In this document: piece after piece, positions 1 to 58,459 of the stretch
Layout: each line of letters starts with the position of its first letter
Numbering within the stretch: position 1 is the first letter of the stretch
Origin: Glycomyces sp. L485
GTDB lineage: Bacteria; Actinomycetota; Actinomycetes; Mycobacteriales; Micromonosporaceae
Direction of reading: 5' to 3'
DNA length: 58,459 nucleotides
Assembly: GCF_022548875.1 (NCBI RefSeq)
Contig: NZ_JAKZEW010000027.1
Span: forward strand, 4,595 to 63,053
Made by a program: the position numbers and the translations under genes
Notes under the pieces: generated by a model
Databases searched by the model: none
Told to the model about the DNA's origin: nothing
The model's input: the letters and a program-made list of their open reading frames with translations, nothing else

Positions 1-354
1 GCCGAGAGCACGGTCTCCGAGGCCCGCGCGCAAGCCGAGGACCTCGTCGGTCAGGCCCGAGACAAGGCCGAGCGGCTCGAGATCGAGGCCGAGAAGGAGC
101 GCCAGAAGGTCATGGGCGCGCTGGAGAACAAGCGCGCCTCGCTGCTCAAGCACATCGAGGAGCTGAAGACGTTCGAGCGCGAGTACCGCACCCGTCTGAA
201 GCTGTACCTGGAGAGCCAGTTGCGCGACCTCAACGGCCAGCAGGGCGTCGACGAGTCCGCGGAGGAGATCGCGGCCCAGCCGGTGGAGAACGAGCGGACG
301 GGCAAGACCGCGGCACGCTCCGGCGGATTCGCCGGACTCCCGACGCGCGGGTGA
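1..354 (+). CDS. wag31: Wag31/DivIVA polar growth protein, C-terminal part (5' truncated by window)
   Basis: The frame is open from base 1 and stops at 352-354, giving the last 117 codons. The visible protein is a long Glu/Lys/Arg/Ala-rich coiled coil (AESTVSEARAQAEDLV onward) followed by ERKVMGALENKRASLL-like heptads, a FEREYRTRLKLYLESQL motif and a short disordered tail. The FEREYR...LESQL block is typical of the C-terminal end of actinobacterial DivIVA/Wag31, which marks cell poles and directs tip growth. The membrane-binding N-terminal domain lies outside the window. The following genes (dksA-like, lspA, rluD-like) match the common actinobacterial order after divIVA, which supports the call. 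The start codon and full length are not visible. Confidence 0.88.
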   Translation, partial: AESTVSEARAQAEDLVGQARDKAERLEIEAEKERQKVMGALENKRASLLKHIEELKTFEREYRTRLKLYLESQLRDLNGQQGVDESAEEIAAQPVENERTGKTAARSGGFAGLPTRG

Positions 355-584
355 CCTCTGCCGCTCGTTTGGCCCGCCTCCAGGCCATAACCTGAACGGG
401 CATCGCCTCGTTAGACATGAGTGAGCAGGTGAGGGCGTCCTCCGTCGTCCTCGGCGAAGCTCGCGAGCCATGAAACGGCCCGTTCGCCCTCACCGCCACG
501 CATGCGTTCGGATTCGGCGGCCCCTCGGCCGCTCGGGACTGCGCGGGAAGGTGGAGACCGCCCGCGCTGGGGAGGCGACTCGTC

Positions 585-1220
585 GTGTTCGTCAGCAGCC
601 TGCTGATCCTCGTCACTGCGGCGGTCTTGTTGACCATCGGCCTGACCTCGGGCAACGACCAGCTGCTGTTCTCGTCCATAGCGGCGAGCCTCGCGGCCGG
701 CGTCGCCCTCTATATGGGGGCTCGCAGCCGCCCACCGCGCCCGCGTGTGCCCCGGCATCGCCCCGCCGCGGACGACGCCCCGCGTCGCCCCGCCGCGGAC
801 GACACCCGGCAACTCACCCGGATCGGCGTCGACGACAGGCCGACCCGTGAAATCCCCGTCGTCGCCGGACGCGTCTTCGAACCCACCGACTACGCGGTGG
901 ACCGCGAACCCGAGATCCGGTTCGAGACCCCGCCTCGGCGCGCCGCCGGCGGCTCACACGCCGCCTCCGGCCCCCTGGAGCTGCGCGACGAGCCCATCGA
1001 GCAGCACATGACCAGCGTCGAGGCCGCCGCGCTCATGCGACTCGACGCCGAGGTCGCCGTCGTGGACGGGCGCCCCCGCTTCCACCATGCGAACTGCGTC
1101 CACCTGGTCGGACGCGACTTCGAACCGCTCGCCGTGGCCGAGGCCGTAGGACTGGGCTTCACCCCTTGCGCTCTGTGCGAGCCCGCCTCGCGCCTGCTCA
1201 TGGCGCCGGCCGGGCGCTGA
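585..1220 (+). CDS. Two-helix membrane protein with C-terminal His/Cys motif
   Basis: A 211-aa protein starting at GTG 585. Two hydrophobic stretches sit at the N-terminus (about residues 2-20 and 28-44, SLLILVTAAVLLTIG and SIAASLAAGVALYMG), followed by a Pro/Arg-rich linker of about 90 residues. The compact C-terminal region contains FHHANCVHLVGRDFEPL and ends in PCALCEP. The Cys-x-x-Cys plus the His/Cys cluster could bind a metal, but no family was recognised with confidence. It lies between wag31 and the dksA-like gene, a position often occupied by a small membrane gene or ileS in actinobacteria. It is presumably membrane-anchored with the C-terminal domain in the cytoplasm. The start is chosen because it places the first helix at the very N-terminus. 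Confidence 0.6.
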   Translation: MFVSSLLILVTAAVLLTIGLTSGNDQLLFSSIAASLAAGVALYMGARSRPPRPRVPRHRPAADDAPRRPAADDTRQLTRIGVDDRPTREIPVVAGRVFEPTDYAVDREPEIRFETPPRRAAGGSHAASGPLELRDEPIEQHMTSVEAAALMRLDAEVAVVDGRPRFHHANCVHLVGRDFEPLAVAEAVGLGFTPCALCEPASRLLMAPAGR

Positions 1221-1257
1221 CGGGTACGCACAGTCGGGAGTCAAGTTCCCGAAGTAA

Positions 1258-1286
1258 TTGACCTGGTTGCAGGTGTTGCGTATCCT
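1258..1286 (+). promoter_or_regulatory. Housekeeping (sigma-70/HrdB-like) promoter
   Basis: TTGACC (1258-1263), a 17-nt spacer and TATCCT (1281-1286) sit in the intergenic region before the dksA-like gene. This is close to the actinobacterial housekeeping consensus TTGACN-N16-18-TANNNT. It would leave a leader of about 200 nt before the ATG at 1498. That leader contains a perfect 6-bp inverted repeat (CCTCGT/ACGAGG, 1341-1356). It probably drives dksA-lspA-rluD. Confidence 0.6.
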
Positions 1287-1497
1287 GTGTGCTTAATTGC
1301 GCGGCGTGCGCCCGTCTCAGCGGTCGTATCCGCGCATTGTCCTCGTCTTGACGAGGTGTCATGAGGTATGCGACCTGGGGAGCCACGATGCCGAACGCCG
1401 CCGCTCTGAGCACGGCCGGGGAGGACCCGCGTTCGGCAGCGCGGTCAGCCCCGCGCCGACCGGAACCAACACCGACACACCCCTCCAGAGGCCCGTC

Positions 1498-2025
1498 ATG
1501 AGTGCAGCCAAGAAGGTCCAGAAGCAGGCCGCCGCCAAGAAGGCGGCCAAGAAAGCGCTGAAGAAGACCACCGCGAAGGAGTCCACCGCCAAGAAGGCGG
1601 CGAAGAAGACCACCGCCAGGCAGGCCGCCGCGCCCGCCGTCGAGTCCGAGTCCGCGCCCCTGCGCACCGACTCCGAGCAGGCCGAACTGCGCGCCGCGCT
1701 CAAGGAACGCCTCGACGAGCTCGTCGATGAGCAGCAGCGTTTCGTCGAGTCGATCGCGACCGCGCAGCGCGATCGCCTGTCCGACACCGCCGGGGACGAC
1801 CAGATCGACTCCGGCTCCAAGACCGTCGAGCACGAGCACGAGGTCACCGTCGCCAATGCGATCTCCGAACGGATCCGGCAGGTCAGCCACGCGCTCGACC
1901 GGCTCGACGACGGCGACTACGGCATCTGTGAGAAGTGCGGTAAACCCATCCCGGCGGCTCGTCTCGCCGCCTTCCCGTCGGCTACCCTCTGCGTCAGTTG
2001 CAAACAGCTTGAGGAGCGACGCTGA
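1498..2025 (+). CDS. DksA/TraR-family zinc-finger protein with Lys/Ala-rich N-terminal tail
   Basis: A 175-aa protein from ATG 1498, preceded by an AGAGG-like ribosome site. An upstream in-frame extension exists but its composition is not protein-like. Residues 3-45 are a basic tail made of AKKAAKK/KKTTAK repeats resembling the tails of HupB and H1-like proteins. Residues about 60-140 form the acidic coiled-coil region, followed by the DksA/TraR C4 zinc finger (Cys144, Cys147, Cys165, Cys168; GICEKCGKPI...LCVSC). The family binds the RNA polymerase secondary channel and modulates transcription with ppGpp. The typical DksA coiled-coil tip acidic pair was not verified. The basic tail suggests added nucleic-acid affinity (inference). 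It lies 26 bp upstream of lspA, so it is probably co-transcribed. Confidence 0.85.
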   Translation: MSAAKKVQKQAAAKKAAKKALKKTTAKESTAKKAAKKTTARQAAAPAVESESAPLRTDSEQAELRAALKERLDELVDEQQRFVESIATAQRDRLSDTAGDDQIDSGSKTVEHEHEVTVANAISERIRQVSHALDRLDDGDYGICEKCGKPIPAARLAAFPSATLCVSCKQLEERR

Positions 2026-2051
2026 GCGAGGAAACGCAGCCCGACACCGAG

Positions 2052-2627
2052 ATGAACGGTCGCACGGAGCGAGACGACGACACCCCTGACCGCGCCCCGA
2101 GACGCAGACCGGCGCTCATGCTGGCCTGCTATGTCATCGCGGCCGTAGCGATCGGTCTCGACCAATGGACGAAGACGCTGGCGGTGAACGGGCTCGACCC
2201 GGCCGAGCCGGTGCGGCTGTTCGGCGGCATGGTCTACCTGAGCCTGACGCGGAACCCGGGCGCCGCGTTCAGCATCGCCACCGACTACACGTGGATTCTC
2301 GCGATCGTCGCCTCGGCCGTGGTCGTGTTCCTCGCCTTCCTGGCGCGCAAGATCGTCTACCCGGCGTGGGCGATCGCACTCGGCCTGGTCCTCGGCGGCG
2401 CGGCCGGGAACCTCATCGACCGGATCTTCCGGGAACCGGGCATAGGGCTGGGCCACGTCGTCGACTTCATCAGCGTGCTCCAGCCGCACGGGAGGGCGTT
2501 CCCGATCTTCAACGTCGCAGACTCCTCGCTGGTGTGCGGCGTCATCCTCATCGTGCTGCTGGAGCTCACCGGGCACGGCTTCTCGCCGGCCGCGCGCCGG
2601 GCCGCGGGGAAAGAGGACGAGCAGTGA
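2052..2627 (+). CDS. lspA: Lipoprotein signal peptidase (signal peptidase II)
   Basis: A 191-aa integral membrane aspartyl protease that removes signal peptides from lipid-modified prolipoproteins. Four membrane segments follow a hydrophilic 20-residue N-terminus. Family motifs are visible: DQWTK (37-41), NPGAAFS (68-74), GNLIDR with catalytic Asp123, and FNVADS with catalytic Asp157. The length is a little above the usual 160-170 because of the charged N-terminal extension. The stop TGA overlaps the GTG start of the next gene (GTGA), so rluD-like translation is coupled. A substrate in this window is the TAXI lipoprotein at 50.9 kb. Confidence 0.96.
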
Positions 2628-3568
2628 TCGCCGAGCGCCCAACGCGCTCGCTGCCGATCCCCGAGGGCTTCGAGGGCCAGCGCGTCGACCAGGTCGTATC
2701 TCGGTTGCTGGGCCTGTCTCGCACGGTCGCGGCCGAGCTCGTCACCGCAGGGGACGTCATCGTGGACGGCCGCGCCTGCGCCACGAAGTCCGAGCGGGTG
2801 AGCTCCGGAGCCTGGCTCGAAGTGACGCTCCCGCCGCCGCCCGAGGACGTCCAGGCGGTCGCGCCCGAACCGGTCGAGGGCCTCGACGTCATCCACTCCG
2901 ACGACGACATCGTCGTGGTCGACAAGCCCGTCGGCGTCGCCGCCCACTCGAGCCCGGGCTGGACCGGCCCGACCGTCACCGGCGGCCTCGCCGCCGCGGG
3001 ATACCGGCTGTCCGTCCACGGCGCCGACGAGCGCCAGGGGATCGTCCACCGGCTCGACGTCGGCACCTCCGGCCTGATGGTCGTCGCCAAGAGCGAGCGC
3101 GCCTACTCAGAACTCAAGCGCGCCTTCAAGGAACGCCGCGTCTCCAAGCGCTACCGGGCTGTAGCGCAGGGCCACCCCGATCCGCTGTCGGGCACGATCG
3201 ACGGGCCGATCGGGCGCCACCCGCGCCACGACTACAAGTGGGCGGTCGTCGCCGACGGCAAGCCGAGCGTCACCCACTACGACACCATCGAGGTCTTCCC
3301 GGGCGCGTCCCTGATGGACATCGTCCTGGAGACCGGTCGCACCCATCAGATCCGCGTTCACTTCTCGGCTCTCGGCCACCCGCTCGTCGGCGACGCGACC
3401 TACGGCGCCGACCCGACCATGACCGAGAAGCTGGGGCTGACCAGGCAATGGCTGCATGCCTATCGGCTGGAGTTCGTCCATCCCGGAACGGGGCGTACCG
3501 TCACCTTCGAGAGTGAATACCCCGAGGATCTCCAGTCGGCGCTGGCACGGTTGCGGGTCGAGCAATGA
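2624..3568 (+). CDS. RluA/RluD-family RNA pseudouridine synthase
   Basis: A 314-aa protein starting at GTG 2624, which overlaps the lspA stop. Residues about 14-72 form an S4 RNA-binding domain ([16 protein letters not shown]). The catalytic domain carries the invariant HRLDVGTSG motif with catalytic Asp145, preceded by [13 protein letters not shown]-terminal [10 protein letters not shown] signature follows. The family isomerises uridine to pseudouridine in 23S rRNA (RluD type) or tRNA. The lspA-rluD adjacency is widespread and favours an RluD-type role, but the exact target uridines cannot be read from the sequence. Confidence 0.93.
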
Positions 3569-3761
3569 GAACCCACTAGACTTCAGTTGTACTGGACGCC
3601 CGGCGCAGGGTCGCGCGGGGTAACGCATGTCTCTCCGAGCCGCTCCGCGCGCCCGCGATTCACGACGGGCCTTCAGAAATCGTTGTGTTCTAATGGTCGC
3701 GGGTGGTAGTTGTAAGGCGCCGGAACGTGCGGTATTCAGAACGGCCGAGAGGAGGTTGCGC

Positions 3762-4850
3762 ATGGGCTCACCCGAAGCTTGGAGCGAACGCCCGGATGCA
3801 GGTTCGCGATGGCGGAACTTGCTGGGACGAGGACGCGGCCGAGGTGGCGCGCAGCAGGCGCCGACACCGCCGCCGCGTGAGGCGTACGCCTCCCCTCCGG
3901 TCGCGCCGGCTCCGCCTCCGCCTCCGACCTCCGCGCCCTCCGCCGGGCGCAGGCCCGTCCCGCAGCAGATGCCGCCGCAGACCCCGCCGCGCGCGCCGCA
4001 CCAGGGGCTTCCGCCCTCCTCGATCAGGCACCAGGCGCCGCCGAACGCCGGACCCAATCCGGCCACCATGGAGCGTCTGCGCCGCGACCTCGGCCGAAGC
4101 CAGGTCGTCGCGTTCATCAACCCGAAGGGCGGGGTCCACAAGACCACCGCCACCGTGCTCTCGGCCGCGGCCATGGGCACCGCCCGCGACGGCGGCGTCA
4201 TCGCCTGGGACGACAACGAACTGCGCGGCACGCTCGGCCTGCGGGCCGGCTCGGCCCGGCACGGGCGCACCATCCGCCACCTCGTAGAACACCTGAACGA
4301 GGTGGAGGCGGCGGGGGTCCACCTGCCCGAGCACCTCGACGAGTTCCTCCGGCACTCGGCCGACGGCTCGTTCGACGTCCTCGCCGGCGACGAGGACCCG
4401 AAACTCCAGCGCCACCTCGACCCGACCACGGTCCTGCGGGTGCTCGACATCCTCACCCGCACCCACCAGGTCGTCTGCATCGACACCGGCAACAACGTCG
4501 AGTCCGCGAACTGGCGCACCGTCGTCTCCTCGGTCGACCGGCTCGTCGTCACCACCGTCCCGCGTGAAGACGCCGCGTTCTCCGCCGACTGGATGCTCGA
4601 CCTGCTGGAGGAGAACGGCTACGGACACCTCGTCCAGAACGCGGTGACCCTCCTGTCGATGCCCACGCCGAACCAGGGGCCGCTCCTGGAGGACCTGCGC
4701 AAGCATTTCGCCTCCCGCACCCGCGCCGTCGCCGTCGTGCCCTACGACCCGGCTCTGGAGCCGGGCGCCAAGATCGAGTTCTCGGCGCTGCGCCCCGGCA
4801 CCCGCACCGCCTGGTTCGAGGCCGCGGCGACCATCATCGACGGACTCTGA
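3762..4850 (+). CDS. MinD/ParA-like ATPase with proline-rich N-terminus and altered Walker A
   Basis: A 362-aa protein from ATG 3762, chosen because GAGAGGAGG lies 6-14 nt upstream; a longer in-frame extension has no such site. Residues 30-100 are disordered and rich in Pro, Gln and Ala, resembling N-terminal tails of EspI-like or ESX-associated ATPases. The deviant Walker A is at 122-129, KGGVHKTT, with His126 where the family normally has Gly. A WDDNELRG segment stands where a DxDxxxx switch is expected, and VVCIDTGNNVES is a Walker-B-like segment. It probably binds ATP and acts in positioning or secretion, but the His substitution may change hydrolysis. No ParB or ESX partner is adjacent. 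The gene after it encodes a membrane protein. Confidence 0.75.
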   Translation: MGSPEAWSERPDAGSRWRNLLGRGRGRGGAQQAPTPPPREAYASPPVAPAPPPPPTSAPSAGRRPVPQQMPPQTPPRAPHQGLPPSSIRHQAPPNAGPNPATMERLRRDLGRSQVVAFINPKGGVHKTTATVLSAAAMGTARDGGVIAWDDNELRGTLGLRAGSARHGRTIRHLVEHLNEVEAAGVHLPEHLDEFLRHSADGSFDVLAGDEDPKLQRHLDPTTVLRVLDILTRTHQVVCIDTGNNVESANWRTVVSSVDRLVVTTVPREDAAFSADWMLDLLEENGYGHLVQNAVTLLSMPTPNQGPLLEDLRKHFASRTRAVAVVPYDPALEPGAKIEFSALRPGTRTAWFEAAATIIDGL

Positions 4851-4902
4851 TCCCTTATACGCCTGCGCCCCCGGGCGGTCGTTTCACCGCTGTGGCAGGA
4901 TC

Positions 4903-5583
4903 GTGCCCGTGACTGACGAAGCCGAGCGCACCGCCGAACTGCGGCCCGCCGAGTCCGGGCAGACCCAACGCTCCGAGGGCACCGCCGGAAATCGCCGCGG
5001 CCGCACCCTCGGCCGCGACCTGCTCGCGGCCGGGACGCTCGCCTTCATCCTCACCGCGCTCGGCTTCCCGTTCGCGATGCTGTGGCAGATCATCACGCCC
5101 AGGGTCGAGTTCGTAGCGACCGAGGCCGCCTGGGTCGGCGTCGAGATCTACCCCGACGGCTATGTCCTGGCGGACCTGTACTTCGCCGGCATGGGCCTGG
5201 TCCTCGGCGTCCTCGCCGCGATCGTCTCTTGGACCGCCATGCGCGAGCGGCGCGGCCCGATCGCGCTCCTCGGCCTGGTCGTCGGCTCCGTGGGCTGCCA
5301 GGTGGTGGCCTGGCGCATCGGCCAGGCCGAATGGGAGGCGTTCTGGGACGCCATGCGGAGCGCCACGCCCGGCGTTCACATGTGGCGTCCGCCGTCGGTC
5401 CTGTTCGTCGAGCTCGACCCGGGCGCAGCCTGGGAGGCGCTCAAGGTCGGGCATTTCACAGAGGCGCTCTCCTCGCTGCAACTCGGCGCGCTCGCCGTCA
5501 TGGCCCTCGCGGCGGTCTTCACCTACACCGTTTGCGCAGGTTGGTCGCGTCGGTCCAGCCTTCGGTCGGACGTTCCCGAATAG
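4903..5583 (+). CDS. Four-helix integral membrane protein of unknown function
   Basis: A 226-aa protein from GTG 4903 (GTG 4909 is equally possible). A hydrophilic N-terminus of about 38 residues precedes four predicted membrane segments at about 40-62 (LLAAGTLAFILTALGFPFAMLW), 88-110, 118-136 and 190-208. The extracytoplasmic parts contain Trp-rich stretches (AEWEAFWDAM, GVHMWRPPS). It resembles DUF2567-type actinobacterial membrane proteins in topology, but this is not a firm assignment. It is 52 bp after the MinD-like gene and 45 bp before hisD, so it could share a transcript with either side. Confidence 0.6.
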   Translation: MPVTDEAERTAELRPAESGQTQRSEGTAGNRRGRTLGRDLLAAGTLAFILTALGFPFAMLWQIITPRVEFVATEAAWVGVEIYPDGYVLADLYFAGMGLVLGVLAAIVSWTAMRERRGPIALLGLVVGSVGCQVVAWRIGQAEWEAFWDAMRSATPGVHMWRPPSVLFVELDPGAAWEALKVGHFTEALSSLQLGALAVMALAAVFTYTVCAGWSRRSSLRSDVPE

Positions 5584-5628
5584 CGGTATCCCCGTCGCGC
5601 GCGAATCGGCGGCCATTACGCTTGTAGC

Positions 5629-6936
5629 GTGCTCAGACGCATCGATCTTTCTGGAGAAGTAGCCGATCACCCGGTCCGCGCCCTGCGTGGACTGCTGCCG
5701 CGCGCCGCCTTCGACGTGAACGCGGCCGTGCGGGAGAACCAGCCGCTCCTCGACGACATCGCCGACCGAGGCAAGGCCGCCGTCGTCGAACTCGTCGAGA
5801 AGTGGGACGGTGTGCATCTTGAGCACCTGCGCGTCCCCGAGTCCGCGATCAAGTCCGCCGTCGACGGCCTCGACGAGAGACTGCGCCGCGCCTACCAGAC
5901 CTCCATCGATCGAGTCCGCGCCGCACACGAGGCCCAGCGCCTCCCCGAGGTCGTCACCGAGATCGCCCCCGGCGGGACCGTCACCGAACGCTACGTGCCG
6001 GTCGGCCGGGTCGGCCTGTACGTGCCCGGCGGCCTGGCCGTGCTCGCCTCCTCGGTGATCATGAACGCCGTCCCCGCCCAGATTGCCGGGGTCGGCTCCA
6101 TCGCGCTCACCAGCCCCGCCCAGAAGACCAACGGCGGCCTTCCGGACAACGGCATCCTCGCCGTCGCCGGGATGCTCGGCATCGACGAGGTCTACGCCGT
6201 CGGCGGCCCCACCGCGATCGGCATGTTCGCCTACGGCACCGACGAGTGCGACCCGGTCGACATGATCACCGGCCCGGGCAACATCTACGTCACCGCCGCC
6301 AAGCGAGCCGTCAAGGGCCTCGTCGGCATCGACGCCGAGGCCGGAACCACTGAGATCGCCGTCATCGCCGACGGCGGCGCCGACCCCGCCCACGTCGCCG
6401 TCGACCTCATCAGCCAGGCCGAGCACGACCCGGCCGCCGCGAGCGTCCTCATCACCGACTCGGCCGAGCTGGCCGACGCGGTCGACGCCGAACTCGTCGC
6501 CCGCGTCCCCGCCACCCGCCACTCGGAGCGCATCGCCACCGCGCTGGCCGGGGAGCAGTCCGGGACGATCCTCGTCGCCGACGTCGACGAGGCCGTCACC
6601 GTCGCCGACGCCTACGCGGCCGAGCACCTGGAGATCCAGTGCGCCGACGCCCGCGCCGTCGCCGACCGCGTCCGCAACGCCGGGGCGATCTTCGTGGGCG
6701 CCTACTCGCCGGTGTCTCTCGGCGACTACTGCGCCGGGTCGAACCACGTGCTGCCCACCGGCGGGTGCGCCCGCCACTCGGCGGGGCTCAGCGTCCACAC
6801 CTTCCTTCGCGGCGTCCACATCGTCGACTACTCGCGAGAGGCGCTCGAAGCCGTCGCCGCCGACGTCGTGACGTTCGCGAACTCCGAGGACCTGCCCGGC
6901 CACGGCGAGGCGGTCTCGGCGAGGTTCGCCCGATGA
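5629..6936 (+). CDS. hisD: Histidinol dehydrogenase
   Basis: A 435-aa cytoplasmic enzyme (GTG start) catalysing the last two NAD-dependent oxidations of histidine synthesis, histidinol to histidine. Diagnostic segments are [10 protein letters not shown], the zinc- and catalysis-linked LISQAEHDP (Gln, His, Asp), YAAEHLEIQ with the Glu-His catalytic pair, and [10 protein letters not shown]. The length matches the family. It is the first gene of the his operon. Its stop overlaps the hisC start (ATGA), giving translational coupling. Confidence 0.97.
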
Positions 6937-8066
6937 CGGAGATCGAAGACCTGCTGCGCGAAGACCTGCGCGGCAAGACGCCCTACGGCGCGCCGCAACT
7001 CGACGTGCCGGTGCAGTTGAACACGAACGAGAACGCGTACGCGATCCCCGACGACGTCGCCGCCGTGATCGAGCAGTACCTGTCGCGCCAGGTCCGCAGC
7101 CTCAACCGCTACCCCGACCGCGACGCGGTGGCCCTCCGGGAGGACCTCGCCGCGTACCTCGGGCAAGGCCTGACCGTCGACCACGTGTGGGCCGCCAACG
7201 GCTCCAACGAGCTCCTCCAGCAGCTGCTCCAGGCGTTCGGCGGGTCCGGCCGCACCGTCCTCGGCTTCATGCCGTCCTATTCGATGCACCCGCTGCTGGC
7301 GCGCGGCACCGGCACGGCCTTCGTCGACGCCGGACGCGAGGCCGATTACACGCTCAGTCCGGCGTTCGTGCGCGACGCGATCACCGAGCACGACCCCGAC
7401 GTCGTGTTCCTGGTGAGCCCGAACAACCCGACCGGGACCGCGCTCGGCGCCGACGTCATCGACGCCGCGTACGAGGCGGCTCGCGGGATCGTCGTCATCG
7501 ACGAGGCCTACGCCGAGTTCGCCCGCGACCCGCGCTCGACCGCGCTGAACCGCCTCGAAGGCCGCCCGCGCCTCGTGGTCACCCGCACCATGAGCAAGGC
7601 CTTCGCCTTCGCCGGGGCCCGCGTCGGCTACCTCGCCGCCGACCCCGAGCTCATCGAGAAGCTCCTGCTCGTGCGCCTGCCGTACCACCTGTCGAGCCTC
7701 ACCCAGGCCGCCGCCCGCGGCGCCCTCGCCTGCGCCGCGCAGCTCCAGGCCGAGGTCGACGAGCTCAAGCACCAGCGGGACCGCATCGTCAAGAACCTGC
7801 GCGCCAAGGGCCTGCCCGTCGCCGACTCCGACGCGAACTTCGTGCTCCTGGGCGGCCTCGCCGACGCCGCCGCCGTCTGGCGGGCCGTCCTCGAGGAGGG
7901 CGTCCTCATCCGCGATGTCGGCCTGCCCGGGCGATTGCGGATCACCGCCGGCACCGAGGAGGAGACCACCGCTCTCCTCGACGCCTTCGACACCGTCATG
8001 GGCCGACGGCCCGAGCTATTCTGCGCCAATTTATGGTTCGCAAGCTTCACCGAGAAGGAGCAGTAA
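6933..8066 (+). CDS. hisC: Histidinol-phosphate aminotransferase
   Basis: A 377-aa PLP enzyme converting imidazole acetol phosphate and glutamate to histidinol phosphate. ATG 6933 overlaps the hisD stop. Visible fold-type-I aminotransferase features are LNTNENAY at the N-terminus, [17 protein letters not shown], and the Schiff-base Lys222 in [14 protein letters not shown]. The last 20 or so residues (after VMGRR) form an unusual tail rich in aromatic residues. This hints that the stop may have shifted relative to close homologues (inference). The next gene hisB begins directly at the base after its TAA. Confidence 0.96.
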
Positions 8067-8675
8067 ATGAGCCGCACGGCCCGCATCACCCGCACGACCG
8101 GCGAGACCGCCGTGGACGTCCACGTCGACCTCGACGGCGCCGAGAGGACCGTCGAGATCGCCACCGGTGTCGGCTTCTATGACCACATGCTCCACCAGCT
8201 CGGCAAGCACGGCGGCTTCGACCTCAAGGTCGATGTCAAGGGCGACCTGCACATCGACGCCCACCACACCATGGAGGACACCGCGATCGCCCTCGGCCAG
8301 GCCTTCGCCGAGGCCCTGGGGGACAAGGCCGGCGTCGTCCGCTTCGCCGACGCCTCCGTGCCGCTCGACGAGGTCCTGGCGCGCGCCGTCGTCGACCTGT
8401 CCGGGCGGCCCTACATGGTCCACGAGGAACCGGTCGACATCGCCCCGATGATCAACACCGACTACCCGACGTCGATGACCCGCCACATCCTCGAGTCCTT
8501 CGCCTACCACGCGCGGATCTGCCTGCACGTGAGCGTGCTGCGCGCCTCGAACCCGGGCCAGAAACCCGACGCGCACCACGTTATCGAGGCCCAGTTCAAG
8601 GCCCTCGCCCGTGCGCTCAAGGCCGCGACGAGGATCGAGGGCGACGAGATCCCGTCGACCAAGGGCGTGCTGTGA
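8067..8675 (+). CDS. hisB: Imidazoleglycerol-phosphate dehydratase
   Basis: A 202-aa enzyme that dehydrates imidazole glycerol phosphate, cytoplasmic and Mn-dependent. Both His-rich metal motifs of the duplicated fold are present: HIDAHHTMEDTAIALG in the first half and KPDAHHVIEAQFKALARAL in the second. It is monofunctional, because there is no phosphatase domain of the enterobacterial HisB type. AGAAGGAGCAGTAA just before the ATG gives a good ribosome site. The stop overlaps the GTG start of the following 53-aa gene (GTGA). Confidence 0.97.
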   Translation: MSRTARITRTTGETAVDVHVDLDGAERTVEIATGVGFYDHMLHQLGKHGGFDLKVDVKGDLHIDAHHTMEDTAIALGQAFAEALGDKAGVVRFADASVPLDEVLARAVVDLSGRPYMVHEEPVDIAPMINTDYPTSMTRHILESFAYHARICLHVSVLRASNPGQKPDAHHVIEAQFKALARALKAATRIEGDEIPSTKGVL

Positions 8676-8833
8676 ACGAATACGTCGGCCCCGTCCTGCT
8701 CATGGCGCTCGCCGGGATCCTCATCGGCGGCGCGCAGAGCCTGCGCAAGAACGAGAAGTACGTCCCCGCCCTCATCTGCGCCCTCGCGGCCGCGGTCGCG
8801 TTCATCGGCGGCGTCTTCCTCATCTACGGCTAG
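8672..8833 (+). CDS. 53-aa two-helix membrane protein embedded in the his operon
   Basis: A short gene between hisB and hisH. GTG 8672 overlaps the hisB TGA, and the TAG at 8831-8833 is 9 nt before the hisH GTG. The product is two membrane helices (about 5-21, VGPVLLMALAGILIGGA, and 32-51, ALICALAAAVAFIGGVFLIYG) joined by a basic SLRKNEKY loop. Codon third positions are strongly G/C as in its neighbours, and coupling on both sides argues that it is real. The family was not recognised and no histidine-pathway role is implied by the sequence. Its position could keep it at a fixed ratio to HisB and HisH. Confidence 0.75.
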   Translation: MNEYVGPVLLMALAGILIGGAQSLRKNEKYVPALICALAAAVAFIGGVFLIYG

Positions 8834-8842
8834 GAGCCCGAA

Positions 8843-9460
8843 GTGTCCAAACCAACCGTGGCGCTGTTCGACTACGGCTCCGGCAACCTCCGGTCGGCCT
8901 TCCGCGCCCTCGAGCGCGCCGGCGGCGACGTCGAGCTCACCAGTGATCCCGACTCCGCCCGCAGCGCCGACGGCCTCGTCGTGCCCGGCGTCGGCGCCTT
9001 CGCAGCCTGCATGGACGGCGTCGTCAAGCACGGCCTCGACGTGCTCGTGCGCGAGCGCGCGGCCGCACAGGCTCCGGTGCTCGGCATCTGCGTCGGCGAG
9101 CAGGTCATGTTCGCCGAGGGCGTCGAGCACGGCGTCGAGACCGCCGGCATCGGCGTCTTCGAGGGCCGCGTCGACCACCTCAAGGCCGACCGCGTCCCCC
9201 ACATGGGCTGGAACACCGTCGAGGCGGCAGAAGGCATGCGCCTGTTCGCCGGGATCGACCCCGCCGAGCGCTTCTACTTCGTCCACTCCTACGCGGCCAA
9301 GACCGCCCCGCCCGGTTCCCTGGTCGCCACGACCGTTCACGGTGAGCCGTTCATCGCCGCCGTCGAGCGCGGCCCGGTCTCGGCCACCCAGTTCCACCCC
9401 GAGAAGTCCGGCGACGCCGGAGCCGCCCTGCTCGCCAACTGGATCAAAGGATTGAAATGA
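8843..9460 (+). CDS. hisH: Imidazole glycerol phosphate synthase, glutaminase subunit
   Basis: A 205-aa class-I glutamine amidotransferase that supplies ammonia to HisF. GTG 8843 follows an AGGAG site. The catalytic triad is Cys83 in GICVGEQ, His185 and Glu187 in FHPEKS. The residue after the nucleophile elbow is Glu (GEQ) where most homologues have Met (GMQ). The partner HisF is encoded 48 kb away in this window at 57.4 kb, so the two subunits of one complex are not co-transcribed here. The stop overlaps the priA start (ATGA). Confidence 0.96.
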
Positions 9461-10185
9461 GTACACTGCAACTCCTTCCCGCCGTCGACGTCACCGGAGG
9501 CAAGGCCGTCCAGCTCGTCCAGGGCGTCGCCGGCTCCGGCAAGCAGTACGGCGACCCGCTCGAAGCCGCCCTCGAATGGCAGCGCCAAGGCTCCGAATGG
9601 CTCCACCTGGTCGACCTCGACGCCGCCTTCGGGCGCGGCACCAACCACGAGCTGCTCGCCCAGGTCGTCGCGAAGGTCGACATGCAGGTCGAGATCTCCG
9701 GCGGCATCAGGGACGACGAGACCCTGAAACGCGCCTTGAACTCCGGGGCCCGCCGCGTCAACATCGGCACCGCCGCGTTGGAGAATCCCGAGTGGTGCGA
9801 CCGGCTCTGCGGCGAGTACGGCGACCGCGTCGCCATCGGCCTCGACGTCAAGGGCGGGCGCCTGGCCGCGCGCGGCTGGACTCGCGAGGGCGGCGAGCTG
9901 TTCGCGACCCTGGAGCGCCTGGAGCGGGCCGGGTGCGAGCGCTACGTCGTCACCGACGTCAAGAGCGACGGGATGCTCTCCGGTCCCAACCTCGACCTGC
10001 TGCGCAGCGTCTGCGAGGCCACCGACAAGCCCGTCATCGCCTCCGGCGGCGTCTCCTCGCTCGAGGACCTGCGCGCGCTGGCGGGTCTGACGGACCTAGG
10101 CGTGGAAGGCGCCATTGTCGGAACGGCGCTGTATGAGCGTAACTTCACGGTCGCTGAGGCGTTGAACCTGCTGAAGGAGCTCTAA
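9457..10185 (+). CDS. priA: PriA: bifunctional HisA/TrpF-type phosphoribosyl isomerase
   Basis: A 242-aa (beta-alpha)8 barrel that isomerises ProFAR in histidine synthesis. In actinobacteria it usually also isomerises phosphoribosylanthranilate for tryptophan. The catalytic aspartates are Asp11 (LLPAVDV) and Asp167 (VVTDVKSDG). The RLAARGWT loop, with Arg139 and Trp141, matches the PriA-specific loop-5 residues needed for the dual activity, rather than plain HisA. Dual use implies no separate trpF in the genome, which this window cannot show. ATG 9457 overlaps the hisH stop. Confidence 0.93.
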
Positions 10186-10202
10186 ACCCTCAGGAGGCGC
10201 GC

Positions 10203-10604
10203 GTGGCTCTGGTTCATCGAGTGGAAGAAACAGGGCCGTGGGCGCAGCTCTACGGCTATTCGCGCGCGGTGGCGGTGGGGCCGCTGGTCGTCACCAGCGC
10301 CTGCACCGCCGACGTGGACGGACGTCCGAGCCTCCTCGACGACCCCGCTGCGCAGGCCAAAGAGGCGTTCCGCACCGCGCTCGACGCGATGGTCCACGCG
10401 GGGGCGAGCGTCGCCGACGTGGTGCGCTCGCGCCTGTACGTGACCGACCCCGCCCACGCCGATCCGGTCGGCCGCGTCCACGGCGAGTTCTTCGGTGTGG
10501 TGAAGCCCACGGCCACCGTCGTGACGGTCTCCCAACTGTTCCATCCGGGGCAGCTCGTCGCCGTCGAACTGGAGGCGTTCCGCGCCTGGCGCGACATCGA
10601 CTGA
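10203..10604 (+). CDS. RidA (YjgF/YER057c/UK114) family protein
   Basis: A 133-aa protein (GTG start after CAGGAGGCG). RidA-family trimers hydrolyse reactive enamines/imines from PLP enzymes. Core strands are visible: YSRAVAVGPLVVTSACTA, ALDAMVHAGASVADVVRSRLYVTD, and a C-terminal LVAVELEAFRAW. The classical RidA catalytic Arg is found in VRSRLYV. It lies 17 bp after priA and so ends the his operon. In many actinobacteria hisF follows at this point, but here icmA follows instead. Confidence 0.9.
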   Translation: MALVHRVEETGPWAQLYGYSRAVAVGPLVVTSACTADVDGRPSLLDDPAAQAKEAFRTALDAMVHAGASVADVVRSRLYVTDPAHADPVGRVHGEFFGVVKPTATVVTVSQLFHPGQLVAVELEAFRAWRDID

Positions 10605-10699
10605 CCCCGCGGACGGACCTTAACGACCGTTCAGTATTCGAGTAGTCTGGGACTGTGCCAGTCCATGGCTCGCAAGCTTCGCAAGGTGGAGGTGCCGCA

Positions 10700-12427
10700 G
10701 TGGACCCTGAGGAAATCGCCCGAGCCCGCGATCGCTGGGAGAAGCGCTACGCGTCCGCCGCGAAGCGCGAAGCCGACTTCACGACGCTGTCGGGAATGGA
10801 GGTCGAGCCGGTCTACGGCCCGCCCGAAGGGGCCGCCGACCCCCGGATGGAGCGGATCGCCTGGCCCGGCGAATACCCGTACACGCGCGGGCTCTACCCC
10901 ACCGGCTACCGCGGCCGGGCCTGGACCATCAGGCAGTTCTCCGGCTTCGGCAACGCCCAGCAGACCAACGAGCGCTACAAGATGCTGCTCGGAGCGGGCG
11001 GCGGCGGACTCAGCGTCGCCTTCGACATGCCCACGCTCATGGGCCGTGACTCCGACGAGCCGGCTTCGGCCGGCGAGGTCGGCCACTGCGGCGTCGCCGT
11101 CGACTCCACCGTCGACATGGACGTCCTCTTCGACGGCATCGACCTCGGCTCGACCACCACGTCCATGACGATCTCCGGTCCGGCCGTGCCGATCTTCTGC
11201 ATGTACCTGGCCGCCGCCGAACGCCAGGGCGTCGACCTGTCCACCCTGGACGGCACGCTCCAGACGGACATCCACAAGGAGTACATCGCGCAGAAGGAGT
11301 GGCTGTTCCCGCCCGAGCCGCACCTGCGGCTCATCGGCGACCTCATGACCTACTGCGAGGCCAACATCCCGCGCTACAAGCCGCTGTCGGTCTCCGGCTA
11401 CCACATCCGCGAGGCCGGCTCGACCGCCGCGCAGGAGCTCGCCTTCACGCTCGCCGACGGCTTCTCGTACGTCGAGCTGGGGCGCTCGCGCGGGCTCGAC
11501 GTCGACCGCTTCGCGCCGGGCCTGTCGTTCTTCTTCGACGCCCACATCGACTTCTTCGAGGAGATCGCGAAATTCCGCGCGGCCCGCCGCATCTGGGCCA
11601 AGTGGATGCGGGAGGTCTACGGCGCCAAGACCGAACGCTCCCAGTGGCTCCGGTTCCACACCCAGACCGCCGGCGTCTCCCTGACGGCCCAGCAGCCGTA
11701 CAACAACGTCGTGCGCACCGCCGTCGAGGCGCTCGCCGCCGTGATGGGCGGGACGAACTCGCTGCACACCAACGCGCTCGACGAGACGCTCGCGCTGCCT
11801 ACCGATCAGGCCGCCGAGATCGCCCTGCGAACCCAGTCGGTGCTGCGCGACGAGACCGGCGTGACGAGCGTCGCCGACCCGCTCGGAGGATCCTGGTACG
11901 TCGAGGCCCTCACCGACAAGATCGAGGCCGCCGCCGAAGACCTCTTCATCCAGATCCTCGCGCTCGGCGGCGAGGCCGGGGACGACCCGGCCGAGACCGC
12001 CAGGGAGGCGGCCTCGCGCCACGAGATAGGCCCGATGACCACGGGGATCCTGCGGGGCATCGAGGACGGCTGGTTCACCGCCGAGATCGCCGAAGCCGCA
12101 TTCGCCTACCAACGGCAGCTGGAAGAGGGCGCCAAGCACATCGTGGGCGTCACCGAGCTGACCGAGACGGTCACCCCGGAGCTGGAGATCCTGAAGATCT
12201 CCGACGAGGTCGAGCACGAGCAGCGCGCGGAGCTCGGACGCCGCCGCGCCGGGCGCGACCAGGCGGCCGTGGACGCCGCGCTGGCGCGGATGGCGGAGGT
12301 CGCCAAGGGCGAGGGGAACCTCATCGAGCCGATCCTGGACGCCGCCCGCGCAGAGGCCACGCTCGGGGAGATCTGCGAGACGCTGCGCGAGGAGTGGGGC
12401 GAGTACCGCGAGCCCGCCCGAATCTAG
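10700..12427 (+). CDS. icmA: Isobutyryl-CoA mutase large subunit
   Basis: A 575-aa B12-dependent mutase catalytic chain without a cobalamin-binding domain. GTG 10700 is chosen because GGTGGAGG lies 7 nt upstream; in-frame codons before it are possible but lack a site. The TIM-barrel signatures RQFSGFGNAQQTNERYK and GLSVAFDMPTLMGRDSD are clear. The two residues that separate isobutyryl-CoA from methylmalonyl-CoA mutases read Phe80 (RQFSG) and Gln198 (EYIAQKEWLF), the ICM pair; methylmalonyl mutase has Tyr and Arg. The enzyme interconverts isobutyryl-CoA and n-butyryl-CoA, linking valine and fatty-acid metabolism. It needs a small B12-binding partner (IcmB), which is absent from this window. 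Confidence 0.9.
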   Translation: MDPEEIARARDRWEKRYASAAKREADFTTLSGMEVEPVYGPPEGAADPRMERIAWPGEYPYTRGLYPTGYRGRAWTIRQFSGFGNAQQTNERYKMLLGAGGGGLSVAFDMPTLMGRDSDEPASAGEVGHCGVAVDSTVDMDVLFDGIDLGSTTTSMTISGPAVPIFCMYLAAAERQGVDLSTLDGTLQTDIHKEYIAQKEWLFPPEPHLRLIGDLMTYCEANIPRYKPLSVSGYHIREAGSTAAQELAFTLADGFSYVELGRSRGLDVDRFAPGLSFFFDAHIDFFEEIAKFRAARRIWAKWMREVYGAKTERSQWLRFHTQTAGVSLTAQQPYNNVVRTAVEALAAVMGGTNSLHTNALDETLALPTDQAAEIALRTQSVLRDETGVTSVADPLGGSWYVEALTDKIEAAAEDLFIQILALGGEAGDDPAETAREAASRHEIGPMTTGILRGIEDGWFTAEIAEAAFAYQRQLEEGAKHIVGVTELTETVTPELEILKISDEVEHEQRAELGRRRAGRDQAAVDAALARMAEVAKGEGNLIEPILDAARAEATLGEICETLREEWGEYREPARI

Positions 12428-12443
12428 GTCCGCCTTTACCGCA

Positions 12444-12466
12444 ACGGTTCGAGTAACCGTTTCTCC
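12444..12466 (+). terminator. Intrinsic terminator after icmA
   Basis: The inverted repeat ACGGTT/AACCGT (12444-12449 and 12455-12460, loop CGAGT) is followed by TTCTCC, 17 bp after the icmA stop. Confidence 0.5.
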
Positions 12467-12875
12467 ATGGGGTGCTCCACGACTGCGCAGGGATTTCGCC
12501 GGACGGACTCAGAGGGGAAGAGCACGTTCCGGACCCGCCGCCTCGAAATGGGTTCGACGTTCGCTGTGAATAGTTATTAGCACCTGCGGGAATTATATGT
12601 CGAATTACATCGAAGAGGATGTTTCAGTGGTTGTCGTGGAATGAAATAATCGCGTTAAGGCTGTTGCGGCAGTGAAGTGATGGGTAGTAGAGTCCCTGTT
12701 CATGACCCTGTTCGTCCGCGGACATCCCATCATGTGCCTCATTCGAATCATTTGTGTGATTGGCATCACCAAAAGGTTTGGAAGAAAATTCACTGTTGAA
12801 TCCGCTGACGAGTTGATCTTGCCGTAGTACGCTGATCTAATAACGCGAACCACTCATCTGAACCAAATCACGGAG
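12467..12875. other. AT-rich non-coding region upstream of the sigma gene
   Basis: About 400 bp without a credible gene. Bases 12560-12850 are far more AT-rich than anything else in the window (for example TAGTTATTAG, GAATTATATG, TGAAATAATC). It holds the GTTG-N15-GGGTAG promoter listed separately. The short minus-strand ORF in it has no coding bias. The rest is probably a regulatory region of the sigma factor gene. Confidence 0.5.
12663..12687 (+). promoter_or_regulatory. SigF/SigB-type promoter upstream of the sigma gene (possible autoregulation)
   Basis: GTTG (12663-12666), 15 nt, GGGTAG (12682-12687). It has the same spacing and -10 as the transketolase promoter in this window. It lies about 390 nt before the preferred ATG and about 190 nt before the earliest possible start, so the leader would be long. 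The -35 is one mismatch from GTTT. Confidence 0.45.
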
Positions 12876-13082
12876 GTGGTCGACAGACACGTGAATCGGG
12901 CGGAGACCGCAGCTATCACCCAAGAGGCTCCGTTTTGCCCAATGGAAGAGATTCACAAGCTCGACCCCCACGCCAGTCCCCGGACGCACCCGAACAGTGC
13001 CGCACACGCGGCAGGCCCATGGAAGCAGGAACCGGCGCACCCGCCGGAGCAACGCAGACACAGCGGGCAGGATGGGATTCCC

Positions 13083-13880
13083 ATGGCGGACAAGCATTCA
13101 CACGAAGGACGTTTCAGTTCGAACGAGTACGGACACCTTGCGCCGCTCTTTGAGGAGCTGGAGCAACTCGAAGAAGGCGACCCACGACACTGGGAAGTCA
13201 GGGACCGCCTCGTCACCGGCTACCTGCCGCTCGCCGAACACATCGCCCAACGGTTCTCGGGCAAGGGCATAGCGAAGGAGGACCTGATCCAGGTGGCCTC
13301 GGTCGGCCTCATCCACGCGGTCGACAGGTTCGACCCGCACCAGGGCGCCGACTTCCTCTCCTACGCGGTCCCCACGGTGATGGGGGAGGTGCGCCGCCAC
13401 TTCCGCGACACCAGCTGGCCGATGCGCGTCCCGCGTCGGCTCCAGGAGCTGCGGCTGTCGATCAATCAGGCGAACTCCGAGCTCGCGCAGAGACTCGGCA
13501 GACCCGCCACGCACGCGGAACTAGCCGAGCACCTCGGCATCTCCGAGAGGGAGGTCGAGGAGGGCTACGAGGCACGGCAGGCATACCGGGCGGTCTCGCT
13601 CGACGAGTCGCCGTTCGAAGACCAGGAGCGGGCACCGCTGGCCGAATCGGTCGGCCAGGAGGACAGCGCCCTCGAATTCGTTGACAACCACGAGTCGCTG
13701 GTGCCGCTCATCCACGACCTGCCCAGCCGCGAGCGCCGCATCCTGGCGCTGCGCTACTTCGGCGACATGACCCAGACGCAGATAGCCGAGGAGGTCGGCA
13801 TCTCGCAGATGCACGTGTCGAGGCTGCTCAACCGAATGCTCCACGACCTCCGTGAGGGCCTGACCAGCGCCTCGACTTAA
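13083..13880 (+). CDS. SigB/SigF/SigG-family general stress sigma factor
   Basis: A 265-aa group 3 sigma-70. Region 2 is clear (EDLIQVASVGLIHAVDRFDP, then SYAVPTVMGEVRRHFRD). Region 3 contains RPATHAELAEHLGISEREVEEG, and region 4 has the helix-turn-helix MTQTQIAEEVGISQMHVSRLL. The start is uncertain: ATG 13083 gives the usual family length, but the frame is open back to GTG 12876 and ATG 12942 also fits. No RsbW-type anti-sigma or RsbV antagonist gene is adjacent, unlike most sigF loci. The surrounding genes and their GGGTA promoters indicate that it directs a local stress regulon. Confidence 0.92.
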   Translation: MADKHSHEGRFSSNEYGHLAPLFEELEQLEEGDPRHWEVRDRLVTGYLPLAEHIAQRFSGKGIAKEDLIQVASVGLIHAVDRFDPHQGADFLSYAVPTVMGEVRRHFRDTSWPMRVPRRLQELRLSINQANSELAQRLGRPATHAELAEHLGISEREVEEGYEARQAYRAVSLDESPFEDQERAPLAESVGQEDSALEFVDNHESLVPLIHDLPSRERRILALRYFGDMTQTQIAEEVGISQMHVSRLLNRMLHDLREGLTSAST

Positions 13881-13887
13881 GGTCGTT

Positions 13888-13934
13888 CGCTCGCGGGGCC
13901 GTGGACGCTCACGGCGTCCCCCCGGCCCCGAGCG
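13888..13934. terminator. Strong hairpin between convergent sigma and hemerythrin genes
   Basis: A nearly perfect outer stem (CGCTCGCGGGGCCG pairing with CGGCCCCGAGCG) encloses an inner GGACGC/GCGTCC stem. It starts 8 bp after the sigma factor stop. There is no U-tract, as is common for actinomycete terminators. It may work in both directions. Confidence 0.55.
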
Positions 13935-14073
13935 GGCCGTCCGAACTCGGGCTCGACCTCCGACTGCCGGCCCACGGCGGCCCGCCGCCTTCACCGGTCC
14001 CCTCGAGGACCCGTCGCCGCATCGGCGCAGCAGTCCGCGAATGCCCGTCCTTCCCGTAGAGGTGCGGACGGGT

Positions 14074-14640
14074 TCAACCGGTCCGCTGGTTCAGCGCCGT
14101 CCGGATCTTGTCGATGAACCCCTGTCCGGCATCGAGGACGCGATCCTTCGGCAGCTTCTCGGTGGCGTGCGGATTCGGCCGGGTCGGTGAGACCTCCTCG
14201 GCCCACAGCATCTTCCCTCCCAGCTCCTCCAGCTCGGATTCGGAGCAGGCCTCCTCGACCCTCGGCAGGAAGTGCTCCTCCTCGTCCCGGACGTGGTGGC
14301 GTGCGCTCTCGATCAGCTCGCGCAGCTTCTGCTCGAAATGCGGGTGCTCCGGTCCGAAGACCTCAAGGCCGCGCATGAGCACCTCGGTCTGCCCATGCTC
14401 GGTCAGCTCGTGTTCGACCAGCCGGTCGCCGTCCGGCAGTCTCTTGGACACCTCCGGGTAGACGAACCGCTCCTCGGCGGCGAAATGGCGCTCCATCTCG
14501 GCGATGGCGTGGTCGACCAGGGCCTTCCGCTCGTCGAGATGGCCCCGGTCGTTCTCCAGCTCGGTGAACACCTCCTCGACTCGGCGATGGTCCTCTGTGA
14601 TGACCCTGATCAGATTTCGGTCCTGACTTTCGTGCGGCAT
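14074..14640 (-). CDS. Hemerythrin-domain protein
   Basis: A 188-aa cytoplasmic protein starting at ATG 14640 (MPHESQDRN). A four-helix hemerythrin HHE domain occupies about residues 10-140, with the iron-ligand spacing ITEDHRRVEEVF, MERHFAAEERFVYPE, HELTEHGQTE and ARHHVRDEEEHFLP. Such proteins bind a di-iron centre and sense or buffer oxygen, NO or iron; in actinobacteria several belong to SigB/SigF regulons. The C-terminal tail of about 45 residues is charged and disordered. Two tandem GGGTAC-type promoters lie directly upstream. It converges with the sigma factor gene. Confidence 0.9.
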   Translation of the reverse strand: MPHESQDRNLIRVITEDHRRVEEVFTELENDRGHLDERKALVDHAIAEMERHFAAEERFVYPEVSKRLPDGDRLVEHELTEHGQTEVLMRGLEVFGPEHPHFEQKLRELIESARHHVRDEEEHFLPRVEEACSESELEELGGKMLWAEEVSPTRPNPHATEKLPKDRVLDAGQGFIDKIRTALNQRTG

Positions 14641-14682
14641 GACGTCCCCCCAGGCATGCGGCTGAATATTCCGGTTCGGGAA

Positions 14683-14707
14683 GTACCCCCGGGCTCCGGC
14701 CCGAAAC
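14683..14707 (-). promoter_or_regulatory. SigF-type promoter, proximal, of the hemerythrin gene
   Basis: On the minus strand: GTTT (14707-14704), 15 nt, GGGTAC (14688-14683), about 43 nt before the ATG. It matches the actinobacterial SigF/SigB consensus exactly in the -35 and spacing. Confidence 0.75.
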
Positions 14708-14734
14708 GCGAGGCGCCACCGGGCGCCGTACCGG

Positions 14735-14759
14735 GTACCCGTCGCCGAACTGCGGGAAC
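14735..14759 (-). promoter_or_regulatory. SigF-type promoter, distal, of the hemerythrin gene
   Basis: On the minus strand: GTTC (14759-14756), 15 nt, GGGTAC (14740-14735). It is a second site 52 bp upstream of the first, one mismatch from GTTT. Confidence 0.45.
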
Positions 14760-14784
14760 ACCCGACGAAGGAGCAAGACGATGA

Positions 14785-14982
14785 CGCCACGCTCACTCCC
14801 ACCTCGCCACCGTCCACCCCTCCGCCGTGCTGCGTCTGCGCGAGCCCGGCCGCGGGGACGCGTTCGTCGACCTGCGCAAGGCCGCCGAAGTCGTCGGCGA
14901 ACGCGAGCGGCACCGCGCCCGACCCCGGACACGGCGACGGGCGCCGCGTCCCCTCCGCGCGGCGCCCGTAGGTGTTTCCTAG
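14785..14982 (+). pseudogene. Fragment resembling the C-terminus of a uracil-DNA glycosylase (UdgX/UDG-like)
   Basis: In the frame starting at 14785 the DNA encodes HLATVHPSAVLRLREP, then AFVDLRKAAEVV, ending at TAG 14980-14982. TVHPSAVLR followed by a short Leu-rich helix is the usual end of family-4/UdgX uracil-DNA glycosylases. The rest of such a gene is absent. A plausible ribosome site and ATG (GAAGGAGCAAGACG, ATG 14781) sit just before it but in another frame. I read this as a decayed or deleted gene whose 5' end was joined to a 3' remnant. Only about 40 residues support the family call. Confidence 0.45.
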
Positions 14983-14986
14983 TACC

Positions 14987-15403
14987 TCACGCCGAGATCG
15001 ACTCCACCAGTTCGCCGACGGTCGTCTCGGGCAGACTGCGGGCCACGTCGGCGAGCGCGATGATGCCCACCAGCCGGTGATCGTCGATCACCGGTATGCG
15101 GTGTATCTGGTGCTCCCGCATCTTCGCGATGGTGATGTCGGCGTCCTCGTTGGCGTCGGCCAGGATAAGGTGCCCCTGCGGAAGCCGGTCCACCGTGTAC
15201 TTCTCGGGGTCCTTCCCGGCGGCCATCACCTTCACCACCAGGTCGCGGTCGGTGACCATGCCCTTGATCTTGTTGTCGTCGGCGCCGCAGATCGGCAGGC
15301 AGCCGACGTTCATCTCGGCCATCATCCGCGCCGCGTTCGCGGCGGTGTCATCACTGCGGACGCAGGTCACGCCCGGGTGCATGATGTCTCTCGCCGTCGC
15401 CAT
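14987..15403 (-). CDS. CBS-pair protein (stress paralogue 1)
   Basis: A 138-aa protein from ATG 15403 (MATARDIMHP; ATG 15409 two codons upstream is possible). It has two CBS domains, about residues 8-62 (TAANAARMMAEMNVGCLPICG...GMVTDRDLVVKVMA) and 75-130 (ADITIAKMREHQIHRIPVIDD...GIIALADVAR). CBS pairs bind adenosyl ligands and act as energy or redox sensors; stand-alone actinobacterial versions are often stress induced. It is a close paralogue of the protein at 18147-18569, with the same start and ending. It lies downstream of transketolase but has its own GGGTAC promoter. Confidence 0.92.
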   Translation of the reverse strand: MATARDIMHPGVTCVRSDDTAANAARMMAEMNVGCLPICGADDNKIKGMVTDRDLVVKVMAAGKDPEKYTVDRLPQGHLILADANEDADITIAKMREHQIHRIPVIDDHRLVGIIALADVARSLPETTVGELVESISA

Positions 15404-15475
15404 ATCCATCAGCTCCTCTCTTCGACCCGCTCGCTCCCGGTGCGTTGGCCGGGCCGCTGCGAGTGCTGCCTGTGG

Positions 15476-15500
15476 GTACCCGCGCCTCCCGCATCTATGC
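15476..15500 (-). promoter_or_regulatory. SigF-like promoter of CBS paralogue 1 (variant -35)
   Basis: On the minus strand: GCAT (15500-15497), 15 nt, GGGTAC (15481-15476). The -35 departs from GTTT but is identical to that of the other CBS gene. It lies between the transketolase stop and the CBS start. Confidence 0.5.
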
Positions 15501-15506
15501 CTTCGC

Positions 15507-17351
15507 TCACGCCACGAGGCGCTGCGCGGCGTGCACGATCGCCTCGGCGTCGATCCCGGCGGCCGCCAACTGCTCGGCCGGGCTCGCCGACGCGGGCATG
15601 CCCCGCACTCCCAGCTTGGCGAACCGGATCGACGGCAGCTGCCCGCATATGACGTCCATGACCGCGTCGCCCAGGCCGCCGACGGGCCAGTGGTCCTCGA
15701 CGGTGAGGAGCCGGCCGGTGTCGGCCGCGGCCTGCCGCAGCGTCGAGGTGTCGATCGGCTTGATCGAGTAGGCGTCGATCACTCGCGCCGGGATGCCGAG
15801 GTCGGCCAGGCGCTCGGAGGCCGACAGCGCCTCCGAGACCGTGACCCCGGCCGCGACGATGGTGACGCGGTCGTGCCTGGAGGCCGCGAGGATCCGGCTG
15901 CCGCCGACCGGGAACAGCTCCCCGGGCTTGTAGATCACCGGTGTCTCGCCCCTGGTCGTGCGCAGATAACTGATGCCGGGAAGGTCGGCCATCGTGGAGG
16001 TCAGGTGCGCGCACTGATTCGCGTCGCACGGGTACAGGACGACGCTGCGCCACAGCGGCCGCATCATGGCGATGTCCTCCAGGCCCATCTGGCTGGGCCC
16101 GTCGCGACCTATCGACACGCCCGCGTGCGAGCCCACGATCCGCAGGTCGGCGTTGCCGATCGCGGCCATCCGCAGGAAGTCGTGCGCGCGGGTCAGGAAC
16201 GCCGCGAACGTCGCCGCGTAAGGCACCCAGCCCAGCGCCTGCATGCCCACGGCGTTCGCCACCATCTGCTGCTCGGCGATGTAGCACTCGAAGAACCGGT
16301 CGGGGTGCTCGTCGGCGAAGAACTTCGTGCGCGTCGAGTCGGCGACCTCGCCGTCGAGTACGACGACGTCGGGGCTGGCCTCGCCGACAGCGGCCAGGGC
16401 CTTGCCGAACGCGTCGCGGGTCGCGACCTTGGATCCGACGTCGAACTCGGGCAGGTGGACGGACTGGCCGGGCCGCTCGGGCCGCGTGCCGCGCGGCTCC
16501 GGTTCGGCGACGCGCACCCTCAGGTTCCTCGGCCCGCCGAGCTCGGCGAGCGCGTCGTCCGGAGCCGGCAGCGGCTTGCCGTGCTTGCCCTCCTTGTCCT
16601 CCACGGCGGCCACGCCCTTGCCCTTCTTGGTGCGGGCAAGGATCGCCGTCGGCCTGTCGGGGGTCTCGGCCGCCTCGGTGTAGGCCCGGTCGATCGCGGC
16701 CGTGTCGTGGCCGTCGATCTCGATGGCGTTCCAGCCGAACGCCCGCATCTGCACGGCGTACGAGCCGGTGTCCCACCCGTAGCGAGTGGGGCCGCGCTGG
16801 CCGAGCCGGTTCACGTCGACGACCGCGGTCAGGTTGGACAGGCCTTCGTAGGCGGCGGCCGCGAAGGCCTCCCACATCGACCCTTCGGCGAGCTCGGAGT
16901 CGCCGCACAGGACCCACACGCGGTAGGACACGTCGGCGAGGCGCCGCCCGGCCAGGGCCATGCCGACGCCGATGGGGAGCCCCTGTCCGAGCGAGCCGGT
17001 GGCGACGTCGACCCACGGCAGGCGCGGGGTGGGGTGGCCTTCGAGGGTGCTGCCGAGCTTGCGGTACGTCAGGAGCTCGTCCTCGTCGATGGCGCCGGCG
17101 GCGCGCAGCATGGCGTACAGCAGCGGCGAGGCGTGCCCCTTGGAGAAGATGAGCCGGTCGTTGCCCGGCAGGCCCGGATCGGCGAAGTCGTATCTGAGGT
17201 GCTTTGCGAGCAGCACCGCCATGAGGTCGGCGGCCGACATGGAGGACGTCGGGTGTCCCGAGCCCGCCCGCGCCGAGCAGCGCACCGCGTCGGCGCGCAG
17301 CTGCTGGGCGAGTTCGGCGAGGTCGGTGATCCGGCTTTCGATTGTCGTCAC
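15507..17351 (-). CDS. tkt: Transketolase
   Basis: A 614-aa thiamine-diphosphate enzyme of the pentose phosphate pathway, moving two-carbon units between ketose and aldose phosphates. The N-terminal PP domain has GSGHPTSSMSAADLM, the substrate and TPP loop LIFSKGHASPLLYA, and the TPP/Mg motif GDSELAEGSMWEAF...VVDVN. The Pyr domain has the catalytic Glu in FFECYIAEQQMVANAVG. The C-terminal domain ends in VEDHWPVGGLGDAV. The length is nearer the shorter (about 620-aa) form than the 660-700-aa E. coli form. It sits in the stress island with a perfect SigF-type promoter, suggesting a stress isozyme that feeds NADPH and pentose flux (inference). Confidence 0.93.
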   Translation of the reverse strand: MTTIESRITDLAELAQQLRADAVRCSARAGSGHPTSSMSAADLMAVLLAKHLRYDFADPGLPGNDRLIFSKGHASPLLYAMLRAAGAIDEDELLTYRKLGSTLEGHPTPRLPWVDVATGSLGQGLPIGVGMALAGRRLADVSYRVWVLCGDSELAEGSMWEAFAAAAYEGLSNLTAVVDVNRLGQRGPTRYGWDTGSYAVQMRAFGWNAIEIDGHDTAAIDRAYTEAAETPDRPTAILARTKKGKGVAAVEDKEGKHGKPLPAPDDALAELGGPRNLRVRVAEPEPRGTRPERPGQSVHLPEFDVGSKVATRDAFGKALAAVGEASPDVVVLDGEVADSTRTKFFADEHPDRFFECYIAEQQMVANAVGMQALGWVPYAATFAAFLTRAHDFLRMAAIGNADLRIVGSHAGVSIGRDGPSQMGLEDIAMMRPLWRSVVLYPCDANQCAHLTSTMADLPGISYLRTTRGETPVIYKPGELFPVGGSRILAASRHDRVTIVAAGVTVSEALSASERLADLGIPARVIDAYSIKPIDTSTLRQAAADTGRLLTVEDHWPVGGLGDAVMDVICGQLPSIRFAKLGVRGMPASASPAEQLAAAGIDAEAIVHAAQRLVA

Positions 17352-17401
17352 GACGGGGACCCTTCGCGAGCGGTTTCGGCCTTACGGCCCTTTCAGCGGG
17401 G

Positions 17402-17426
17402 CTACCCGGCACGTTGCGGGTGAAAC
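17402..17426 (-). promoter_or_regulatory. SigF-type promoter of transketolase
   Basis: On the minus strand: GTTT (17426-17423), 15 nt, GGGTAG (17407-17402), about 50 nt before the ATG. It is back to back with the DUF4383 promoter, with 23 bp between the two -35 elements. Confidence 0.72.
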
Positions 17427-17449
17427 TGCATCGCCGCACTGCGGTGCAG

Positions 17450-17474
17450 GTGTCGCGCGCGCCCGGCGGGGTAC
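17450..17474 (+). promoter_or_regulatory. SigF-type promoter of the DUF4383 gene
   Basis: GTGT (17450-17453), 15 nt, GGGTAC (17469-17474). The divergent partner of the transketolase promoter, about 78 nt before the ATG. Confidence 0.6.
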
Positions 17475-17551
17475 CCGCTCGTCGGCGGCGACCGGTGCCC
17501 GCCGGGGCCCGAGCCATGGGGTCGCCGCCGCTCACTGAGGAGGCGACGACG

Positions 17552-18034
17552 ATGGCGAAGGCACACCACCACGGCATGCACGCCCACGTCAAGAAGCGCG
17601 AGACCGCGCCCGTCCAGGATGGGGCCATCCTCGTGGCGATGCTGTTCGTGCTGGTCGGGGTGCTGGGCTTCCTGCCCGGGATAACGACCGGATTCGGCGG
17701 CATGGAGTTCGCCGGCACCGGCTCGGACGCGAAGCTGCTGGGGATCTTCGAGGTCTCGATCCTGCACAACCTCGTCCACCTGGTCTTCGGCCTGGTCGGC
17801 ATGTTCATGTCCTGGTTCACCGGCGGCGCCAGGTTGTTCCTGCTCGGCGGCGGCACGATCTATCTGGTGCTCGGCGTGTACGGCTTCTTCATCGACAAGA
17901 CCGATGCGGCGAACTTTCTGCCGATGAACACCGCCGACGACTGGCTGCACGTCGGCCTCGGCGTGGCGATGCTCGTGCTGGGCCTGGTGCTGCGACGGAC
18001 GCCGGCGGACCGGAGCGAGGGGTATCCGACCTAG
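17552..18034 (+). CDS. DUF4383 four-helix membrane protein
   Basis: A 160-aa protein from ATG 17552, preceded by TGAGGAGGCGACG. A His-rich start (MAKAHHHGMHAH) is followed by four membrane helices at about 24-46 (DGAILVAMLFVLVGVLGFLPG), 70-92, 98-118 and 128-148. LHNLVHLVFGLVGM is the hallmark of the DUF4383 family, common and often stress-linked in actinobacteria. Its function is unknown. It is divergent from transketolase and both genes carry GGGTA-type promoters. The hydrophilic N-terminus with clustered His residues could bind metal (inference). Confidence 0.85.
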   Translation: MAKAHHHGMHAHVKKRETAPVQDGAILVAMLFVLVGVLGFLPGITTGFGGMEFAGTGSDAKLLGIFEVSILHNLVHLVFGLVGMFMSWFTGGARLFLLGGGTIYLVLGVYGFFIDKTDAANFLPMNTADDWLHVGLGVAMLVLGLVLRRTPADRSEGYPT

Positions 18035-18067
18035 GACGGATCAGGACTCGGTTCCGTTTCCCCGCCG

Positions 18068-18092
18068 CATACATCCGCACGAGCCGGGTAGC
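18068..18092 (+). promoter_or_regulatory. SigF-like promoter of CBS paralogue 2 (variant -35)
   Basis: GCAT (18068-18071), 15 nt, GGGTAG (18087-18092), 54 nt before the ATG. It shares GCATA at the -35 and CCAC just after the -10 with the promoter of the other CBS gene. Confidence 0.5.
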
Positions 18093-18146
18093 CACGGGTC
18101 GAGAAGCGAGGACCTGAACGCAAGAGCCGACGGGAGGAGCTCCACC

Positions 18147-18569
18147 ATGGCCACCGCACGCGACATCATGCATCCGAGCGCGTACTGCATCCAGACCCAC
18201 GACACCGCCGCGAACGCGGCTCGGATGATGGCCGAGCACGACATCGGCGCGCTGCCGATCTGCGACGCCGAGGACCGCATCAAGGGGTTGGTCACCGACC
18301 GGGACCTGGCCATCCAGGTCATGGCGGCCGGCTACGACCCGGAGACGTACGAGATCGGCGACCTGCCGCAGCAGCACGCACTCGTCACCGCCGACGTGGC
18401 CGAGGACGCCGACCTGACCCTCGCGAAGATGTCCGAGCAGCAGGTCAGGCGTATCCCCGTCGTCGAGGACGGCCGCGTCGTCGGCATCATCGCGCAGGCC
18501 GACGTCGCCCGGTCGCTCCCCGAACCGGTCGTCGGGCAGGTCGTCAGCGCCGTCTCGGAACCGGACTAG
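18147..18569 (+). CDS. CBS-pair protein (stress paralogue 2)
   Basis: A 140-aa protein from ATG 18147, after GGGAGGAGCTCCACC. It has two CBS domains, with TAANAARMMAEHDIGALPICD...GLVTDRDLAIQVMA in the first and DLTLAKMSEQQVRRIPVVED...GIIAQADVARSLPE in the second. It shares the MATARDIMHP start and ARSLPE...VG end with the CBS protein at 14987-15403, so the two are recent duplicates separated by transketolase and DUF4383. It likely binds an adenine nucleotide. The partner is unknown. Confidence 0.92.
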   Translation: MATARDIMHPSAYCIQTHDTAANAARMMAEHDIGALPICDAEDRIKGLVTDRDLAIQVMAAGYDPETYEIGDLPQQHALVTADVAEDADLTLAKMSEQQVRRIPVVEDGRVVGIIAQADVARSLPEPVVGQVVSAVSEPD

Positions 18570-18594
18570 CACCCGAATCCCGATAGGGGGAAGG

Positions 18595-18645
18595 GCCGCC
18601 GGCTCGGCGCAGGCGTTCGGGGTGGCGCCGCGCCGAGCCGGCGGC
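18595..18645 (+). terminator. Perfect 16-bp hairpin after the CBS gene
   Basis: GCCGCCGGCTCGGCGC (18595-18610) pairs perfectly with 18630-18645 across a 19-nt loop. It starts 26 bp after the stop of CBS paralogue 2. It has no U-tract but is one of the strongest stems in the window. Confidence 0.55.
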
Positions 18646-18668
18646 GCGGCGAAGGCGGGAACACCGAA

Positions 18669-18836
18669 ATGAAGGCGGTGATCGCGACCGCCGTCGGCGT
18701 CGAAGCGGACTTCGCGGCGCCGTGATCTCCAGCACCTCCGCCCACAATGTCCCCGACGAGTACTTCGAGGCCCTGGCCAACGAGCTGCCGGCCACCGGCA
18801 CTGGTCGCGCGACACCGTGGACGTCGCCGCGTAGCG
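18669..18836 (+). pseudogene. Possible decayed gene remnant, unidentified
   Basis: Three short stretches with strong actinobacterial codon bias follow one another in different frames: MKAVIATAVGVEADFAA (from ATG 18669), ISSTSAHNVPDEYFEALANE (from 18725) and HWSRDTVDVAA ending at TAG 18834-18836. One gene with two frameshifts would explain this, but no family was recognised and the evidence is codon bias only. It lies between the hairpin and the next promoter. Confidence 0.3.
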
Positions 18837-18838
18837 AG

Positions 18839-18863
18839 GTTTCCCTCTCCACAGCGGGGGAAC
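18839..18863 (+). promoter_or_regulatory. SigF-type promoter of the plasmid-stabilisation-like gene
   Basis: GTTT (18839-18842), 15 nt, GGGAAC (18858-18863), 61 nt before the ATG. Perfect -35 and spacing; the -10 differs from GGGTAC at one base. Confidence 0.5.
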
Positions 18864-18924
18864 CCACCGCCCGACGGGCTCGCGCCCGAAAGCGGGCATC
18901 GGGCCCGCATGGAGGTGAGAGGCG

Positions 18925-19260
18925 ATGCCGCGACCGAGCTGGAGCAAGAAGGAAGAGCGGCAGTACAAGCACATCAAACGGCAGGCCGTCGAGCGCGGCA
19001 GCAGTGAGGACCGCGCCGAGGAGATCGCCGCGCGCACCGTGAACAAGCAGCGGGCGCAGGCGGGTGAGACCGAGAAGGCCAGCCGCACCTCGACCGAGGA
19101 CATGTCGGCCTACAAGCGTGGAGGCAGACGCTCCGGCAAAGGCACGGGTCCTCAGGGCCGCACCAAGGAGCAGCTCTACGAGGACGCCCGCCGCAAGGAC
19201 GTCAAGGGCCGCTCCAAGATGAACAAGGCCGAGCTCCAGCGCGCGCTCGAGCGCAGCTAG
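18925..19260 (+). CDS. Plasmid-stabilisation/ChaB-like basic protein with Rho-N/SAP-type C-terminus
   Basis: A 111-aa highly charged protein from ATG 18925, after GGAGGTGAGAGGCG. It begins PRPSWSKKEERQYKHIK, has EEIAARTVNKQRA in the middle, and ends KGRSKMNKAELQRALER, a Rho-N/SAP-like helix-turn-helix for nucleic acid binding. Actinobacterial homologues are usually annotated as plasmid stabilisation protein, but no plasmid role is evident here. It is likely a DNA- or RNA-binding stress protein. The holin-like gene begins 24 bp downstream, so the three genes 18925-20291 are probably one operon. Confidence 0.75.
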   Translation: MPRPSWSKKEERQYKHIKRQAVERGSSEDRAEEIAARTVNKQRAQAGETEKASRTSTEDMSAYKRGGRRSGKGTGPQGRTKEQLYEDARRKDVKGRSKMNKAELQRALERS

Positions 19261-19284
19261 AGACGGCGGAGAAGGAGTGAGGAC

Positions 19285-19761
19285 ATGGAGGTCCGACACG
19301 ACCCCGAGACGATGAGCTTTCGAACCACCGAGAAAGACCCAGCGACCGTGAGGCGACGCGAATGGGAGGAACGGGACCGCTCCGTCACCCGGCTCGTCGG
19401 CGACCTGACCACCCACGTGGCGCACCTCGCCAAGGTCGAGGCCAAGTTGGCCGCCCGCGAGGTCACCGACAAGGCCAGGCGCGGCGCCCTCGGAGGCGGC
19501 CTGTTCGCGGTCGCCGCGGTCATCGCGATCCTGGGCGCTGCGGGACTCGGCGGCGCAGCCGTGGCCGCGCTCTCCTTGGTATGGCCGGTGTGGCTTTCGG
19601 CGCTGGTCGTCGGAGTCGGACTGCTCGCGCTGGCCGGGATCGTCGCCTTGATCGCAAGAGCGAAGCTGCGGAGGGCGATCCCGCCGGTCCCCGACGAGAC
19701 CATGGAGCGCGCCCGCGAGGACGTCGCGGCGATGCACGGAAGGATGGAGGCAAGACGATGA
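19285..19761 (+). CDS. Phage-holin-superfamily (DUF1469/Actinobacteria holin-X) membrane protein
   Basis: A 158-aa protein from ATG 19285 (GAGAAGGAGTGAGGAC upstream). An amphipathic N-terminus with SVTRLVGDLTTHVAHLAKVEAKLAAREV is typical of the DUF1469/holin-X family. Two adjacent membrane helices at about 67-93 and 97-122 and a charged C-terminus follow. Despite the family name it has no phage context. In actinobacteria it commonly precedes a DUF3618 gene, as here, and the pair probably works at the membrane. The stop overlaps the next start (ATGA). Confidence 0.82.
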   Translation: MEVRHDPETMSFRTTEKDPATVRRREWEERDRSVTRLVGDLTTHVAHLAKVEAKLAAREVTDKARRGALGGGLFAVAAVIAILGAAGLGGAAVAALSLVWPVWLSALVVGVGLLALAGIVALIARAKLRRAIPPVPDETMERAREDVAAMHGRMEARR

Positions 19762-20291
19762 GCGGATGGACGGTGCCACCGAACGCGGCGGTCCCTCCGG
19801 GAGCCGGACTGGAGCCGCCCCCGGGGGTGGGCCGGCCCTCCAGGCCGGAGCACGAAGAAGGCCGCGGATCGGCCGAGACGCGGGCCGAGGCGGACGCCGA
19901 GGCCGCCCAGCACCAGTCGTCCTATGAGCTGCGCAAGGACGCCGAGCACACGAGGGAGGCGCTCAACCAGGACGTGGTGGAGCTGCGCCACAAGTTCGGC
20001 ATCGACGACGAGGCGAAGGCGCGGCGCCTCGCGGCCACGGGGCCGCTCGGGCCGGTGCGGCGCCACCCCTTCACGGTCGCCTTCGCGGCCGCGGGGGCGA
20101 CGACCGCGACCATGATCGGCATCAAGATCGCCCGTGACCACCGCAAGGCGACGAAGCGCTACATGAAGGCCGCGAAGACCCGCCGCAAGGCCCAGCAGCG
20201 CTTCGGTGACGCCAGGGACGCGGTCCGCTCGGCCGCCGCCGAACTGCCGCACCGGCGGCGCTCCGGGCTGCGCCGCCTGGTCCACCGCTAG
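19758..20291 (+). CDS. DUF3618-like protein
   Basis: A 177-aa protein from ATG 19758. A disordered Pro/Gly/Glu-rich N-terminus of about 55 residues is followed by LRKDAEHTREALNQDVVELRHKF, a form of the DUF3618 repeat (normally LRxDIExTRxxLxxTVDAL). A hydrophobic segment FTVAFAAAGATTATMIGIKIA and a Lys/Arg-rich C-terminal helix (RDHRKATKRYMKAAKTRRKAQQ) complete it. The usual single helix is short, and the basic tail could contact DNA or anionic lipid. It is translationally coupled to the holin-like gene and lies 3 bp from the convergent dehydrogenase. Confidence 0.7.
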   Translation: MSGWTVPPNAAVPPGAGLEPPPGVGRPSRPEHEEGRGSAETRAEADAEAAQHQSSYELRKDAEHTREALNQDVVELRHKFGIDDEAKARRLAATGPLGPVRRHPFTVAFAAAGATTATMIGIKIARDHRKATKRYMKAAKTRRKAQQRFGDARDAVRSAAAELPHRRRSGLRRLVHR

Positions 20292-20294
20292 CGG

Positions 20295-21140
20295 CTAACC
20301 GGGGACGGTCTCGCCGCCGAGCGCGGACAGGATCTCCCCGGTGTAGAACGACGACAGCTGGTTCGAGGCCAGGAACACATACGAGGGGGCGAGCTCGTCG
20401 GGTTCGGCGGGCCGCCCCAGCGGCACGTTCTCGCCGAAGCCCTCCACGTGGTCCTCCGAGAGAGTCGAGGGGATCAGCGGCGTCCATACCGGACCCGGTG
20501 CGACGCAGTTGACGCGGATGCCTCTGGGCGCCAGCGCCTGCGCCATCGAGTAGGTCCAGGCGTTGATGGCGCCCTTCGTCGCCGAGTAGTCGATCAGGCC
20601 CTTGTGGCCGCGCAGGCCGTTGACCGAGGACGTGTTGATGATCGCGTCGCCCGCGCCGAGGTGGGCCAGCGCCGCCGTGGTCACCCGGAAGTAGCTGTGC
20701 ATGTTCACTTCGAAGGTGCGCAGCCACTGCTCGTCGGTGATCTCCTCGGGCCGCTCCACCGGCTGCTGCGTCGCGACGTTGTTGACGAGGAGGTCGAGCC
20801 CGCCGAGGGTCTGCACCGTCTGGTCGACGACGGCCGCGCAGTGCTCGGCGGAGCCCAGGTCGCCCGGCAGCCGCGCGCACCGGCGCTGTTCGGCGTCGAC
20901 CAGCTCGGCGGTGCGCTCGGCGTCCGAGTGCTCTTCGAGGTAGGCGATCGCGACGTCGGCGCCCTCCTTCGCGAACGCGACCGCGACGGCCCGGCCGATC
21001 CCCGAGTCGCCCCCGGTGATCAGCGCCCTGCGGTCCTCGAGCAGGCCGCGGCCCTCATAGCCGCGCATGTCGTCGCGGGGCTCGGGGCGCATCTTCGCGG
21101 TGTATCCGGGCGGTTTCTCCTCCTGCGCGGGCTTGCTCAT
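20295..21140 (-). CDS. Short-chain dehydrogenase/reductase (general stress YghA/Gsp39-like)
   Basis: A 281-aa classical SDR starting at ATG 21140. The N-terminal extension (KPPGYTAKMRPEPRDDMRGYEG) is typical of the YghA/Gsp39 subgroup. The cofactor motif is ITGGDSGIGRAVAVAFAKEG. The catalytic set is NNVATQQ, the Ser in INTSSVNG, and YSATKGA. A PGPVWTPLIPS loop follows. It likely reduces aldehydes or sugars with NAD(P)H; the substrate is not known. It has a GGGTAT promoter back to back with that of the DUF2267 gene. Confidence 0.92.
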   Translation of the reverse strand: MSKPAQEEKPPGYTAKMRPEPRDDMRGYEGRGLLEDRRALITGGDSGIGRAVAVAFAKEGADVAIAYLEEHSDAERTAELVDAEQRRCARLPGDLGSAEHCAAVVDQTVQTLGGLDLLVNNVATQQPVERPEEITDEQWLRTFEVNMHSYFRVTTAALAHLGAGDAIINTSSVNGLRGHKGLIDYSATKGAINAWTYSMAQALAPRGIRVNCVAPGPVWTPLIPSTLSEDHVEGFGENVPLGRPAEPDELAPSYVFLASNQLSSFYTGEILSALGGETVPG

Positions 21141-21201
21141 CGAGACTTCCCTTCCGTGCTCGGCTCCGGCCGGTGTGCGGCCGGGCGCTCTGCGCAGCTG
21201 G

Positions 21202-21226
21202 ATACCCCTTGTGGCGGAAGCCAATC
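21202..21226 (-). promoter_or_regulatory. SigF-type promoter of the SDR gene
   Basis: On the minus strand: GATT (21226-21223), 15 nt, GGGTAT (21207-21202), about 60 nt before the ATG. The -10 is the best match to GGGTAT; the -35 has one mismatch. Confidence 0.6.
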
Positions 21227-21244
21227 GTCGCCCGGGGCGAGGGC

Positions 21245-21270
21245 GTGTAACCGCCCGAGCACCCGGGTAC
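21245..21270 (+). promoter_or_regulatory. SigF-type promoter of the DUF2267 gene
   Basis: GTGT (21245-21248), 16 nt, GGGTAC (21265-21270), about 32 nt before the ATG. Divergent from the SDR promoter. Confidence 0.55.
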
Positions 21271-21302
21271 CCAACCGCGTGTCCAACGAGGGGGAGCGAG
21301 CT

Positions 21303-21719
21303 ATGAAACACGACAGGTTCATCGGATACGTGCAGGACCGGGCGCACCTGCCGAGCCGCGGCGCGGCCGAGGGCGCCACCCGCGCCACGTTGGAGACGCT
21401 CGGGGAGCGACTTCCCGACCACCTCGCGGAGAAGATCGCCTCGCAGCTGCCGCCGGAGATCGGCGAACACCTGCGCCGCTACATGGCCGAGGACAAGAGC
21501 GGCACCGGCCAGCACTTCGGCTTCGACGAGTTCGCCTACCGGGTCGCCCAGCGCGAGCACACCGACGAGCCCTCTGCGATCTACCACAGCCGGGTCGTCC
21601 TCGAACTCGTCGGCCGCGCCACCACCGGCAGCGTCATGGACAAGGTCCGCGACGCCCTGCCGAGCGACTTGCGGCCCTTGGTCGACTCTGGGAGCACCGG
21701 TCACCTCCCGCACCACTGA
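21303..21719 (+). CDS. DUF2267 protein
   Basis: A 138-aa soluble protein from ATG 21303, after GAGGGGGAGCGAGCT. The family core is visible: a helical first half AAEGATRATLETLGERLPDHLAEKIASQLP, then the second repeat VAQREHTDEPSAIYHSRVVLELVGRATTGSVMDKVRDALPSDLRPL. DUF2267 proteins are small, all-helical and frequently encoded in actinobacterial stress clusters; no activity is known. Its own GGGTAC promoter and divergence from the SDR gene place it in the local stress regulon. Confidence 0.85.
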   Translation: MKHDRFIGYVQDRAHLPSRGAAEGATRATLETLGERLPDHLAEKIASQLPPEIGEHLRRYMAEDKSGTGQHFGFDEFAYRVAQREHTDEPSAIYHSRVVLELVGRATTGSVMDKVRDALPSDLRPLVDSGSTGHLPHH

Positions 21720-21865
21720 GAGGGCGCGGCAACCGCATCACTCCCAGCGGCGTTAGCCGCCTCACAACCGACCGTTCTGCGCGGTCATTGTCCGGACGGG
21801 GCCATCCGGCTGTGGTCTGACGCGTGCGAATGCGTTAGGTTGTGGGTGATTCACCTGTGCGCACT

Positions 21866-21903
21866 GACCGACATGCTGCCGTATACAGGCAGTGTGATCG
21901 GTC
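21866..21903. promoter_or_regulatory. Extended dyad upstream of araB (candidate operator)
   Basis: Nested inverted repeats occur: outer GACCGA (21866-21871)/TCGGTC (21898-21903), inner CTGCC/GGCAG (21876-21880, 21888-21892) around GTATACA. It lies 35 bp before the araB ATG. It could be an operator for an unlinked arabinose regulator or an RNA hairpin in the leader. Confidence 0.4.
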
Positions 21904-21937
21904 AACTGAAATTGTGGACCACCCTGAGGAGGCCTAA

Positions 21938-23602
21938 ATGACCGGCAGCGACAACGATGCCGTTGCTATCGGGATCGACTTCGGAACGCTCTCGGGCCGG
22001 GTCGTGGTGGCGGCGGTCGCCGACGGGCGCGAGCTCGCCAGCGCCGAGCACGTCTACCGCCACGGCGCTATCGAAGAGCGACTTCCGGGCACCGATGAGC
22101 GACTGCCCCGCAGCTGGGCTCTCCAGTCCCCCGACGACTGGCGCGACGTGCTGCGCCATGCCGTCCCCAAAGCCCTGTCCGCGGCCGGAGTGGCCGCTGA
22201 CCAGGTCATCGGCGTCTCGACCGACTTCACCGCCTGCACCGTCCTGCCCACCACCGTCGACGGCACCCCGCTGTGCGAGCTCGACGAGTTCGCCGGCCGC
22301 CCCCACGCCTGGCCGAAGCTGTGGAAGCACCACGCCGCGCAGCCCCAGGCCGACCGCATCAACGCGCTCGCCGCCGAGATGGGCGAGGATTGGCTGGCCC
22401 GCTACGGCGGCAAGATCTCCAGCGAGTGGGAGTTCGCCAAGGGCCTCCAGGTCCTGGAGGAGGACGCCGAGATCTACGAGCGCGCCGAGCGCTGGATCGA
22501 GGCCGCCGACTGGATCGTGTGGCAGCTCTCCGGCGAGGAGAACCGCAACGTCTGCACCGCCGGCTACAAGGGCATCTACCAGGACGGCAAGCGGCCCGGC
22601 CGCGAGTACCTGGCGGCGCTCAACCCCGGTTTCGCGGACTTCTGCGACAAGATCGACTTCCCGCTCTCGGCCCTGGGCGACCGCGCCGGAGGCCTGAGTG
22701 CCGAGGCCGCCGCCTGGACCGGCCTGAACGAGGGCACCACCGTCGCGGTTGGCAACGTCGACGCCCACGTCACCGCCGCCAGCGCCAAGGCCGTCGGCCC
22801 CGGCCGTCTGGTCGCGATCATGGGCACCAGCACCTGCCACGTCGTCAACGGTGAGAACCTCACCGAGGCCCCCGGCATGTGCGGTGTCGTCCGCGACGGC
22901 ATCACCCCCGGTCTGTGGGGCTACGAGGCCGGCCAGTCCGGCGTGGGCGACATCTTCGCCTGGTTCACCAAGAACGGCGTGCCCGGCGAGTACCAGGCGG
23001 CCGCCGAGGAGCGCGGCATCTCGATCCACGAGTACCTCACCGAGCTGGCCTCGCAGCAGGCCGTGGGCGAGCACGGCCTCGTCGCGCTCGACTGGCACTC
23101 GGGGAACCGCTCGGTCCTGGTCGACCACGACCTGCACGGCGTCATCCTCGGACTCGGCCTCCAGACCAGGCCCGAGGAGATCTACCGGGCGCTGGTCGAG
23201 TCGACCGCGTTCGGCACCCGCATGATCGTCGAGACGCTCGTCGAGTCGGGTGTCCCGATCGAGGAGTTCGTGGCGGCCGGCGGCTTGCTCAAGAACAAGT
23301 GGCTCATGCAGACCTACTCCGACGTGCTGCGCCTGCCGATCACGGTCCTCACCTCCGAGCAGGGCCCGGCACTGGGCTCGGCCATTCACGCAGCGGTCGC
23401 GGCGGGGGCCTACCCGGACATCTACGCGGCCTCGGAGGCGATGGGCAAGGTCGAGCGGAACGCCTACACACCTGACCCGGCCCGCGCTGACGCCTATGAC
23501 GAGCTGTACGCGATCTACGCCGAACTGCACGACCACTTCGGCCGCGGCGGCTCCACCGCCCTGCACAAGCTCCACAAGATCGCCACGGAGGCCGCGAAAT
23601 GA
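21938..23602 (+). CDS. araB: Ribulokinase
   Basis: A 554-aa FGGY-family sugar kinase phosphorylating L-ribulose to L-ribulose 5-phosphate. IGIDFGTLSGR begins the ATPase fold; GVSTDFTACTVLP, GGKISSEWEFAKGLQV, VAIMGTSTCHVV and the C-terminal ATP site EEFVAAGGLLKNKWLMQ follow. The length is typical of AraB rather than xylulokinase (about 480-500). CTGAGGAGGCCTAA precedes the ATG. First gene of araBDA. Its stop overlaps the araD start. Confidence 0.95.
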   Translation: MTGSDNDAVAIGIDFGTLSGRVVVAAVADGRELASAEHVYRHGAIEERLPGTDERLPRSWALQSPDDWRDVLRHAVPKALSAAGVAADQVIGVSTDFTACTVLPTTVDGTPLCELDEFAGRPHAWPKLWKHHAAQPQADRINALAAEMGEDWLARYGGKISSEWEFAKGLQVLEEDAEIYERAERWIEAADWIVWQLSGEENRNVCTAGYKGIYQDGKRPGREYLAALNPGFADFCDKIDFPLSALGDRAGGLSAEAAAWTGLNEGTTVAVGNVDAHVTAASAKAVGPGRLVAIMGTSTCHVVNGENLTEAPGMCGVVRDGITPGLWGYEAGQSGVGDIFAWFTKNGVPGEYQAAAEERGISIHEYLTELASQQAVGEHGLVALDWHSGNRSVLVDHDLHGVILGLGLQTRPEEIYRALVESTAFGTRMIVETLVESGVPIEEFVAAGGLLKNKWLMQTYSDVLRLPITVLTSEQGPALGSAIHAAVAAGAYPDIYAASEAMGKVERNAYTPDPARADAYDELYAIYAELHDHFGRGGSTALHKLHKIATEAAK

Positions 23603-24288
23603 CGTTCGAGACGACCGAGGCCGTCGAGGCCATGAAGGCCGAGGTGTGCGACCTGCACGCCGAACTCCTCCGCTGGGGCCTGGTGACCTGGACCAGCGGG
23701 AACGTCTCCGGCCGGGTGCCGGGGACCGATCTGATCGTCATCAAGCCCTCCGGCGTGTCCTACGACGACCTCGCACCGGAGCTGATGGTCGTGACCGACC
23801 TTGAGGGCAAGGTCCTCGACGGCGACCTCGCGCCGTCCTCGGATGCCGAGAGCCACAACTACGTCTACCAGCGGATGCCCGAGGTCGGCGGCGTGGTCCA
23901 CACGCACAGTCCGTACGCGACGGCCTGGGCCGCCCGTGCTGAGCCGATCCCGTGCGTGCTCACCGCGATGGCCGACGAGTTCGGCGGGGAGATCCCGCTG
24001 GGTCCGTTCGCGCTCATCGGCTCCGATGCGATCGGCAAGGGCATCGTCGAGACCCTCGAAGGGCACCGGTCCCCGGCGGTCATCATGCAGAACCACGGCG
24101 TGTTCACCATCGGCAAGGGCCCGAAGGCCGCGGTCAAGGCCGCCGTCATGGCCGAGGACGTGGCCCGCACCGTCCACATCTCGCGCCAGCTCGGCGAACC
24201 CGTCCCGATCGCCCAGGCGCACGTCGACGCCCTTTTCGACCGCTACCAGAACGTCTACGGCCAGCAGCCGGCCTCTGAGGAGAACTAA
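23599..24288 (+). CDS. araD: L-ribulose-5-phosphate 4-epimerase
   Basis: A 229-aa class-II-aldolase-fold enzyme making D-xylulose 5-phosphate. The zinc ligands are His101 and His103 (VVHTHSPYATAWA) and His166 (MQNHGVFTIG). GNVSGRVPGTD and KPSGVSYDDL form the phosphate site. ATG 23599 overlaps the araB stop, and araA begins at the base after its TAA. The product enters the pentose phosphate pathway, where the nearby transketolase could act. Confidence 0.95.
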   Translation: MTFETTEAVEAMKAEVCDLHAELLRWGLVTWTSGNVSGRVPGTDLIVIKPSGVSYDDLAPELMVVTDLEGKVLDGDLAPSSDAESHNYVYQRMPEVGGVVHTHSPYATAWAARAEPIPCVLTAMADEFGGEIPLGPFALIGSDAIGKGIVETLEGHRSPAVIMQNHGVFTIGKGPKAAVKAAVMAEDVARTVHISRQLGEPVPIAQAHVDALFDRYQNVYGQQPASEEN

Positions 24289-25785
24289 ATGCAAGCGAAG
24301 GAACTGTGGTTCGTCACCGGCAGCCAGCACCTGTACGGACCCGAGGCGATCGACCAGGTCGCGCAGAACTCGGCCGACATCGTCGCCGGCCTCGACGCGG
24401 CCGAGGCGGTCCCGGTGCGGATCGTCGCCAAGCCGGTGCTGACCACGCCTGACGAGATCCGGCGGGTGCTGCTGGAGGCGAACTCGAGCGACGAGTGCAT
24501 CGGTGTCATCGCCTGGATGCACACGTTCTCGCCGTCGAAGATGTGGATCGCCGGGCTCGGGGTCCTGCAGAAGCCGCTGCTGCACCTGCACACCCAGCAC
24601 AACCGCGACCTGCCGTGGGCCGACATCGACATGGACTTCATGAACCTGAACCAGGCCGCCCACGGCGACCGGGAGTTCGGGTACATGCTCACCCGCCTGC
24701 GCCACCACCGCAAGACGGTCGTGGGCCACTGGGCGGACGAGAAGGTCCAGACCCGCGTCGGCAACTGGGCACGCGCCGCGCTCGGCTGGAACGAGGTCCA
24801 GAACCTCAAGCTGGTGCGCTTCGGCGACAACATGCGCCAGGTCGGGGTCACCGAAGGCGACAAGGTCGAGGCGCAGATCAAGCTCGGCGTCGAGGTCAAC
24901 ACCTACGGTGTCGTCGAACTGGCCGAGCGGGTCGCGCAGATCGAGGACAAGGCCGTCGACGGCCTCGTCGCCGAGTACGAATCGGCCTACGACGTGGTGT
25001 CCGAGCTGCGCGCCGGCGGCGAGCGCCACGAGTCGCTGCGCGACGCCGCCCGTATCGAGCTGGGGCTGCGCTCCATCCTGGAGGAGCACGGCGCGAAGGC
25101 TTTCACCGACACCTTCGAGGACCTGGGGACGCTGAAGCAGCTGCCGGGCATCGCGGTGCAGCGCCTCATGGCCGAGGGCTACGGCTTCGGCGGCGAGGGC
25201 GACTGGAAGACCGCCGTCCTGGTGCGCCTGATGAAGGTCATGGCCGAAGGCCTCGAAGGCGGCACGTCCTTCATGGAGGACTACACCTACAACCTGGGCG
25301 CGGAGTCCCCGCAGATCCTCGGCGCGCACATGCTCGAAGTGTGCCCGACGATCGCCGCGGCCAAGCCGAGGTGCGAGATCCACCCGCTGGGCATCGGCGG
25401 CAAGGAGGACCCGGTGCGCCTGGTCTTCACCGCCCCGCCCGGGCCGGCGTACATGGTCGGTCTGATGGACCTGGGCACCCGTCTGCGCCTGGTCGCCAAC
25501 GAGGCCGACACGGTCGAGCCGGAGCAGGACCTGCCGAATCTCCCGGTGGCGCGCGCCGTATGGGAGCCGAAGCCGGACCTGGAGACGTCGGCCGAGTCGT
25601 GGCTGACCGCCGGGGGCCCGCACCACACGAGCTTCACGCAGGCGTTCGGCCGCGAGGTCATGGAGGACTTCGCGGAGATCGCCGGCATCGAGCTGGTGAC
25701 GATCGGCGAGGGCACCACCGCGCGCGACTTCAAGGAGCGGCTGCGCTGGAACCAGGTCTACTACCACCTAGAGGGCGGCCTGTAG
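24289..25785 (+). CDS. araA: L-arabinose isomerase
   Basis: A 498-aa enzyme converting L-arabinose to L-ribulose. It begins with the family start [14 protein letters not shown]. Metal and active-site segments are [46 protein letters not shown] and the C-terminal [15 protein letters not shown]. Full length. Last gene of the araBDA operon. No arabinose transporter or AraR/AraC regulator is adjacent. Confidence 0.96.
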
Positions 25786-25800
25786 AGCGGCGAGTATTGG

Positions 25801-25826
25801 GGGCCGGGCTTGCGCCCGGCCCTTTC
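25801..25826 (+). terminator. Intrinsic terminator of the ara operon
   Basis: The perfect 9-bp stem GGGCCGGGC/GCCCGGCCC with loop TTGC is followed by TTTCT, 16 bp after the araA stop. Confidence 0.85.
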
Positions 25827-25828
25827 TC

Positions 25829-25853
25829 GATTGCCGCGGCGCTCAGCGGGTAC
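25829..25853 (+). promoter_or_regulatory. SigF-type promoter of csbD-like gene
   Basis: GATT (25829-25832), 15 nt, GGGTAC (25848-25853), 35 nt before the ATG. It begins immediately after the ara terminator. The same GATT -35 occurs at the SDR promoter. Confidence 0.6.
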
Positions 25854-25888
25854 CCCGGTCTCCACCACCGATGTGCGAGGAGGAGGCC

Positions 25889-26122
25889 ATGAGCGCTTTC
25901 GACAAGGCTAAGGACAAGGCCCAGCAGGCGAAGGGCAAGGCCAAGAAGAAGGTCGGCGAGGCGACCGACGACGAGGAGCTCGAAGCCGAAGGCCAGCGCG
26001 AGCAGATGGCCGGGGAGGCCAAGGAGGCCGCCCACGGTGCGAGAGACAAGGCCACTCGAGCCGCCCATGAAGCCAAGGAGAAGCTCCAGGGCGGCGACGA
26101 GGACGAGCGCCGCGGTCGGTGA
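25889..26122 (+). CDS. CsbD-family stress protein
   Basis: A 77-aa very hydrophilic helical protein from ATG 25889, chosen because GCGAGGAGGAGGCC lies just upstream. AFDKAKDKAQQAKGKAKKKVGEATDDEELEAEG is the CsbD signature, followed by a second Lys/Ala/Glu helix. CsbD is a classic SigB-controlled bacterial stress protein of unknown activity, and its GGGTAC promoter fits that. It converges with the ROK regulator gene, leaving only 9 bp between the two coding regions. Confidence 0.88.
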   Translation: MSAFDKAKDKAQQAKGKAKKKVGEATDDEELEAEGQREQMAGEAKEAAHGARDKATRAAHEAKEKLQGGDEDERRGR

Positions 26123-26131
26123 CGGCGAAGG

Positions 26132-27286
26132 TCAGAGCCGCCGCTTCAGCCAATCCGAAGTGAGGACCGCGTCGAAGGCGATCTCGGCCGCCCCTCGCAG
26201 GGGGCCGATCTCGCCGACGGTCCCCTCCGCGATACGCGGCGGCTCGCCTCGCCGGAACTCCATCAGTCCGGATCGGCACGCCTGCTCGACCAGGCCGCGG
26301 CGCAAACGGAGCAGGTCGATGCCGAGCCCTGAGAGGCTGATCGCCTCCGGGTCGAGCGCGTTCGCGAGCGCACCCAGGCCCCTTCCCAGTGCCGCGGCGT
26401 TCTCATCGACCGCTCTGGCCGCCTCGGGCTCGCCACGGGCGGCCCGCGCCAGCACCTCCCGGGCGAATTCGCGCCCCGCCCCGTAACCCGGCTCCTTTCC
26501 GAAGTGCCGCATCAACGCGTACGTGCCCACGTCGAGGCTCCAGCACCCCTGGACTCCGCACATGCACCGCAGGCGCGAGCCGGTGAGCGGCATGTGCCCG
26601 AACTCGCCGGCGATGTTGTGCGCGCCGGTCTGGGAGCCCCCGCCGAGCAGCAGCGTGCCGCCGATGTCGAAGTCGATGTGGAAGTGCAGGGCCGTCCCGG
26701 CCCCGCGCAGCGCTCCGCGCCGGGCCTCGGCCAGCCCGGCGAGCCTCGCGTCGTTGCCGACCTTCGTCGGCGGCCAGCCCGCTCCCATGTGCTCGTCGAG
26801 GTCCACCTCATTCCAGCCCAGGTGCGCGATGTGCAGCCACCGGCCGTCGCGGATCGGCCCGGCTACGGCGATCCCCAGGGCCGTGAGGTGCTTCGTGGCG
26901 TGCTGGTCGACTGCGGCCTTGATCTGCGCGAACACCGCCGGTGTCCGGTCGTGGTCGCCGCTGTCGACCACCGTCAGCTCGCCGCCGAGCGCGATCCGGG
27001 CCAACGTCCAGGAGTCCTCGCGGATGTCGGCGGCGAGGGCGACCGGACCGGCCTCGTGGGGGACCAGCAGCGTCGTCGGCCGCCCTCGTCCCATCGCCTC
27101 GGCCGGGACCTCGTGAAGCAGCCCGGCCTCCTCCAGTTCGCCGACGAGCGCGGCGGCGGTGTTGCGGCCGATGTCGAGTCGGCGCGCTACGGCGGCCCTG
27201 GTCAGAGGCTCGGCGGCGTCGTGGACGGCGCGTAGCAGCCGTACCTGGTTGTGGACCCGCAGGTCGGCGCTCGTCATCGTCGTCAT
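26132..27286 (-). CDS. ROK-family transcriptional repressor
   Basis: A 384-aa protein from ATG 27286 (ATG 27310 and 27277 are alternatives). The N-terminal winged helix-turn-helix (LTRAAVARRLDIGRNTAAALVGELEEAGLL) is fused to a ROK sugar-kinase-like domain. The ROK zinc motif CMCGVQGCW and the EFGH-type GEFGHMPL are present, as is the GNDARLAGLAEARRG segment. The phosphate loop AADIREDSW lacks the DxGxT motif of active kinases, so it is a regulator, not a kinase. It is divergent from two MFS genes with an operator-like inverted repeat between them. The inducer is probably a sugar or its derivative (inference). Confidence 0.9.
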   Translation of the reverse strand: MTTMTSADLRVHNQVRLLRAVHDAAEPLTRAAVARRLDIGRNTAAALVGELEEAGLLHEVPAEAMGRGRPTTLLVPHEAGPVALAADIREDSWTLARIALGGELTVVDSGDHDRTPAVFAQIKAAVDQHATKHLTALGIAVAGPIRDGRWLHIAHLGWNEVDLDEHMGAGWPPTKVGNDARLAGLAEARRGALRGAGTALHFHIDFDIGGTLLLGGGSQTGAHNIAGEFGHMPLTGSRLRCMCGVQGCWSLDVGTYALMRHFGKEPGYGAGREFAREVLARAARGEPEAARAVDENAAALGRGLGALANALDPEAISLSGLGIDLLRLRRGLVEQACRSGLMEFRRGEPPRIAEGTVGEIGPLRGAAEIAFDAVLTSDWLKRRL

Positions 27287-27312
27287 GGGTGGCATTATTG
27301 CAGCCACCATGT

Positions 27313-27333
27313 TATGTTCTCACCGAGAACATA
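27313..27333. promoter_or_regulatory. Inverted-repeat operator between ROK repressor and MFS genes
   Basis: A perfect 9-bp inverted repeat, TATGTTCTC and GAGAACATA, separated by ACC, lies 3 bp upstream of the longest ROK start and 24 bp before the MFS ATG. A TAAAAT -10-like sequence overlaps its right half, so binding would block MFS transcription and probably the repressor gene itself. Confidence 0.7.
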
Positions 27334-27356
27334 AAATTCGCGCTGCAAGGACGGAC

Positions 27357-28580
27357 ATGAATCCCGACACGACCACCCTGCGACGAGCCAGAGTCGGCGT
27401 CTTCGGCGCCTTCGCCACCTCGGGCTTCGTCATGGGAGCCTGGGCCGCCGCGCTCCCCTCGGTCGACGCCCGCCTCGGCCTCGGCGAGGCGCGCCTCGGC
27501 ACCGTGCTGCTCCTCGTCCAGATCATCGGACTGGCCACCATGGTCCTCGCCGGCCGGTTGGCCGACCGGCACACGACGCGCAACGTCCTCCGCTGGACCG
27601 GGCCCGCCTCGCAGCTGCTCCTCGTCGCCCCCGCACTCGCGCCGGACTTCGCGGCGCTCCTGATATGCGGCGCGCTCTACGGCGTCGGCGTCGGCTTCAC
27701 CGAGGTCGGCCTCAACGCCCACTCGGTCGAGCTGGAGCGCTACTACCGACGCCCCGTCATCTCCTCGTTCCACGGCTTCTGGAGCCTCGGCGGGGCGCTG
27801 GCCGGCGCGCTCACCGCGCTCGGTCTCACCCTCGGTCTGGGAAGCCAGTCCATGCTGATCGTCGCCGCAGTCGTCGCCGCCGCCGCGTTCGCCCTGTGCA
27901 CACGTCCGCTGCTGCCGCCCCCGGGTCAAAACGCCGGCGGCTCCGGCGGTGCGCCCGCACCGGCCGTGAGCATCGGCGCGATCCTGCTCGCGGCGATGTT
28001 CCTGCTCGGACTCGGCGGACACCTCATCGAGTCCGGCGCGATCGACTGGGCCAACCTCCACGCCGCGCGCGTCCTCGACGCCGACGACGCGCTCGCCCCG
28101 CTGTCGTACACCGTCTTCGCGTGCGCCATGACCGTCTTCAGGCTCCTCGGCGACCCCATCCGCGGCCGGCTCGGCCCCGGCCGCACCCTGGTGTGGGCCG
28201 GATGGGCCGCCACCCTCGGCTACGCCCTGGTCCTCGCCTCTGGCAGCTTCGGCGGCATCGCCCTGGCGTGGACCGGCTGGATCCTGGCCGGATGCGGCAT
28301 CGCCATCATGGTCCCGGTCCTGTTCAGTGCCATCGGCGAGGCCGGCGGGTCGCCGTCGAACATCGCGCTGATCTCCATGTCCGGCTCGACAGGCCTCCTG
28401 CTCGGCCCGGCCGCCATCGGCTACATCGCCGAAGCCACCGGCCTCACCGGTGGCCTCATGGTCCCCGCCCTGCTCGCCGCCTTCATCGCGATCGCGGGCC
28501 CGATCACCCTGCGCCGCCTGCTGAACCGCACCACCCCGGACGACGCCGACCGGAACGCGGAGGCCACCCTGGTGCGATGA
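27357..28580 (+). CDS. MFS transporter (first of a tandem pair)
   Basis: A 407-aa, 12-helix major facilitator, ATG 27357 after GCAAGGACGGAC. The N-terminus RRARVGVFGAFATSGFVMGAWAAALPSVDARLGL, RLADRHTTR in the loop 2-3 region and SSFHGFWSLGGALAG in helix 5 are characteristic of the YbjJ/fucose-permease-like branch. The substrate is unknown; control by a ROK repressor suggests a carbohydrate or derivative. The next gene is a paralogue whose ATG overlaps this stop, so the two are co-translated. Confidence 0.88.
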   Translation: MNPDTTTLRRARVGVFGAFATSGFVMGAWAAALPSVDARLGLGEARLGTVLLLVQIIGLATMVLAGRLADRHTTRNVLRWTGPASQLLLVAPALAPDFAALLICGALYGVGVGFTEVGLNAHSVELERYYRRPVISSFHGFWSLGGALAGALTALGLTLGLGSQSMLIVAAVVAAAAFALCTRPLLPPPGQNAGGSGGAPAPAVSIGAILLAAMFLLGLGGHLIESGAIDWANLHAARVLDADDALAPLSYTVFACAMTVFRLLGDPIRGRLGPGRTLVWAGWAATLGYALVLASGSFGGIALAWTGWILAGCGIAIMVPVLFSAIGEAGGSPSNIALISMSGSTGLLLGPAAIGYIAEATGLTGGLMVPALLAAFIAIAGPITLRRLLNRTTPDDADRNAEATLVR

Positions 28581-29794
28581 CCCCCGTTCGGTTGCGGCGC
28601 GCCAGGATCGGCGTCTTCGGATGCTTCGCCACCTCCGGCTTCGTCATGGGCGCCTGGCCCGCCGCCTACCCCTCGATCGAGGCGCGACTCGACCTCGGCG
28701 AGGCCCGATTCGGCGCCGTACTCCTCGTCGTCGAGATCGCCTGCCTCGCCGCCATGGTCGCCGCCGGGCGGCTGTGCGACAAGGTCTCCAGCCGAACCGT
28801 GATCCGCTACGGCGGCACCACCGCCCAAGCGCTCCTGTTCGTCCCCGCACTCGCGCCGAGCTACGAGACGCTCCTGGCGTGCGCCGTGGTCTATGGCATC
28901 GGCCTCGGCTTCGTGGAGGTCTCCATGCAGGCGCAATCGGTGGAGCTCGAACGCCGCTACGGACGCCCCATCGTGTCCTCCTTCCACGGCTTCTGGAGCC
29001 TCGGCGGTGCCGCCGCCGGAGCCCTCGCGATCCTCGTCTTCAGCCTCGGCGTCGACTACCGGGCCCTCCTGACCGGCACCGCCGTCGCCGCCGCGATCGT
29101 CTTCGCCTGCTTCACCATCCCGCTCCTCGAAGCCCCCGAACCGATCGCGAACGGCACCCACCTTGACGGCCGACCCGTCCGCATCGGCCTCATCCTCCTG
29201 GCCGGGTCGGCCGCGATCGTCTTCAGCGCCGCCTTCGTCGAAGCCGGCGCCGCAGACTGGGCCAATCTCCACGCCGCCCGCGTCCTCGGGGCCGCCGACT
29301 CCCACGCGCCCCTGTCCTACACCGTCTTCCTCGTCGCCATGACCGTCCTCCGCCTCGTCGGCGACCCGATCCGCGGACGCCTCGGCCCTCAAAGGTCCCT
29401 GCTCCTCGCCGGAGCCCTCGCCCTCACCGGCTACCTCCTCGTCATCGCCTCCGCCTCGTTCGGCGGTCTCGCGCTGTCCTGGACCGGCTGGGCCCTCGCC
29501 GGCATCGGCTCCGCCGTGCTCATGCCCGTCATGTTCAGCGCCATCGGCGCCGCGGGCGGCACCGGATCGGACCTCGCCGCCATGAGCATGTGCGGCTCCG
29601 CCGCCTATCTGCTGTGCCCGGCCGTCGTCGGACTCCTCGCCGAGGCCACCGGCCTCACCGTCGCACTCATAGTCCCGACCGCGCTGGCCGTCGCCATCGC
29701 CCTCGCCGGGCCGATCGCCGTGACCCGCCTGCTCGGGCATCGCGCGTCACCGCCAGAGCCGGTCGGTGCCGCCGCGCCCCGCGGCGACGTATAG
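28577..29794 (+). CDS. MFS transporter (second of a tandem pair)
   Basis: A 405-aa, 12-helix protein, ATG 28577 overlapping the previous stop. It matches its neighbour segment by segment: RRARIGVFGCFATSGFVMGAWPAAYPS, SSFHGFWSLGGAAAG, AADWANLHAARVLGA, and LVGDPIRGRLGPQRSLL. It is clearly a tandem duplicate that has diverged mainly in helices 7 and 10-12. The pair could form a heteromer or transport two related compounds (inference). Its stop is 170 bp before the GDT1 gene, with a riboswitch in between. Confidence 0.88.
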   Translation: MTPVRLRRARIGVFGCFATSGFVMGAWPAAYPSIEARLDLGEARFGAVLLVVEIACLAAMVAAGRLCDKVSSRTVIRYGGTTAQALLFVPALAPSYETLLACAVVYGIGLGFVEVSMQAQSVELERRYGRPIVSSFHGFWSLGGAAAGALAILVFSLGVDYRALLTGTAVAAAIVFACFTIPLLEAPEPIANGTHLDGRPVRIGLILLAGSAAIVFSAAFVEAGAADWANLHAARVLGAADSHAPLSYTVFLVAMTVLRLVGDPIRGRLGPQRSLLLAGALALTGYLLVIASASFGGLALSWTGWALAGIGSAVLMPVMFSAIGAAGGTGSDLAAMSMCGSAAYLLCPAVVGLLAEATGLTVALIVPTALAVAIALAGPIAVTRLLGHRASPPEPVGAAAPRGDV

Positions 29795-29800
29795 TCGACT

Positions 29801-29909
29801 GCGCAGAAGGGGAGTAGCTCCCAACGCCGCGGTCGACACACTGGCTCCCGAGCCCGGCCGCGCGGCCTCGGTACCGGGGCGAGCGAGACCTTCGACCAAG
29901 GCAATGCGC
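29801..29909 (+). ncRNA. yybP-ykoY manganese riboswitch
   Basis: Conserved parts of the yybP-ykoY aptamer are visible in order: AAGGGGAGTAGC (29807-29818), GTCGACACACTGGCTCCCGA in the next arm, GCGAGCGAGACCTTCGACC and AAGGCAATG (29898-29906). A closing GCGC/GCGC pairing joins 29801-29804 with 29906-29909. The two halves carry the L1 and L3 sequences that build the Mn(II) site. The gene downstream is a TMEM165/GDT1 (UPF0016) protein, the commonest target of this riboswitch. The mechanism here is probably exposure of the GGGAGG ribosome site, since no terminator with a U-run is visible. Confidence 0.88.
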
Positions 29910-29964
29910 CGGGTCGAGGTCGACGCCGCCTTCTCCCGGCCCGAACTGGGAGGATCAACCCCCG

Positions 29965-30543
29965 ATGGACGTCTTCTTCACCGCCGCCGCGCTCAGCTTC
30001 GGCGTCGTCTTCCTCGGCGAGATGGGCGACAAGAGCCAGCTCATGGCTCTTTCCCTCGCCGCACGGTACAAGCTCAGCTCCGTCGTCGCCGGACTCGTCA
30101 TCGCCACCGCGATCCTCTTCGGCGTGTCCGTCGGCATCGGCACCACCGTCGGCAGCCTGCTGCCCACCGACTGGATCAAACTCGGCGCCGCCGTCCTCTT
30201 CATCGCCTTCGGCCTCTGGAGCCTGCGCCCCGAGGACGAGGAGCAACACGAGATCAAAGAGCGCAAGTCCGGCCTCCTCACCGTCGTCGGCGCCGTCATC
30301 CTCGCCGAGATCGGCGACAAGACCATGCTCTTCGCCATCGGCCTCGGCAGCCAGTACAACCCGTGGGGCGTCTGGCTCGGCGCCACCGCCGGCATGGTCG
30401 CCGCAGACCTCCTCGCAGTCTTCGCCGGCGCCTGGATCGCCGCGCGCATCCCCGAGCGCTTCATCCGCTGGGGAGCGGCCGTGATCTTCATCGTCCTCGG
30501 CCTCGCCCTAGGCGTCGAAGCCGTCCGCGCCCTCGCGGGATAA
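29965..30543 (+). CDS. TMEM165/GDT1 (UPF0016) family manganese transporter
   Basis: A 192-aa membrane protein with six or seven helices, ATG 29965 after TGGGAGGATCAACCCCC. Both inverted halves carry the family motif E-x-G-D-K-S/T: EMGDKS at 19-24 and EIGDKT at 116-121, separated by an acidic cytoplasmic loop ([16 protein letters not shown]). Bacterial members (MneA/Mnx type) export Mn(II). Control by a yybP-ykoY riboswitch supports efflux of excess manganese. The next gene, rnhA, begins 10 bp downstream and may be co-transcribed. RNase HI itself uses Mg or Mn. Confidence 0.93.
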
Positions 30544-30553
30544 GCTTGCCATC

Positions 30554-31018
30554 ATGCCGAAATCGGACGATCACGAGGACACCGCCGTCATCTACACCGA
30601 CGGCGCCTGCTCAGGCAACCCGGGCCCGGGAGGCTGGGGCGTCTACTTCAAGTGGGGCGAGCACGAGAAGGAGCTCTACGGCTCCGACAAGGACACCACC
30701 AACAACCGCATGGAGCTCATGGCCGCCATCCAGGCCCTGGAGACCCTCAAGCGCCCCATGAAGATCCTGCTGTACACCGATTCCTCGTACGTCCGCAACG
30801 GCATCATGACCTGGATGGCCAACTGGAAACGCAACGGCTGGATCAACTCCCAGAAACAGCCGGTCAAGAACGCCGACCTGTGGAAGCGGCTCGACGAGGC
30901 CGCCTCCCGCCACGACGTCGAATGGCGCTGGGTCCGCGGCCACTCGGGCGACATCGGCAACGAACGGGCCGACCGGCTCGCCGTCAAAGGCCGGGACGAG
31001 GCCGCCGGGCGCGGCTGA
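30554..31018 (+). CDS. rnhA: Ribonuclease HI
   Basis: A 154-aa enzyme cutting RNA in RNA-DNA hybrids. The four metal-binding acidic residues are present: Asp16 ([17 protein letters not shown]), Glu54 (NNRMELMAA), Asp76 (LLYTDSSYV) and Asp140 (NERADRLA), with His130 in [10 protein letters not shown]. The length and the basic handle region ([15 protein letters not shown]) match E. coli RNase HI. It follows the manganese transporter at 10 bp. Confidence 0.97.
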
Positions 31019-31092
31019 GCCGCCGCCGGACCCCGCCCACACTGCGTCATCCCCGAACGCGGGTCACCAATCGGAATGGGATTATTACGAGC

Positions 31093-32007
31093 ATGAGCGA
31101 CAACGTACCGTCACGATTCTCCGGCAGCGCCGTTGACCTGAGCGCCCTCGCCGCCCAGCAGCAGCAACAGCAGAACGCCGCGGCCCAGCAGGCGGGTGGG
31201 CAGACGCCGCCCGCCGCGCCCGCAGGCGCGGGCGCACCCGGGGTCGTCGCGCTCGACGTCACCGACGCCACCGTCCAGACCGAAGTGCTCGAACGTTCGC
31301 TGAACACGCTCGTCGTCGTCGTCTTCTGGGCCGACCAGGCTCCCGAGAGCGTCCAGACCCGCGACCTGCTCCAGCGACTCGCCCACGCCGACGGCGGCTC
31401 CTGGACCCTCGCCAAGGCCGACGTCCAGTACAACCAGCAGCTCGCCGCGGCACTCCAGCTCCAGTCGCTGCCGGCCGTCGTCGCCGTCGCCGGAGGCCGG
31501 CCCGTCGACCTCGTCCAGGGACCGCAGACCGAGCAGGGCCTGCGCCAGTGGATAGCGAAGCTCGCCCAGGCCGCGGGCGTCGACGTCCCGCAGCAGATCG
31601 ACCCCGAGCTGGCCGCCGCCGAAGACCACATGGTCGAAGGCAACCTCGACGCCGCAGAGATCGCGTTCGACAAGTACCTGAAGAACAACCCCGGATCGCT
31701 CGAAGCCGAATCCGGGCTCGCGCAGGTGCGGATGCTGCGCCGCGCAGGCGCGCTCCCGCAGGACGCCGTCGGCATCGCCGACGCCGACCCGGACGATATC
31801 GACGCCGCGCTCGCCGCAGCCGACCTCCAGATGCTCTCCGGCCAGGCCGACGAGGCCTACGACCGGCTCATCAAGCAGGTCGCGAAGCTCGCCGGCGACG
31901 ACCGCGAACGCGTCCGCAAGCGCCTCGTCGAGCTGTTCAGCATCGCCGGGCCCGACGACCCGAACGTCACCAAGGCTCGACGCAAGCTCAGCTCGGTCCT
32001 GTTCTAG
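31093..32007 (+). CDS. YbbN/CnoX-like thioredoxin-fold + TPR protein lacking active-site cysteines
   Basis: A 304-aa cytoplasmic protein from ATG 31093. A Gln/Ala-rich disordered N-terminus (residues 20-50) precedes a thioredoxin fold at about 50-155 whose CxxC site reads WADQAPES, with no cysteine. Tetratricopeptide-like helices follow (AAAEDHMVEGNLDAAEIAFDKYLKNNP...ADLQMLSGQADEAYDRLI). The domain order is that of YbbN/CnoX, a holdase that hands clients to chaperones. Without Cys it cannot do redox chemistry, so a chaperone or adaptor role is likelier. It is monocistronic or follows rnhA at 74 bp. Confidence 0.85.
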   Translation: MSDNVPSRFSGSAVDLSALAAQQQQQQNAAAQQAGGQTPPAAPAGAGAPGVVALDVTDATVQTEVLERSLNTLVVVVFWADQAPESVQTRDLLQRLAHADGGSWTLAKADVQYNQQLAAALQLQSLPAVVAVAGGRPVDLVQGPQTEQGLRQWIAKLAQAAGVDVPQQIDPELAAAEDHMVEGNLDAAEIAFDKYLKNNPGSLEAESGLAQVRMLRRAGALPQDAVGIADADPDDIDAALAAADLQMLSGQADEAYDRLIKQVAKLAGDDRERVRKRLVELFSIAGPDDPNVTKARRKLSSVLF

Positions 32008-32140
32008 GAGGAGACCTTCCAACCCGTGTGACATTGCGAACGCCACTTCTGGTGCGGCGGCGTCGGCTGTGATTAGCTAGCTTGGCGGCCGTACCGATTC
32101 ACGGCCCGCGAGTCGCGCCGTGGCCGGGAGGTGAGCGTCG

Positions 32141-33052
32141 GTGGTGACCAGATCCAAGCGCGTCGCCGTACTCGACGCGCCGTCCAACCTCGGGCTCCGG
32201 CCGCCGACCCAGCACACCGTCCCCGGATGCGCCAAAGCTCCGGGGGCGTTGCGCGACCACCGGATCATCCAGCGGCTCAACGCCGTCGATGCGGGATGCC
32301 TCACCCCGCCCAGGTTCGACGCCTCGGGCTGGCGGCCCGGCGACGGGGTCGGCCAGGCCAAGGCCATCGCCGAATACACCCGGCAGCTCGCCGACCGCGT
32401 CGAACGGCTCTGGCGCGAGCGCCGCTTCCCCCTGGTGCTCGGCGGCGACTGCTCGATCCTTCTCGGCCCCGTGCTGGCCGCCCGACGCCGAACGGAACGC
32501 GACGGCAAGAGCCGGGGCCTCATATTCGTCGACGCCCACTCCGACTTCCGCCACCCCGGCAACTCCCAGTACGTAGGCGCAGCCGCGGCCGAGGAGCTCG
32601 CGCTGGCCACGGGCAGGGGACAGCCGGACCTGACCGACATCGGCGGCCTGCGCCCGTACGTCGACACCGACCACCTGGTGGTGCTCGGCCTGCGCGCCGA
32701 CGACTCCCACCGCGTCGAGCTCGACGCGACCGGCGTCTCGATGCGGACCGTCCCCGAGCTGCGCGCCGGCGGCGTCGGCCGCTCGGCCGAATGGTCGCTG
32801 GACGCCGTCGGCGACGTCACGACCTTCTGGCTTCACGTCGACGCCGACGTGCTCGACCCGTCGGTGATGCCGGCGGTGGACGGGCCGGCGGCGGGAGGCA
32901 TCTCCCTGGGGGAGCTGGGCCAGATCATCGCCACCTGCGCCTCCGACGAACGTTGCGCGGGGATGGAGTTGACGGTCTTCGACCCCGATTACGACCCCGA
33001 CGGCGAATACGCCAGGGCCCTCGCCGACACCCTCGTCGAGGCCCTCCAGTGA
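32141..33052 (+). CDS. Arginase/agmatinase (ureohydrolase) family protein
   Basis: A 303-aa dinuclear-metal hydrolase. Metal motifs are DAHSD (Asp131, His133, Asp135) and HVDADVLDP (Asp234, Asp236). The first ligand position, normally GGDHS, reads GGDCS with Cys104 in place of His, a variation known in a subgroup of arginase-like proteins. The VDGPAAGGIS loop differs from true arginase, so the substrate may be agmatine, guanidinobutyrate, formiminoglutamate or arginine. The start is GTG 32141 with GGGAGGTGAGCG upstream. There are no polyamine genes next to it, but an aminopropyltransferase is encoded 4 kb away. Confidence 0.85.
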   Translation: MVTRSKRVAVLDAPSNLGLRPPTQHTVPGCAKAPGALRDHRIIQRLNAVDAGCLTPPRFDASGWRPGDGVGQAKAIAEYTRQLADRVERLWRERRFPLVLGGDCSILLGPVLAARRRTERDGKSRGLIFVDAHSDFRHPGNSQYVGAAAAEELALATGRGQPDLTDIGGLRPYVDTDHLVVLGLRADDSHRVELDATGVSMRTVPELRAGGVGRSAEWSLDAVGDVTTFWLHVDADVLDPSVMPAVDGPAAGGISLGELGQIIATCASDERCAGMELTVFDPDYDPDGEYARALADTLVEALQ

Positions 33053-33136
33053 TCCGGTCCCGCGATCGCGGCGCCGCCGTTGAATCGGACGAGTGATTCT
33101 CCAGGTCGCGAGCCTGAATCGCCATAGAATCGGTGC

Positions 33137-34225
33137 ATGAGCCCGCGCGTTCTCAGAGAGAAGCCGCTGAGCTCGGGCACCCGTCCCCCGCTCTGGCTTC
33201 AAATCCTGCCGATCGTGCTGTTCGCCGCCCTCCTGGCCTACCAGCTCAACCTCCCCGAACCGATCAGGGTCGGGCTCGTGACGGCGATCGTGCCGATGCT
33301 GGCGGCGTTCGTGCTGGGTCCGGTCGCGATCCTCGCCATCGGAGTGACCTTCACCGGGCTGCTGGCCGCCAACCTGCTCGAGGCCGACGTCTTCAGCGGG
33401 CGCGATATTGCGGCGATCGGTTTCGTCTGGGCCACGAGCGCCTGCGTCGCCTGGCTGCGGCAGCGGATCCAGACCCGCTTGGTGACAGTCGAGGGCGTAG
33501 CCGAGGCCGTCCAGCACGCGATCCTGCCGGAGCTGCCCGGCTGCGTCGACGAACTCGAATGCGCGGGCTTCTACCGCTCGGCCCAACGCGGCGCCTTGGT
33601 CGGCGGCGACCTGTTCGACCTCCGTGCCAGCCCCTTCGGGCCGCGCCTCATCCTCGGAGACGTCCAGGGCCACGGCCTGTCAGCCGTGGGCACCGCCGCC
33701 ACGCTGCTCACGGCCTTCCACGAGGCCATACTCGACGAGCCCGACCTCGAACGAGTGGCCGCCAGGCTCGAACGGCGCCTCATCATCGACGCCGAACAGG
33801 GGCGCATCCCCGAGCTGTTCGCCTCCATCCTGCTCGTCGAATTCAACGAGGGCGCCAGCGAGGCGTGCCTGCTCTCGTACGGCCACCCGCCGCCGCTGCT
33901 GGTGCGATCAGCGCGGGTGGAAGAGATCGGCCTCAGGCCCTCCCCGCTCCTCGGGGTGCGACTCGAGACTGCGGAGAAACCGCGCGTCACCCGTATCGGC
34001 CTGCGGCCCGGTGACACGCTCCTGGCGTACTCGGACGGCGTCATCGACGCCCGTGACATCGACGGGAACTTCTACCCGCTCGCCGACCGCCTCGCGGGCC
34101 TGGCCTCGCCGACGTCCCCCGAGCGCATGGTCGACTTCGTGTGGCACGACCTGAAGGGATTCGCCCACCGCATGACCGACGACATCAGCCTGATAGCGGT
34201 CGCCCGCGGCGACGGAGCCTCGTGA
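33137..34225 (+). CDS. Membrane-anchored SpoIIE/RsbU-type PP2C phosphatase
   Basis: A 362-aa protein from ATG 33137. Four hydrophobic segments occupy about residues 19-106, followed by a PPM/SpoIIE phosphatase domain. The metal and catalytic motifs are GGDLFD (156-161), GDVQGHG (174-180), YSDGVIDARD and the final TDDISLIAV. Such enzymes dephosphorylate anti-anti-sigma factors and thereby release SigB/SigF-type sigma factors. No STAS or RsbW partner is adjacent, but the orphan sigma factor at 13 kb is a plausible end point of its signalling (inference). The membrane region without a PAS or HAMP domain suggests direct sensing of a membrane signal. Confidence 0.9.
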   Translation: MSPRVLREKPLSSGTRPPLWLQILPIVLFAALLAYQLNLPEPIRVGLVTAIVPMLAAFVLGPVAILAIGVTFTGLLAANLLEADVFSGRDIAAIGFVWATSACVAWLRQRIQTRLVTVEGVAEAVQHAILPELPGCVDELECAGFYRSAQRGALVGGDLFDLRASPFGPRLILGDVQGHGLSAVGTAATLLTAFHEAILDEPDLERVAARLERRLIIDAEQGRIPELFASILLVEFNEGASEACLLSYGHPPPLLVRSARVEEIGLRPSPLLGVRLETAEKPRVTRIGLRPGDTLLAYSDGVIDARDIDGNFYPLADRLAGLASPTSPERMVDFVWHDLKGFAHRMTDDISLIAVARGDGAS

Positions 34226-34276
34226 CGCCCCCGGTTCAGCCTGTGGGCCTGCTCGAACGGCTCCACCGCGTACCAG

Positions 34277-35116
34277 TCAGGCGCGTGAGGCCTTGAGCGA
34301 GTACAGCAGCGGCACTCGGGGCTGGGCCGGCGGCGGCCGGAAGCAGCCGTCCTCGCCCTGCACGAAGCTCTTGAACTGCAAGAACATCGTCTTGTCGTGC
34401 TCGTGCAGGAACTCGATGCGCAGCCCGGCCTCGATGAGCGCCGAGACGACGTCGCCCAGGCTGTGGATCCACTCGGTGGCGACGTTGTACACCGTCGGCG
34501 CCGACCTGTCGGCATACGTCCCCGGAGCCTCGCGCACCACCGGCAGGCCGCTCGCGTAGTCGCGCACGAACCGTGAACCGGTCGCGTCGTCGAGCGTGTG
34601 GGTGATCGGGTGGAACTCGCAGAGGTAGACGAAGCCGCCGGGCGCGATCAGCGAGGAGACGACTCGCGCCCAGTGCCGGATGTCCGGCAGCCAGTTGATC
34701 GTTCCGGCGCTCACGTAGACGATGTCGTAGTTCGGGTCCGGCACCGCGCCGACGGCCCCGTAGACGTCCGAGACGACGAACTCGGCCCGGTCGGTGGCGT
34801 AGCCCAGGTCGTCGGCCAGTCTTCTGGCGACCTTCACGGCCGGCTCGGAGAAGTCCAGGCCCACGACCCGCGAGGCCCCGAGCCGCGCCCACGTGAGCGC
34901 CTCCTGGCCCATGTGGCACTGGAGCTGGAGCAGGCGCCTTCCTGCGACGTCGCCGACCTCGCCGGGCTCGAAGTCCATGAGGACGTCCCCGCCCTCGATG
35001 AACCCCTCGAGGTCGTAGGAGGCACTCGCGGCGTGCACGGGGACGCGCTCGTCCCACAGGGCCCGATTCGCATCGAGCCAGCCAGGGGACCGGTTCGCTC
35101 CAGCGGCCATGCCCAT
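34277..35116 (-). CDS. SAM-dependent class I methyltransferase
   Basis: A 279-aa protein starting at ATG 35116 (ATG 35110 is also possible). The SAM site reads LLQLQCHMGQEALTWARLGA, where the usual acidic-GxGxG is replaced by QCHMGQ, followed by VVGLDFSEPAVKVARRLA. YDIVYVSAGTINWLPD and a C-terminal beta-strand region (MFLQFKSFV) follow. The LQCHxGQ motif defines a recognisable actinobacterial subgroup of unknown substrate. It converges with the phosphatase gene and is divergent from the GNAT gene. Confidence 0.82.
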   Translation of the reverse strand: MGMAAGANRSPGWLDANRALWDERVPVHAASASYDLEGFIEGGDVLMDFEPGEVGDVAGRRLLQLQCHMGQEALTWARLGASRVVGLDFSEPAVKVARRLADDLGYATDRAEFVVSDVYGAVGAVPDPNYDIVYVSAGTINWLPDIRHWARVVSSLIAPGGFVYLCEFHPITHTLDDATGSRFVRDYASGLPVVREAPGTYADRSAPTVYNVATEWIHSLGDVVSALIEAGLRIEFLHEHDKTMFLQFKSFVQGEDGCFRPPPAQPRVPLLYSLKASRA

Positions 35117-35220
35117 AATCTTAAGGCTCCGTAGTGCAAACGCGAAGCCAACACCCGATGCGACCGGGTCGGCGGTGCGGCGTAAGTTCGGGCACGGGCC
35201 AGCGGCGAAAGGCGGCAGAG

Positions 35221-35718
35221 TTGAACCGAATCGAAGGCGAGCGGGTGGAGCTGGTCGAGCTCGGCACCGATCGGGCGAAGAGTCTGATCGCGGGCGCGCG
35301 CGAAATCCATTGGTCTGCGGAGTATCCGTTCGACGGCACGAAGATCGCGGCGGGGATGCTGCTGAACGCCGTCGACGACGGCCTGTGGAAGCCGGGCTTC
35401 GGGATGTACCAGATCGTGCGGAGCGAGGACGGCCTGGTGGTCGGCGACGTCGGCTTCCACGCGGCGCCCGACGAGAACGGGATGGTCGAGATCGGTTACG
35501 AGCTCGTGCCGGAGGCGCGGGGGGCGGGGCTCGCGACCGACGCGGTGCTGACGATCGTCGGCTGGGCGATGGGACAGCCCGGCGTCGCGCGGGTCGAGGC
35601 CGAGACCACGATCGTCAACACCGATTCGCAGGCGGTCCTGAACCGCTCGGGCTTCGAGATCATCTCGACGAACGGCCAGGACATCCGCTACCGGTTCAAG
35701 ATCTGGCTGGGGAGGTAG
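35221..35718 (+). CDS. GNAT-family acetyltransferase
   Basis: A protein of about 165 aa if translation begins at TTG 35221. The frame is open to GTG 35134, but the extra 29 residues are Arg/Ser-rich and unlike GNAT proteins. The acetyl-CoA fold is seen in GMYQIVRSEDGLVVGDVGFH, EIGYELVPEARGAGLATDAVLTIVGWA (motif A, with RGAGLA as the pyrophosphate loop) and NTDSQAVLNRSGFEI (motif B). This resembles the RimJ/RimL group that acetylates N-terminal amines or small molecules. The substrate is unknown. Confidence 0.8.
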   Translation: MNRIEGERVELVELGTDRAKSLIAGAREIHWSAEYPFDGTKIAAGMLLNAVDDGLWKPGFGMYQIVRSEDGLVVGDVGFHAAPDENGMVEIGYELVPEARGAGLATDAVLTIVGWAMGQPGVARVEAETTIVNTDSQAVLNRSGFEIISTNGQDIRYRFKIWLGR

Positions 35719-35749
35719 ACGACGCCTCATCGAGGCGCCAACAGCCCGC

Positions 35750-35775
35750 GTTTCGCCCGAATCGTCGGAGGGTAT
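35750..35775 (+). promoter_or_regulatory. SigF-type promoter of the VOC gene
   Basis: GTTT (35750-35753), 16 nt, GGGTAT (35770-35775), 46 nt before the ATG. It is a full match to the SigF/SigB consensus, about 10 kb outside the main stress island. Confidence 0.7.
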
Positions 35776-35821
35776 CCGTATCGTTGACGCCCCAGACCGC
35801 ATCGAGGACGGGAACCGACCC

Positions 35822-36346
35822 ATGGAAGAACGACTCCCGATCATCCCGGACGGCTACACGACGGTGACCCCTTGGATCATCGTCAGGGGCGCGGCCGACT
35901 TCCTCGACTTCGTCAAGACCGTTCTCGGCGGCGTGGAGACGGGCAGGGTCTCCAATGAAGACGGGACGATCGGCCATGCCGAGATGAGGATCGGCGACGC
36001 GGTGGTGATGGTCTTCGACTCGTCTGAGGGATGGCCGAACACGCCCGCCTACCTCCGGCTGTACGTGGAGGACGGCCAGGCGACCTACGACCGGATGCTG
36101 GAGGCCGGCTGCGAGCCGGTCACCGAGCCGACGCTGCTGGCCTGGGGCGACAAGGTCGGCCGGGTCGCGGACCGGTGGGGCAATGTCTGGTGGCTCCAGG
36201 AGCAGGTCGAGCAGGTGGACGAGGAGGAGGCCATCCGGCGATGGACCGAGCCGTCGTACCGCGAGGCGATGGCGTACGTCCAGGACTCGCTCAAAGACGA
36301 GATGGCCAGGCGCGGGCAGAAGCTCATGAAGTCAGAACAGCCCTGA
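35822..36346 (+). CDS. VOC (glyoxalase/bleomycin-resistance) family protein
   Basis: A 174-aa protein from ATG 35822. The first beta-alpha-beta module (VTPWIIVRGAADFLDFVKTVLGG...GTIGHAEMRIGDAVVMVFDS) and the second (PAYLRLYVEDGQATYDRMLEAGCEPVTEP...DRWGNVWWLQEQ) are of the PhnB/YdeE type. The C-terminus has a charged helical tail. The activity is not predictable. A perfect GTTT-N16-GGGTAT promoter makes it a likely stress gene. It converges with the small membrane gene downstream. Confidence 0.85.
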   Translation: MEERLPIIPDGYTTVTPWIIVRGAADFLDFVKTVLGGVETGRVSNEDGTIGHAEMRIGDAVVMVFDSSEGWPNTPAYLRLYVEDGQATYDRMLEAGCEPVTEPTLLAWGDKVGRVADRWGNVWWLQEQVEQVDEEEAIRRWTEPSYREAMAYVQDSLKDEMARRGQKLMKSEQP

Positions 36347-36371
36347 ACGGTGGTGTGCGGAGAGGCTGGGG

Positions 36372-36791
36372 TCAGCCCGGCTGCTGCATCGACCACAGTG
36401 TCTGCTGGAGCCGCTTGACGTCCTCGGGAGCGCCCGAGCCGATTCGGATCTTCTTCTGCTTGCCGGCGGCGGTCAGACGCATGATGTTCGTGCCGTCGAA
36501 GACGAGTTGCTCACCCTTCGCCGCGCCGTATGTCCGCACCCGGTTGCCGAGCAGGCCGTACATGTACATCGTGCTCTGTCCGGCGTCGAAGACGAGGAAC
36601 GGCTTCGAGCGGGACACGATCCCCCCCGCGAGGAGGATCGCGCCGAGGATGAGCCAGAGGGAGAACGTGCCGAGAACGAGCGCGAGCACGCCGAACGCCA
36701 GGAATATCGATCCGGCGACGATGAGCAGCACGCTCGTGGAGGACTTGTACCGGACCTCGATCGCGGCTTGAGGGGCGTTTCCGGGATTCAT
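36372..36791 (-). CDS. Two-helix membrane protein, PH-like soluble part
   Basis: A 139-aa protein from ATG 36791, chosen for the GAAGGAGTAGAA site just upstream. Two membrane helices (SVLLIVAGSIFLAFGVLALVLG and FSLWLILGAILLAGGIV) are followed by a beta-rich region of about 80 residues (PFLVFDAGQSTMYMYGLLG...GEQLVFDGTNIMRL...KKIRIGSGAPEDVKRLQQTL) reminiscent of bacterial PH/DUF-type membrane proteins. No family was assigned. It lies 88 bp after the aminopropyltransferase gene on the same strand and may belong to that operon. Confidence 0.65.
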   Translation of the reverse strand: MNPGNAPQAAIEVRYKSSTSVLLIVAGSIFLAFGVLALVLGTFSLWLILGAILLAGGIVSRSKPFLVFDAGQSTMYMYGLLGNRVRTYGAAKGEQLVFDGTNIMRLTAAGKQKKIRIGSGAPEDVKRLQQTLWSMQQPG

Positions 36792-36879
36792 TTCTACTCC
36801 TTCGGTGTGACCGCCGGGGGGATCGGCGGCGTCGCCGAGCATACCCGGTCCCCGCCAGGCGGTTCCGGATCCGCGCGGA

Positions 36880-38460
36880 TCAGTAATGGCGCCACTCGGA
36901 CGCGACGATGTCCACGATCACCGGGTGGATAAGGGTCGACGGCTCCATGTCCATCCGGGTCCGGTCCGGCGGGAACACCTGCGCCGCCTCCAGCAGCTCC
37001 GGAGTCAGCGACCTGAGGGGACCGACCGCCGGGTCTAGGGAGACCACAGGAGCCTCACCCGACGCCTGGACCGCGTGGAACCCCCAGTCCCCGAACGACG
37101 GTACCGAAGCCTGGTACGAGGTCGCCGCGTAACCGGCCTCCTCCAGCGTCGCGGCTATGGTCCAGTAGGTCTTCGGGGCGAAGTACGGCGAGCCGCCCTG
37201 GACCACCATGCGGCCCTGCGGGTTCAAGTGCGCGCCCGCCAGTGCGTAGAACTCCACCGAGTACAGCTTCGCCGTCTCCGTCGCGTCCGGGTCGGGCATG
37301 TCGACGACGATGGCGTCGTACGTCGAGCCCTGCTCGCGAAGCCAGGTGAAGGCGTCCTCGTTCGCGACCGCCACCCGCGGGTCCGCCAGGGCGCCTCCGT
37401 TCAGGGCCACCAGCTCGTCGAAGTCGCGGGCCAGGTTCGTCACCGTTTCGTCCAGGTCCACCAGCGTGACCGTCTCCACGTCTGGGTAGCGCAGGATCTC
37501 CCGGACAGCGAGCGCGTCGCCCCCTCCCAGGACCAGCACATCGCCCCTGGGGCCGTTCATCACCGGGTGGACCAGGGCCTCGTGGTACCGGTATTCGTCT
37601 ACTGAGGAGAATTGCAGGTCTCCGTCCAGGTACAACCTGAAATCGGTGTCCCCGAACGGCGATGCGGACTCGGTCATCACTATCTGCTGGTACCGCGTGT
37701 CCTCGCTGTAGACGATCGGCGCGGAATACAGCTGCTGGCGCGCCGCCACCTCGAAGCGGTCCGTGTAGACGAACGCTCCGGCCAGGACGATCGCGATCGC
37801 CCCGGCGGCCAAGGCCAGGAGCTGCCTGCTCATCCTCGACAGGTCGTCTCGGAACAGCAGGAAGATCAGCACCACGCCCGCCACCGCGTTCACCGCCCCG
37901 ACCAGCAGCGCCCCCCGAATCTGGCCGAAGACCGGCAGGAGCAGGAACGGGAAGGCCAGCCCACCGACGAGCCCGCCCAGGTAGTCGGCGGCGTTGAGGT
38001 CCGCCACCGCGGCACCCGCCGCCTGCTTCCGGATGCGTTGCAGCAGCTCCATCAGCAGCGGGATCTCCGCGCCCACCAGCAGGCCGATCAGGGACGCGAC
38101 GGCGATCAGCGGCACGTTGTAAAGCGCGGTCCACGCGAACGCCGCGTAGAGCAGCAGGACGCTGAAGCCCCCCAGCGCGGCCAGCACCAGTTCGATCGCC
38201 GCGAACGACAGTGCCGGCCGCTTCTGGAGGGGCTTGGCGGCCAACGCCCCCAGCCCCATCGCGAACACCATGACGCTCAGGACGATCGACGCTTGAGTCG
38301 CCGTGTTCCCCACCAGGTAGGCGCCGAGGGTGATGAGCGCCAGCTCGTAGACCAGCCCGCAGGCCGCCACCACGAACACCGTCGCGAACAGTCCGGCTCG
38401 GGCCAGCCGGATCCGCCGTGACGGCGCCCGCTTCGCAGAGGGGACGGCCGGGGGACTCAA
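36880..38460 (-). CDS. Membrane-integral polyamine aminopropyltransferase (spermidine synthase family)
   Basis: A 526-aa protein. About seven membrane helices fill residues 20-235, then a spermidine-synthase fold spans about 250-470: YQQIVMTE, LYLDGDLQFSSVDEYRYHEALVHP, the decarboxylated-SAM site VLVLGGGDALAVREIL...VTLVDLDETV, and VVDMPDPDATETAKLYS. Catalytic Asp residues are in GDLQ and VVDMPDP. The family transfers aminopropyl groups to amines; the membrane-fused form may act on a membrane-associated acceptor (inference). It is the last gene of the DUF4178-DUF2617-DUF4247-DUF350 series; its start overlaps the DUF350 stop by 4 bp. Confidence 0.92.
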   Translation of the reverse strand: MSPPAVPSAKRAPSRRIRLARAGLFATVFVVAACGLVYELALITLGAYLVGNTATQASIVLSVMVFAMGLGALAAKPLQKRPALSFAAIELVLAALGGFSVLLLYAAFAWTALYNVPLIAVASLIGLLVGAEIPLLMELLQRIRKQAAGAAVADLNAADYLGGLVGGLAFPFLLLPVFGQIRGALLVGAVNAVAGVVLIFLLFRDDLSRMSRQLLALAAGAIAIVLAGAFVYTDRFEVAARQQLYSAPIVYSEDTRYQQIVMTESASPFGDTDFRLYLDGDLQFSSVDEYRYHEALVHPVMNGPRGDVLVLGGGDALAVREILRYPDVETVTLVDLDETVTNLARDFDELVALNGGALADPRVAVANEDAFTWLREQGSTYDAIVVDMPDPDATETAKLYSVEFYALAGAHLNPQGRMVVQGGSPYFAPKTYWTIAATLEEAGYAATSYQASVPSFGDWGFHAVQASGEAPVVSLDPAVGPLRSLTPELLEAAQVFPPDRTRMDMEPSTLIHPVIVDIVASEWRHY

Positions 38461-38882
38461 GACAGGGCCATCGCGATGACGCCACCGAGCGCCAGGTGCA
38501 TCGCCGAGTTCACCCAGACCGCGGGCTGCAGTTCGTCCGAGGCGACGATGTCACCGAGCTTCCCGGGCGTCAACGCGTCCAGCACCATGAAGGCCACCGC
38601 CATCGCGACCAGGCCGATCACGCCGAATACGAGCGTCGACACGACGCCTTCGAGCAGATTGCCCTCCGACGCCCAGATCGCGCCGACGACGATCAGGCCC
38701 ACTCCGAGCGTGTTGGACGCCAGCAGGAGCGCCGCGTTCCGGTTGCGCTGCGACCAGATCAGCTCGCCGAGCCTCCCCGGGGTGAGCCAGTCGACTATGA
38801 AGAAGCCGAGCACCATCAGCGTGATGCCGACGGCGCTGTAGGCGAGGGCGCCGGCTACGGCGTTGCCGAAGTCTTCGAACAT
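38457..38882 (-). CDS. DUF350 (YjfL-like) membrane protein
   Basis: A 141-aa protein with four helices in two repeats: GALAYSAVGITLMVLGFFIVDWLTPGRLGELIW and a second copy STLVFGVIGLVAMAVAFMVLDALTPGKLGDIVAS. The repeated D-x-L-T-P-G-x-L-G motif is diagnostic for DUF350. DUF350/YjfL genes recur next to polyamine-modifying enzymes in bacteria, as here. Function unknown. Coupled to the aminopropyltransferase gene by a 4-bp overlap. Confidence 0.9.
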   Translation of the reverse strand: MFEDFGNAVAGALAYSAVGITLMVLGFFIVDWLTPGRLGELIWSQRNRNAALLLASNTLGVGLIVVGAIWASEGNLLEGVVSTLVFGVIGLVAMAVAFMVLDALTPGKLGDIVASDELQPAVWVNSAMHLALGGVIAMALS

Positions 38883-38910
38883 GGAGGCTGCCTTTCAATA
38901 GGAATCGGGC

Positions 38911-39372
38911 TTATTTTCCGCTGCCGGGGCCGCCGCCTCGGAACGGCGACGGCGGGGACGAGGACCATCCCCACAGGAAGAACACGGACGAGTAGTGCTG
39001 GTAGCCGGCCCTGTAGCCGAACAGCAGGATCTTCGAGCCGCCCCGGTAGGGCTCGACGGACACGATGTGGTCCTTGTACTGCAGGAAGTACGTGTCGCCG
39101 TCGCGGCGCTCGTCCCGCGCGTCGTCGGCGTCGTCGATGTCGTCGGCGACCGTGGACGGCGGCAGCGACGAGGTGTAGGCCTTGCCGCGTCCCTCGTCGA
39201 GGTGCGCGGCCCGGGTGTAGTTGCCCTGGATGTGGCCGGTGGGGTTGCTGCGATCCAGGTTGGCGAAGATCGCGCTGCCGCAGCACAGAACGACCACGAT
39301 GCCGATCGCCAGCCAGTGCTTCCAGTTCAGGCCGCTGGTGCGGCTGGGCTGCTGTTCACCGTGGGTGTGCAT
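38911..39372 (-). CDS. DUF4247-like single-pass membrane protein
   Basis: A 153-aa protein from ATG 39372, with AAGGACCCATCC upstream. A single helix (WLAIGIVVVLCCGSAIFA) lies after a 17-residue cytoplasmic start. The extracytoplasmic part has ARDERRDGDTYFLQYKDHIVSVEPYRGGSKILLFGYRAGY and ends in a Gly/Ser/Pro-rich tail (SSSPPSPFRGGGPGSGK). The DTYFLQYxDxIVxV segment and neighbours fit DUF4247. It lies between DUF2617 and DUF350 genes with gaps of about 30 bp. Function unknown. Confidence 0.78.
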   Translation of the reverse strand: MHTHGEQQPSRTSGLNWKHWLAIGIVVVLCCGSAIFANLDRSNPTGHIQGNYTRAAHLDEGRGKAYTSSLPPSTVADDIDDADDARDERRDGDTYFLQYKDHIVSVEPYRGGSKILLFGYRAGYQHYSSVFFLWGWSSSPPSPFRGGGPGSGK

Positions 39373-39401
39373 GGATGGGTCCTTATGAGTGGGGATCTCG
39401 T

Positions 39402-39902
39402 TCAGCCTACGGTCACGACCGTGCCGGTGGTCGTCACGACCTCGCCGTGCTGGGGATAGGTGTGGACCGTGCGCCATGTCAGCGGCTCGGTCCCGGTGAT
39501 CTCCAGGGCGGTGACCGCGTCGGGCTCGCTGCCGAACACGCCGACGAGGAGGAGGTCCTCCTCGCCGCGGGCCCGGAACCCGCGGACGCGTTCGCGCAAC
39601 TGCGGCACGGTCACGTGCTCGACGCCGCAGGTGTAGCGGTGGCGCCAGTTCCCGACGCGCTGGCTGAACTGTTCGGGCAGGTCCGGGACGAGGCCGTCGC
39701 GATAGGCGAGGGTCTCGGCGATGAGCCCGTCGGGGGTGGCGACCACGGCCTGGTGGCTGGCGCCCAGCAGTCGCAGCGACAGGCGCAGGGGCCCGGCGTC
39801 GCGGTCGAGCTGGTCGAGGACGGGCATGGACGGGGCGTCGGGGCGGAACGTCAGCGAACCGGCTGAGACGTCGACGTAGGGAACTTCGAGGGAGGTGATC
39901 AT
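39402..39902 (-). CDS. DUF2617 protein
   Basis: A 166-aa soluble protein; ATG 39902 overlaps the stop of the DUF4178 gene (ATGA). It has alternating beta strands, including LRLSLRLLGASHQAVV, WRHRYTCGVEHV and LLLVGVFGSEPDAVTALEI. Together with its neighbours this matches DUF2617, a family found almost only in this polyamine-linked gene set. It contains a single conserved-looking Cys in YTCG. Function unknown. Confidence 0.78.
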   Translation of the reverse strand: MITSLEVPYVDVSAGSLTFRPDAPSMPVLDQLDRDAGPLRLSLRLLGASHQAVVATPDGLIAETLAYRDGLVPDLPEQFSQRVGNWRHRYTCGVEHVTVPQLRERVRGFRARGEEDLLLVGVFGSEPDAVTALEITGTEPLTWRTVHTYPQHGEVVTTTGTVVTVG

Positions 39903-40513
39903 TCGTTCTGGTGATAGATGGTGATCTGGTTGCGGTCCAGGGTAAGGCCCTTCGCCAACTCCCACTTGGCGCCGTCGCCGAACGCCTCGAACGACAGCTT
40001 TTGACCGTCCGGGCCGTCGTAGTCGTGGTAGCGGACGGTGCCGGTCGGGGCGAGGCCCGTGGTCGCCTCGCTGGTGTAGCGCGCCTTGCCCTTCTCGTCC
40101 GAGCGGTAGGAGACGCCCTCGAAGCTCAGCTCGCGCGGCCCCGGCTGGAGGTCGGAGCCGGTGACCTCCTCCCACAGGACCAGCTCCAGGTCGGGGTCGG
40201 CCTCGACCGACAGCCACCGCTTGACGCCGGAGCCGGTGTCCAGGAAGTGCTCGGCCCAGGCGTAGTCGCCCTCGCTCAGGCGAAGGCTCCCGCGCACCGC
40301 GAGCGTCTTGCCGTAGGCCTCGACGAGGTCGCCGGCCTTGACGCGCCGCGGGTCGCCGCGCAGGACGTCCGAGTCGGAGTCGGCGAAGGGGTCGACCGGC
40401 GGCGGGGGAGCGGCGGTCTCGACGTTCCGGGCGGCGTTGCGGCGCCACAGCCACCAGGCCAGGGCCGCGAGGGCGACGAGCACGAGCACGACGACCACGA
40501 ACATGGGGGTCAC
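39899..40513 (-). CDS. DUF4178 protein with N-terminal membrane anchor
   Basis: A 204-aa protein from ATG 40513 (ATG 40504 is an alternative). One helix at the very start (MFVVVVLVLVALAALAWWLW) is followed by a linker and a beta-rich domain: KAGDLVEAYGKTLAVRGSLRLSEGDYAWAEHFLDTGSGVKRWLSVEADPDLELVLWEE and YRSDEKGKARYTSE, the DUF4178 pattern. First gene of the polyamine-linked operon. A weak TAGAGT -10 lies about 45 bp upstream. It is divergent from glutamate dehydrogenase. Confidence 0.82.
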   Translation of the reverse strand: MTPMFVVVVLVLVALAALAWWLWRRNAARNVETAAPPPPVDPFADSDSDVLRGDPRRVKAGDLVEAYGKTLAVRGSLRLSEGDYAWAEHFLDTGSGVKRWLSVEADPDLELVLWEEVTGSDLQPGPRELSFEGVSYRSDEKGKARYTSEATTGLAPTGTVRYHDYDGPDGQKLSFEAFGDGAKWELAKGLTLDRNQITIYHQNE

Positions 40514-40750
40514 CTCAACGTTTGGGGGACGATTTACTTGATCACTCTACAGAGGCGCCGCACGTTCCGCTGTAACCGTGTTGGCGACCGGGGGCCGTAC
40601 GATCGGGTGCGATCCGGGCCGCGGGCGGCGCTCGACGGGTTGTGCGCCGCACTTCGCACCGGGCCACTTGTGAGCGCATCGCCGTGCGATCCTATTTTGG
40701 AGCTGGTTCACAAGGACGTGGGCGAAGTCGATTTGAGCTGGAGACTAGAC

Positions 40751-43700
40751 GTGTTGGCGTTCATCGGTGATGAAGAGTTCCATGAGACCCTGCCCGATAG
40801 GGAGGAGCTCTTCGCCGAAGCGGCCGGCCTCGCCGGAACCGACGAACCACTGGCCGGGCTGGTCGGGCTGTACTGGAGCCTCGTGGCCGACGACGACCTG
40901 GTCGGCCGCAGCGCCCAGCAGTTGTTCGACACCACCGCCCGCCACCGGAGCCTCGCGCTGCGCCGCGCGCCCGGAGAGGTCCGCCTCGAGATCGACTGCC
41001 CCTCCGACCCCGAAGGGCCCGACGCCGCCTCCAACACCCGCGTCGACATCGTCTGCGAGGACTCGCCGTTCCTTGTGGACTCCTTGACGGGCCTTTTCAA
41101 TAAGCACGGCATCGACGTCAGCGTCTTCGTCCACCCGATCGTCCCCGTCGAGCGAGACGAGGACGGCGAGCTCGTCGCCGCGCCCGCCGAGAACGGCGTG
41201 CCGGAGAGCTGGATGCACGTCGAGCTCCAGCGGGTGGCGGACAAGGAGTTCCTCCAGATGCTGGAGTCGGAGATCCTCGCGGTCCTCGACGACGTCAGCG
41301 TCTGCGTCAACGACTGGCAGGCGATGCGAGACAAGGCGCTCGGCATCGCCGCCGACCTCGACGGCAAGCCGCTGCCGGTCCCGCAGAAGGACATCGAGGA
41401 CACGATCGAGCTGCTGCGCTGGCTCGCCGACGGCAGGTTCACGTTCCTCGGATTCCGGCAGTACAGGCTCACCGGCTCCGGCCCCGACCGGGCGCTCACG
41501 CCGATCGAGGAGACCGGCCTCGGCCTGCTCGCCAAGGCGCCGGTCGCGCCGAGGCTCCTGTCGACGTTCAACGCCGACGCCCGCGCCCAGATTTCCACCA
41601 AGAGGCTGCTGGTCATCACCAAGTCCAACGCCCGGTCCACGGTCCATCGCACGTCCTTCATGGACTATATCGGCGTCAAGACCTTCGACGCGAGCGGCGA
41701 ACCCGACGGCGAGCTGCGCTTCCTCGGCCTGTTCACCTCCGCGGCCTACCTGTCGTCGGTCACGCGCATCCCGGTGGTGCGCCGCAAGGTCGAGGAGGTC
41801 ATCGAGCGCTCCGGCGTGACCTTGGCGTCGCACTCCGGCAAGGACCTCGTGACGGCCCTGGAGACCTACCCGAGGGACGAGCTGTTCCAGGCTCGCACCG
41901 ACGACCTGTACCGCACCGCGATGGGTGTGCTGCGCCTCGCCGGTCGGCGCCGCCTGCGACTGTTCCTGCGCCGCGACGTCTACGGCCGCTTCTGCTCGTG
42001 CCTGGTGTACCTGCCGCGCGATCGGTACAACACCGCCAACCGGATAAAGATCCAGGAGATCCTCAACCGGCGCCTCGGCGGCATCGGCGTCGACTACGAC
42101 ACACGTGTCACCGAGTCGGTCCTGGCGCGCCTGCACTTCGTCATCCGCATCGACCCGTACGCCGACGCAGAACCGGTCGACGTCGACTCGATCCAGGCCG
42201 AGCTGGCCGACGCGACCCGCTCGTGGGACGCCGACCTGGCGCTCCAGCTCGACCACCATGTCGGGGAGGGACAGGCCCGTAGCCTGTTCCGGACCTACTC
42301 CGAGGCCTACCCGGCCGCGTACAAGGCCGAGCACCCGCCGATCGACGCGGCCAAGGACATCGCGAAGCTGGAGATGCTCCACGAGTACGGCGACATGGAG
42401 CTCCAGCTGTTCCGCCGCGGCGGCGACGACGCCGACGTCCACTTCAAGATCTACTCCTTCGAGGACCCGATCGGGCTCTCCGAGGCGCTCCCGGTGCTGC
42501 GGAACCTCGGCGTCACGGTCGCCGAGGAGCGGCCGTACCACATCGCCCGCGCCGACGGCATGATCAACCTGCACGACTTCGGGATCACCCTGCCCGGGCG
42601 GGTCGCCGAGTCGGTTCCGCAGATGCGGGCGCGCTTTGAGAACTCCTTCCGCGCCGTGTGGTCCGGCGAGGCCGAGTCCGACCGGTTCAACGAGCTGGTC
42701 ATCGCCGCCGGTCTCACCTGGCGGCAGGTCGTCGTCCTCCGCGCGATGGCGAAGTACCTGCGCCAGTGCGGTTTCGTGTTCTCCCAGGACTTCATCGCCT
42801 CGACGCTCGGCGCCTACCCCGAGATCTCGGCCGACCTGGTGCGGCTGTTCGAGGCCCGGTTCGACCCGCGCGTAGGCGACGACCGGGACACCGCCGTCCA
42901 ACGCATCGACGAGGCGCTCGCCGCGGGGCTCACCGCCGTCCCGAGCCTGGACGCCGACCGGATCCTGCGGGCCTTCCTCACCCTGATCCGCTCGACGCTG
43001 CGCACCTCCTACTTCCAACGCGGCCCCGCTGGGCGCCCGAAGAAGCACGTGTCGTTCAAGTTCAACGCCCGCCAGATCGACTTCCTGCCCAAGCCTCGCC
43101 CCATGTTCGAGGTGTTCGTGTACTCCCCGGACTTCGAGGGCGTCCACATGCGGTACGGGAAGGTCGCCCGCGGCGGCCTGCGCTGGTCCGACCGCCGCGA
43201 GGACTTCCGCACCGAGATCCTCGGCCTGGTCAAGGCCCAGGAGGTCAAGAACACCGTCATCACTCCCGTCGGCGCCAAGGGCGGCTTCGTGCTCAAGCGC
43301 GGTCCCTTCCCCGACAGGACCGCCCTCCACGCCGAGGGCGTCGCCCGCTACCGCGAGTTCATCTCGGCCCTGCTGGACATAACCGACAACCGCGACGCGG
43401 ACAACACCGTCGTCCCGCCGCCGGGCGTCGTCCGTCACGACGGCGACGACCCGTACCTCGTCGTCGCCGCCGACAAGGGCACCGCCACGTTCTCCGACAT
43501 AGCCAACCAGGTCGCCGCCTCATACGGCTTCTGGCTCGGCGACGCCTTCGCCTCCGGCGGCTCGGTCGGCTACGACCACAAGAAGATGGGCATCACCGCG
43601 CGCGGCGCCTGGGAGTCGGTCAAGCGCCACTTCAGGGCCATCGGCGTCGACACGCAGACGCAGGACTTCACTGTCGTCGGCATCGGCGACATGTCCGGCG

Positions 43701-45574
43701 ACGTGTTCGGCAACGGCATGCTCCTGTCCGAGCACATCCGCCTCGTTGCCGCGTTCAACCACATGCACATCTTCATCGACCCGAACCCGGACGCCGCCAC
43801 CTCGTTCGACGAGCGCCGCCGCCTGTTCGAACTGCCGCGCTCGACGTGGACCGACTACGACGCCTCCCTCATCTCGCCCGGCGGCGGCGTGTGGGACCGC
43901 TCGGCGAAGTCCATCCCGGTCTCCGCCGAGGTCCGCGCCGCGCTCGGACTCGGCGAAGAGGTCGAGGACATGACGCCTCCCGAACTCATGAGCGCCATAC
44001 TCGAAGCACCGGTCGACCTGCTGTGGAACGGCGGCATCGGCACCTATGTCAAGGCCAGGCTCGAATCCCACGCGGCCGCCGGAGACAAGGCCAACGACGT
44101 GGTCCGCGTGAACGGCGCCGACCTGCGCTGCAAAGTCGTCGGCGAAGGCGGCAACCTCGGCCTCACCCAGCTGGGCCGCATCGAGTTCGCCCAGAACGGC
44201 GGGCGCCTCAACACCGACTTCATCGACAACTCCGCGGGCGTCGACACCTCTGACCACGAGGTCAACATCAAGATCCTGCTGCGCTCGGCGGCGCTGGCCG
44301 CGCGGATCGAGCCCGAGCGGCGCGACAAGCTGTTCATGGACATGGCCGACACCGTCGCCGACATGGTCCTCGGTGACAACTACGGCCAGAACATGGCTCT
44401 GGCCAACGCCTCTCATCTGGCCCCGCGGCTCTTCCCGGTCCATATCCGGCTCATGAAGTATCTGGAGAAGCGCGTCGGGCTCGACCGTGAGATCGAGGGC
44501 CTGCCCAGCGACAAGCAGCTCAAGGAGCGCATCGCCGCGGGCCAGGGCCTCACCAGCCCCGAACTGTCGGTGCTGCTGTCGTACGTGAAGATCTGGGCAA
44601 AGCGCGCCGTCCTCGACTCCGACCTGCCCGACGAGCCGTGGACGATGCCAGTCCTGCACGACTACTTCCCGAAGCCGCTGCGCAAGGCCTACGCCGACCT
44701 CATGGCCGAGCACCCGCTGCGCCGCGAGATCGTCACCACCGCCGTCGTCGGCGAGGCCGTCAACCGCGGCGGCACCACGTTCCTGTTCCGCATCTCCGAC
44801 GAGACCGGCGCCGACGTCGTCGACGTCATCCGCGCCTACGTCATCATCCGCGACGCATTCGGCCTGCCGGACCTGTGGCGGCGCATCGAGGCGCTCGACA
44901 ACCAGGTCCCGCATGCCGCGCAGATCTCGGCGCTGCTGGTGATCCGCCGCCTGCTCGACCGGGGCGTGCGCTGGCTCGTGCAGCACCGCCGCGGCCCGCT
45001 CGACGTCGCCGGAGAGATCGACCGGCTCCGGCCCGGCCTGGCCGTGCTCCAGCCGAAGCTGTCCGAGCTGCTCACCGACTCCGAGGCGGTCGGCTTCGAG
45101 CAGTTCTGCACCCAGCTCGCCGAGCAGGGCGTGCCCGCCGCGCTCGCCGTCGACGCCTCCTCGCCGATCTTCGGGTTCGGGCTGGTCGACGTCGTCGAAT
45201 GCTCGCGCATGCTGGGCGCCAACCTGGTCGAGACCGCGCAGGTCTACTACGGCATCGCCGCGCAGCTCCACGCCGACGAGATCCTCAACCAGATATCGGC
45301 GCTGCCCAGGCGCAACCGCTGGCAGACCCTGGCGCGTTCGGCGCTGCGGTACGACCTGTACAGTGCGCTCGCGGCGCTGACCGCCACGGCCCTGCACGCC
45401 AAGCCGGGCGCGCTGCCGAGCGAGGCGGTCGAGGTGTGGGCCGAGCGCAACGCCGTCGAGATCGGGCGCATTCTTGCCGCCGTTGACGAGGCCGAGCGGA
45501 GCGATGAGAAGCTCGCGGTCCTGTCCGTCGCACTGCGCCAGATCCGGAGCCTGGTCGAGACCGAGCTGGATTGA
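40751..45574 (+). CDS. gdh: NAD-specific glutamate dehydrogenase, large (180-kDa) type
   Basis: About 1607 aa. GTG 40751 is preferred because TGGAG lies 7 nt upstream and a TATTTT -10 is at 40693; GTG 40670, giving 1634 aa, is possible. It is a Bac_GDH-family enzyme that oxidatively deaminates glutamate to 2-oxoglutarate. The regulatory N-terminal two-thirds contain ACT-like segments (VDIVCEDSPFLVDSLTGLFN, RFTFLGFRQYRL). The catalytic domain carries GKVARGGLRWSDRREDFRTE, PVGAKGGFVLKRG with the catalytic lysine, and NAD-binding VGIGDMSGDVFGNGMLLS. It anaplerotically links nitrogen and carbon metabolism and is often phosphorylation- or GarA-controlled in actinobacteria. It is monocistronic. Confidence 0.94.
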   Translation: MLAFIGDEEFHETLPDREELFAEAAGLAGTDEPLAGLVGLYWSLVADDDLVGRSAQQLFDTTARHRSLALRRAPGEVRLEIDCPSDPEGPDAASNTRVDIVCEDSPFLVDSLTGLFNKHGIDVSVFVHPIVPVERDEDGELVAAPAENGVPESWMHVELQRVADKEFLQMLESEILAVLDDVSVCVNDWQAMRDKALGIAADLDGKPLPVPQKDIEDTIELLRWLADGRFTFLGFRQYRLTGSGPDRALTPIEETGLGLLAKAPVAPRLLSTFNADARAQISTKRLLVITKSNARSTVHRTSFMDYIGVKTFDASGEPDGELRFLGLFTSAAYLSSVTRIPVVRRKVEEVIERSGVTLASHSGKDLVTALETYPRDELFQARTDDLYRTAMGVLRLAGRRRLRLFLRRDVYGRFCSCLVYLPRDRYNTANRIKIQEILNRRLGGIGVDYDTRVTESVLARLHFVIRIDPYADAEPVDVDSIQAELADATRSWDADLALQLDHHVGEGQARSLFRTYSEAYPAAYKAEHPPIDAAKDIAKLEMLHEYGDMELQLFRRGGDDADVHFKIYSFEDPIGLSEALPVLRNLGVTVAEERPYHIARADGMINLHDFGITLPGRVAESVPQMRARFENSFRAVWSGEAESDRFNELVIAAGLTWRQVVVLRAMAKYLRQCGFVFSQDFIASTLGAYPEISADLVRLFEARFDPRVGDDRDTAVQRIDEALAAGLTAVPSLDADRILRAFLTLIRSTLRTSYFQRGPAGRPKKHVSFKFNARQIDFLPKPRPMFEVFVYSPDFEGVHMRYGKVARGGLRWSDRREDFRTEILGLVKAQEVKNTVITPVGAKGGFVLKRGPFPDRTALHAEGVARYREFISALLDITDNRDADNTVVPPPGVVRHDGDDPYLVVAADKGTATFSDIANQVAASYGFWLGDAFASGGSVGYDHKKMGITARGAWESVKRHFRAIGVDTQTQDFTVVGIGDMSGDVFGNGMLLSEHIRLVAAFNHMHIFIDPNPDAATSFDERRRLFELPRSTWTDYDASLISPGGGVWDRSAKSIPVSAEVRAALGLGEEVEDMTPPELMSAILEAPVDLLWNGGIGTYVKARLESHAAAGDKANDVVRVNGADLRCKVVGEGGNLGLTQLGRIEFAQNGGRLNTDFIDNSAGVDTSDHEVNIKILLRSAALAARIEPERRDKLFMDMADTVADMVLGDNYGQNMALANASHLAPRLFPVHIRLMKYLEKRVGLDREIEGLPSDKQLKERIAAGQGLTSPELSVLLSYVKIWAKRAVLDSDLPDEPWTMPVLHDYFPKPLRKAYADLMAEHPLRREIVTTAVVGEAVNRGGTTFLFRISDETGADVVDVIRAYVIIRDAFGLPDLWRRIEALDNQVPHAAQISALLVIRRLLDRGVRWLVQHRRGPLDVAGEIDRLRPGLAVLQPKLSELLTDSEAVGFEQFCTQLAEQGVPAALAVDASSPIFGFGLVDVVECSRMLGANLVETAQVYYGIAAQLHADEILNQISALPRRNRWQTLARSALRYDLYSALAALTATALHAKPGALPSEAVEVWAERNAVEIGRILAAVDEAERSDEKLAVLSVALRQIRSLVETELD

Positions 45575-45639
45575 ACGGACGCTGAGCGAACTGTGGACAA
45601 TGCCGGCTCGACCGGTGATTTCCGCGCCGGACCGTTCGG

Positions 45640-46650
45640 CTAAGTGATATCGCGCTTGGCGAACGACCAGGTGCCCAGCGCCGTGAACAGCAGGACGATC
45701 CCGCCGAGTAGCAGTCCGGCGTCGGTCGCGGTCAGCACCATGGTCTCGGGGAGCTCGCTGAGCCCGTTCCAGTGTTCGAGCGTCACTCGGCCCTCGATCC
45801 ACGCGCCGATCCACGTGTAGACCGACAGCAGTTCCGGAAACCTCATGTCGATGCCGAGGCGCACGAAGGTCACCAGCATCTCGCCGACGGTGAGGTAGCC
45901 GACGATGACGCCGCCGGCGATCGCGGTGTGGCGGCCCAGCATCGCCAGCGCCGAACCGAGCACGGTCATGCCCAGCGCGAGCACGCCGGTGCGGGTGAGC
46001 CGCTCCGAGGTGTCCCCCCACCAGGGCGCGTCGAGCGTCCCGGTGTCGCCGCGGACGGCGGCGGTCAGGTACAGCAGCCCGAACGCGAGCGCGAGCATCG
46101 CGACGACCGCGAGAGCGCAGACGGTCACGACGGCGCCGAGCTTCGCGCTCCACACCCGCATCCGGTTCGGATGCCACACCAGGAGGTTCGCGATGCCGCC
46201 GCTGGACCATTCGGCGCCGATCGTCGAGGCGGCCAGCAGCATCGCCAGCAGCCCGGTGACGATCCCGACGCCGATGAGCAGCACGACGCCTTCCTCGTGG
46301 AACTTGAATGTGTAGACGTAGATGAAGTCCTCGGCCCGGGCGTCGGCCCAGAAGACCTCGGAGCACGCCTGCTCGTGCGGCATGTCCTTGAACCACTCGT
46401 CGTCGGCGACCCAGCCGTACTCCGGGTGGCCCTCGAAGAACTGCTCGTCGTCGGCGCACGCCTCGTAGCGGGCGTTGACCTCGTCGGCCTGCGACTGGGC
46501 GAAGGCCAGGTCCGCCTCGCTCGGGCCGGTGCTGGAGTTGAACCACATGATGACGGTGAGCGCCAGCAGCCCGGCGACGGCGCAGATGCCGAAGATCAGG
46601 CTCAGGCGGCGGCGCGCGATGCGGTGAAGTTCGGCTTTGAACAGGTTCAT
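45640..46650 (-). CDS. ABC-2 type transporter permease
   Basis: A 336-aa protein from ATG 46650, overlapping the ATPase stop (ATGA). Six helices are predicted: one near residues 17-37 (IFGICAVAGLLALTVIMWF), then an unusually long acidic extracytoplasmic loop of about 70 residues (DEVNARYEACADDEQFFEGHPEYGWVADDEW), then five more, the first containing VVLLIGVGIVTGLLAMLLAAS. AEWSSGGIANLLVWHP is the ABC-2 permease signature. It works with the adjacent ATPase to export an unknown substrate. The paired Cys in the loop (CADD, QACSE) could form a disulphide. Confidence 0.88.
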   Translation of the reverse strand: MNLFKAELHRIARRRLSLIFGICAVAGLLALTVIMWFNSSTGPSEADLAFAQSQADEVNARYEACADDEQFFEGHPEYGWVADDEWFKDMPHEQACSEVFWADARAEDFIYVYTFKFHEEGVVLLIGVGIVTGLLAMLLAASTIGAEWSSGGIANLLVWHPNRMRVWSAKLGAVVTVCALAVVAMLALAFGLLYLTAAVRGDTGTLDAPWWGDTSERLTRTGVLALGMTVLGSALAMLGRHTAIAGGVIVGYLTVGEMLVTFVRLGIDMRFPELLSVYTWIGAWIEGRVTLEHWNGLSELPETMVLTATDAGLLLGGIVLLFTALGTWSFAKRDIT

Positions 46651-47672
46651 CGTCGGTCGCCTCCCGTGGCGGTCTCGAGGGCGGCTTCGGCGGCGGCGAC
46701 CGGAGCGGCGGTCTGTCCGACTTGGACGGGCTGCCCGGCCTGCGGAGTGGTCCCGGTGAGCTCCAGGAACACCGATTCGAGGTTCTTGGTCTCGGTGGTG
46801 AGCTCGGAGAGGTAGATCCCGGCGTCGGCGAGGGTCTTGGTGACCCACGAGGCCTCGTGCGCTCCTGTGACCAGCAGCCGCTCCTTCTCGGCGGTGACCG
46901 TGACGCCGCCTCCGGCGGCCTGGAGCGCCTCGACGGCGTCGCGGATCCGGCCGGCGTCGTCGAAGCGGACGCTCAGCTGCGAGCCGGAGTGGCCGGCGAT
47001 GATGTCGGCGACCCTGCCGTCGACGATGCGCCGTCCCCTGGAGACGATCGTCATCGAGTCGCACAGCAGCTGCACCTCGGACAGCAGGTGCGAGCTGACG
47101 ACCACGGTGACGCCCTGCTCGTGTGCGAGCCACTGGAGCAGGGACCGCATGTGGTGAATCCCGGCCGGGTCGAGGCCGTTGGCCGGCTCGTCGAGGATGA
47201 GCAGCTCGGGCTGTTTGAGCAGCGCCTGCCCGACGGCGAGGCGTTGGCGCATGCCGAGCGAGTAGCCCTTGACCGACTGCTTGGCCTGGTCGCGCAGTCC
47301 GACCTGCTCGAGGACCTCGTCGACCCGCTTGGGCGGGACGCCGACGCTCTCGGCCAGCAGCTGGAGGGTGAGCCGCCCCGAGAAGTGCTTGAAGAACTGC
47401 GGCGACTCCACGACGGCGCCGACGCGTGCGGTGACGTGCGGCAGGCGCTTGGGGACCTCTTCGCCGAAGATCCGCATGGCGCCGCCGTCGGTGGCGATGA
47501 GGCCCAGCAGCGCGCGGAGCGTCGTGGTCTTGCCCGATCCGTTGGGGCCCAGGAATCCGTGGACCTGTCCTGCTGCGACCTCCATGTCGAGGCCGTCCAA
47601 AGCGTTGTGCGGCTGGCGCATGAGACGTCGATACGTCTTGCGCAGACCCGATATCTCTATGACTGGGGGCAT
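46647..47672 (-). CDS. ABC transporter ATP-binding protein
   Basis: A 341-aa ATPase. Walker A is GPNGSGKTTT, the signature is YSLGMRQRL, Walker B is LLILDEPANGLD, and the H-loop is SSHLLSEV. The C-terminal extension (after about residue 220) includes the usual beta-domain of drug/bacteriocin exporters and a Thr/Ala/Gln-rich tail. It is coupled to the permease gene. Its promoter region contains a 13-bp palindrome, so it is probably under a local repressor not encoded here. Confidence 0.93.
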   Translation of the reverse strand: MPPVIEISGLRKTYRRLMRQPHNALDGLDMEVAAGQVHGFLGPNGSGKTTTLRALLGLIATDGGAMRIFGEEVPKRLPHVTARVGAVVESPQFFKHFSGRLTLQLLAESVGVPPKRVDEVLEQVGLRDQAKQSVKGYSLGMRQRLAVGQALLKQPELLILDEPANGLDPAGIHHMRSLLQWLAHEQGVTVVVSSHLLSEVQLLCDSMTIVSRGRRIVDGRVADIIAGHSGSQLSVRFDDAGRIRDAVEALQAAGGGVTVTAEKERLLVTGAHEASWVTKTLADAGIYLSELTTETKNLESVFLELTGTTPQAGQPVQVGQTAAPVAAAEAALETATGGDRR

Positions 47673-47719
47673 GGACTCGCTTTCGTGAACGGAGCAAGCG
47701 GGTGGCCAGGAGAACTCCG

Positions 47720-47748
47720 ATAATATACCCGGTATAGTGTCGCGTCAC
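47720..47748 (-). promoter_or_regulatory. Promoter of the ABC exporter with palindromic operator in the spacer
   Basis: On the minus strand: GTGACG (47748-47743), 17 nt, TATTAT (47725-47720). The palindrome TATACC-C-GGTATA (47724-47736) overlaps the -10 and spacer. A repressor dimer there would occlude RNA polymerase. TATAGT on the plus strand could serve the divergent ATPase gene. Confidence 0.5.
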
Positions 47749-47803
47749 CGGCCGCCCCGCCCGCACGCGTGCCGACCGATCGGCCGCGTGGTTTCATTGA
47801 CCC

Positions 47804-48595
47804 GTGGCTCAGTCTGAACGCGTCCTCGACCTGTCCGGCGTCACCGTCCGACGCGGCAACAACCAGCTCATCGACGGCATCGACTGGCAGGTCGATGCCG
47901 ACCAGCGCTGGGTGGTCCTCGGCCCCAACGGAGCGGGGAAGACGACGCTGCTCAACATTGCGGCAGCCCGCAACCATCCCACCTCCGGCGCCGTCGACAT
48001 CCTCGGCCAGCGCCTCGGCCGCATCGACGTGTTCGAACTGCGGCCCCTCATCGGCCTGACGACCACCCAGATCGCGGATTCCATCCCGAACGACGAGACC
48101 GCGCTCGACGTCGTCCGCACCGCCGCCTGGGGACGCGTCGGCCGCTGGCACGAGGACTACGACGACCTCGACGACGACCGCGCCATGTCGCTGCTGCGTT
48201 GGCTCGGCGTCGCCGCCCTCGCAGATCGCCTCTTCGGCACCCTCTCCGAAGGCGAGCGCAAGCGCGTCCAGATCGCACGCGCCCTCATGACCGACCCCGA
48301 ACTCCTCCTCCTCGACGAGCCCGCCGCCGGACTCGACCTCGGCGCCCGCGAAGCGCTCGTCGCGACCCTCTCCGGGCTCGCAAAGGACACCGCGGCACCG
48401 GCGACGGTCCTGGTGACGCACCACGTCGAGGAGATCCCGCCGGGGTTCACGCACGCCCTGATCCTCTCGGCCGGCGCCGTGGTCGCCGCGGGCCCCATCG
48501 GCGAAGCGCTCACCTCCGCCACGCTCTCCAAGGCCTTCGGGCTCCCGCTCACCTTGACCGCCAACGGAAGCCGCTACACCGCGGTCGCTGCCTGA
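47804..48595 (+). CDS. Stand-alone ABC ATPase (ModF/YlmA-like)
   Basis: A 263-aa protein from GTG 47804. Walker A is GPNGAGKTTLL, the signature is LSEGERKRVQIARAL, Walker B is LLLLDEPAAGLD, and the H-loop is VTHHVEEIPPGFTHAL. The IPPGFTHALIL and SIPNDETALDVVRTAAWG segments match orphan ATPases related to E. coli ModF. No permease is adjacent, so it probably does not drive transport directly. It is divergent from the ABC exporter operon. Confidence 0.88.
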   Translation: MAQSERVLDLSGVTVRRGNNQLIDGIDWQVDADQRWVVLGPNGAGKTTLLNIAAARNHPTSGAVDILGQRLGRIDVFELRPLIGLTTTQIADSIPNDETALDVVRTAAWGRVGRWHEDYDDLDDDRAMSLLRWLGVAALADRLFGTLSEGERKRVQIARALMTDPELLLLDEPAAGLDLGAREALVATLSGLAKDTAAPATVLVTHHVEEIPPGFTHALILSAGAVVAAGPIGEALTSATLSKAFGLPLTLTANGSRYTAVAA

Positions 48596-48643
48596 CCATG
48601 CTCGAATTAGCGACTCCCGCATGCCTCGGATACGCTGATTCCC

Positions 48644-50023
48644 GTGAGATTTCGGTGGTGGCGAACCTCGGGCCTGCTCGCGGTCTCGTCGGTCGCGCTG
48701 GTGTACCTCGCCGGCGTCACGCAGCTCGGCGAGGCCGAGGCGGAGCCTGTCGAGGCCGTGCCCGCGGTCGCCCATGACGTCGACGAGCAGGTCCTCGCCC
48801 TCCAAGCCGACTCACCGGCCGTCGGCGCCGACCTCGATGCGGCCCTCGCGGCCGCCCTCGGCGACGCCGAACTCGCGGCCGAGCTGGTAGCAGCCGTGCC
48901 CGACCCCGACGGCGGTGAGCTGTCCGCGGCGCTGGCGGTCCTCGACGAGGCCTCGGGCGACCTCGACCCGGTCGAGGTCGGCGCTTTCTTCGACGAGGTG
49001 GGGGAGGAGAACACGGCCTGGCTGTCGGTGCTCTACCCCTCGGTCGTCGCCTATCTGCCGGGCGCGCCGTTCGAGGCGCGCATCACCGCGAACAAGCTCG
49101 TCATCGAGGCCGCCACGCGGGCCTCCACCGAGTTCGCCTCGCCCGACCGGCCCTGGACCGAGGTCTCCGACCGCCCGCCGCGCGACGAGCTGGCGGAGCT
49201 GGACGGTTCGGACCGCGAGTTCATCTCCCTCGACCCGTACAACAACGCCGGTGGCGGCTCGTGGATCGAGGTCCTCGGCGACCTGGAGACCGCCGAGGCG
49301 GTGACGGTGCTGGTTCCGGGCGGTTCGGCCGAGTTGTCGAGCGCGAACTTCAACCTCTACTACAACCGGGCCGAGACCTTCGTCGACGCCGCCGACGGCG
49401 AGCTCGCGGTCGTGGTGTGGGCGGGCGCGTCCTGGCCGTCGGGCTGGATCGAGGAGTCGTGGGCGTCCTGGTCGCAGGTCGCCGCCGAGAACCTCGCGTC
49501 ATTCACCTTCGACCTGCGAGCCCAGGTCGGCTCGGGCGTCCCGATCACCCTCGCCGGGCACTCGTACGGCGGGGCGGTCATCGGCCTGGCCGAGACGAAC
49601 GACGTCGTCGCCGACCGGGTCCTGCACATCGCCTCGGCCGGGATGGGCTACGACGTGTACCGGCCGGAGGATTTGAGCGAGCCGTGCCGGCCGCGCTATT
49701 CGATCACCGCGCCGGGCGACCCGATCTCGTATGTGCAGGGCATGCCGTACGTGCCGCTGCTGGGGCACGGCGCCGACCCCGACGACTTCCCCGGGACGCT
49801 CAAGCTCTCCACCGGGAGCCTGCCCGACAGCCCCGAAGCGGTCGACGACTACGGCGTGAGCCTCGTCGAGCGCGGCATCTCGGGCAAGGACGTGGAGGGC
49901 GTCCACTCGCATTCGGAGGTCTTCTACCCCGAGTCGGACTCGTGGGACAACATCCTGGCGGTGCTGCTCGGCGGCGAGCCGGAACCGGCCGACGACCAGC
50001 CGGCTCCGATCCCCGGTTGTTAG
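48644..50023 (+). CDS. Secreted alpha/beta-hydrolase (DUF1023-like)
   Basis: A 459-aa protein from GTG 48644. An N-terminal signal or anchor segment ([21 protein letters not shown]) is followed by an Ala/Glu/Asp-rich helical region of about 120 residues. The hydrolase domain then has VTVLVPGG, the nucleophile elbow GHSYGG and [14 protein letters not shown] with the probable acid, ending with HSHSEVFYP carrying the probable catalytic His. The domain layout fits the DUF1023/actinobacterial extracellular hydrolase group. The substrate is unknown. The gene ends 4 bp inside the convergent lipB coding region. Confidence 0.82.
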
Positions 50024-50673
50024 GGCTCCAACAAGAGCGCCAGGTGCTTCTCGACCACCGGCGTGACCTCTTCGACGGTGACCTCGCGGCCGAGCTCGGC
50101 CGACAGGCTCGTGACGTCGGCGTCGGTGATCGCGCACGGCGCGATCCGGTCCCAGGCGGTCATGTCAGGGTCGCAGTTGAGCGCGAAGCCGTGCATGGTC
50201 GTCGCCCACCGCACGCGCACGCCGATCGCGCAGATCTTGCGCTCGGGGCCGCGATCGTCGGCCGGGAGCCACACGCCGGTGCGGTCCCGCAGCCGTCCTC
50301 TCGCCGAGGTCACGCCGAACTCATGGCAGACGGCGCTGATCATGTCCTCCATGCGCCGCACGTAGGCGACGACATCGACCTTGTTGCGGAGCTTCATGAT
50401 CGGGTAGCCGACGAGCTGCCCGGGCCCGTGCCAGGTGATCTGGCCGCCCCGGTCGACCGTGACGACGGGGGTGCCGTCCTGCGGCAGCGCCCACGTCTCG
50501 GTGCGCCTCCCGGCGGTGTAGACGCTCGGGTGCTGGAGCAGCAGGACGGTGTCGCCGATCTCGTCGTCGATGCGCCGCTGCTGGAGCTCCTTCTGATAGT
50601 CCCAGGCCTCCTGGTACTCGACCAGTCCTCGCTGCTCGACGGTGATCTGCTGGGTCTCCACTGGCACGGTCAT
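50020..50673 (-). CDS. lipB: Octanoyltransferase (lipoate biosynthesis)
   Basis: A 217-aa enzyme transferring octanoyl from ACP to lipoyl domains. Start at ATG 50673 (MTVPVETQQ); upstream in-frame codons are less plausible. Active-site residues are Lys146 (PERKICAIG) and Cys180 (RIAPCAITD), as in the characterised mycobacterial enzyme. [28 protein letters not shown] and [10 protein letters not shown] are family blocks. LipA, usually adjacent, is not in the window. It overlaps the hydrolase gene tail to tail by 4 bp. Confidence 0.95.
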
Positions 50674-50757
50674 GGCATCGACACTAATCGGCCCTCCGCC
50701 GCTGTACAACGTCAGCTGCGCAACTCACCGATGTCCCGCGAAAGTCGCCCTCATTGA

Positions 50758-50780
50758 GAACATAACGGTTCGGCTACTAT
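50758..50780 (+). promoter_or_regulatory. Promoter giving a probable leaderless transcript
   Basis: A TACTAT -10 (50775-50780) ends 8 nt before ATG 50789. The -35 is less clear; CATTGA at 17 nt spacing or TTGAGA at 15 nt would serve. The expected start point falls at or next to the ATG. The region also contains GAGAACATAA, identical to part of the ROK operator at 27.3 kb. Confidence 0.5.
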
Positions 50781-50788
50781 GTGGCGTC

Positions 50789-50830
50789 ATGACGGCGCGT
50801 ATGTGTGTCTGTGTGGTTGCGGCATCGTAG
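50789..50830 (+). CDS. 13-aa Cys-containing leader peptide ahead of the TRAP transporter
   Basis: The short ORF MTARMCVCVVAAS runs from ATG 50789 to TAG 50828-50830. It has two Cys and a hydrophobic Val-rich end, and the promoter position implies leaderless translation. Short leaderless Cys-containing ORFs are known upstream of sulfur-related genes in actinobacteria, where ribosome stalling controls expression. Here it precedes the TAXI-TRAP genes by 100 bp. A GCACG/CGTGC hairpin follows it. That it regulates the transporter is inference. Confidence 0.5.
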   Translation: MTARMCVCVVAAS

Positions 50831-50930
50831 AGTGCTTTCATCCCCGCACAGTGAAGCCATCGAACCGCTGTGTTGCACGGCCCGTGCCCGCTCCGATGCG
50901 GTGCATACATTTCAATGAATGGAGAAAGAG

Positions 50931-51908
50931 ATGCTGAGGAGGATCGCCCGCTTCGTCGCGCCGATCGCCGCCACCGCGCTCCTGGCCACCGCGTGCGGCG
51001 TCGGGACCGACGGCGACGACGGCGGTGACGCCGGCGAGCCGAGGTCCGACATGGTGCTCGGCACCGGGTCTGTCGGCGGCACCTACTATCCGCTCGGCGG
51101 TGCCATCGCCCAGATGTGGAGCTCCGAGATCGACGACCTTCGGGTCTCGACCATCTCCACCGGCGCCTCCGTGGAGAACATCCGCCTGCTCCAGGCCGGC
51201 GACATCAACCTGGCGATGTCCGTCAACGGCACCGCCACCCAGGCGGTGAACGGCGAAGGCGAGTTCGCCGACAGCGATGTCGAGCTGGCGATGCTCGGCA
51301 ACATCTACCCGGAGGTCATGCAGATCGTCGCGAGCGCCGACTCCGGCATCGAGACCATCGCCGACCTCGACGGCATGCGAGTCGCGATCGGCCCGGACGG
51401 CTCGGGCACCCAGATCCTGACGCAGCAGATCCTCGACGCCGCCGGCGTCACGCCCGGCGAGACCTTCGCCGACGGCTTCGGCGACGCCGCCGCGAAGCTG
51501 CGCGACGGCCAGGTCGACGCGGCCTTCGGCATTCTCGCGCTGCCCGCCGCGTCGCTGGAGGAGGCCGCCCAGAACGCCGACCTCTCGCTCGTGTCGATTC
51601 CCGACGACGTCTCGGCGACGCTCACCGAAACCGACGCCACGCTGTCCACCATGGAGATCCCCGGGGGGACCTACCCGGGCATCGACGATCCCGCCACGAC
51701 CGTCACCGGCTGGGCCACGCTCTACGCGCTGCCGAGCCTGAACGAGGACCAGGTGTACGAGCTGGTCAGCACCATGTACGGGAACGCGGGCACGATCGAC
51801 CACTCGGTGGCCGCCTCGATCCAGCTCGAAACCGCGCTGGAAGGCCGGGTCGACGTCGAACTGCACCCGGGCGCCGAGCGCTACTTCGAGGAGCAGGGAC
51901 TGCTGTAA
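50931..51908 (+). CDS. TAXI-family TRAP transporter solute-binding lipoprotein
   Basis: A 325-aa protein from ATG 50931 (ATG 50919 is four codons upstream, but GGAGAAAGAG favours 50931). A lipoprotein signal peptide is present with the modified Cys22 in LLATACG. The mature part has VLGTGSVGGTYYPLGGAIAQMW, the TAXI signature, then STGASVENIRLLQAGDINLAMS and GDAAAKLRDGQVDAAFGILALP. It binds a small organic acid (glutamate- or dicarboxylate-like in characterised cases) outside the cell for the fused permease downstream. LspA, encoded at 2 kb, would process it. Confidence 0.92.
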   Translation: MLRRIARFVAPIAATALLATACGVGTDGDDGGDAGEPRSDMVLGTGSVGGTYYPLGGAIAQMWSSEIDDLRVSTISTGASVENIRLLQAGDINLAMSVNGTATQAVNGEGEFADSDVELAMLGNIYPEVMQIVASADSGIETIADLDGMRVAIGPDGSGTQILTQQILDAAGVTPGETFADGFGDAAAKLRDGQVDAAFGILALPAASLEEAAQNADLSLVSIPDDVSATLTETDATLSTMEIPGGTYPGIDDPATTVTGWATLYALPSLNEDQVYELVSTMYGNAGTIDHSVAASIQLETALEGRVDVELHPGAERYFEEQGLL

Positions 51909-51948
51909 CAGCAACCCCCGCGTAAGATTGTAATAAAGAACACACGGG

Positions 51949-51977
51949 CGGCGAGTCGGCCATACGCCGGCTCGCCG
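51949..51977 (+). other. Intercistronic hairpin between TAXI and TRAP permease genes
   Basis: A 12-bp stem with one G-U pair (CGGCGAGTCGGC with GCCGGCTCGCCG, loop CATAC) lies 41 bp after the lipoprotein stop. It has no U-tract. It may stabilise the upstream message or partly terminate transcription, giving more binding protein than permease. Confidence 0.45.
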
Positions 51978-52048
51978 CTCCTGGCATACGCCCGCCTGCC
52001 GTCACCGCGAACCCCTGAGGCTGACTTCCCGAAAGGCACGAGAACCCG

Positions 52049-54364
52049 ATGAGCGCCGAACCTTCCCGCTCCGACACGGCGGTGGCGTACGACGCCGACC
52101 AGGCCGCCGCCGACATCAAGGCCATGACCGAGGCCGAACCGATCACCACCCTCGTCGGCCCCGTGCGCACCGAGCAGCTCCACCCGGCCTGGAAGTGGGT
52201 CGTCGGGGCGATCGCGTTGTCCATGTCGATCTTCCACCTCTACACCGCCTGGCAGGGCATCCTCCCCACACCCCGGCAGCCGGTCGTCCACCTGATGTTC
52301 GGCCTGTCGCTGATCTTCCTGACCTACAACACCAAGCGCCACCTCGAGAAGGAGAAGCGCAACGGCCTGATCTGGACCGGCGTTGGCGTGGCGCTCCTCG
52401 GCTACCTCTACGCCGTCGGCGTCACCGACCCGGCGATCATCCTTCCGTCCGTGCTCATCCTTGTGCTGCTCCAGATCACCCGCTACATCAAGCTCACCGT
52501 CGGCGGCATGCCGCTGCCCGACCTCGCCCTGGCGGGCCTGGGCGTGTGGGCGAACTGGTGGGTCATCGCCAACGCCGGCGAGTTCTCCCGCTACGTCGGC
52601 GGCGACTTCCCCGCGGTCGGCATCGCCGCGGCCACCATCGGCACCCTCCTCGTCCTGGTGGCCGCAACCCGCGCGGTCGGCATGGCGCTCACCGTCGTGT
52701 GCGTCGTGATGATCTCCTACATGCTCTACGGCTCCTACATGCCGGGCTTCCTGAACTTCGGCGGCCTCGACCCCGACCGGATCCTCTCCGACGCCTTCCT
52801 CGGCACCAAGGGCATCTTCGGGATCCCGCTCGGGGTCTCCTCGACGTTCATCTTCCTGTTCATGATCTTCGCGGCCCTGCTCCAGCGCACCGGCATGGAG
52901 CGGTTCTTCACCAACCTCGCACTGGGCCTGGCCGGCGGACGCGTCGGCGGCACCGCCAAAGTCGGCGTCATCACCTCGGTCTTCTCAGGAACGATCACCG
53001 GCTCGTCGGTGGCGAACACCGTCTCCAACGGAGCGTTCACCATCCCGATGATGAAGCGCGCGGGATACAAGCGCGAGTTCGCCGGCGCCGTCGAGGCCGC
53101 CTCCTCGACCGGCGGTCAGATCATGCCGCCGGTCATGGGCGCCGCGGCGTTCATCATGCTGGAGACGATCGGCCGCGGGCTCACCTACGGCCAGATCATG
53201 ATGGCCGCGCTCATCCCCGCGGCGCTGTTCTTCATCTCGCAGTACATCGTCGTCCACTTCGTCTCCAAACGCGACGGGATCCTGGGCCTGCCCAAAGACC
53301 AGCTTCCCAAGCTCGGCCCGCTCATGCTCCGCCGCGGCTACCTGCTCATCCCGCTGGTGGTGATCTTCGTGGTGCTGTCGGCCGGCATCACCCCGATGAC
53401 CGCCGCGTTCTACGCGGTCCTGGCCACTGTCGGCCTCAACGTCCTCGTCCAGCTCGGCCACCTCGCCTTCAAAGGCGTCGACGGCTGGAAGCGCATGGAG
53501 GACAAGCTCACCCCGCGGACCCTGATCGGAGCCCTGATCGACGCCGCGAAGATGTCGCTGCCGATCGTCGCCGCCACGGCCGCGGCCGGCATCATCTCCG
53601 GGGCGATCAACAACACCGGCCTCGGCCTCAAGATCGCCGAAGGCCTCATCGACCTCGGCACCACGATCTCGCAGTTCCTGCCGTTCGAGAACTCCGAGCT
53701 GTACATGGTCATGTTCTTCACCATGATCGCCTGCCTCATCCTTGGCATCGGTATTCCGACCACCGCGAACTACGTGGTCATGTCGGTGGTCGCGGCACCG
53801 GCGATCGTGGGCCTGATCAACGGCACCTACACCGAGATGGGCCTGCCCGAGGCCACCGAGGGCCTCCCGGCCGACTACCGGTACATCCTCATCGCCCACA
53901 TGTTCGTGCTGTACTTCGGCGTCCTGGCCGACATCACCCCACCGGTGTGCCTGGCGGCCTTCGCGGCCTCGGGAATCTCCGGCGGGAACCCGATCAAGAC
54001 CGGCGTGCAGTCGGTGCGGCTGGCGATCTCGGGCTTCATCGTGCCCTACGCCTTCGTGCTCGCCCCCGAGCTGCTCATGCTCGGCGACGACTGGACGCGG
54101 ATCGCGCTGGCCGGCTTCTCGGCTCTGCTGGGGGCGTTCATGCTGGGCGGCGCGGTGGCCGGGCAGCTCCAGTCCCGCCTGTACTGGTGGGAGCGGGTAG
54201 GCCTGTTCGTCGCGGCGCTGCTCATGCTGGACAGCGGCCTGCCGACGGACCTCGCCGGCCTGGTGCTCGGCGGCCTCGTCCTCTTCCTCCAGTACCGGCG
54301 GCGCGGTGGCGAACCGACCCCGTCGCCGGTCGGGACCACCGAACCGGCGGCGGAGTCCGAGTGA
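52049..54364 (+). CDS. Fused TRAP transporter permease (DctQM, 4TM/12TM)
   Basis: A 771-aa membrane protein with about 16-18 helices. The small DctQ-like part covers about residues 45-215; the large DctM part has the TRAP signature blocks GIPLGVSSTFIFLFMIFAALLQRTG, VGVITSVFSGTITGSSVANTVSNGAFTIPMMKRAGY and the second-half equivalents GIGIPTTANYVVMSVVAAPAI and FGVLADITPPVCLAAFAASGISG. Fused 4TM/12TM permeases pair with TAXI binding proteins, as here. The uptake is Na+- or H+-driven. A strong terminator follows. Confidence 0.94.
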   Translation: MSAEPSRSDTAVAYDADQAAADIKAMTEAEPITTLVGPVRTEQLHPAWKWVVGAIALSMSIFHLYTAWQGILPTPRQPVVHLMFGLSLIFLTYNTKRHLEKEKRNGLIWTGVGVALLGYLYAVGVTDPAIILPSVLILVLLQITRYIKLTVGGMPLPDLALAGLGVWANWWVIANAGEFSRYVGGDFPAVGIAAATIGTLLVLVAATRAVGMALTVVCVVMISYMLYGSYMPGFLNFGGLDPDRILSDAFLGTKGIFGIPLGVSSTFIFLFMIFAALLQRTGMERFFTNLALGLAGGRVGGTAKVGVITSVFSGTITGSSVANTVSNGAFTIPMMKRAGYKREFAGAVEAASSTGGQIMPPVMGAAAFIMLETIGRGLTYGQIMMAALIPAALFFISQYIVVHFVSKRDGILGLPKDQLPKLGPLMLRRGYLLIPLVVIFVVLSAGITPMTAAFYAVLATVGLNVLVQLGHLAFKGVDGWKRMEDKLTPRTLIGALIDAAKMSLPIVAATAAAGIISGAINNTGLGLKIAEGLIDLGTTISQFLPFENSELYMVMFFTMIACLILGIGIPTTANYVVMSVVAAPAIVGLINGTYTEMGLPEATEGLPADYRYILIAHMFVLYFGVLADITPPVCLAAFAASGISGGNPIKTGVQSVRLAISGFIVPYAFVLAPELLMLGDDWTRIALAGFSALLGAFMLGGAVAGQLQSRLYWWERVGLFVAALLMLDSGLPTDLAGLVLGGLVLFLQYRRRGGEPTPSPVGTTEPAAESE

Positions 54365-54379
54365 CCCGAAACCCGTAGC

Positions 54380-54415
54380 GCGGCCCCGTCCGATCGATTC
54401 GGACGGGGCCGCTTT
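54380..54415 (+). terminator. Intrinsic terminator of the TRAP operon
   Basis: The perfect 14-bp stem GCGGCCCCGTCCGA/TCGGACGGGGCCGC with loop TCGAT is followed by TTT, 15 bp after the permease stop. Confidence 0.88.
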
Positions 54416-54496
54416 GTGTATGAGACGCAGTCACATTGCGCTTCTGCTAGCCTCCTTTTGGAACCAACAATCATTTTCAACAGGGGGACCTCCGCA

Positions 54497-55465
54497 ATGA
54501 AACTCGCCTTCGTCGGTAAGGGCGGTTCGGGCAAGACCACTATGGCGTCGCTGTTCGCCCGGCGCGCCGCTTCCCTGGGCCACGCCGTGATGGCCGTCGA
54601 CGCCGACATCAACCAGCACCTCGCCGCCGCGCTCGGGCTCGACCCCGAGGCCGCCGCGATGGGGCCGGTCCTCGGCGAGCGCCTCGGCGACATCAAGGAG
54701 TACCTGCGGGGCGACAACCCGCTGGTGCCGTCCGCCGACCTGATGCTCAAGACCACGCCGCCCGGGCCCGGCTCGCGGCTGCTCACGGTGAGCGAGTCGA
54801 ACCCGGTCTACGACGAGATCTTCACCGAAGTCGACGGCATCCGCTTCGCCGCCACCGGCGGCTTCGTCGAGGACGACCTGGGCGTGTCCTGCTACCACTC
54901 GAAGGTCGGCGCGGTCGAGCTCATGCTCAACCACATGATCGACGCGGACGACGAGTTCGTCATCGTCGACATGGTTGCCGGCGCCGAGGCCTTCGCTTCG
55001 GGCATGTTCACCCGCTTCGACCACACCTTCCTGGTGTGCGAGCCGACCCTGCGCAGTGTCGGCGTCTACAAGCAGTACGTCGGTTACGCCGAGGACTACG
55101 ACGTGAACATCGCCGTCATCGGCAACAAGATCGACGACGAGGACGACGTCGAGTTCCTGCGCGAGCACGTCGGCGACGCGCTCATCGGCTGGTGCACGCG
55201 CTCGCGCTACGTCAAGGCCGCCGAGCGCGGCTTGGTCGGGCCGATCGAGGAGCTGGAGGAGGCCAACCTCGCCGTCCTCGACGCCGCCCGCGAGCGGGCC
55301 GTCGGCGCCGGGAAGGACTGGGTCAAGTTCACCAGCCAGGCCCACGAGTTCCACCGCAAGGCGGCCGCTGCCTGGGGGAACGACCGCGCCGGGGTGGACC
55401 TGGCCGACCAGATCGTCGAGGACTTCGTCCTGGGGGAGCACCTGCTCCACACTCAGACTGTCTAG
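54497..55465 (+). CDS. CooC/MinD-like SIMIBI ATPase
   Basis: A 322-aa protein from ATG 54497 (CAGGGGGACCTCCGCA upstream). Deviant Walker A GKGGSGKTT at residues 7-15 and VDADINQHLAAALGL, equivalent to the CooC VDADPN segment, are followed by VIVDMVAGAEAFASGMF as Walker B/switch II and IGNKIDDEDD. CooC-type ATPases insert nickel into carbon monoxide dehydrogenase or mature other metalloenzymes, but no such enzyme is nearby. The gene pairs with a SCO5389-family gene 98 bp downstream. Its role is unknown. Confidence 0.85.
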   Translation: MKLAFVGKGGSGKTTMASLFARRAASLGHAVMAVDADINQHLAAALGLDPEAAAMGPVLGERLGDIKEYLRGDNPLVPSADLMLKTTPPGPGSRLLTVSESNPVYDEIFTEVDGIRFAATGGFVEDDLGVSCYHSKVGAVELMLNHMIDADDEFVIVDMVAGAEAFASGMFTRFDHTFLVCEPTLRSVGVYKQYVGYAEDYDVNIAVIGNKIDDEDDVEFLREHVGDALIGWCTRSRYVKAAERGLVGPIEELEEANLAVLDAARERAVGAGKDWVKFTSQAHEFHRKAAAAWGNDRAGVDLADQIVEDFVLGEHLLHTQTV

Positions 55466-55563
55466 ACGGATTGCATCTGAAACCTGGATGCGTCGATTTT
55501 CCGACAGCGGAGAGTCACATTTCCGTGCACAATGAACCGGATTCGAACCGAGAGGAGAATTGC

Positions 55564-55974
55564 ATGTCCCTTGACGTCTCAGAGGACCTGCTCGCCAAAG
55601 CCGAGGCCGGTCAGGTCAGCGACGCTGACTTCATCGACTGCGTGAAGAACTCGCTCCCCTTCGCCTGGGAGTTGGTCAGCAAGGTCGTGGCGGACCTGAA
55701 GAACGGGGTGGCGGCGTCGACCGGCTCGACTCAGTTCGCCGACAACACCACGCCGCCGCCGGACGAGCAGGCGAGGGGCCAGCTGCTGCGGGCGCTGGCC
55801 TCGGACTCGATGCGCGGAGCGCTGGAGCGCCACTTCGGAGTGAAGCTGGCCTTCCAGAACTGCCACCGCGTTGCCGCGTTCCCCGCGTCCGAGGTCGACT
55901 CGGACACGTACCGCAAGTTCATCTCCCCGCGCGGACAGCTGCTCAACCAGTCGCCGGAACTGCGCGACTGTTAG
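55564..55974 (+). CDS. SCO5389-family protein
   Basis: A 136-aa soluble protein from ATG 55564 (GAGAGGAGAATTGC upstream). It begins SLDVSEDLLAKAEAGQVSDADFIDCVKNSLPFAWE. Its central core is FADNTTPPPDEQARGQLLRALASDSMRGALERHFGVKLAFQNCHRVAAFP, and it ends SPRGQLLNQSPELRDC. This matches what I recall of the actinobacterial SCO5389 family, which has no known activity. Two conserved Cys (FQNC and the C-terminal RDC) could be metal or redox ligands. Downstream of the CooC-like ATPase, possibly its partner. Confidence 0.78.
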   Translation: MSLDVSEDLLAKAEAGQVSDADFIDCVKNSLPFAWELVSKVVADLKNGVAASTGSTQFADNTTPPPDEQARGQLLRALASDSMRGALERHFGVKLAFQNCHRVAAFPASEVDSDTYRKFISPRGQLLNQSPELRDC

Positions 55975-55977
55975 GCC

Positions 55978-56011
55978 GCGTTCGACGGCTCCGCCCCGAG
56001 CCGTCGAACGC
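55978..56011 (+). terminator. Terminator hairpin after the SCO5389-family gene
   Basis: The perfect 14-bp stem GCGTTCGACGGCTC/GAGCCGTCGAACGC with loop CGCCCC begins 4 bp after the stop codon. Confidence 0.8.
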
Positions 56012-56031
56012 GACCAGGCCAGGTGAAAAGC

Positions 56032-56073
56032 GCCGGTGGGGCCGCGGTTGGCAATGTCCGCGGCCCCACCGGC
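56032..56073 (-). terminator. Terminator hairpin after the TetR gene
   Basis: A perfect 16-bp inverted repeat, GCCGGTGGGGCCGCGG and its complement, with a 10-nt loop lies 6 bp beyond the TetR stop. With the preceding hairpin it separates the convergent genes. Confidence 0.78.
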
Positions 56074-56078
56074 CCTCG

Positions 56079-56786
56079 CTATCTCGGGCGCCTGGTGATC
56101 AGGAAGTCCCGAACCAGCTCCTCGCCCTGCTTCACCAGGGGCCGCAGCACCTTCAAGCGCGAGAGCGCCACCACCCGGGCCACCAGCGGCGCGGTCCTGC
56201 GGGCCAGTTCCCTGGACTTCTCCTGGCCCTCAGAGGTGTCGTAGATCCAGTACAGGACCACGACCATCTGGTGGAGCCACAGCATCTCGGGCAGGACGTC
56301 CGCCAAGTCCTTCGGAACGCGCGTCTTCGAGCCCTCCAGGACCTGCCGGTAGAGCCCGATGTCCCGTTCGCGGCTCTCGGCGGACTCCTCGGAGAACGGG
56401 CTCAGCGGGCTGTTCGGGTCGGCGGCGTTGCGGAAGAACTGCCCGGCGAAGTCGTGGTAGGGACCGGCGATCTCCAGCCAGGCCAGCAGCGCCGCCTCGA
56501 TGCGCTCGGCGAGCGTCTCCTTGCCTTCCAGCGCCTTCGGCGCCGACTCGGCGTGCTGCACCGTGGCCTGCTTGTAGAAGCCCTGGATCAGGTGCTCCTT
56601 GGACTTGAAGTAGTAGTAGGCGTTCCCCACCGACACACCGGCCTCGGCGGCGATCGCCCGCATGGTGGTGCCGTCGTAGCCGCGCTCGGCGAACATCTCC
56701 AGCGCGACGTCGATGATCCGCTGACGCGTCCGCTCGCCCTTCGACGAAGGGCGAGCGGCGGAACCGTCCGAGGTCGATGTGGTCAC
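56079..56786 (-). CDS. TetR-family transcriptional regulator
   Basis: A 235-aa protein from ATG 56786. The N-terminal DNA-binding domain (GERTRQRIIDVALEMFAERGYDGTTMRAIAAEAGVSVGNAYYYFKSKEHLI) is followed by an all-helical ligand domain with TetR_C-like segments (LAWLEIAGPYHDFAGQFFR, LWLHQMVVVLYWIYD). It lies 10 bp downstream of the three-helix membrane protein gene, with which it is probably co-transcribed. Two palindromes of the type TTGAAC-x-x-GTTCAA stand in front of that pair and are its likely operators, which gives an autoregulated unit. Confidence 0.92.
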   Translation of the reverse strand: MTTSTSDGSAARPSSKGERTRQRIIDVALEMFAERGYDGTTMRAIAAEAGVSVGNAYYYFKSKEHLIQGFYKQATVQHAESAPKALEGKETLAERIEAALLAWLEIAGPYHDFAGQFFRNAADPNSPLSPFSEESAESRERDIGLYRQVLEGSKTRVPKDLADVLPEMLWLHQMVVVLYWIYDTSEGQEKSRELARRTAPLVARVVALSRLKVLRPLVKQGEELVRDFLITRRPR

Positions 56787-56796
56787 GCAGGCGATC

Positions 56797-57210
56797 TTAC
56801 TGGGTTCGGGCCCCGTGGGCCTGGGGCCGCTGGGGAGGTTCCAGAGTGGCCAAGGTCCTGGCGTCGACGTGGGCGTGTTTGCGGAAGGCGTTGAGCACCA
56901 CCACGTTGATGACGTGAAGGACGCCGAGCACCAGCAGCACCGCGCCGATCTTGACCGCGACGGTCTCGAAGACGCCGCGGGCGTCGGTCACCTCGGTGCC
57001 GACCCGCAGCCACAGCGCCACGAATCCGAAGTTCAGCAGGTAGAAGGCGACCTGGAGGAGCTTGTTGACCGCGTGGGCGAGTTGCTCGTCCCCGGCGAAG
57101 ACGTCCTTGATGAAGTGGACGCCGTTGGCGCCCAAAGTGCGGGCGACCCAGACCGTGAGCGGGACAGCGACGAGGAGATAGGCGATGTAGGCGATGACTG
57201 CCATGTCCAT
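56797..57210 (-). CDS. Three-helix membrane protein under probable TetR control
   Basis: A 137-aa protein from ATG 57210 (ATG 57204 is possible). Three or four hydrophobic segments are seen: MAVIAYIAYLLVAVPLTVWVA, LLQVAFYLLNFGFVALWL and VKIGAVLLVLGVLHVINVVVLNAF. Between them is an acidic KDVFAGDEQLAHAVNKL stretch. The tail is soluble, with His residues. The family is not recognised; homologues next to TetR genes are common in actinobacteria. The promoter region carries a TAATAT -10 with a 16-bp palindrome directly upstream, so it is likely repressed by the neighbouring TetR until a ligand is bound. Confidence 0.7.
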   Translation of the reverse strand: MDMAVIAYIAYLLVAVPLTVWVARTLGANGVHFIKDVFAGDEQLAHAVNKLLQVAFYLLNFGFVALWLRVGTEVTDARGVFETVAVKIGAVLLVLGVLHVINVVVLNAFRKHAHVDARTLATLEPPQRPQAHGARTQ

Positions 57211-57241
57211 GACAGCGCTCCGTTCTGTTCGGGGGATATTA

Positions 57242-57257
57242 GTTGAACGTGTTCAAC
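57242..57257. promoter_or_regulatory. TetR operator, site 1
   Basis: The perfect 16-bp palindrome GTTGAACGTGTTCAAC lies 32 bp before the membrane protein ATG. On the minus strand it sits immediately upstream of a TAATAT -10 (57241-57236), so binding would block the promoter. Confidence 0.65.
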
Positions 57258-57285
57258 TTTTCATGGACGACGCTACGCCGATTTC

Positions 57286-57299
57286 TTGAACATGTTCAG
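57286..57299. promoter_or_regulatory. TetR operator, site 2
   Basis: TTGAACATGTTCAG, a 12-bp palindrome, is a second copy of the same motif 42 bp from the first and 58 bp upstream of hisF. It could influence both divergent genes. Confidence 0.55.
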
Positions 57300-57356
57300 T
57301 TATAGGCCGGAAATATGGCGGACGACACTCACGGATCCGCCTTGTAGGCTTGCGCC

Positions 57357-58139
57357 GTGACTGTTGCGGTGCGTGTGATTCCCTGCCTCGACGTCGACGC
57401 CGGGCGCGTCGTCAAGGGCGTGAACTTCGAGAACCTGCGCGATGCGGGCGACCCCGTCGAGCTCGCCGCCGCCTACGACGCGGCCGGAGCCGACGAACTC
57501 ACCTTCCTCGACGTCTCGGCCTCCTCCGACGGGCGCGCCACCATGTACGAAGTGGTCGCCCGCACCGCCGAGCAGGTCTTCATCCCGCTCACCGTCGGCG
57601 GCGGCGTCCGCACCCCCGAGGACGTCGACCGCCTCCTGCGCGCCGGCGCCGACAAGGTCGGCGTCAACACCGCCGCCATAGCCCGGCCCGAGGTCATCTC
57701 CGAGATCGCCGACCGGTTCGGCAACCAGGTCCTCGTTCTCTCCGCCGACGTCGCCACCACCGGGAACACCGACTCCGGCTGGGAGGTCACCACCCACGGC
57801 GGCCAGAAGCGCCCCACCGGACTCGACGCCGTCGAGTGGTGCGCCCGCGCCGCCGAGCTCGGGGCCGGCGAGATCCTGCTCAACTCCATCGACGCCGACG
57901 GCACCAAAGCCGGCTTCGACCTGAAGCTCATCGCCGCCGTCCGGGCCGCCGTCGACATCCCCGTCATCGCCTCCGGCGGCGCAGGCAAGGCCGCCGACTT
58001 CCCGCCTGCCGTCGACGCGGGCGCCGACGCCGTCCTCGCCGCCTCGATCTTCCACTTCGGCGACGTCTCCATCGGCGAGGTCAAGAAGGGTCTCGCGGAC
58101 GCCGGCCACCCGGTCCGCTTAGCCGGCAGGTTCTTCTGA
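57357..58139 (+). CDS. hisF: Imidazole glycerol phosphate synthase, cyclase subunit
   Basis: A 260-aa (beta-alpha)8 barrel partner of HisH, making imidazole glycerol phosphate and AICAR. The catalytic aspartates are Asp12 ([16 protein letters not shown]) and Asp131 (VLSADVATT). Phosphate loops are [11 protein letters not shown] and [11 protein letters not shown], and the end is [13 protein letters not shown] start at 57357. It stands alone, 46.8 kb from priA-ridA, divergent from a TetR-controlled gene. No other his gene is at this end of the window. Confidence 0.96.
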
Positions 58140-58459
58140 GGCAGAGTTCCGGGGCTTCGCCTTCGGCTTCAGTTCGTCGGTTGTGTCGCGGGATCGAAGT
58201 CTGCACGGGTGCACGTGGGGAGCCTGGGGAGCCCGGAAATGGCCCTTGGGGCGCTGGCGGGGTCGATCGTGTGCGTGGTTGTTGTGCGCCAAGGGCGGCA
58301 GCGACGGAGTGGTGGACGGCTTTCCGGGGTGCGTTGCGGGGGTCGGGTGCGTGCCGGTCGGGGTGGCCTTGGCGGGTGAGTTCTGCTCGTGTTGTGTTGT
58401 GCGGCAGGCGGTCCGGGTCCCGAACATGAGGGGTTTCTCCCCCTGTCGGGTGATGATTT
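58140..58459. other. No recognisable gene after hisF
   Basis: The last 320 bp contain no ORF with convincing codon bias or recognisable product and no clear hairpin. Coding may resume beyond the window edge. Confidence 0.4.

Follow-up and report, generated by a model that had tools for sequence, protein, structure and literature searches.

The window, i.e. the whole 58,459-nt stretch of Glycomyces DNA analysed here, contained a gene for a sigma factor of the SigB/SigF/SigG family and, on both strands, genes preceded by candidate promoters with GNNT-type -35 and GGG(T/A)A-type -10 boxes. These features are listed below; homolog counts (x/y) include the window's own sequence, and distances are counted from the last base of the -10 box up to the chosen start codon.

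12663..12687, plus strand: GTTG-N15-GGGTAG, claimed earlier as sigma-gene promoter; not supported
12806..12833, plus strand: TGACGA-N16-TACGCT, putative promoter of housekeeping type for the sigma gene
13083..13880, plus strand: SigB/SigF/SigG-family sigma gene (TIGR02980); open frame begins at 12876
14074..14640, minus strand: hemerythrin-domain gene (PF01814)
14683..14707, minus strand: candidate hemerythrin promoter GTTT-N15-GGGTAC; 16/20 homologs; 42 nt to start
14735..14759, minus strand: second hemerythrin site GTTC-N15-GGGTAC; weak; 94 nt to start
14987..15403, minus strand: CBS-domain gene 1 (PF00571)
15476..15500, minus strand: candidate CBS1 promoter GCAT-N15-GGGTAC; 13/20 homologs; 72 nt to start
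15507..17351, minus strand: transketolase gene tkt (NF004559, 929 bits)
17402..17426, minus strand: candidate tkt promoter GTTT-N15-GGGTAG; 18/18, invariably GTTT and GGGTAG; 50 nt to start
17450..17474, plus strand: candidate DUF4383 promoter GTGT-N15-GGGTAC; 16/16, invariably GTGTC; 77 nt to start
17552..18034, plus strand: DUF4383 gene (PF14325)
18067..18091, plus strand: candidate CBS2 promoter GCAT-N15-GGGTAG; 6/6, invariably GCATA and GGGTAG; 55 nt to start
18147..18569, plus strand: CBS-domain gene 2 (PF00571)
18839..18863, plus strand: candidate promoter of the psp-holin-DUF3618-like run, GTTT-N15-GGGAAC; 17/17 before psp; 61 nt to start
18925..19260, plus strand: psp, called plasmid-stabilisation-like earlier; no Pfam or NCBIfam match
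19285..19761, plus strand: Holin-X family gene (PF07332)
19758..20291, plus strand: gene that we take to be DUF3618-like; no family match; homologs in 17 relatives
20295..21140, minus strand: short-chain dehydrogenase (SDR) gene (PF13561)
21202..21226, minus strand: candidate SDR promoter GATT-N15-GGGTAT; 8/13 homologs; 61 nt to start
21245..21270, plus strand: candidate DUF2267 promoter GTGT-N16-GGGTAC; 5/5 homologs; 32 nt to start
21303..21719, plus strand: DUF2267 gene (PF10025)
25829..25853, plus strand: candidate CsbD promoter GATT-N15-GGGTAC; matrix score 14.0; 35 nt to start
25889..26122, plus strand: CsbD-like gene (PF05532)
35750..35775, plus strand: candidate VOC promoter GTTT-N16-GGGTAT; top score in the window, 21.0; 46 nt to start
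35822..36346, plus strand: VOC/glyoxalase-family gene (PF00903)

All twelve site strings of the preliminary description were present within one base, that at 14735 being read on the minus strand, and the spacer was N15 in ten of them, as it had said, and N16 at 21245 and 35750. As to its statement that each lay at the right distance from a gene, ten sites were 32–77 nt and that at 14735 was 94 nt from the start codon; the statement failed for the sigma site, which lay 395 nt from the conserved start (MADK), or 188 nt from a GTG upstream of it. Nine of the twelve proposed promoters were backed by conservation and had the form of actinobacterial SigF/SigB-type promoters (GNNT-N14-17-GGG(T/A)A, conserved before targets), whereas those at 12663, 14735 and 35750 (VOC) were not established.

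The sigma protein scored 283.5 bits against TIGR02980 (cut-off 234.35), with sigma-70 regions 2, 3 and 4 all over the Pfam cut-offs, and was the only one in its genome over the SigB/SigF/SigG cut-off; its relatives were Glycomyces proteins. Against NCBIfam NF005514 (“RNA polymerase sigma factor SigF”) it reached 332.1 bits, below the cut-off of 372, and for this reason we do not call it SigF. It had been described as an orphan, and no anti-sigma gene was linked to it (0 of 22 PF13581 matches lay on its contig). A STAS gene followed by a HATPase_c_2 gene was found on contig C125, beside H+-pyrophosphatase and DEAD-helicase genes.

The GTTG-N15-GGGTAG site at 12663 was missing from the aligned sigma leaders of the near relatives L078, L079 and L085, and its score of 9.8 with the matrix described below was one reached by 9–17 background matches per window length. 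The claim that this was the sigma gene's own promoter was rejected on these two grounds, and autoregulation, which is frequent but not universal in SigF/SigB-type regulons, was not found at this site. Among the 32 sigma loci of relatives whose leaders could be read, ten carried a site 125–195 nt upstream, a count that leaves out L080 and L111 (contig-edge rows with artefact sites) and L078 (counted via its -35 letters). The sequence TGACnn-N16-TAnnCT was common to the leaders of the window, L078, L079 and L085, and the sigma gene may in this lineage be started from such a housekeeping-type promoter.

Conservation of the sites differed from gene to gene. No GGGTA site was seen before 4/20 hemerythrin homologs; the second site there scored 13.6, and among 19 other rows only L080 had one at a like position and spacer. 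Seven of the 20 CBS1 homologs also lacked GGGTA, one of these (L091) carrying GGGAAC. Before tkt, within 150 nt and in relatives alone, the site occurred in 17/17 versus 0.20 in shuffles; antisense matches in 14/17 relatives were due to the divergent DUF4383 promoter. The SDR site was found in 8/11 homologs with identity of at least 77%, and the five of 13 rows without GGGTA included two non-orthologs (28–37%). Where csbD stood beside araA the site was present in 3/3 (window, L210 and L213), and a CsbD-like 33% match in L084 had none. For VOC no close ortholog was found, and 14 distant homologs (46–53%) were without a site. DUF4383 and DUF2267 were tied to one promoter type, as had been proposed for these DUFs. 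No site was detected before control genes (araB 0/15, araD 0/13, araA 0/8, mutB 0/19 and hisA 0/20, one hisA row being a 28% paralog; total 0/75). Mid-spacer identity was 0.26–0.60 while the boxes persisted; box identity is conditioned on the search pattern, the site counts are not.

Homologs of psp were found in 16 relatives (66–78% identity). GGGAAC was kept in all 17 psp promoters, GGGTAC never being seen there, and in three loci without psp the GGGAAC site stood before holin instead. In Holin-X loci outside the genus, GTTT..GGGAA occurred in 0/24 (shuffles 0.10) and GNTT..GGGTA in 4/24 (shuffles 0.53), the orientation of one locus (L144) in this comparison being uncertain; same-genus loci in the set had the GGGAAC site in 2/6. 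The idea that this psp promoter is widespread in actinobacteria was rejected on the 0/24 count.

In the window, GNTT-N15-GGGTA gave 4 matches versus 0.25 in shuffles. GNTT-N15-16-GGGTA matched 50 times genome-wide and 5 times in the window (0.7 expected, the window being 1.3% of the genome), and GNNT-N15-16-GGGTANCC, partly circular because it was learned from the window itself, 20 times, 8 of them in the window. Reversed-pattern controls gave 73 and 42 genome-wide matches (versus 50 and 20), indicating that neither loose pattern was in genome-wide excess. In a separate tally of 46 matches, 23 were no more than 10 kb away from a sigma gene. A matrix was then built solely from orthologous promoters of other species, so that it held no window letters, though shared descent remains. 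With it, eight listed sites ranked first in the window (scores of at least 15.4); in 659 kb of the same genome that score was reached by 8 matches, or 0.7 per window length, a rate inflated by the sample's being partly chosen for holding pattern matches. VOC and CsbD were absent from the training groups and reached the scores listed. Three unlisted window matches, at 10897, 28690 and 50383, scored 13.3–15.0.

Both matrix predictions followed up outside the island proved conserved: a DUF3040 gene had a site in 21/22 genomes, and an oxidoreductase gene in 3/3 close orthologs. Fourteen DUF3040 promoters carried GGGAA in place of the GGGTA of relatives, usually not at the same position, L264 being the exception. 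The regulon had been called compact; the island was indeed its densest part, but a regulon restricted to it was rejected on account of these two conserved sites.

What the sequence shows (genes, sites and their conservation, and just one such sigma over the cut-off in the genome) makes it very probable that the mutB–araBAD stretch, with an outlier at csbD, forms a SigB/SigF-type island of general-stress genes, of which the VOC gene is probably a further outlier. The sigma protein would be restrained by an unlinked anti-sigma/anti-anti-sigma pair, a partner switch answering a stress signal. Once freed by stress, it would guide RNA polymerase to promoters of the form GNNT-N15/16-GGG(T/A)A(C/T/G), namely those of the genes for hemerythrin, two CBS proteins, transketolase, DUF4383, the psp-holin run, SDR, DUF2267 and CsbD, together with those of some genes elsewhere. 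We infer that this sigma reads the sites.

Chance, by which a GC-rich genome supplies such strings and the earlier reader chose those before genes, would suit the lack of genome-wide excess and the background score of 12663, but has a negligible probability: conservation in 5/5 to 18/18 homologs versus 0/75 controls, and the window-free matrix that ranked eight listed sites on top, refute it at nine of the twelve. It is also very improbable that a repressor or activator, and not sigma, recognises the sites. Several of them do contain the palindrome GGGTACCC, and a repressor site is possible at psp because the site there (dyad GGTTTCC...GGGAACC) reads nearly alike on both strands, the antisense strand matching too in 12/16 relatives; yet tkt (18/18) and cbs2 (6/6) keep the non-palindromic GGGTAG, a GNNT box is always present 15 or 16 nt upstream, across a spacer whose letters change, and the boxes fit published SigF/SigB promoters.

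Some ECF sigma factors use GGAAC for -35. Another sigma, e.g. of this type, might read the psp run's GGGAAC promoter, leaving only the GGGTA sites to the stress sigma, and the fixity of GGGAAC in 17/17 with no switch to GGGTAC would agree. We consider this unlikely, though less so than a repressor: psp keeps GTTT at 15–16 nt like the GGGTA group, GGGAA replaces the relatives' GGGTA in the L091 CBS1 promoter and the 14 DUF3040 promoters, and SigF-dependent genes of Mycobacterium smegmatis include GTTT-N15/16-GGGAA promoters (PMC4694148).

A less expected detail is that each promoter held its own off-consensus letters genus-wide while spacers drifted (tkt GTTT/GGGTAG, DUF4383 GTGTC/GGGTAY, CBS2 GCATA/GGGTAG, psp GTTT/GGGAAC). 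The letters of tkt, DUF4383, cbs2 and psp were identical in single-sigma and multi-sigma species, copy numbers being assigned to species via contig coordinates, and a code between sigma paralogs was rejected on this ground. Since the settings are the same with one or several sigma copies, they would set relative output and not sort paralogs; that each promoter is held at a fixed setting at sigma-contact positions, setting its gene's relative output, is a suggestion to which we give slightly less than even weight.

This genome would offer a clean stress regulon in which one SigB/F-type sigma serves alone; conserved promoters would connect DUF4383, DUF2267, DUF3040 and the psp/Holin-X run with the general stress response, and promoter-specific letters would form a natural data set on output setting by such promoters. 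Full-text literature searches gave no co-mention of “Glycomyces” and “SigF”, “Glycomyces” with “SigB” only in passing, and none apparently on topic for “Glycomyces” and “sigma factor”.

The M. smegmatis SigF consensus is GTTT-N14-19-GGGTA, with variants GTGT, GCTT and GGTT at -35 and GGGAA at -10 (PMC4694148). As proposed here, its targets include hemerythrin genes (MSMEG_6212 and MSMEG_2415) and a SigF-dependent run, MSMEG_1766-1804, that reaches sigF (MSMEG_1804); there, however, an anti-sigma gene (MSMEG_1803) adjoins sigF, whereas the Glycomyces contig has none, and the main text of that report nowhere uses “CsbD”, “transketolase” or “CBS domain” (PMC4694148). Actinoplanes sigma-H (ACSP50_0507) likewise has a GTTT-type -35 and a GGGTA -10 about 14.6 nt apart, in a genome with at least 78 sigma genes; the part of that account drawn on here describes no stress-gene island (PMC11205660). 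In Streptomyces coelicolor the -35 is GNNT for SigB/L/M and GTTT for SigF/H/N, and in the -10 of the SigB homologues GGG and the A at position 5 hardly vary; the examples GCATAA, GTGTAG and GGGAAC resemble Glycomyces variants, but nine paralogs with overlapping promoters contrast with the one sigma over the cut-off here (PMC8346170). The boxes, as the preliminary description held, agree with published SigF/SigB promoters, and since the same promoters and variants occur in the mycobacterial SigF and Streptomyces SigB regulons, the system is of a type already known.

The twelve promoter strings of the preliminary description (a GTTT-like -35 box, 15-16 nt and a -10 box GGGTA(C/T/G) or GGGAAC) were all found in the sequence, ten with a 15-nt spacer. 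In the 300 nt before each gene, and with the window counted among the homologs, a site preceded every homolog of the transketolase (tkt, 18/18), DUF4383 (16/16), second CBS (cbs2, 6/6) and DUF2267 (5/5) genes, and a GGGAAC site all 17 homologs of psp, a gene that matched no Pfam or NCBIfam family. Conservation was partial for hemerythrin (hem, 16/20), the first CBS gene (13/20) and SDR (8/13, two of the 13 being non-orthologs). Control genes of the same loci had sites in 0 of 75 cases. The CsbD gene adjoining araA carried a site in the window and in two relatives; a CsbD-like match (33%) located elsewhere (L084) was without one. The gene order hisA-mutB-sigma-(hem)-cbs-tkt-...-psp-holin-(SDR)-(DUF2267)-araB recurred genus-wide. 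In G. arizonensis (L079/L080) and G. tenuis (L085/L111), the hisA-mutB-linked sigma copy was without the stress island within 10 kb, and the island accompanied a second copy at a contig end; the locus there is split by duplication or rearrangement.

Sites read GTTT..GGGTAG before tkt (18/18), GTGTC..GGGTA(C/T) before DUF4383 (16/16), GCATA..GGGTAG before cbs2 (6/6) and GTTT(C/T)..GGGAAC before psp (17/17). A letter-association test employed 90 sites of relatives, excluding window rows, the sigma and holin groups, a 29%-identical hem row and match-less homologs. Promoter identity gave z values of 17-21 at -35 positions 2, 3 and 5 and -10 positions 4 and 6, and 10.7 at -35 position 6; three of these six (-35 positions 2 and 3, -10 position 4) had been partly fixed by each group's search pattern, and the other three had not. 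The first and third letters past the -10 box gave 8.6 and 7.3. Because shared descent inflates every z value, the spacer was used as control, and eleven of its positions gave 2.6-6.4, far below the boxes. Box letters were identical in single-sigma and multi-sigma species.

The window held four copies of GNTT-N15-GGGTA, where shuffled sequence gave 0.25. Of the genome's 50 GNTT-N15-16-GGGTA matches, 5 lay in the window; the reversed control gave 73. GNNT-N15-16-GGGTANCC gave 20 matches, eight within the window, against 42 in the reversed control; thus neither pattern was in overall genome excess. Across 22 Glycomyces genomes GTTT-N15-16-GGGTANCC gave 46 matches against 15 in the control; by coordinates 23 lay within 10 kb of a sigma gene, and among the others one adjoined a holin gene (genome G021) and one was the window's VOC site.

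A matrix was trained on 83 sites from other species, with VOC and CsbD outside the training groups; shared descent persists in it, since these were mostly orthologous promoters. Eight listed sites ranked top in the window (15.4-21.0, VOC highest), followed by CsbD (14.0), the second hem site at 14735 (13.6) and psp (13.1; GGGAAC was absent from training), with three unlisted matches (13.3-15.0) interspersed among the latter. At scores of at least 13 the window had 14 matches, against 1.86 per window length in the same genome (659 kb) and 1.10 in shuffles. Two predictions were followed up. Of 22 genomes, 21 had a site before a DUF3040 gene; its -10 box was GGGAAC in thirteen (170-182 nt), GGGTAT in six (139-144 nt), and GGGAAT (185 nt) and GGGTAA (180 nt) in one each. 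An oxidoreductase gene had one in 3/3 close orthologs and 0/16 distant homologs. The regulon had been called compact; the island is its densest part, but these conserved sites lie outside it. The DUF3040 promoter (L251-L272) had two positions and two -10 forms, split by clade, which, judged from sequence, is promoter turnover inside one genus.

Contig C151, which carries the window, belongs to a genome of 4.42 Mb with 98.7% completeness. The sigma protein had 36 relatives among named records (64-87% identity over the best segment), 35 from Glycomyces and one (L081) from an actinomycete MAG. The SigB/SigF/SigG model matched five stretches of the genome, only the island sigma (283.6 bits) above cut-off and the other four at no more than 142 bits. 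The string at 12663 did not hold up as the sigma gene's own promoter: it scored 9.8 by matrix, and L078, L079 and L085 had no GGGTA at that place. As aligned among 20 leaders, these three loci and the window (12806-12833) shared TGACnn-N16-TAnnCT, which looks like a housekeeping-type promoter. GNNT..GGGTA lay 125-195 nt upstream of the sigma start in 10 of 32 relatives' loci with readable leaders, so some members of the genus may autoregulate this gene. A conserved non-coding block, ACATGCTT..ACCGATGT, a possible leader element, lay close to the sigma start, inside the last 80 nt of the leader, in 9/19 relatives by strict pattern (L089, L091, L093, L097, L098, L099, L101, L109 and L110) and in more by eye; it was absent from the window.

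None of the genome's 22 anti-sigma-kinase-type domain matches lay on the sigma's contig. The best was on contig C125, after a STAS gene; this STAS and HATPase_c_2 pair (L056, 1465-2336), a candidate partner switch of the lone stress sigma, was flanked by H+-pyrophosphatase and DEAD-helicase genes, surroundings which we take to be those of Streptomyces bldG. The window itself contains:

33137-34225, a gene for a SpoIIE-type phosphatase, located 19 kb away from the sigma gene

None of the listed SigF-type promoters precedes it. Separately, two adjoining MFS transporter genes (27357-29794), with starts closely alike by eye and a PF07690 match in the second frame, look like a tandem duplication.

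The Glycomyces system is well conserved and of the already known SigF/SigB type. The M. smegmatis SigF study (PMC4694148) already describes this consensus, with variants of the -35 box and a GGGAA form of the -10 box, hemerythrin genes among the targets and a group of targets adjoining the sigma gene. The box range of S. coelicolor SigB homologues (PMC8346170) is that of the Glycomyces island, and Actinoplanes sigma-H (PMC11205660) is likewise without a linked anti-sigma gene.
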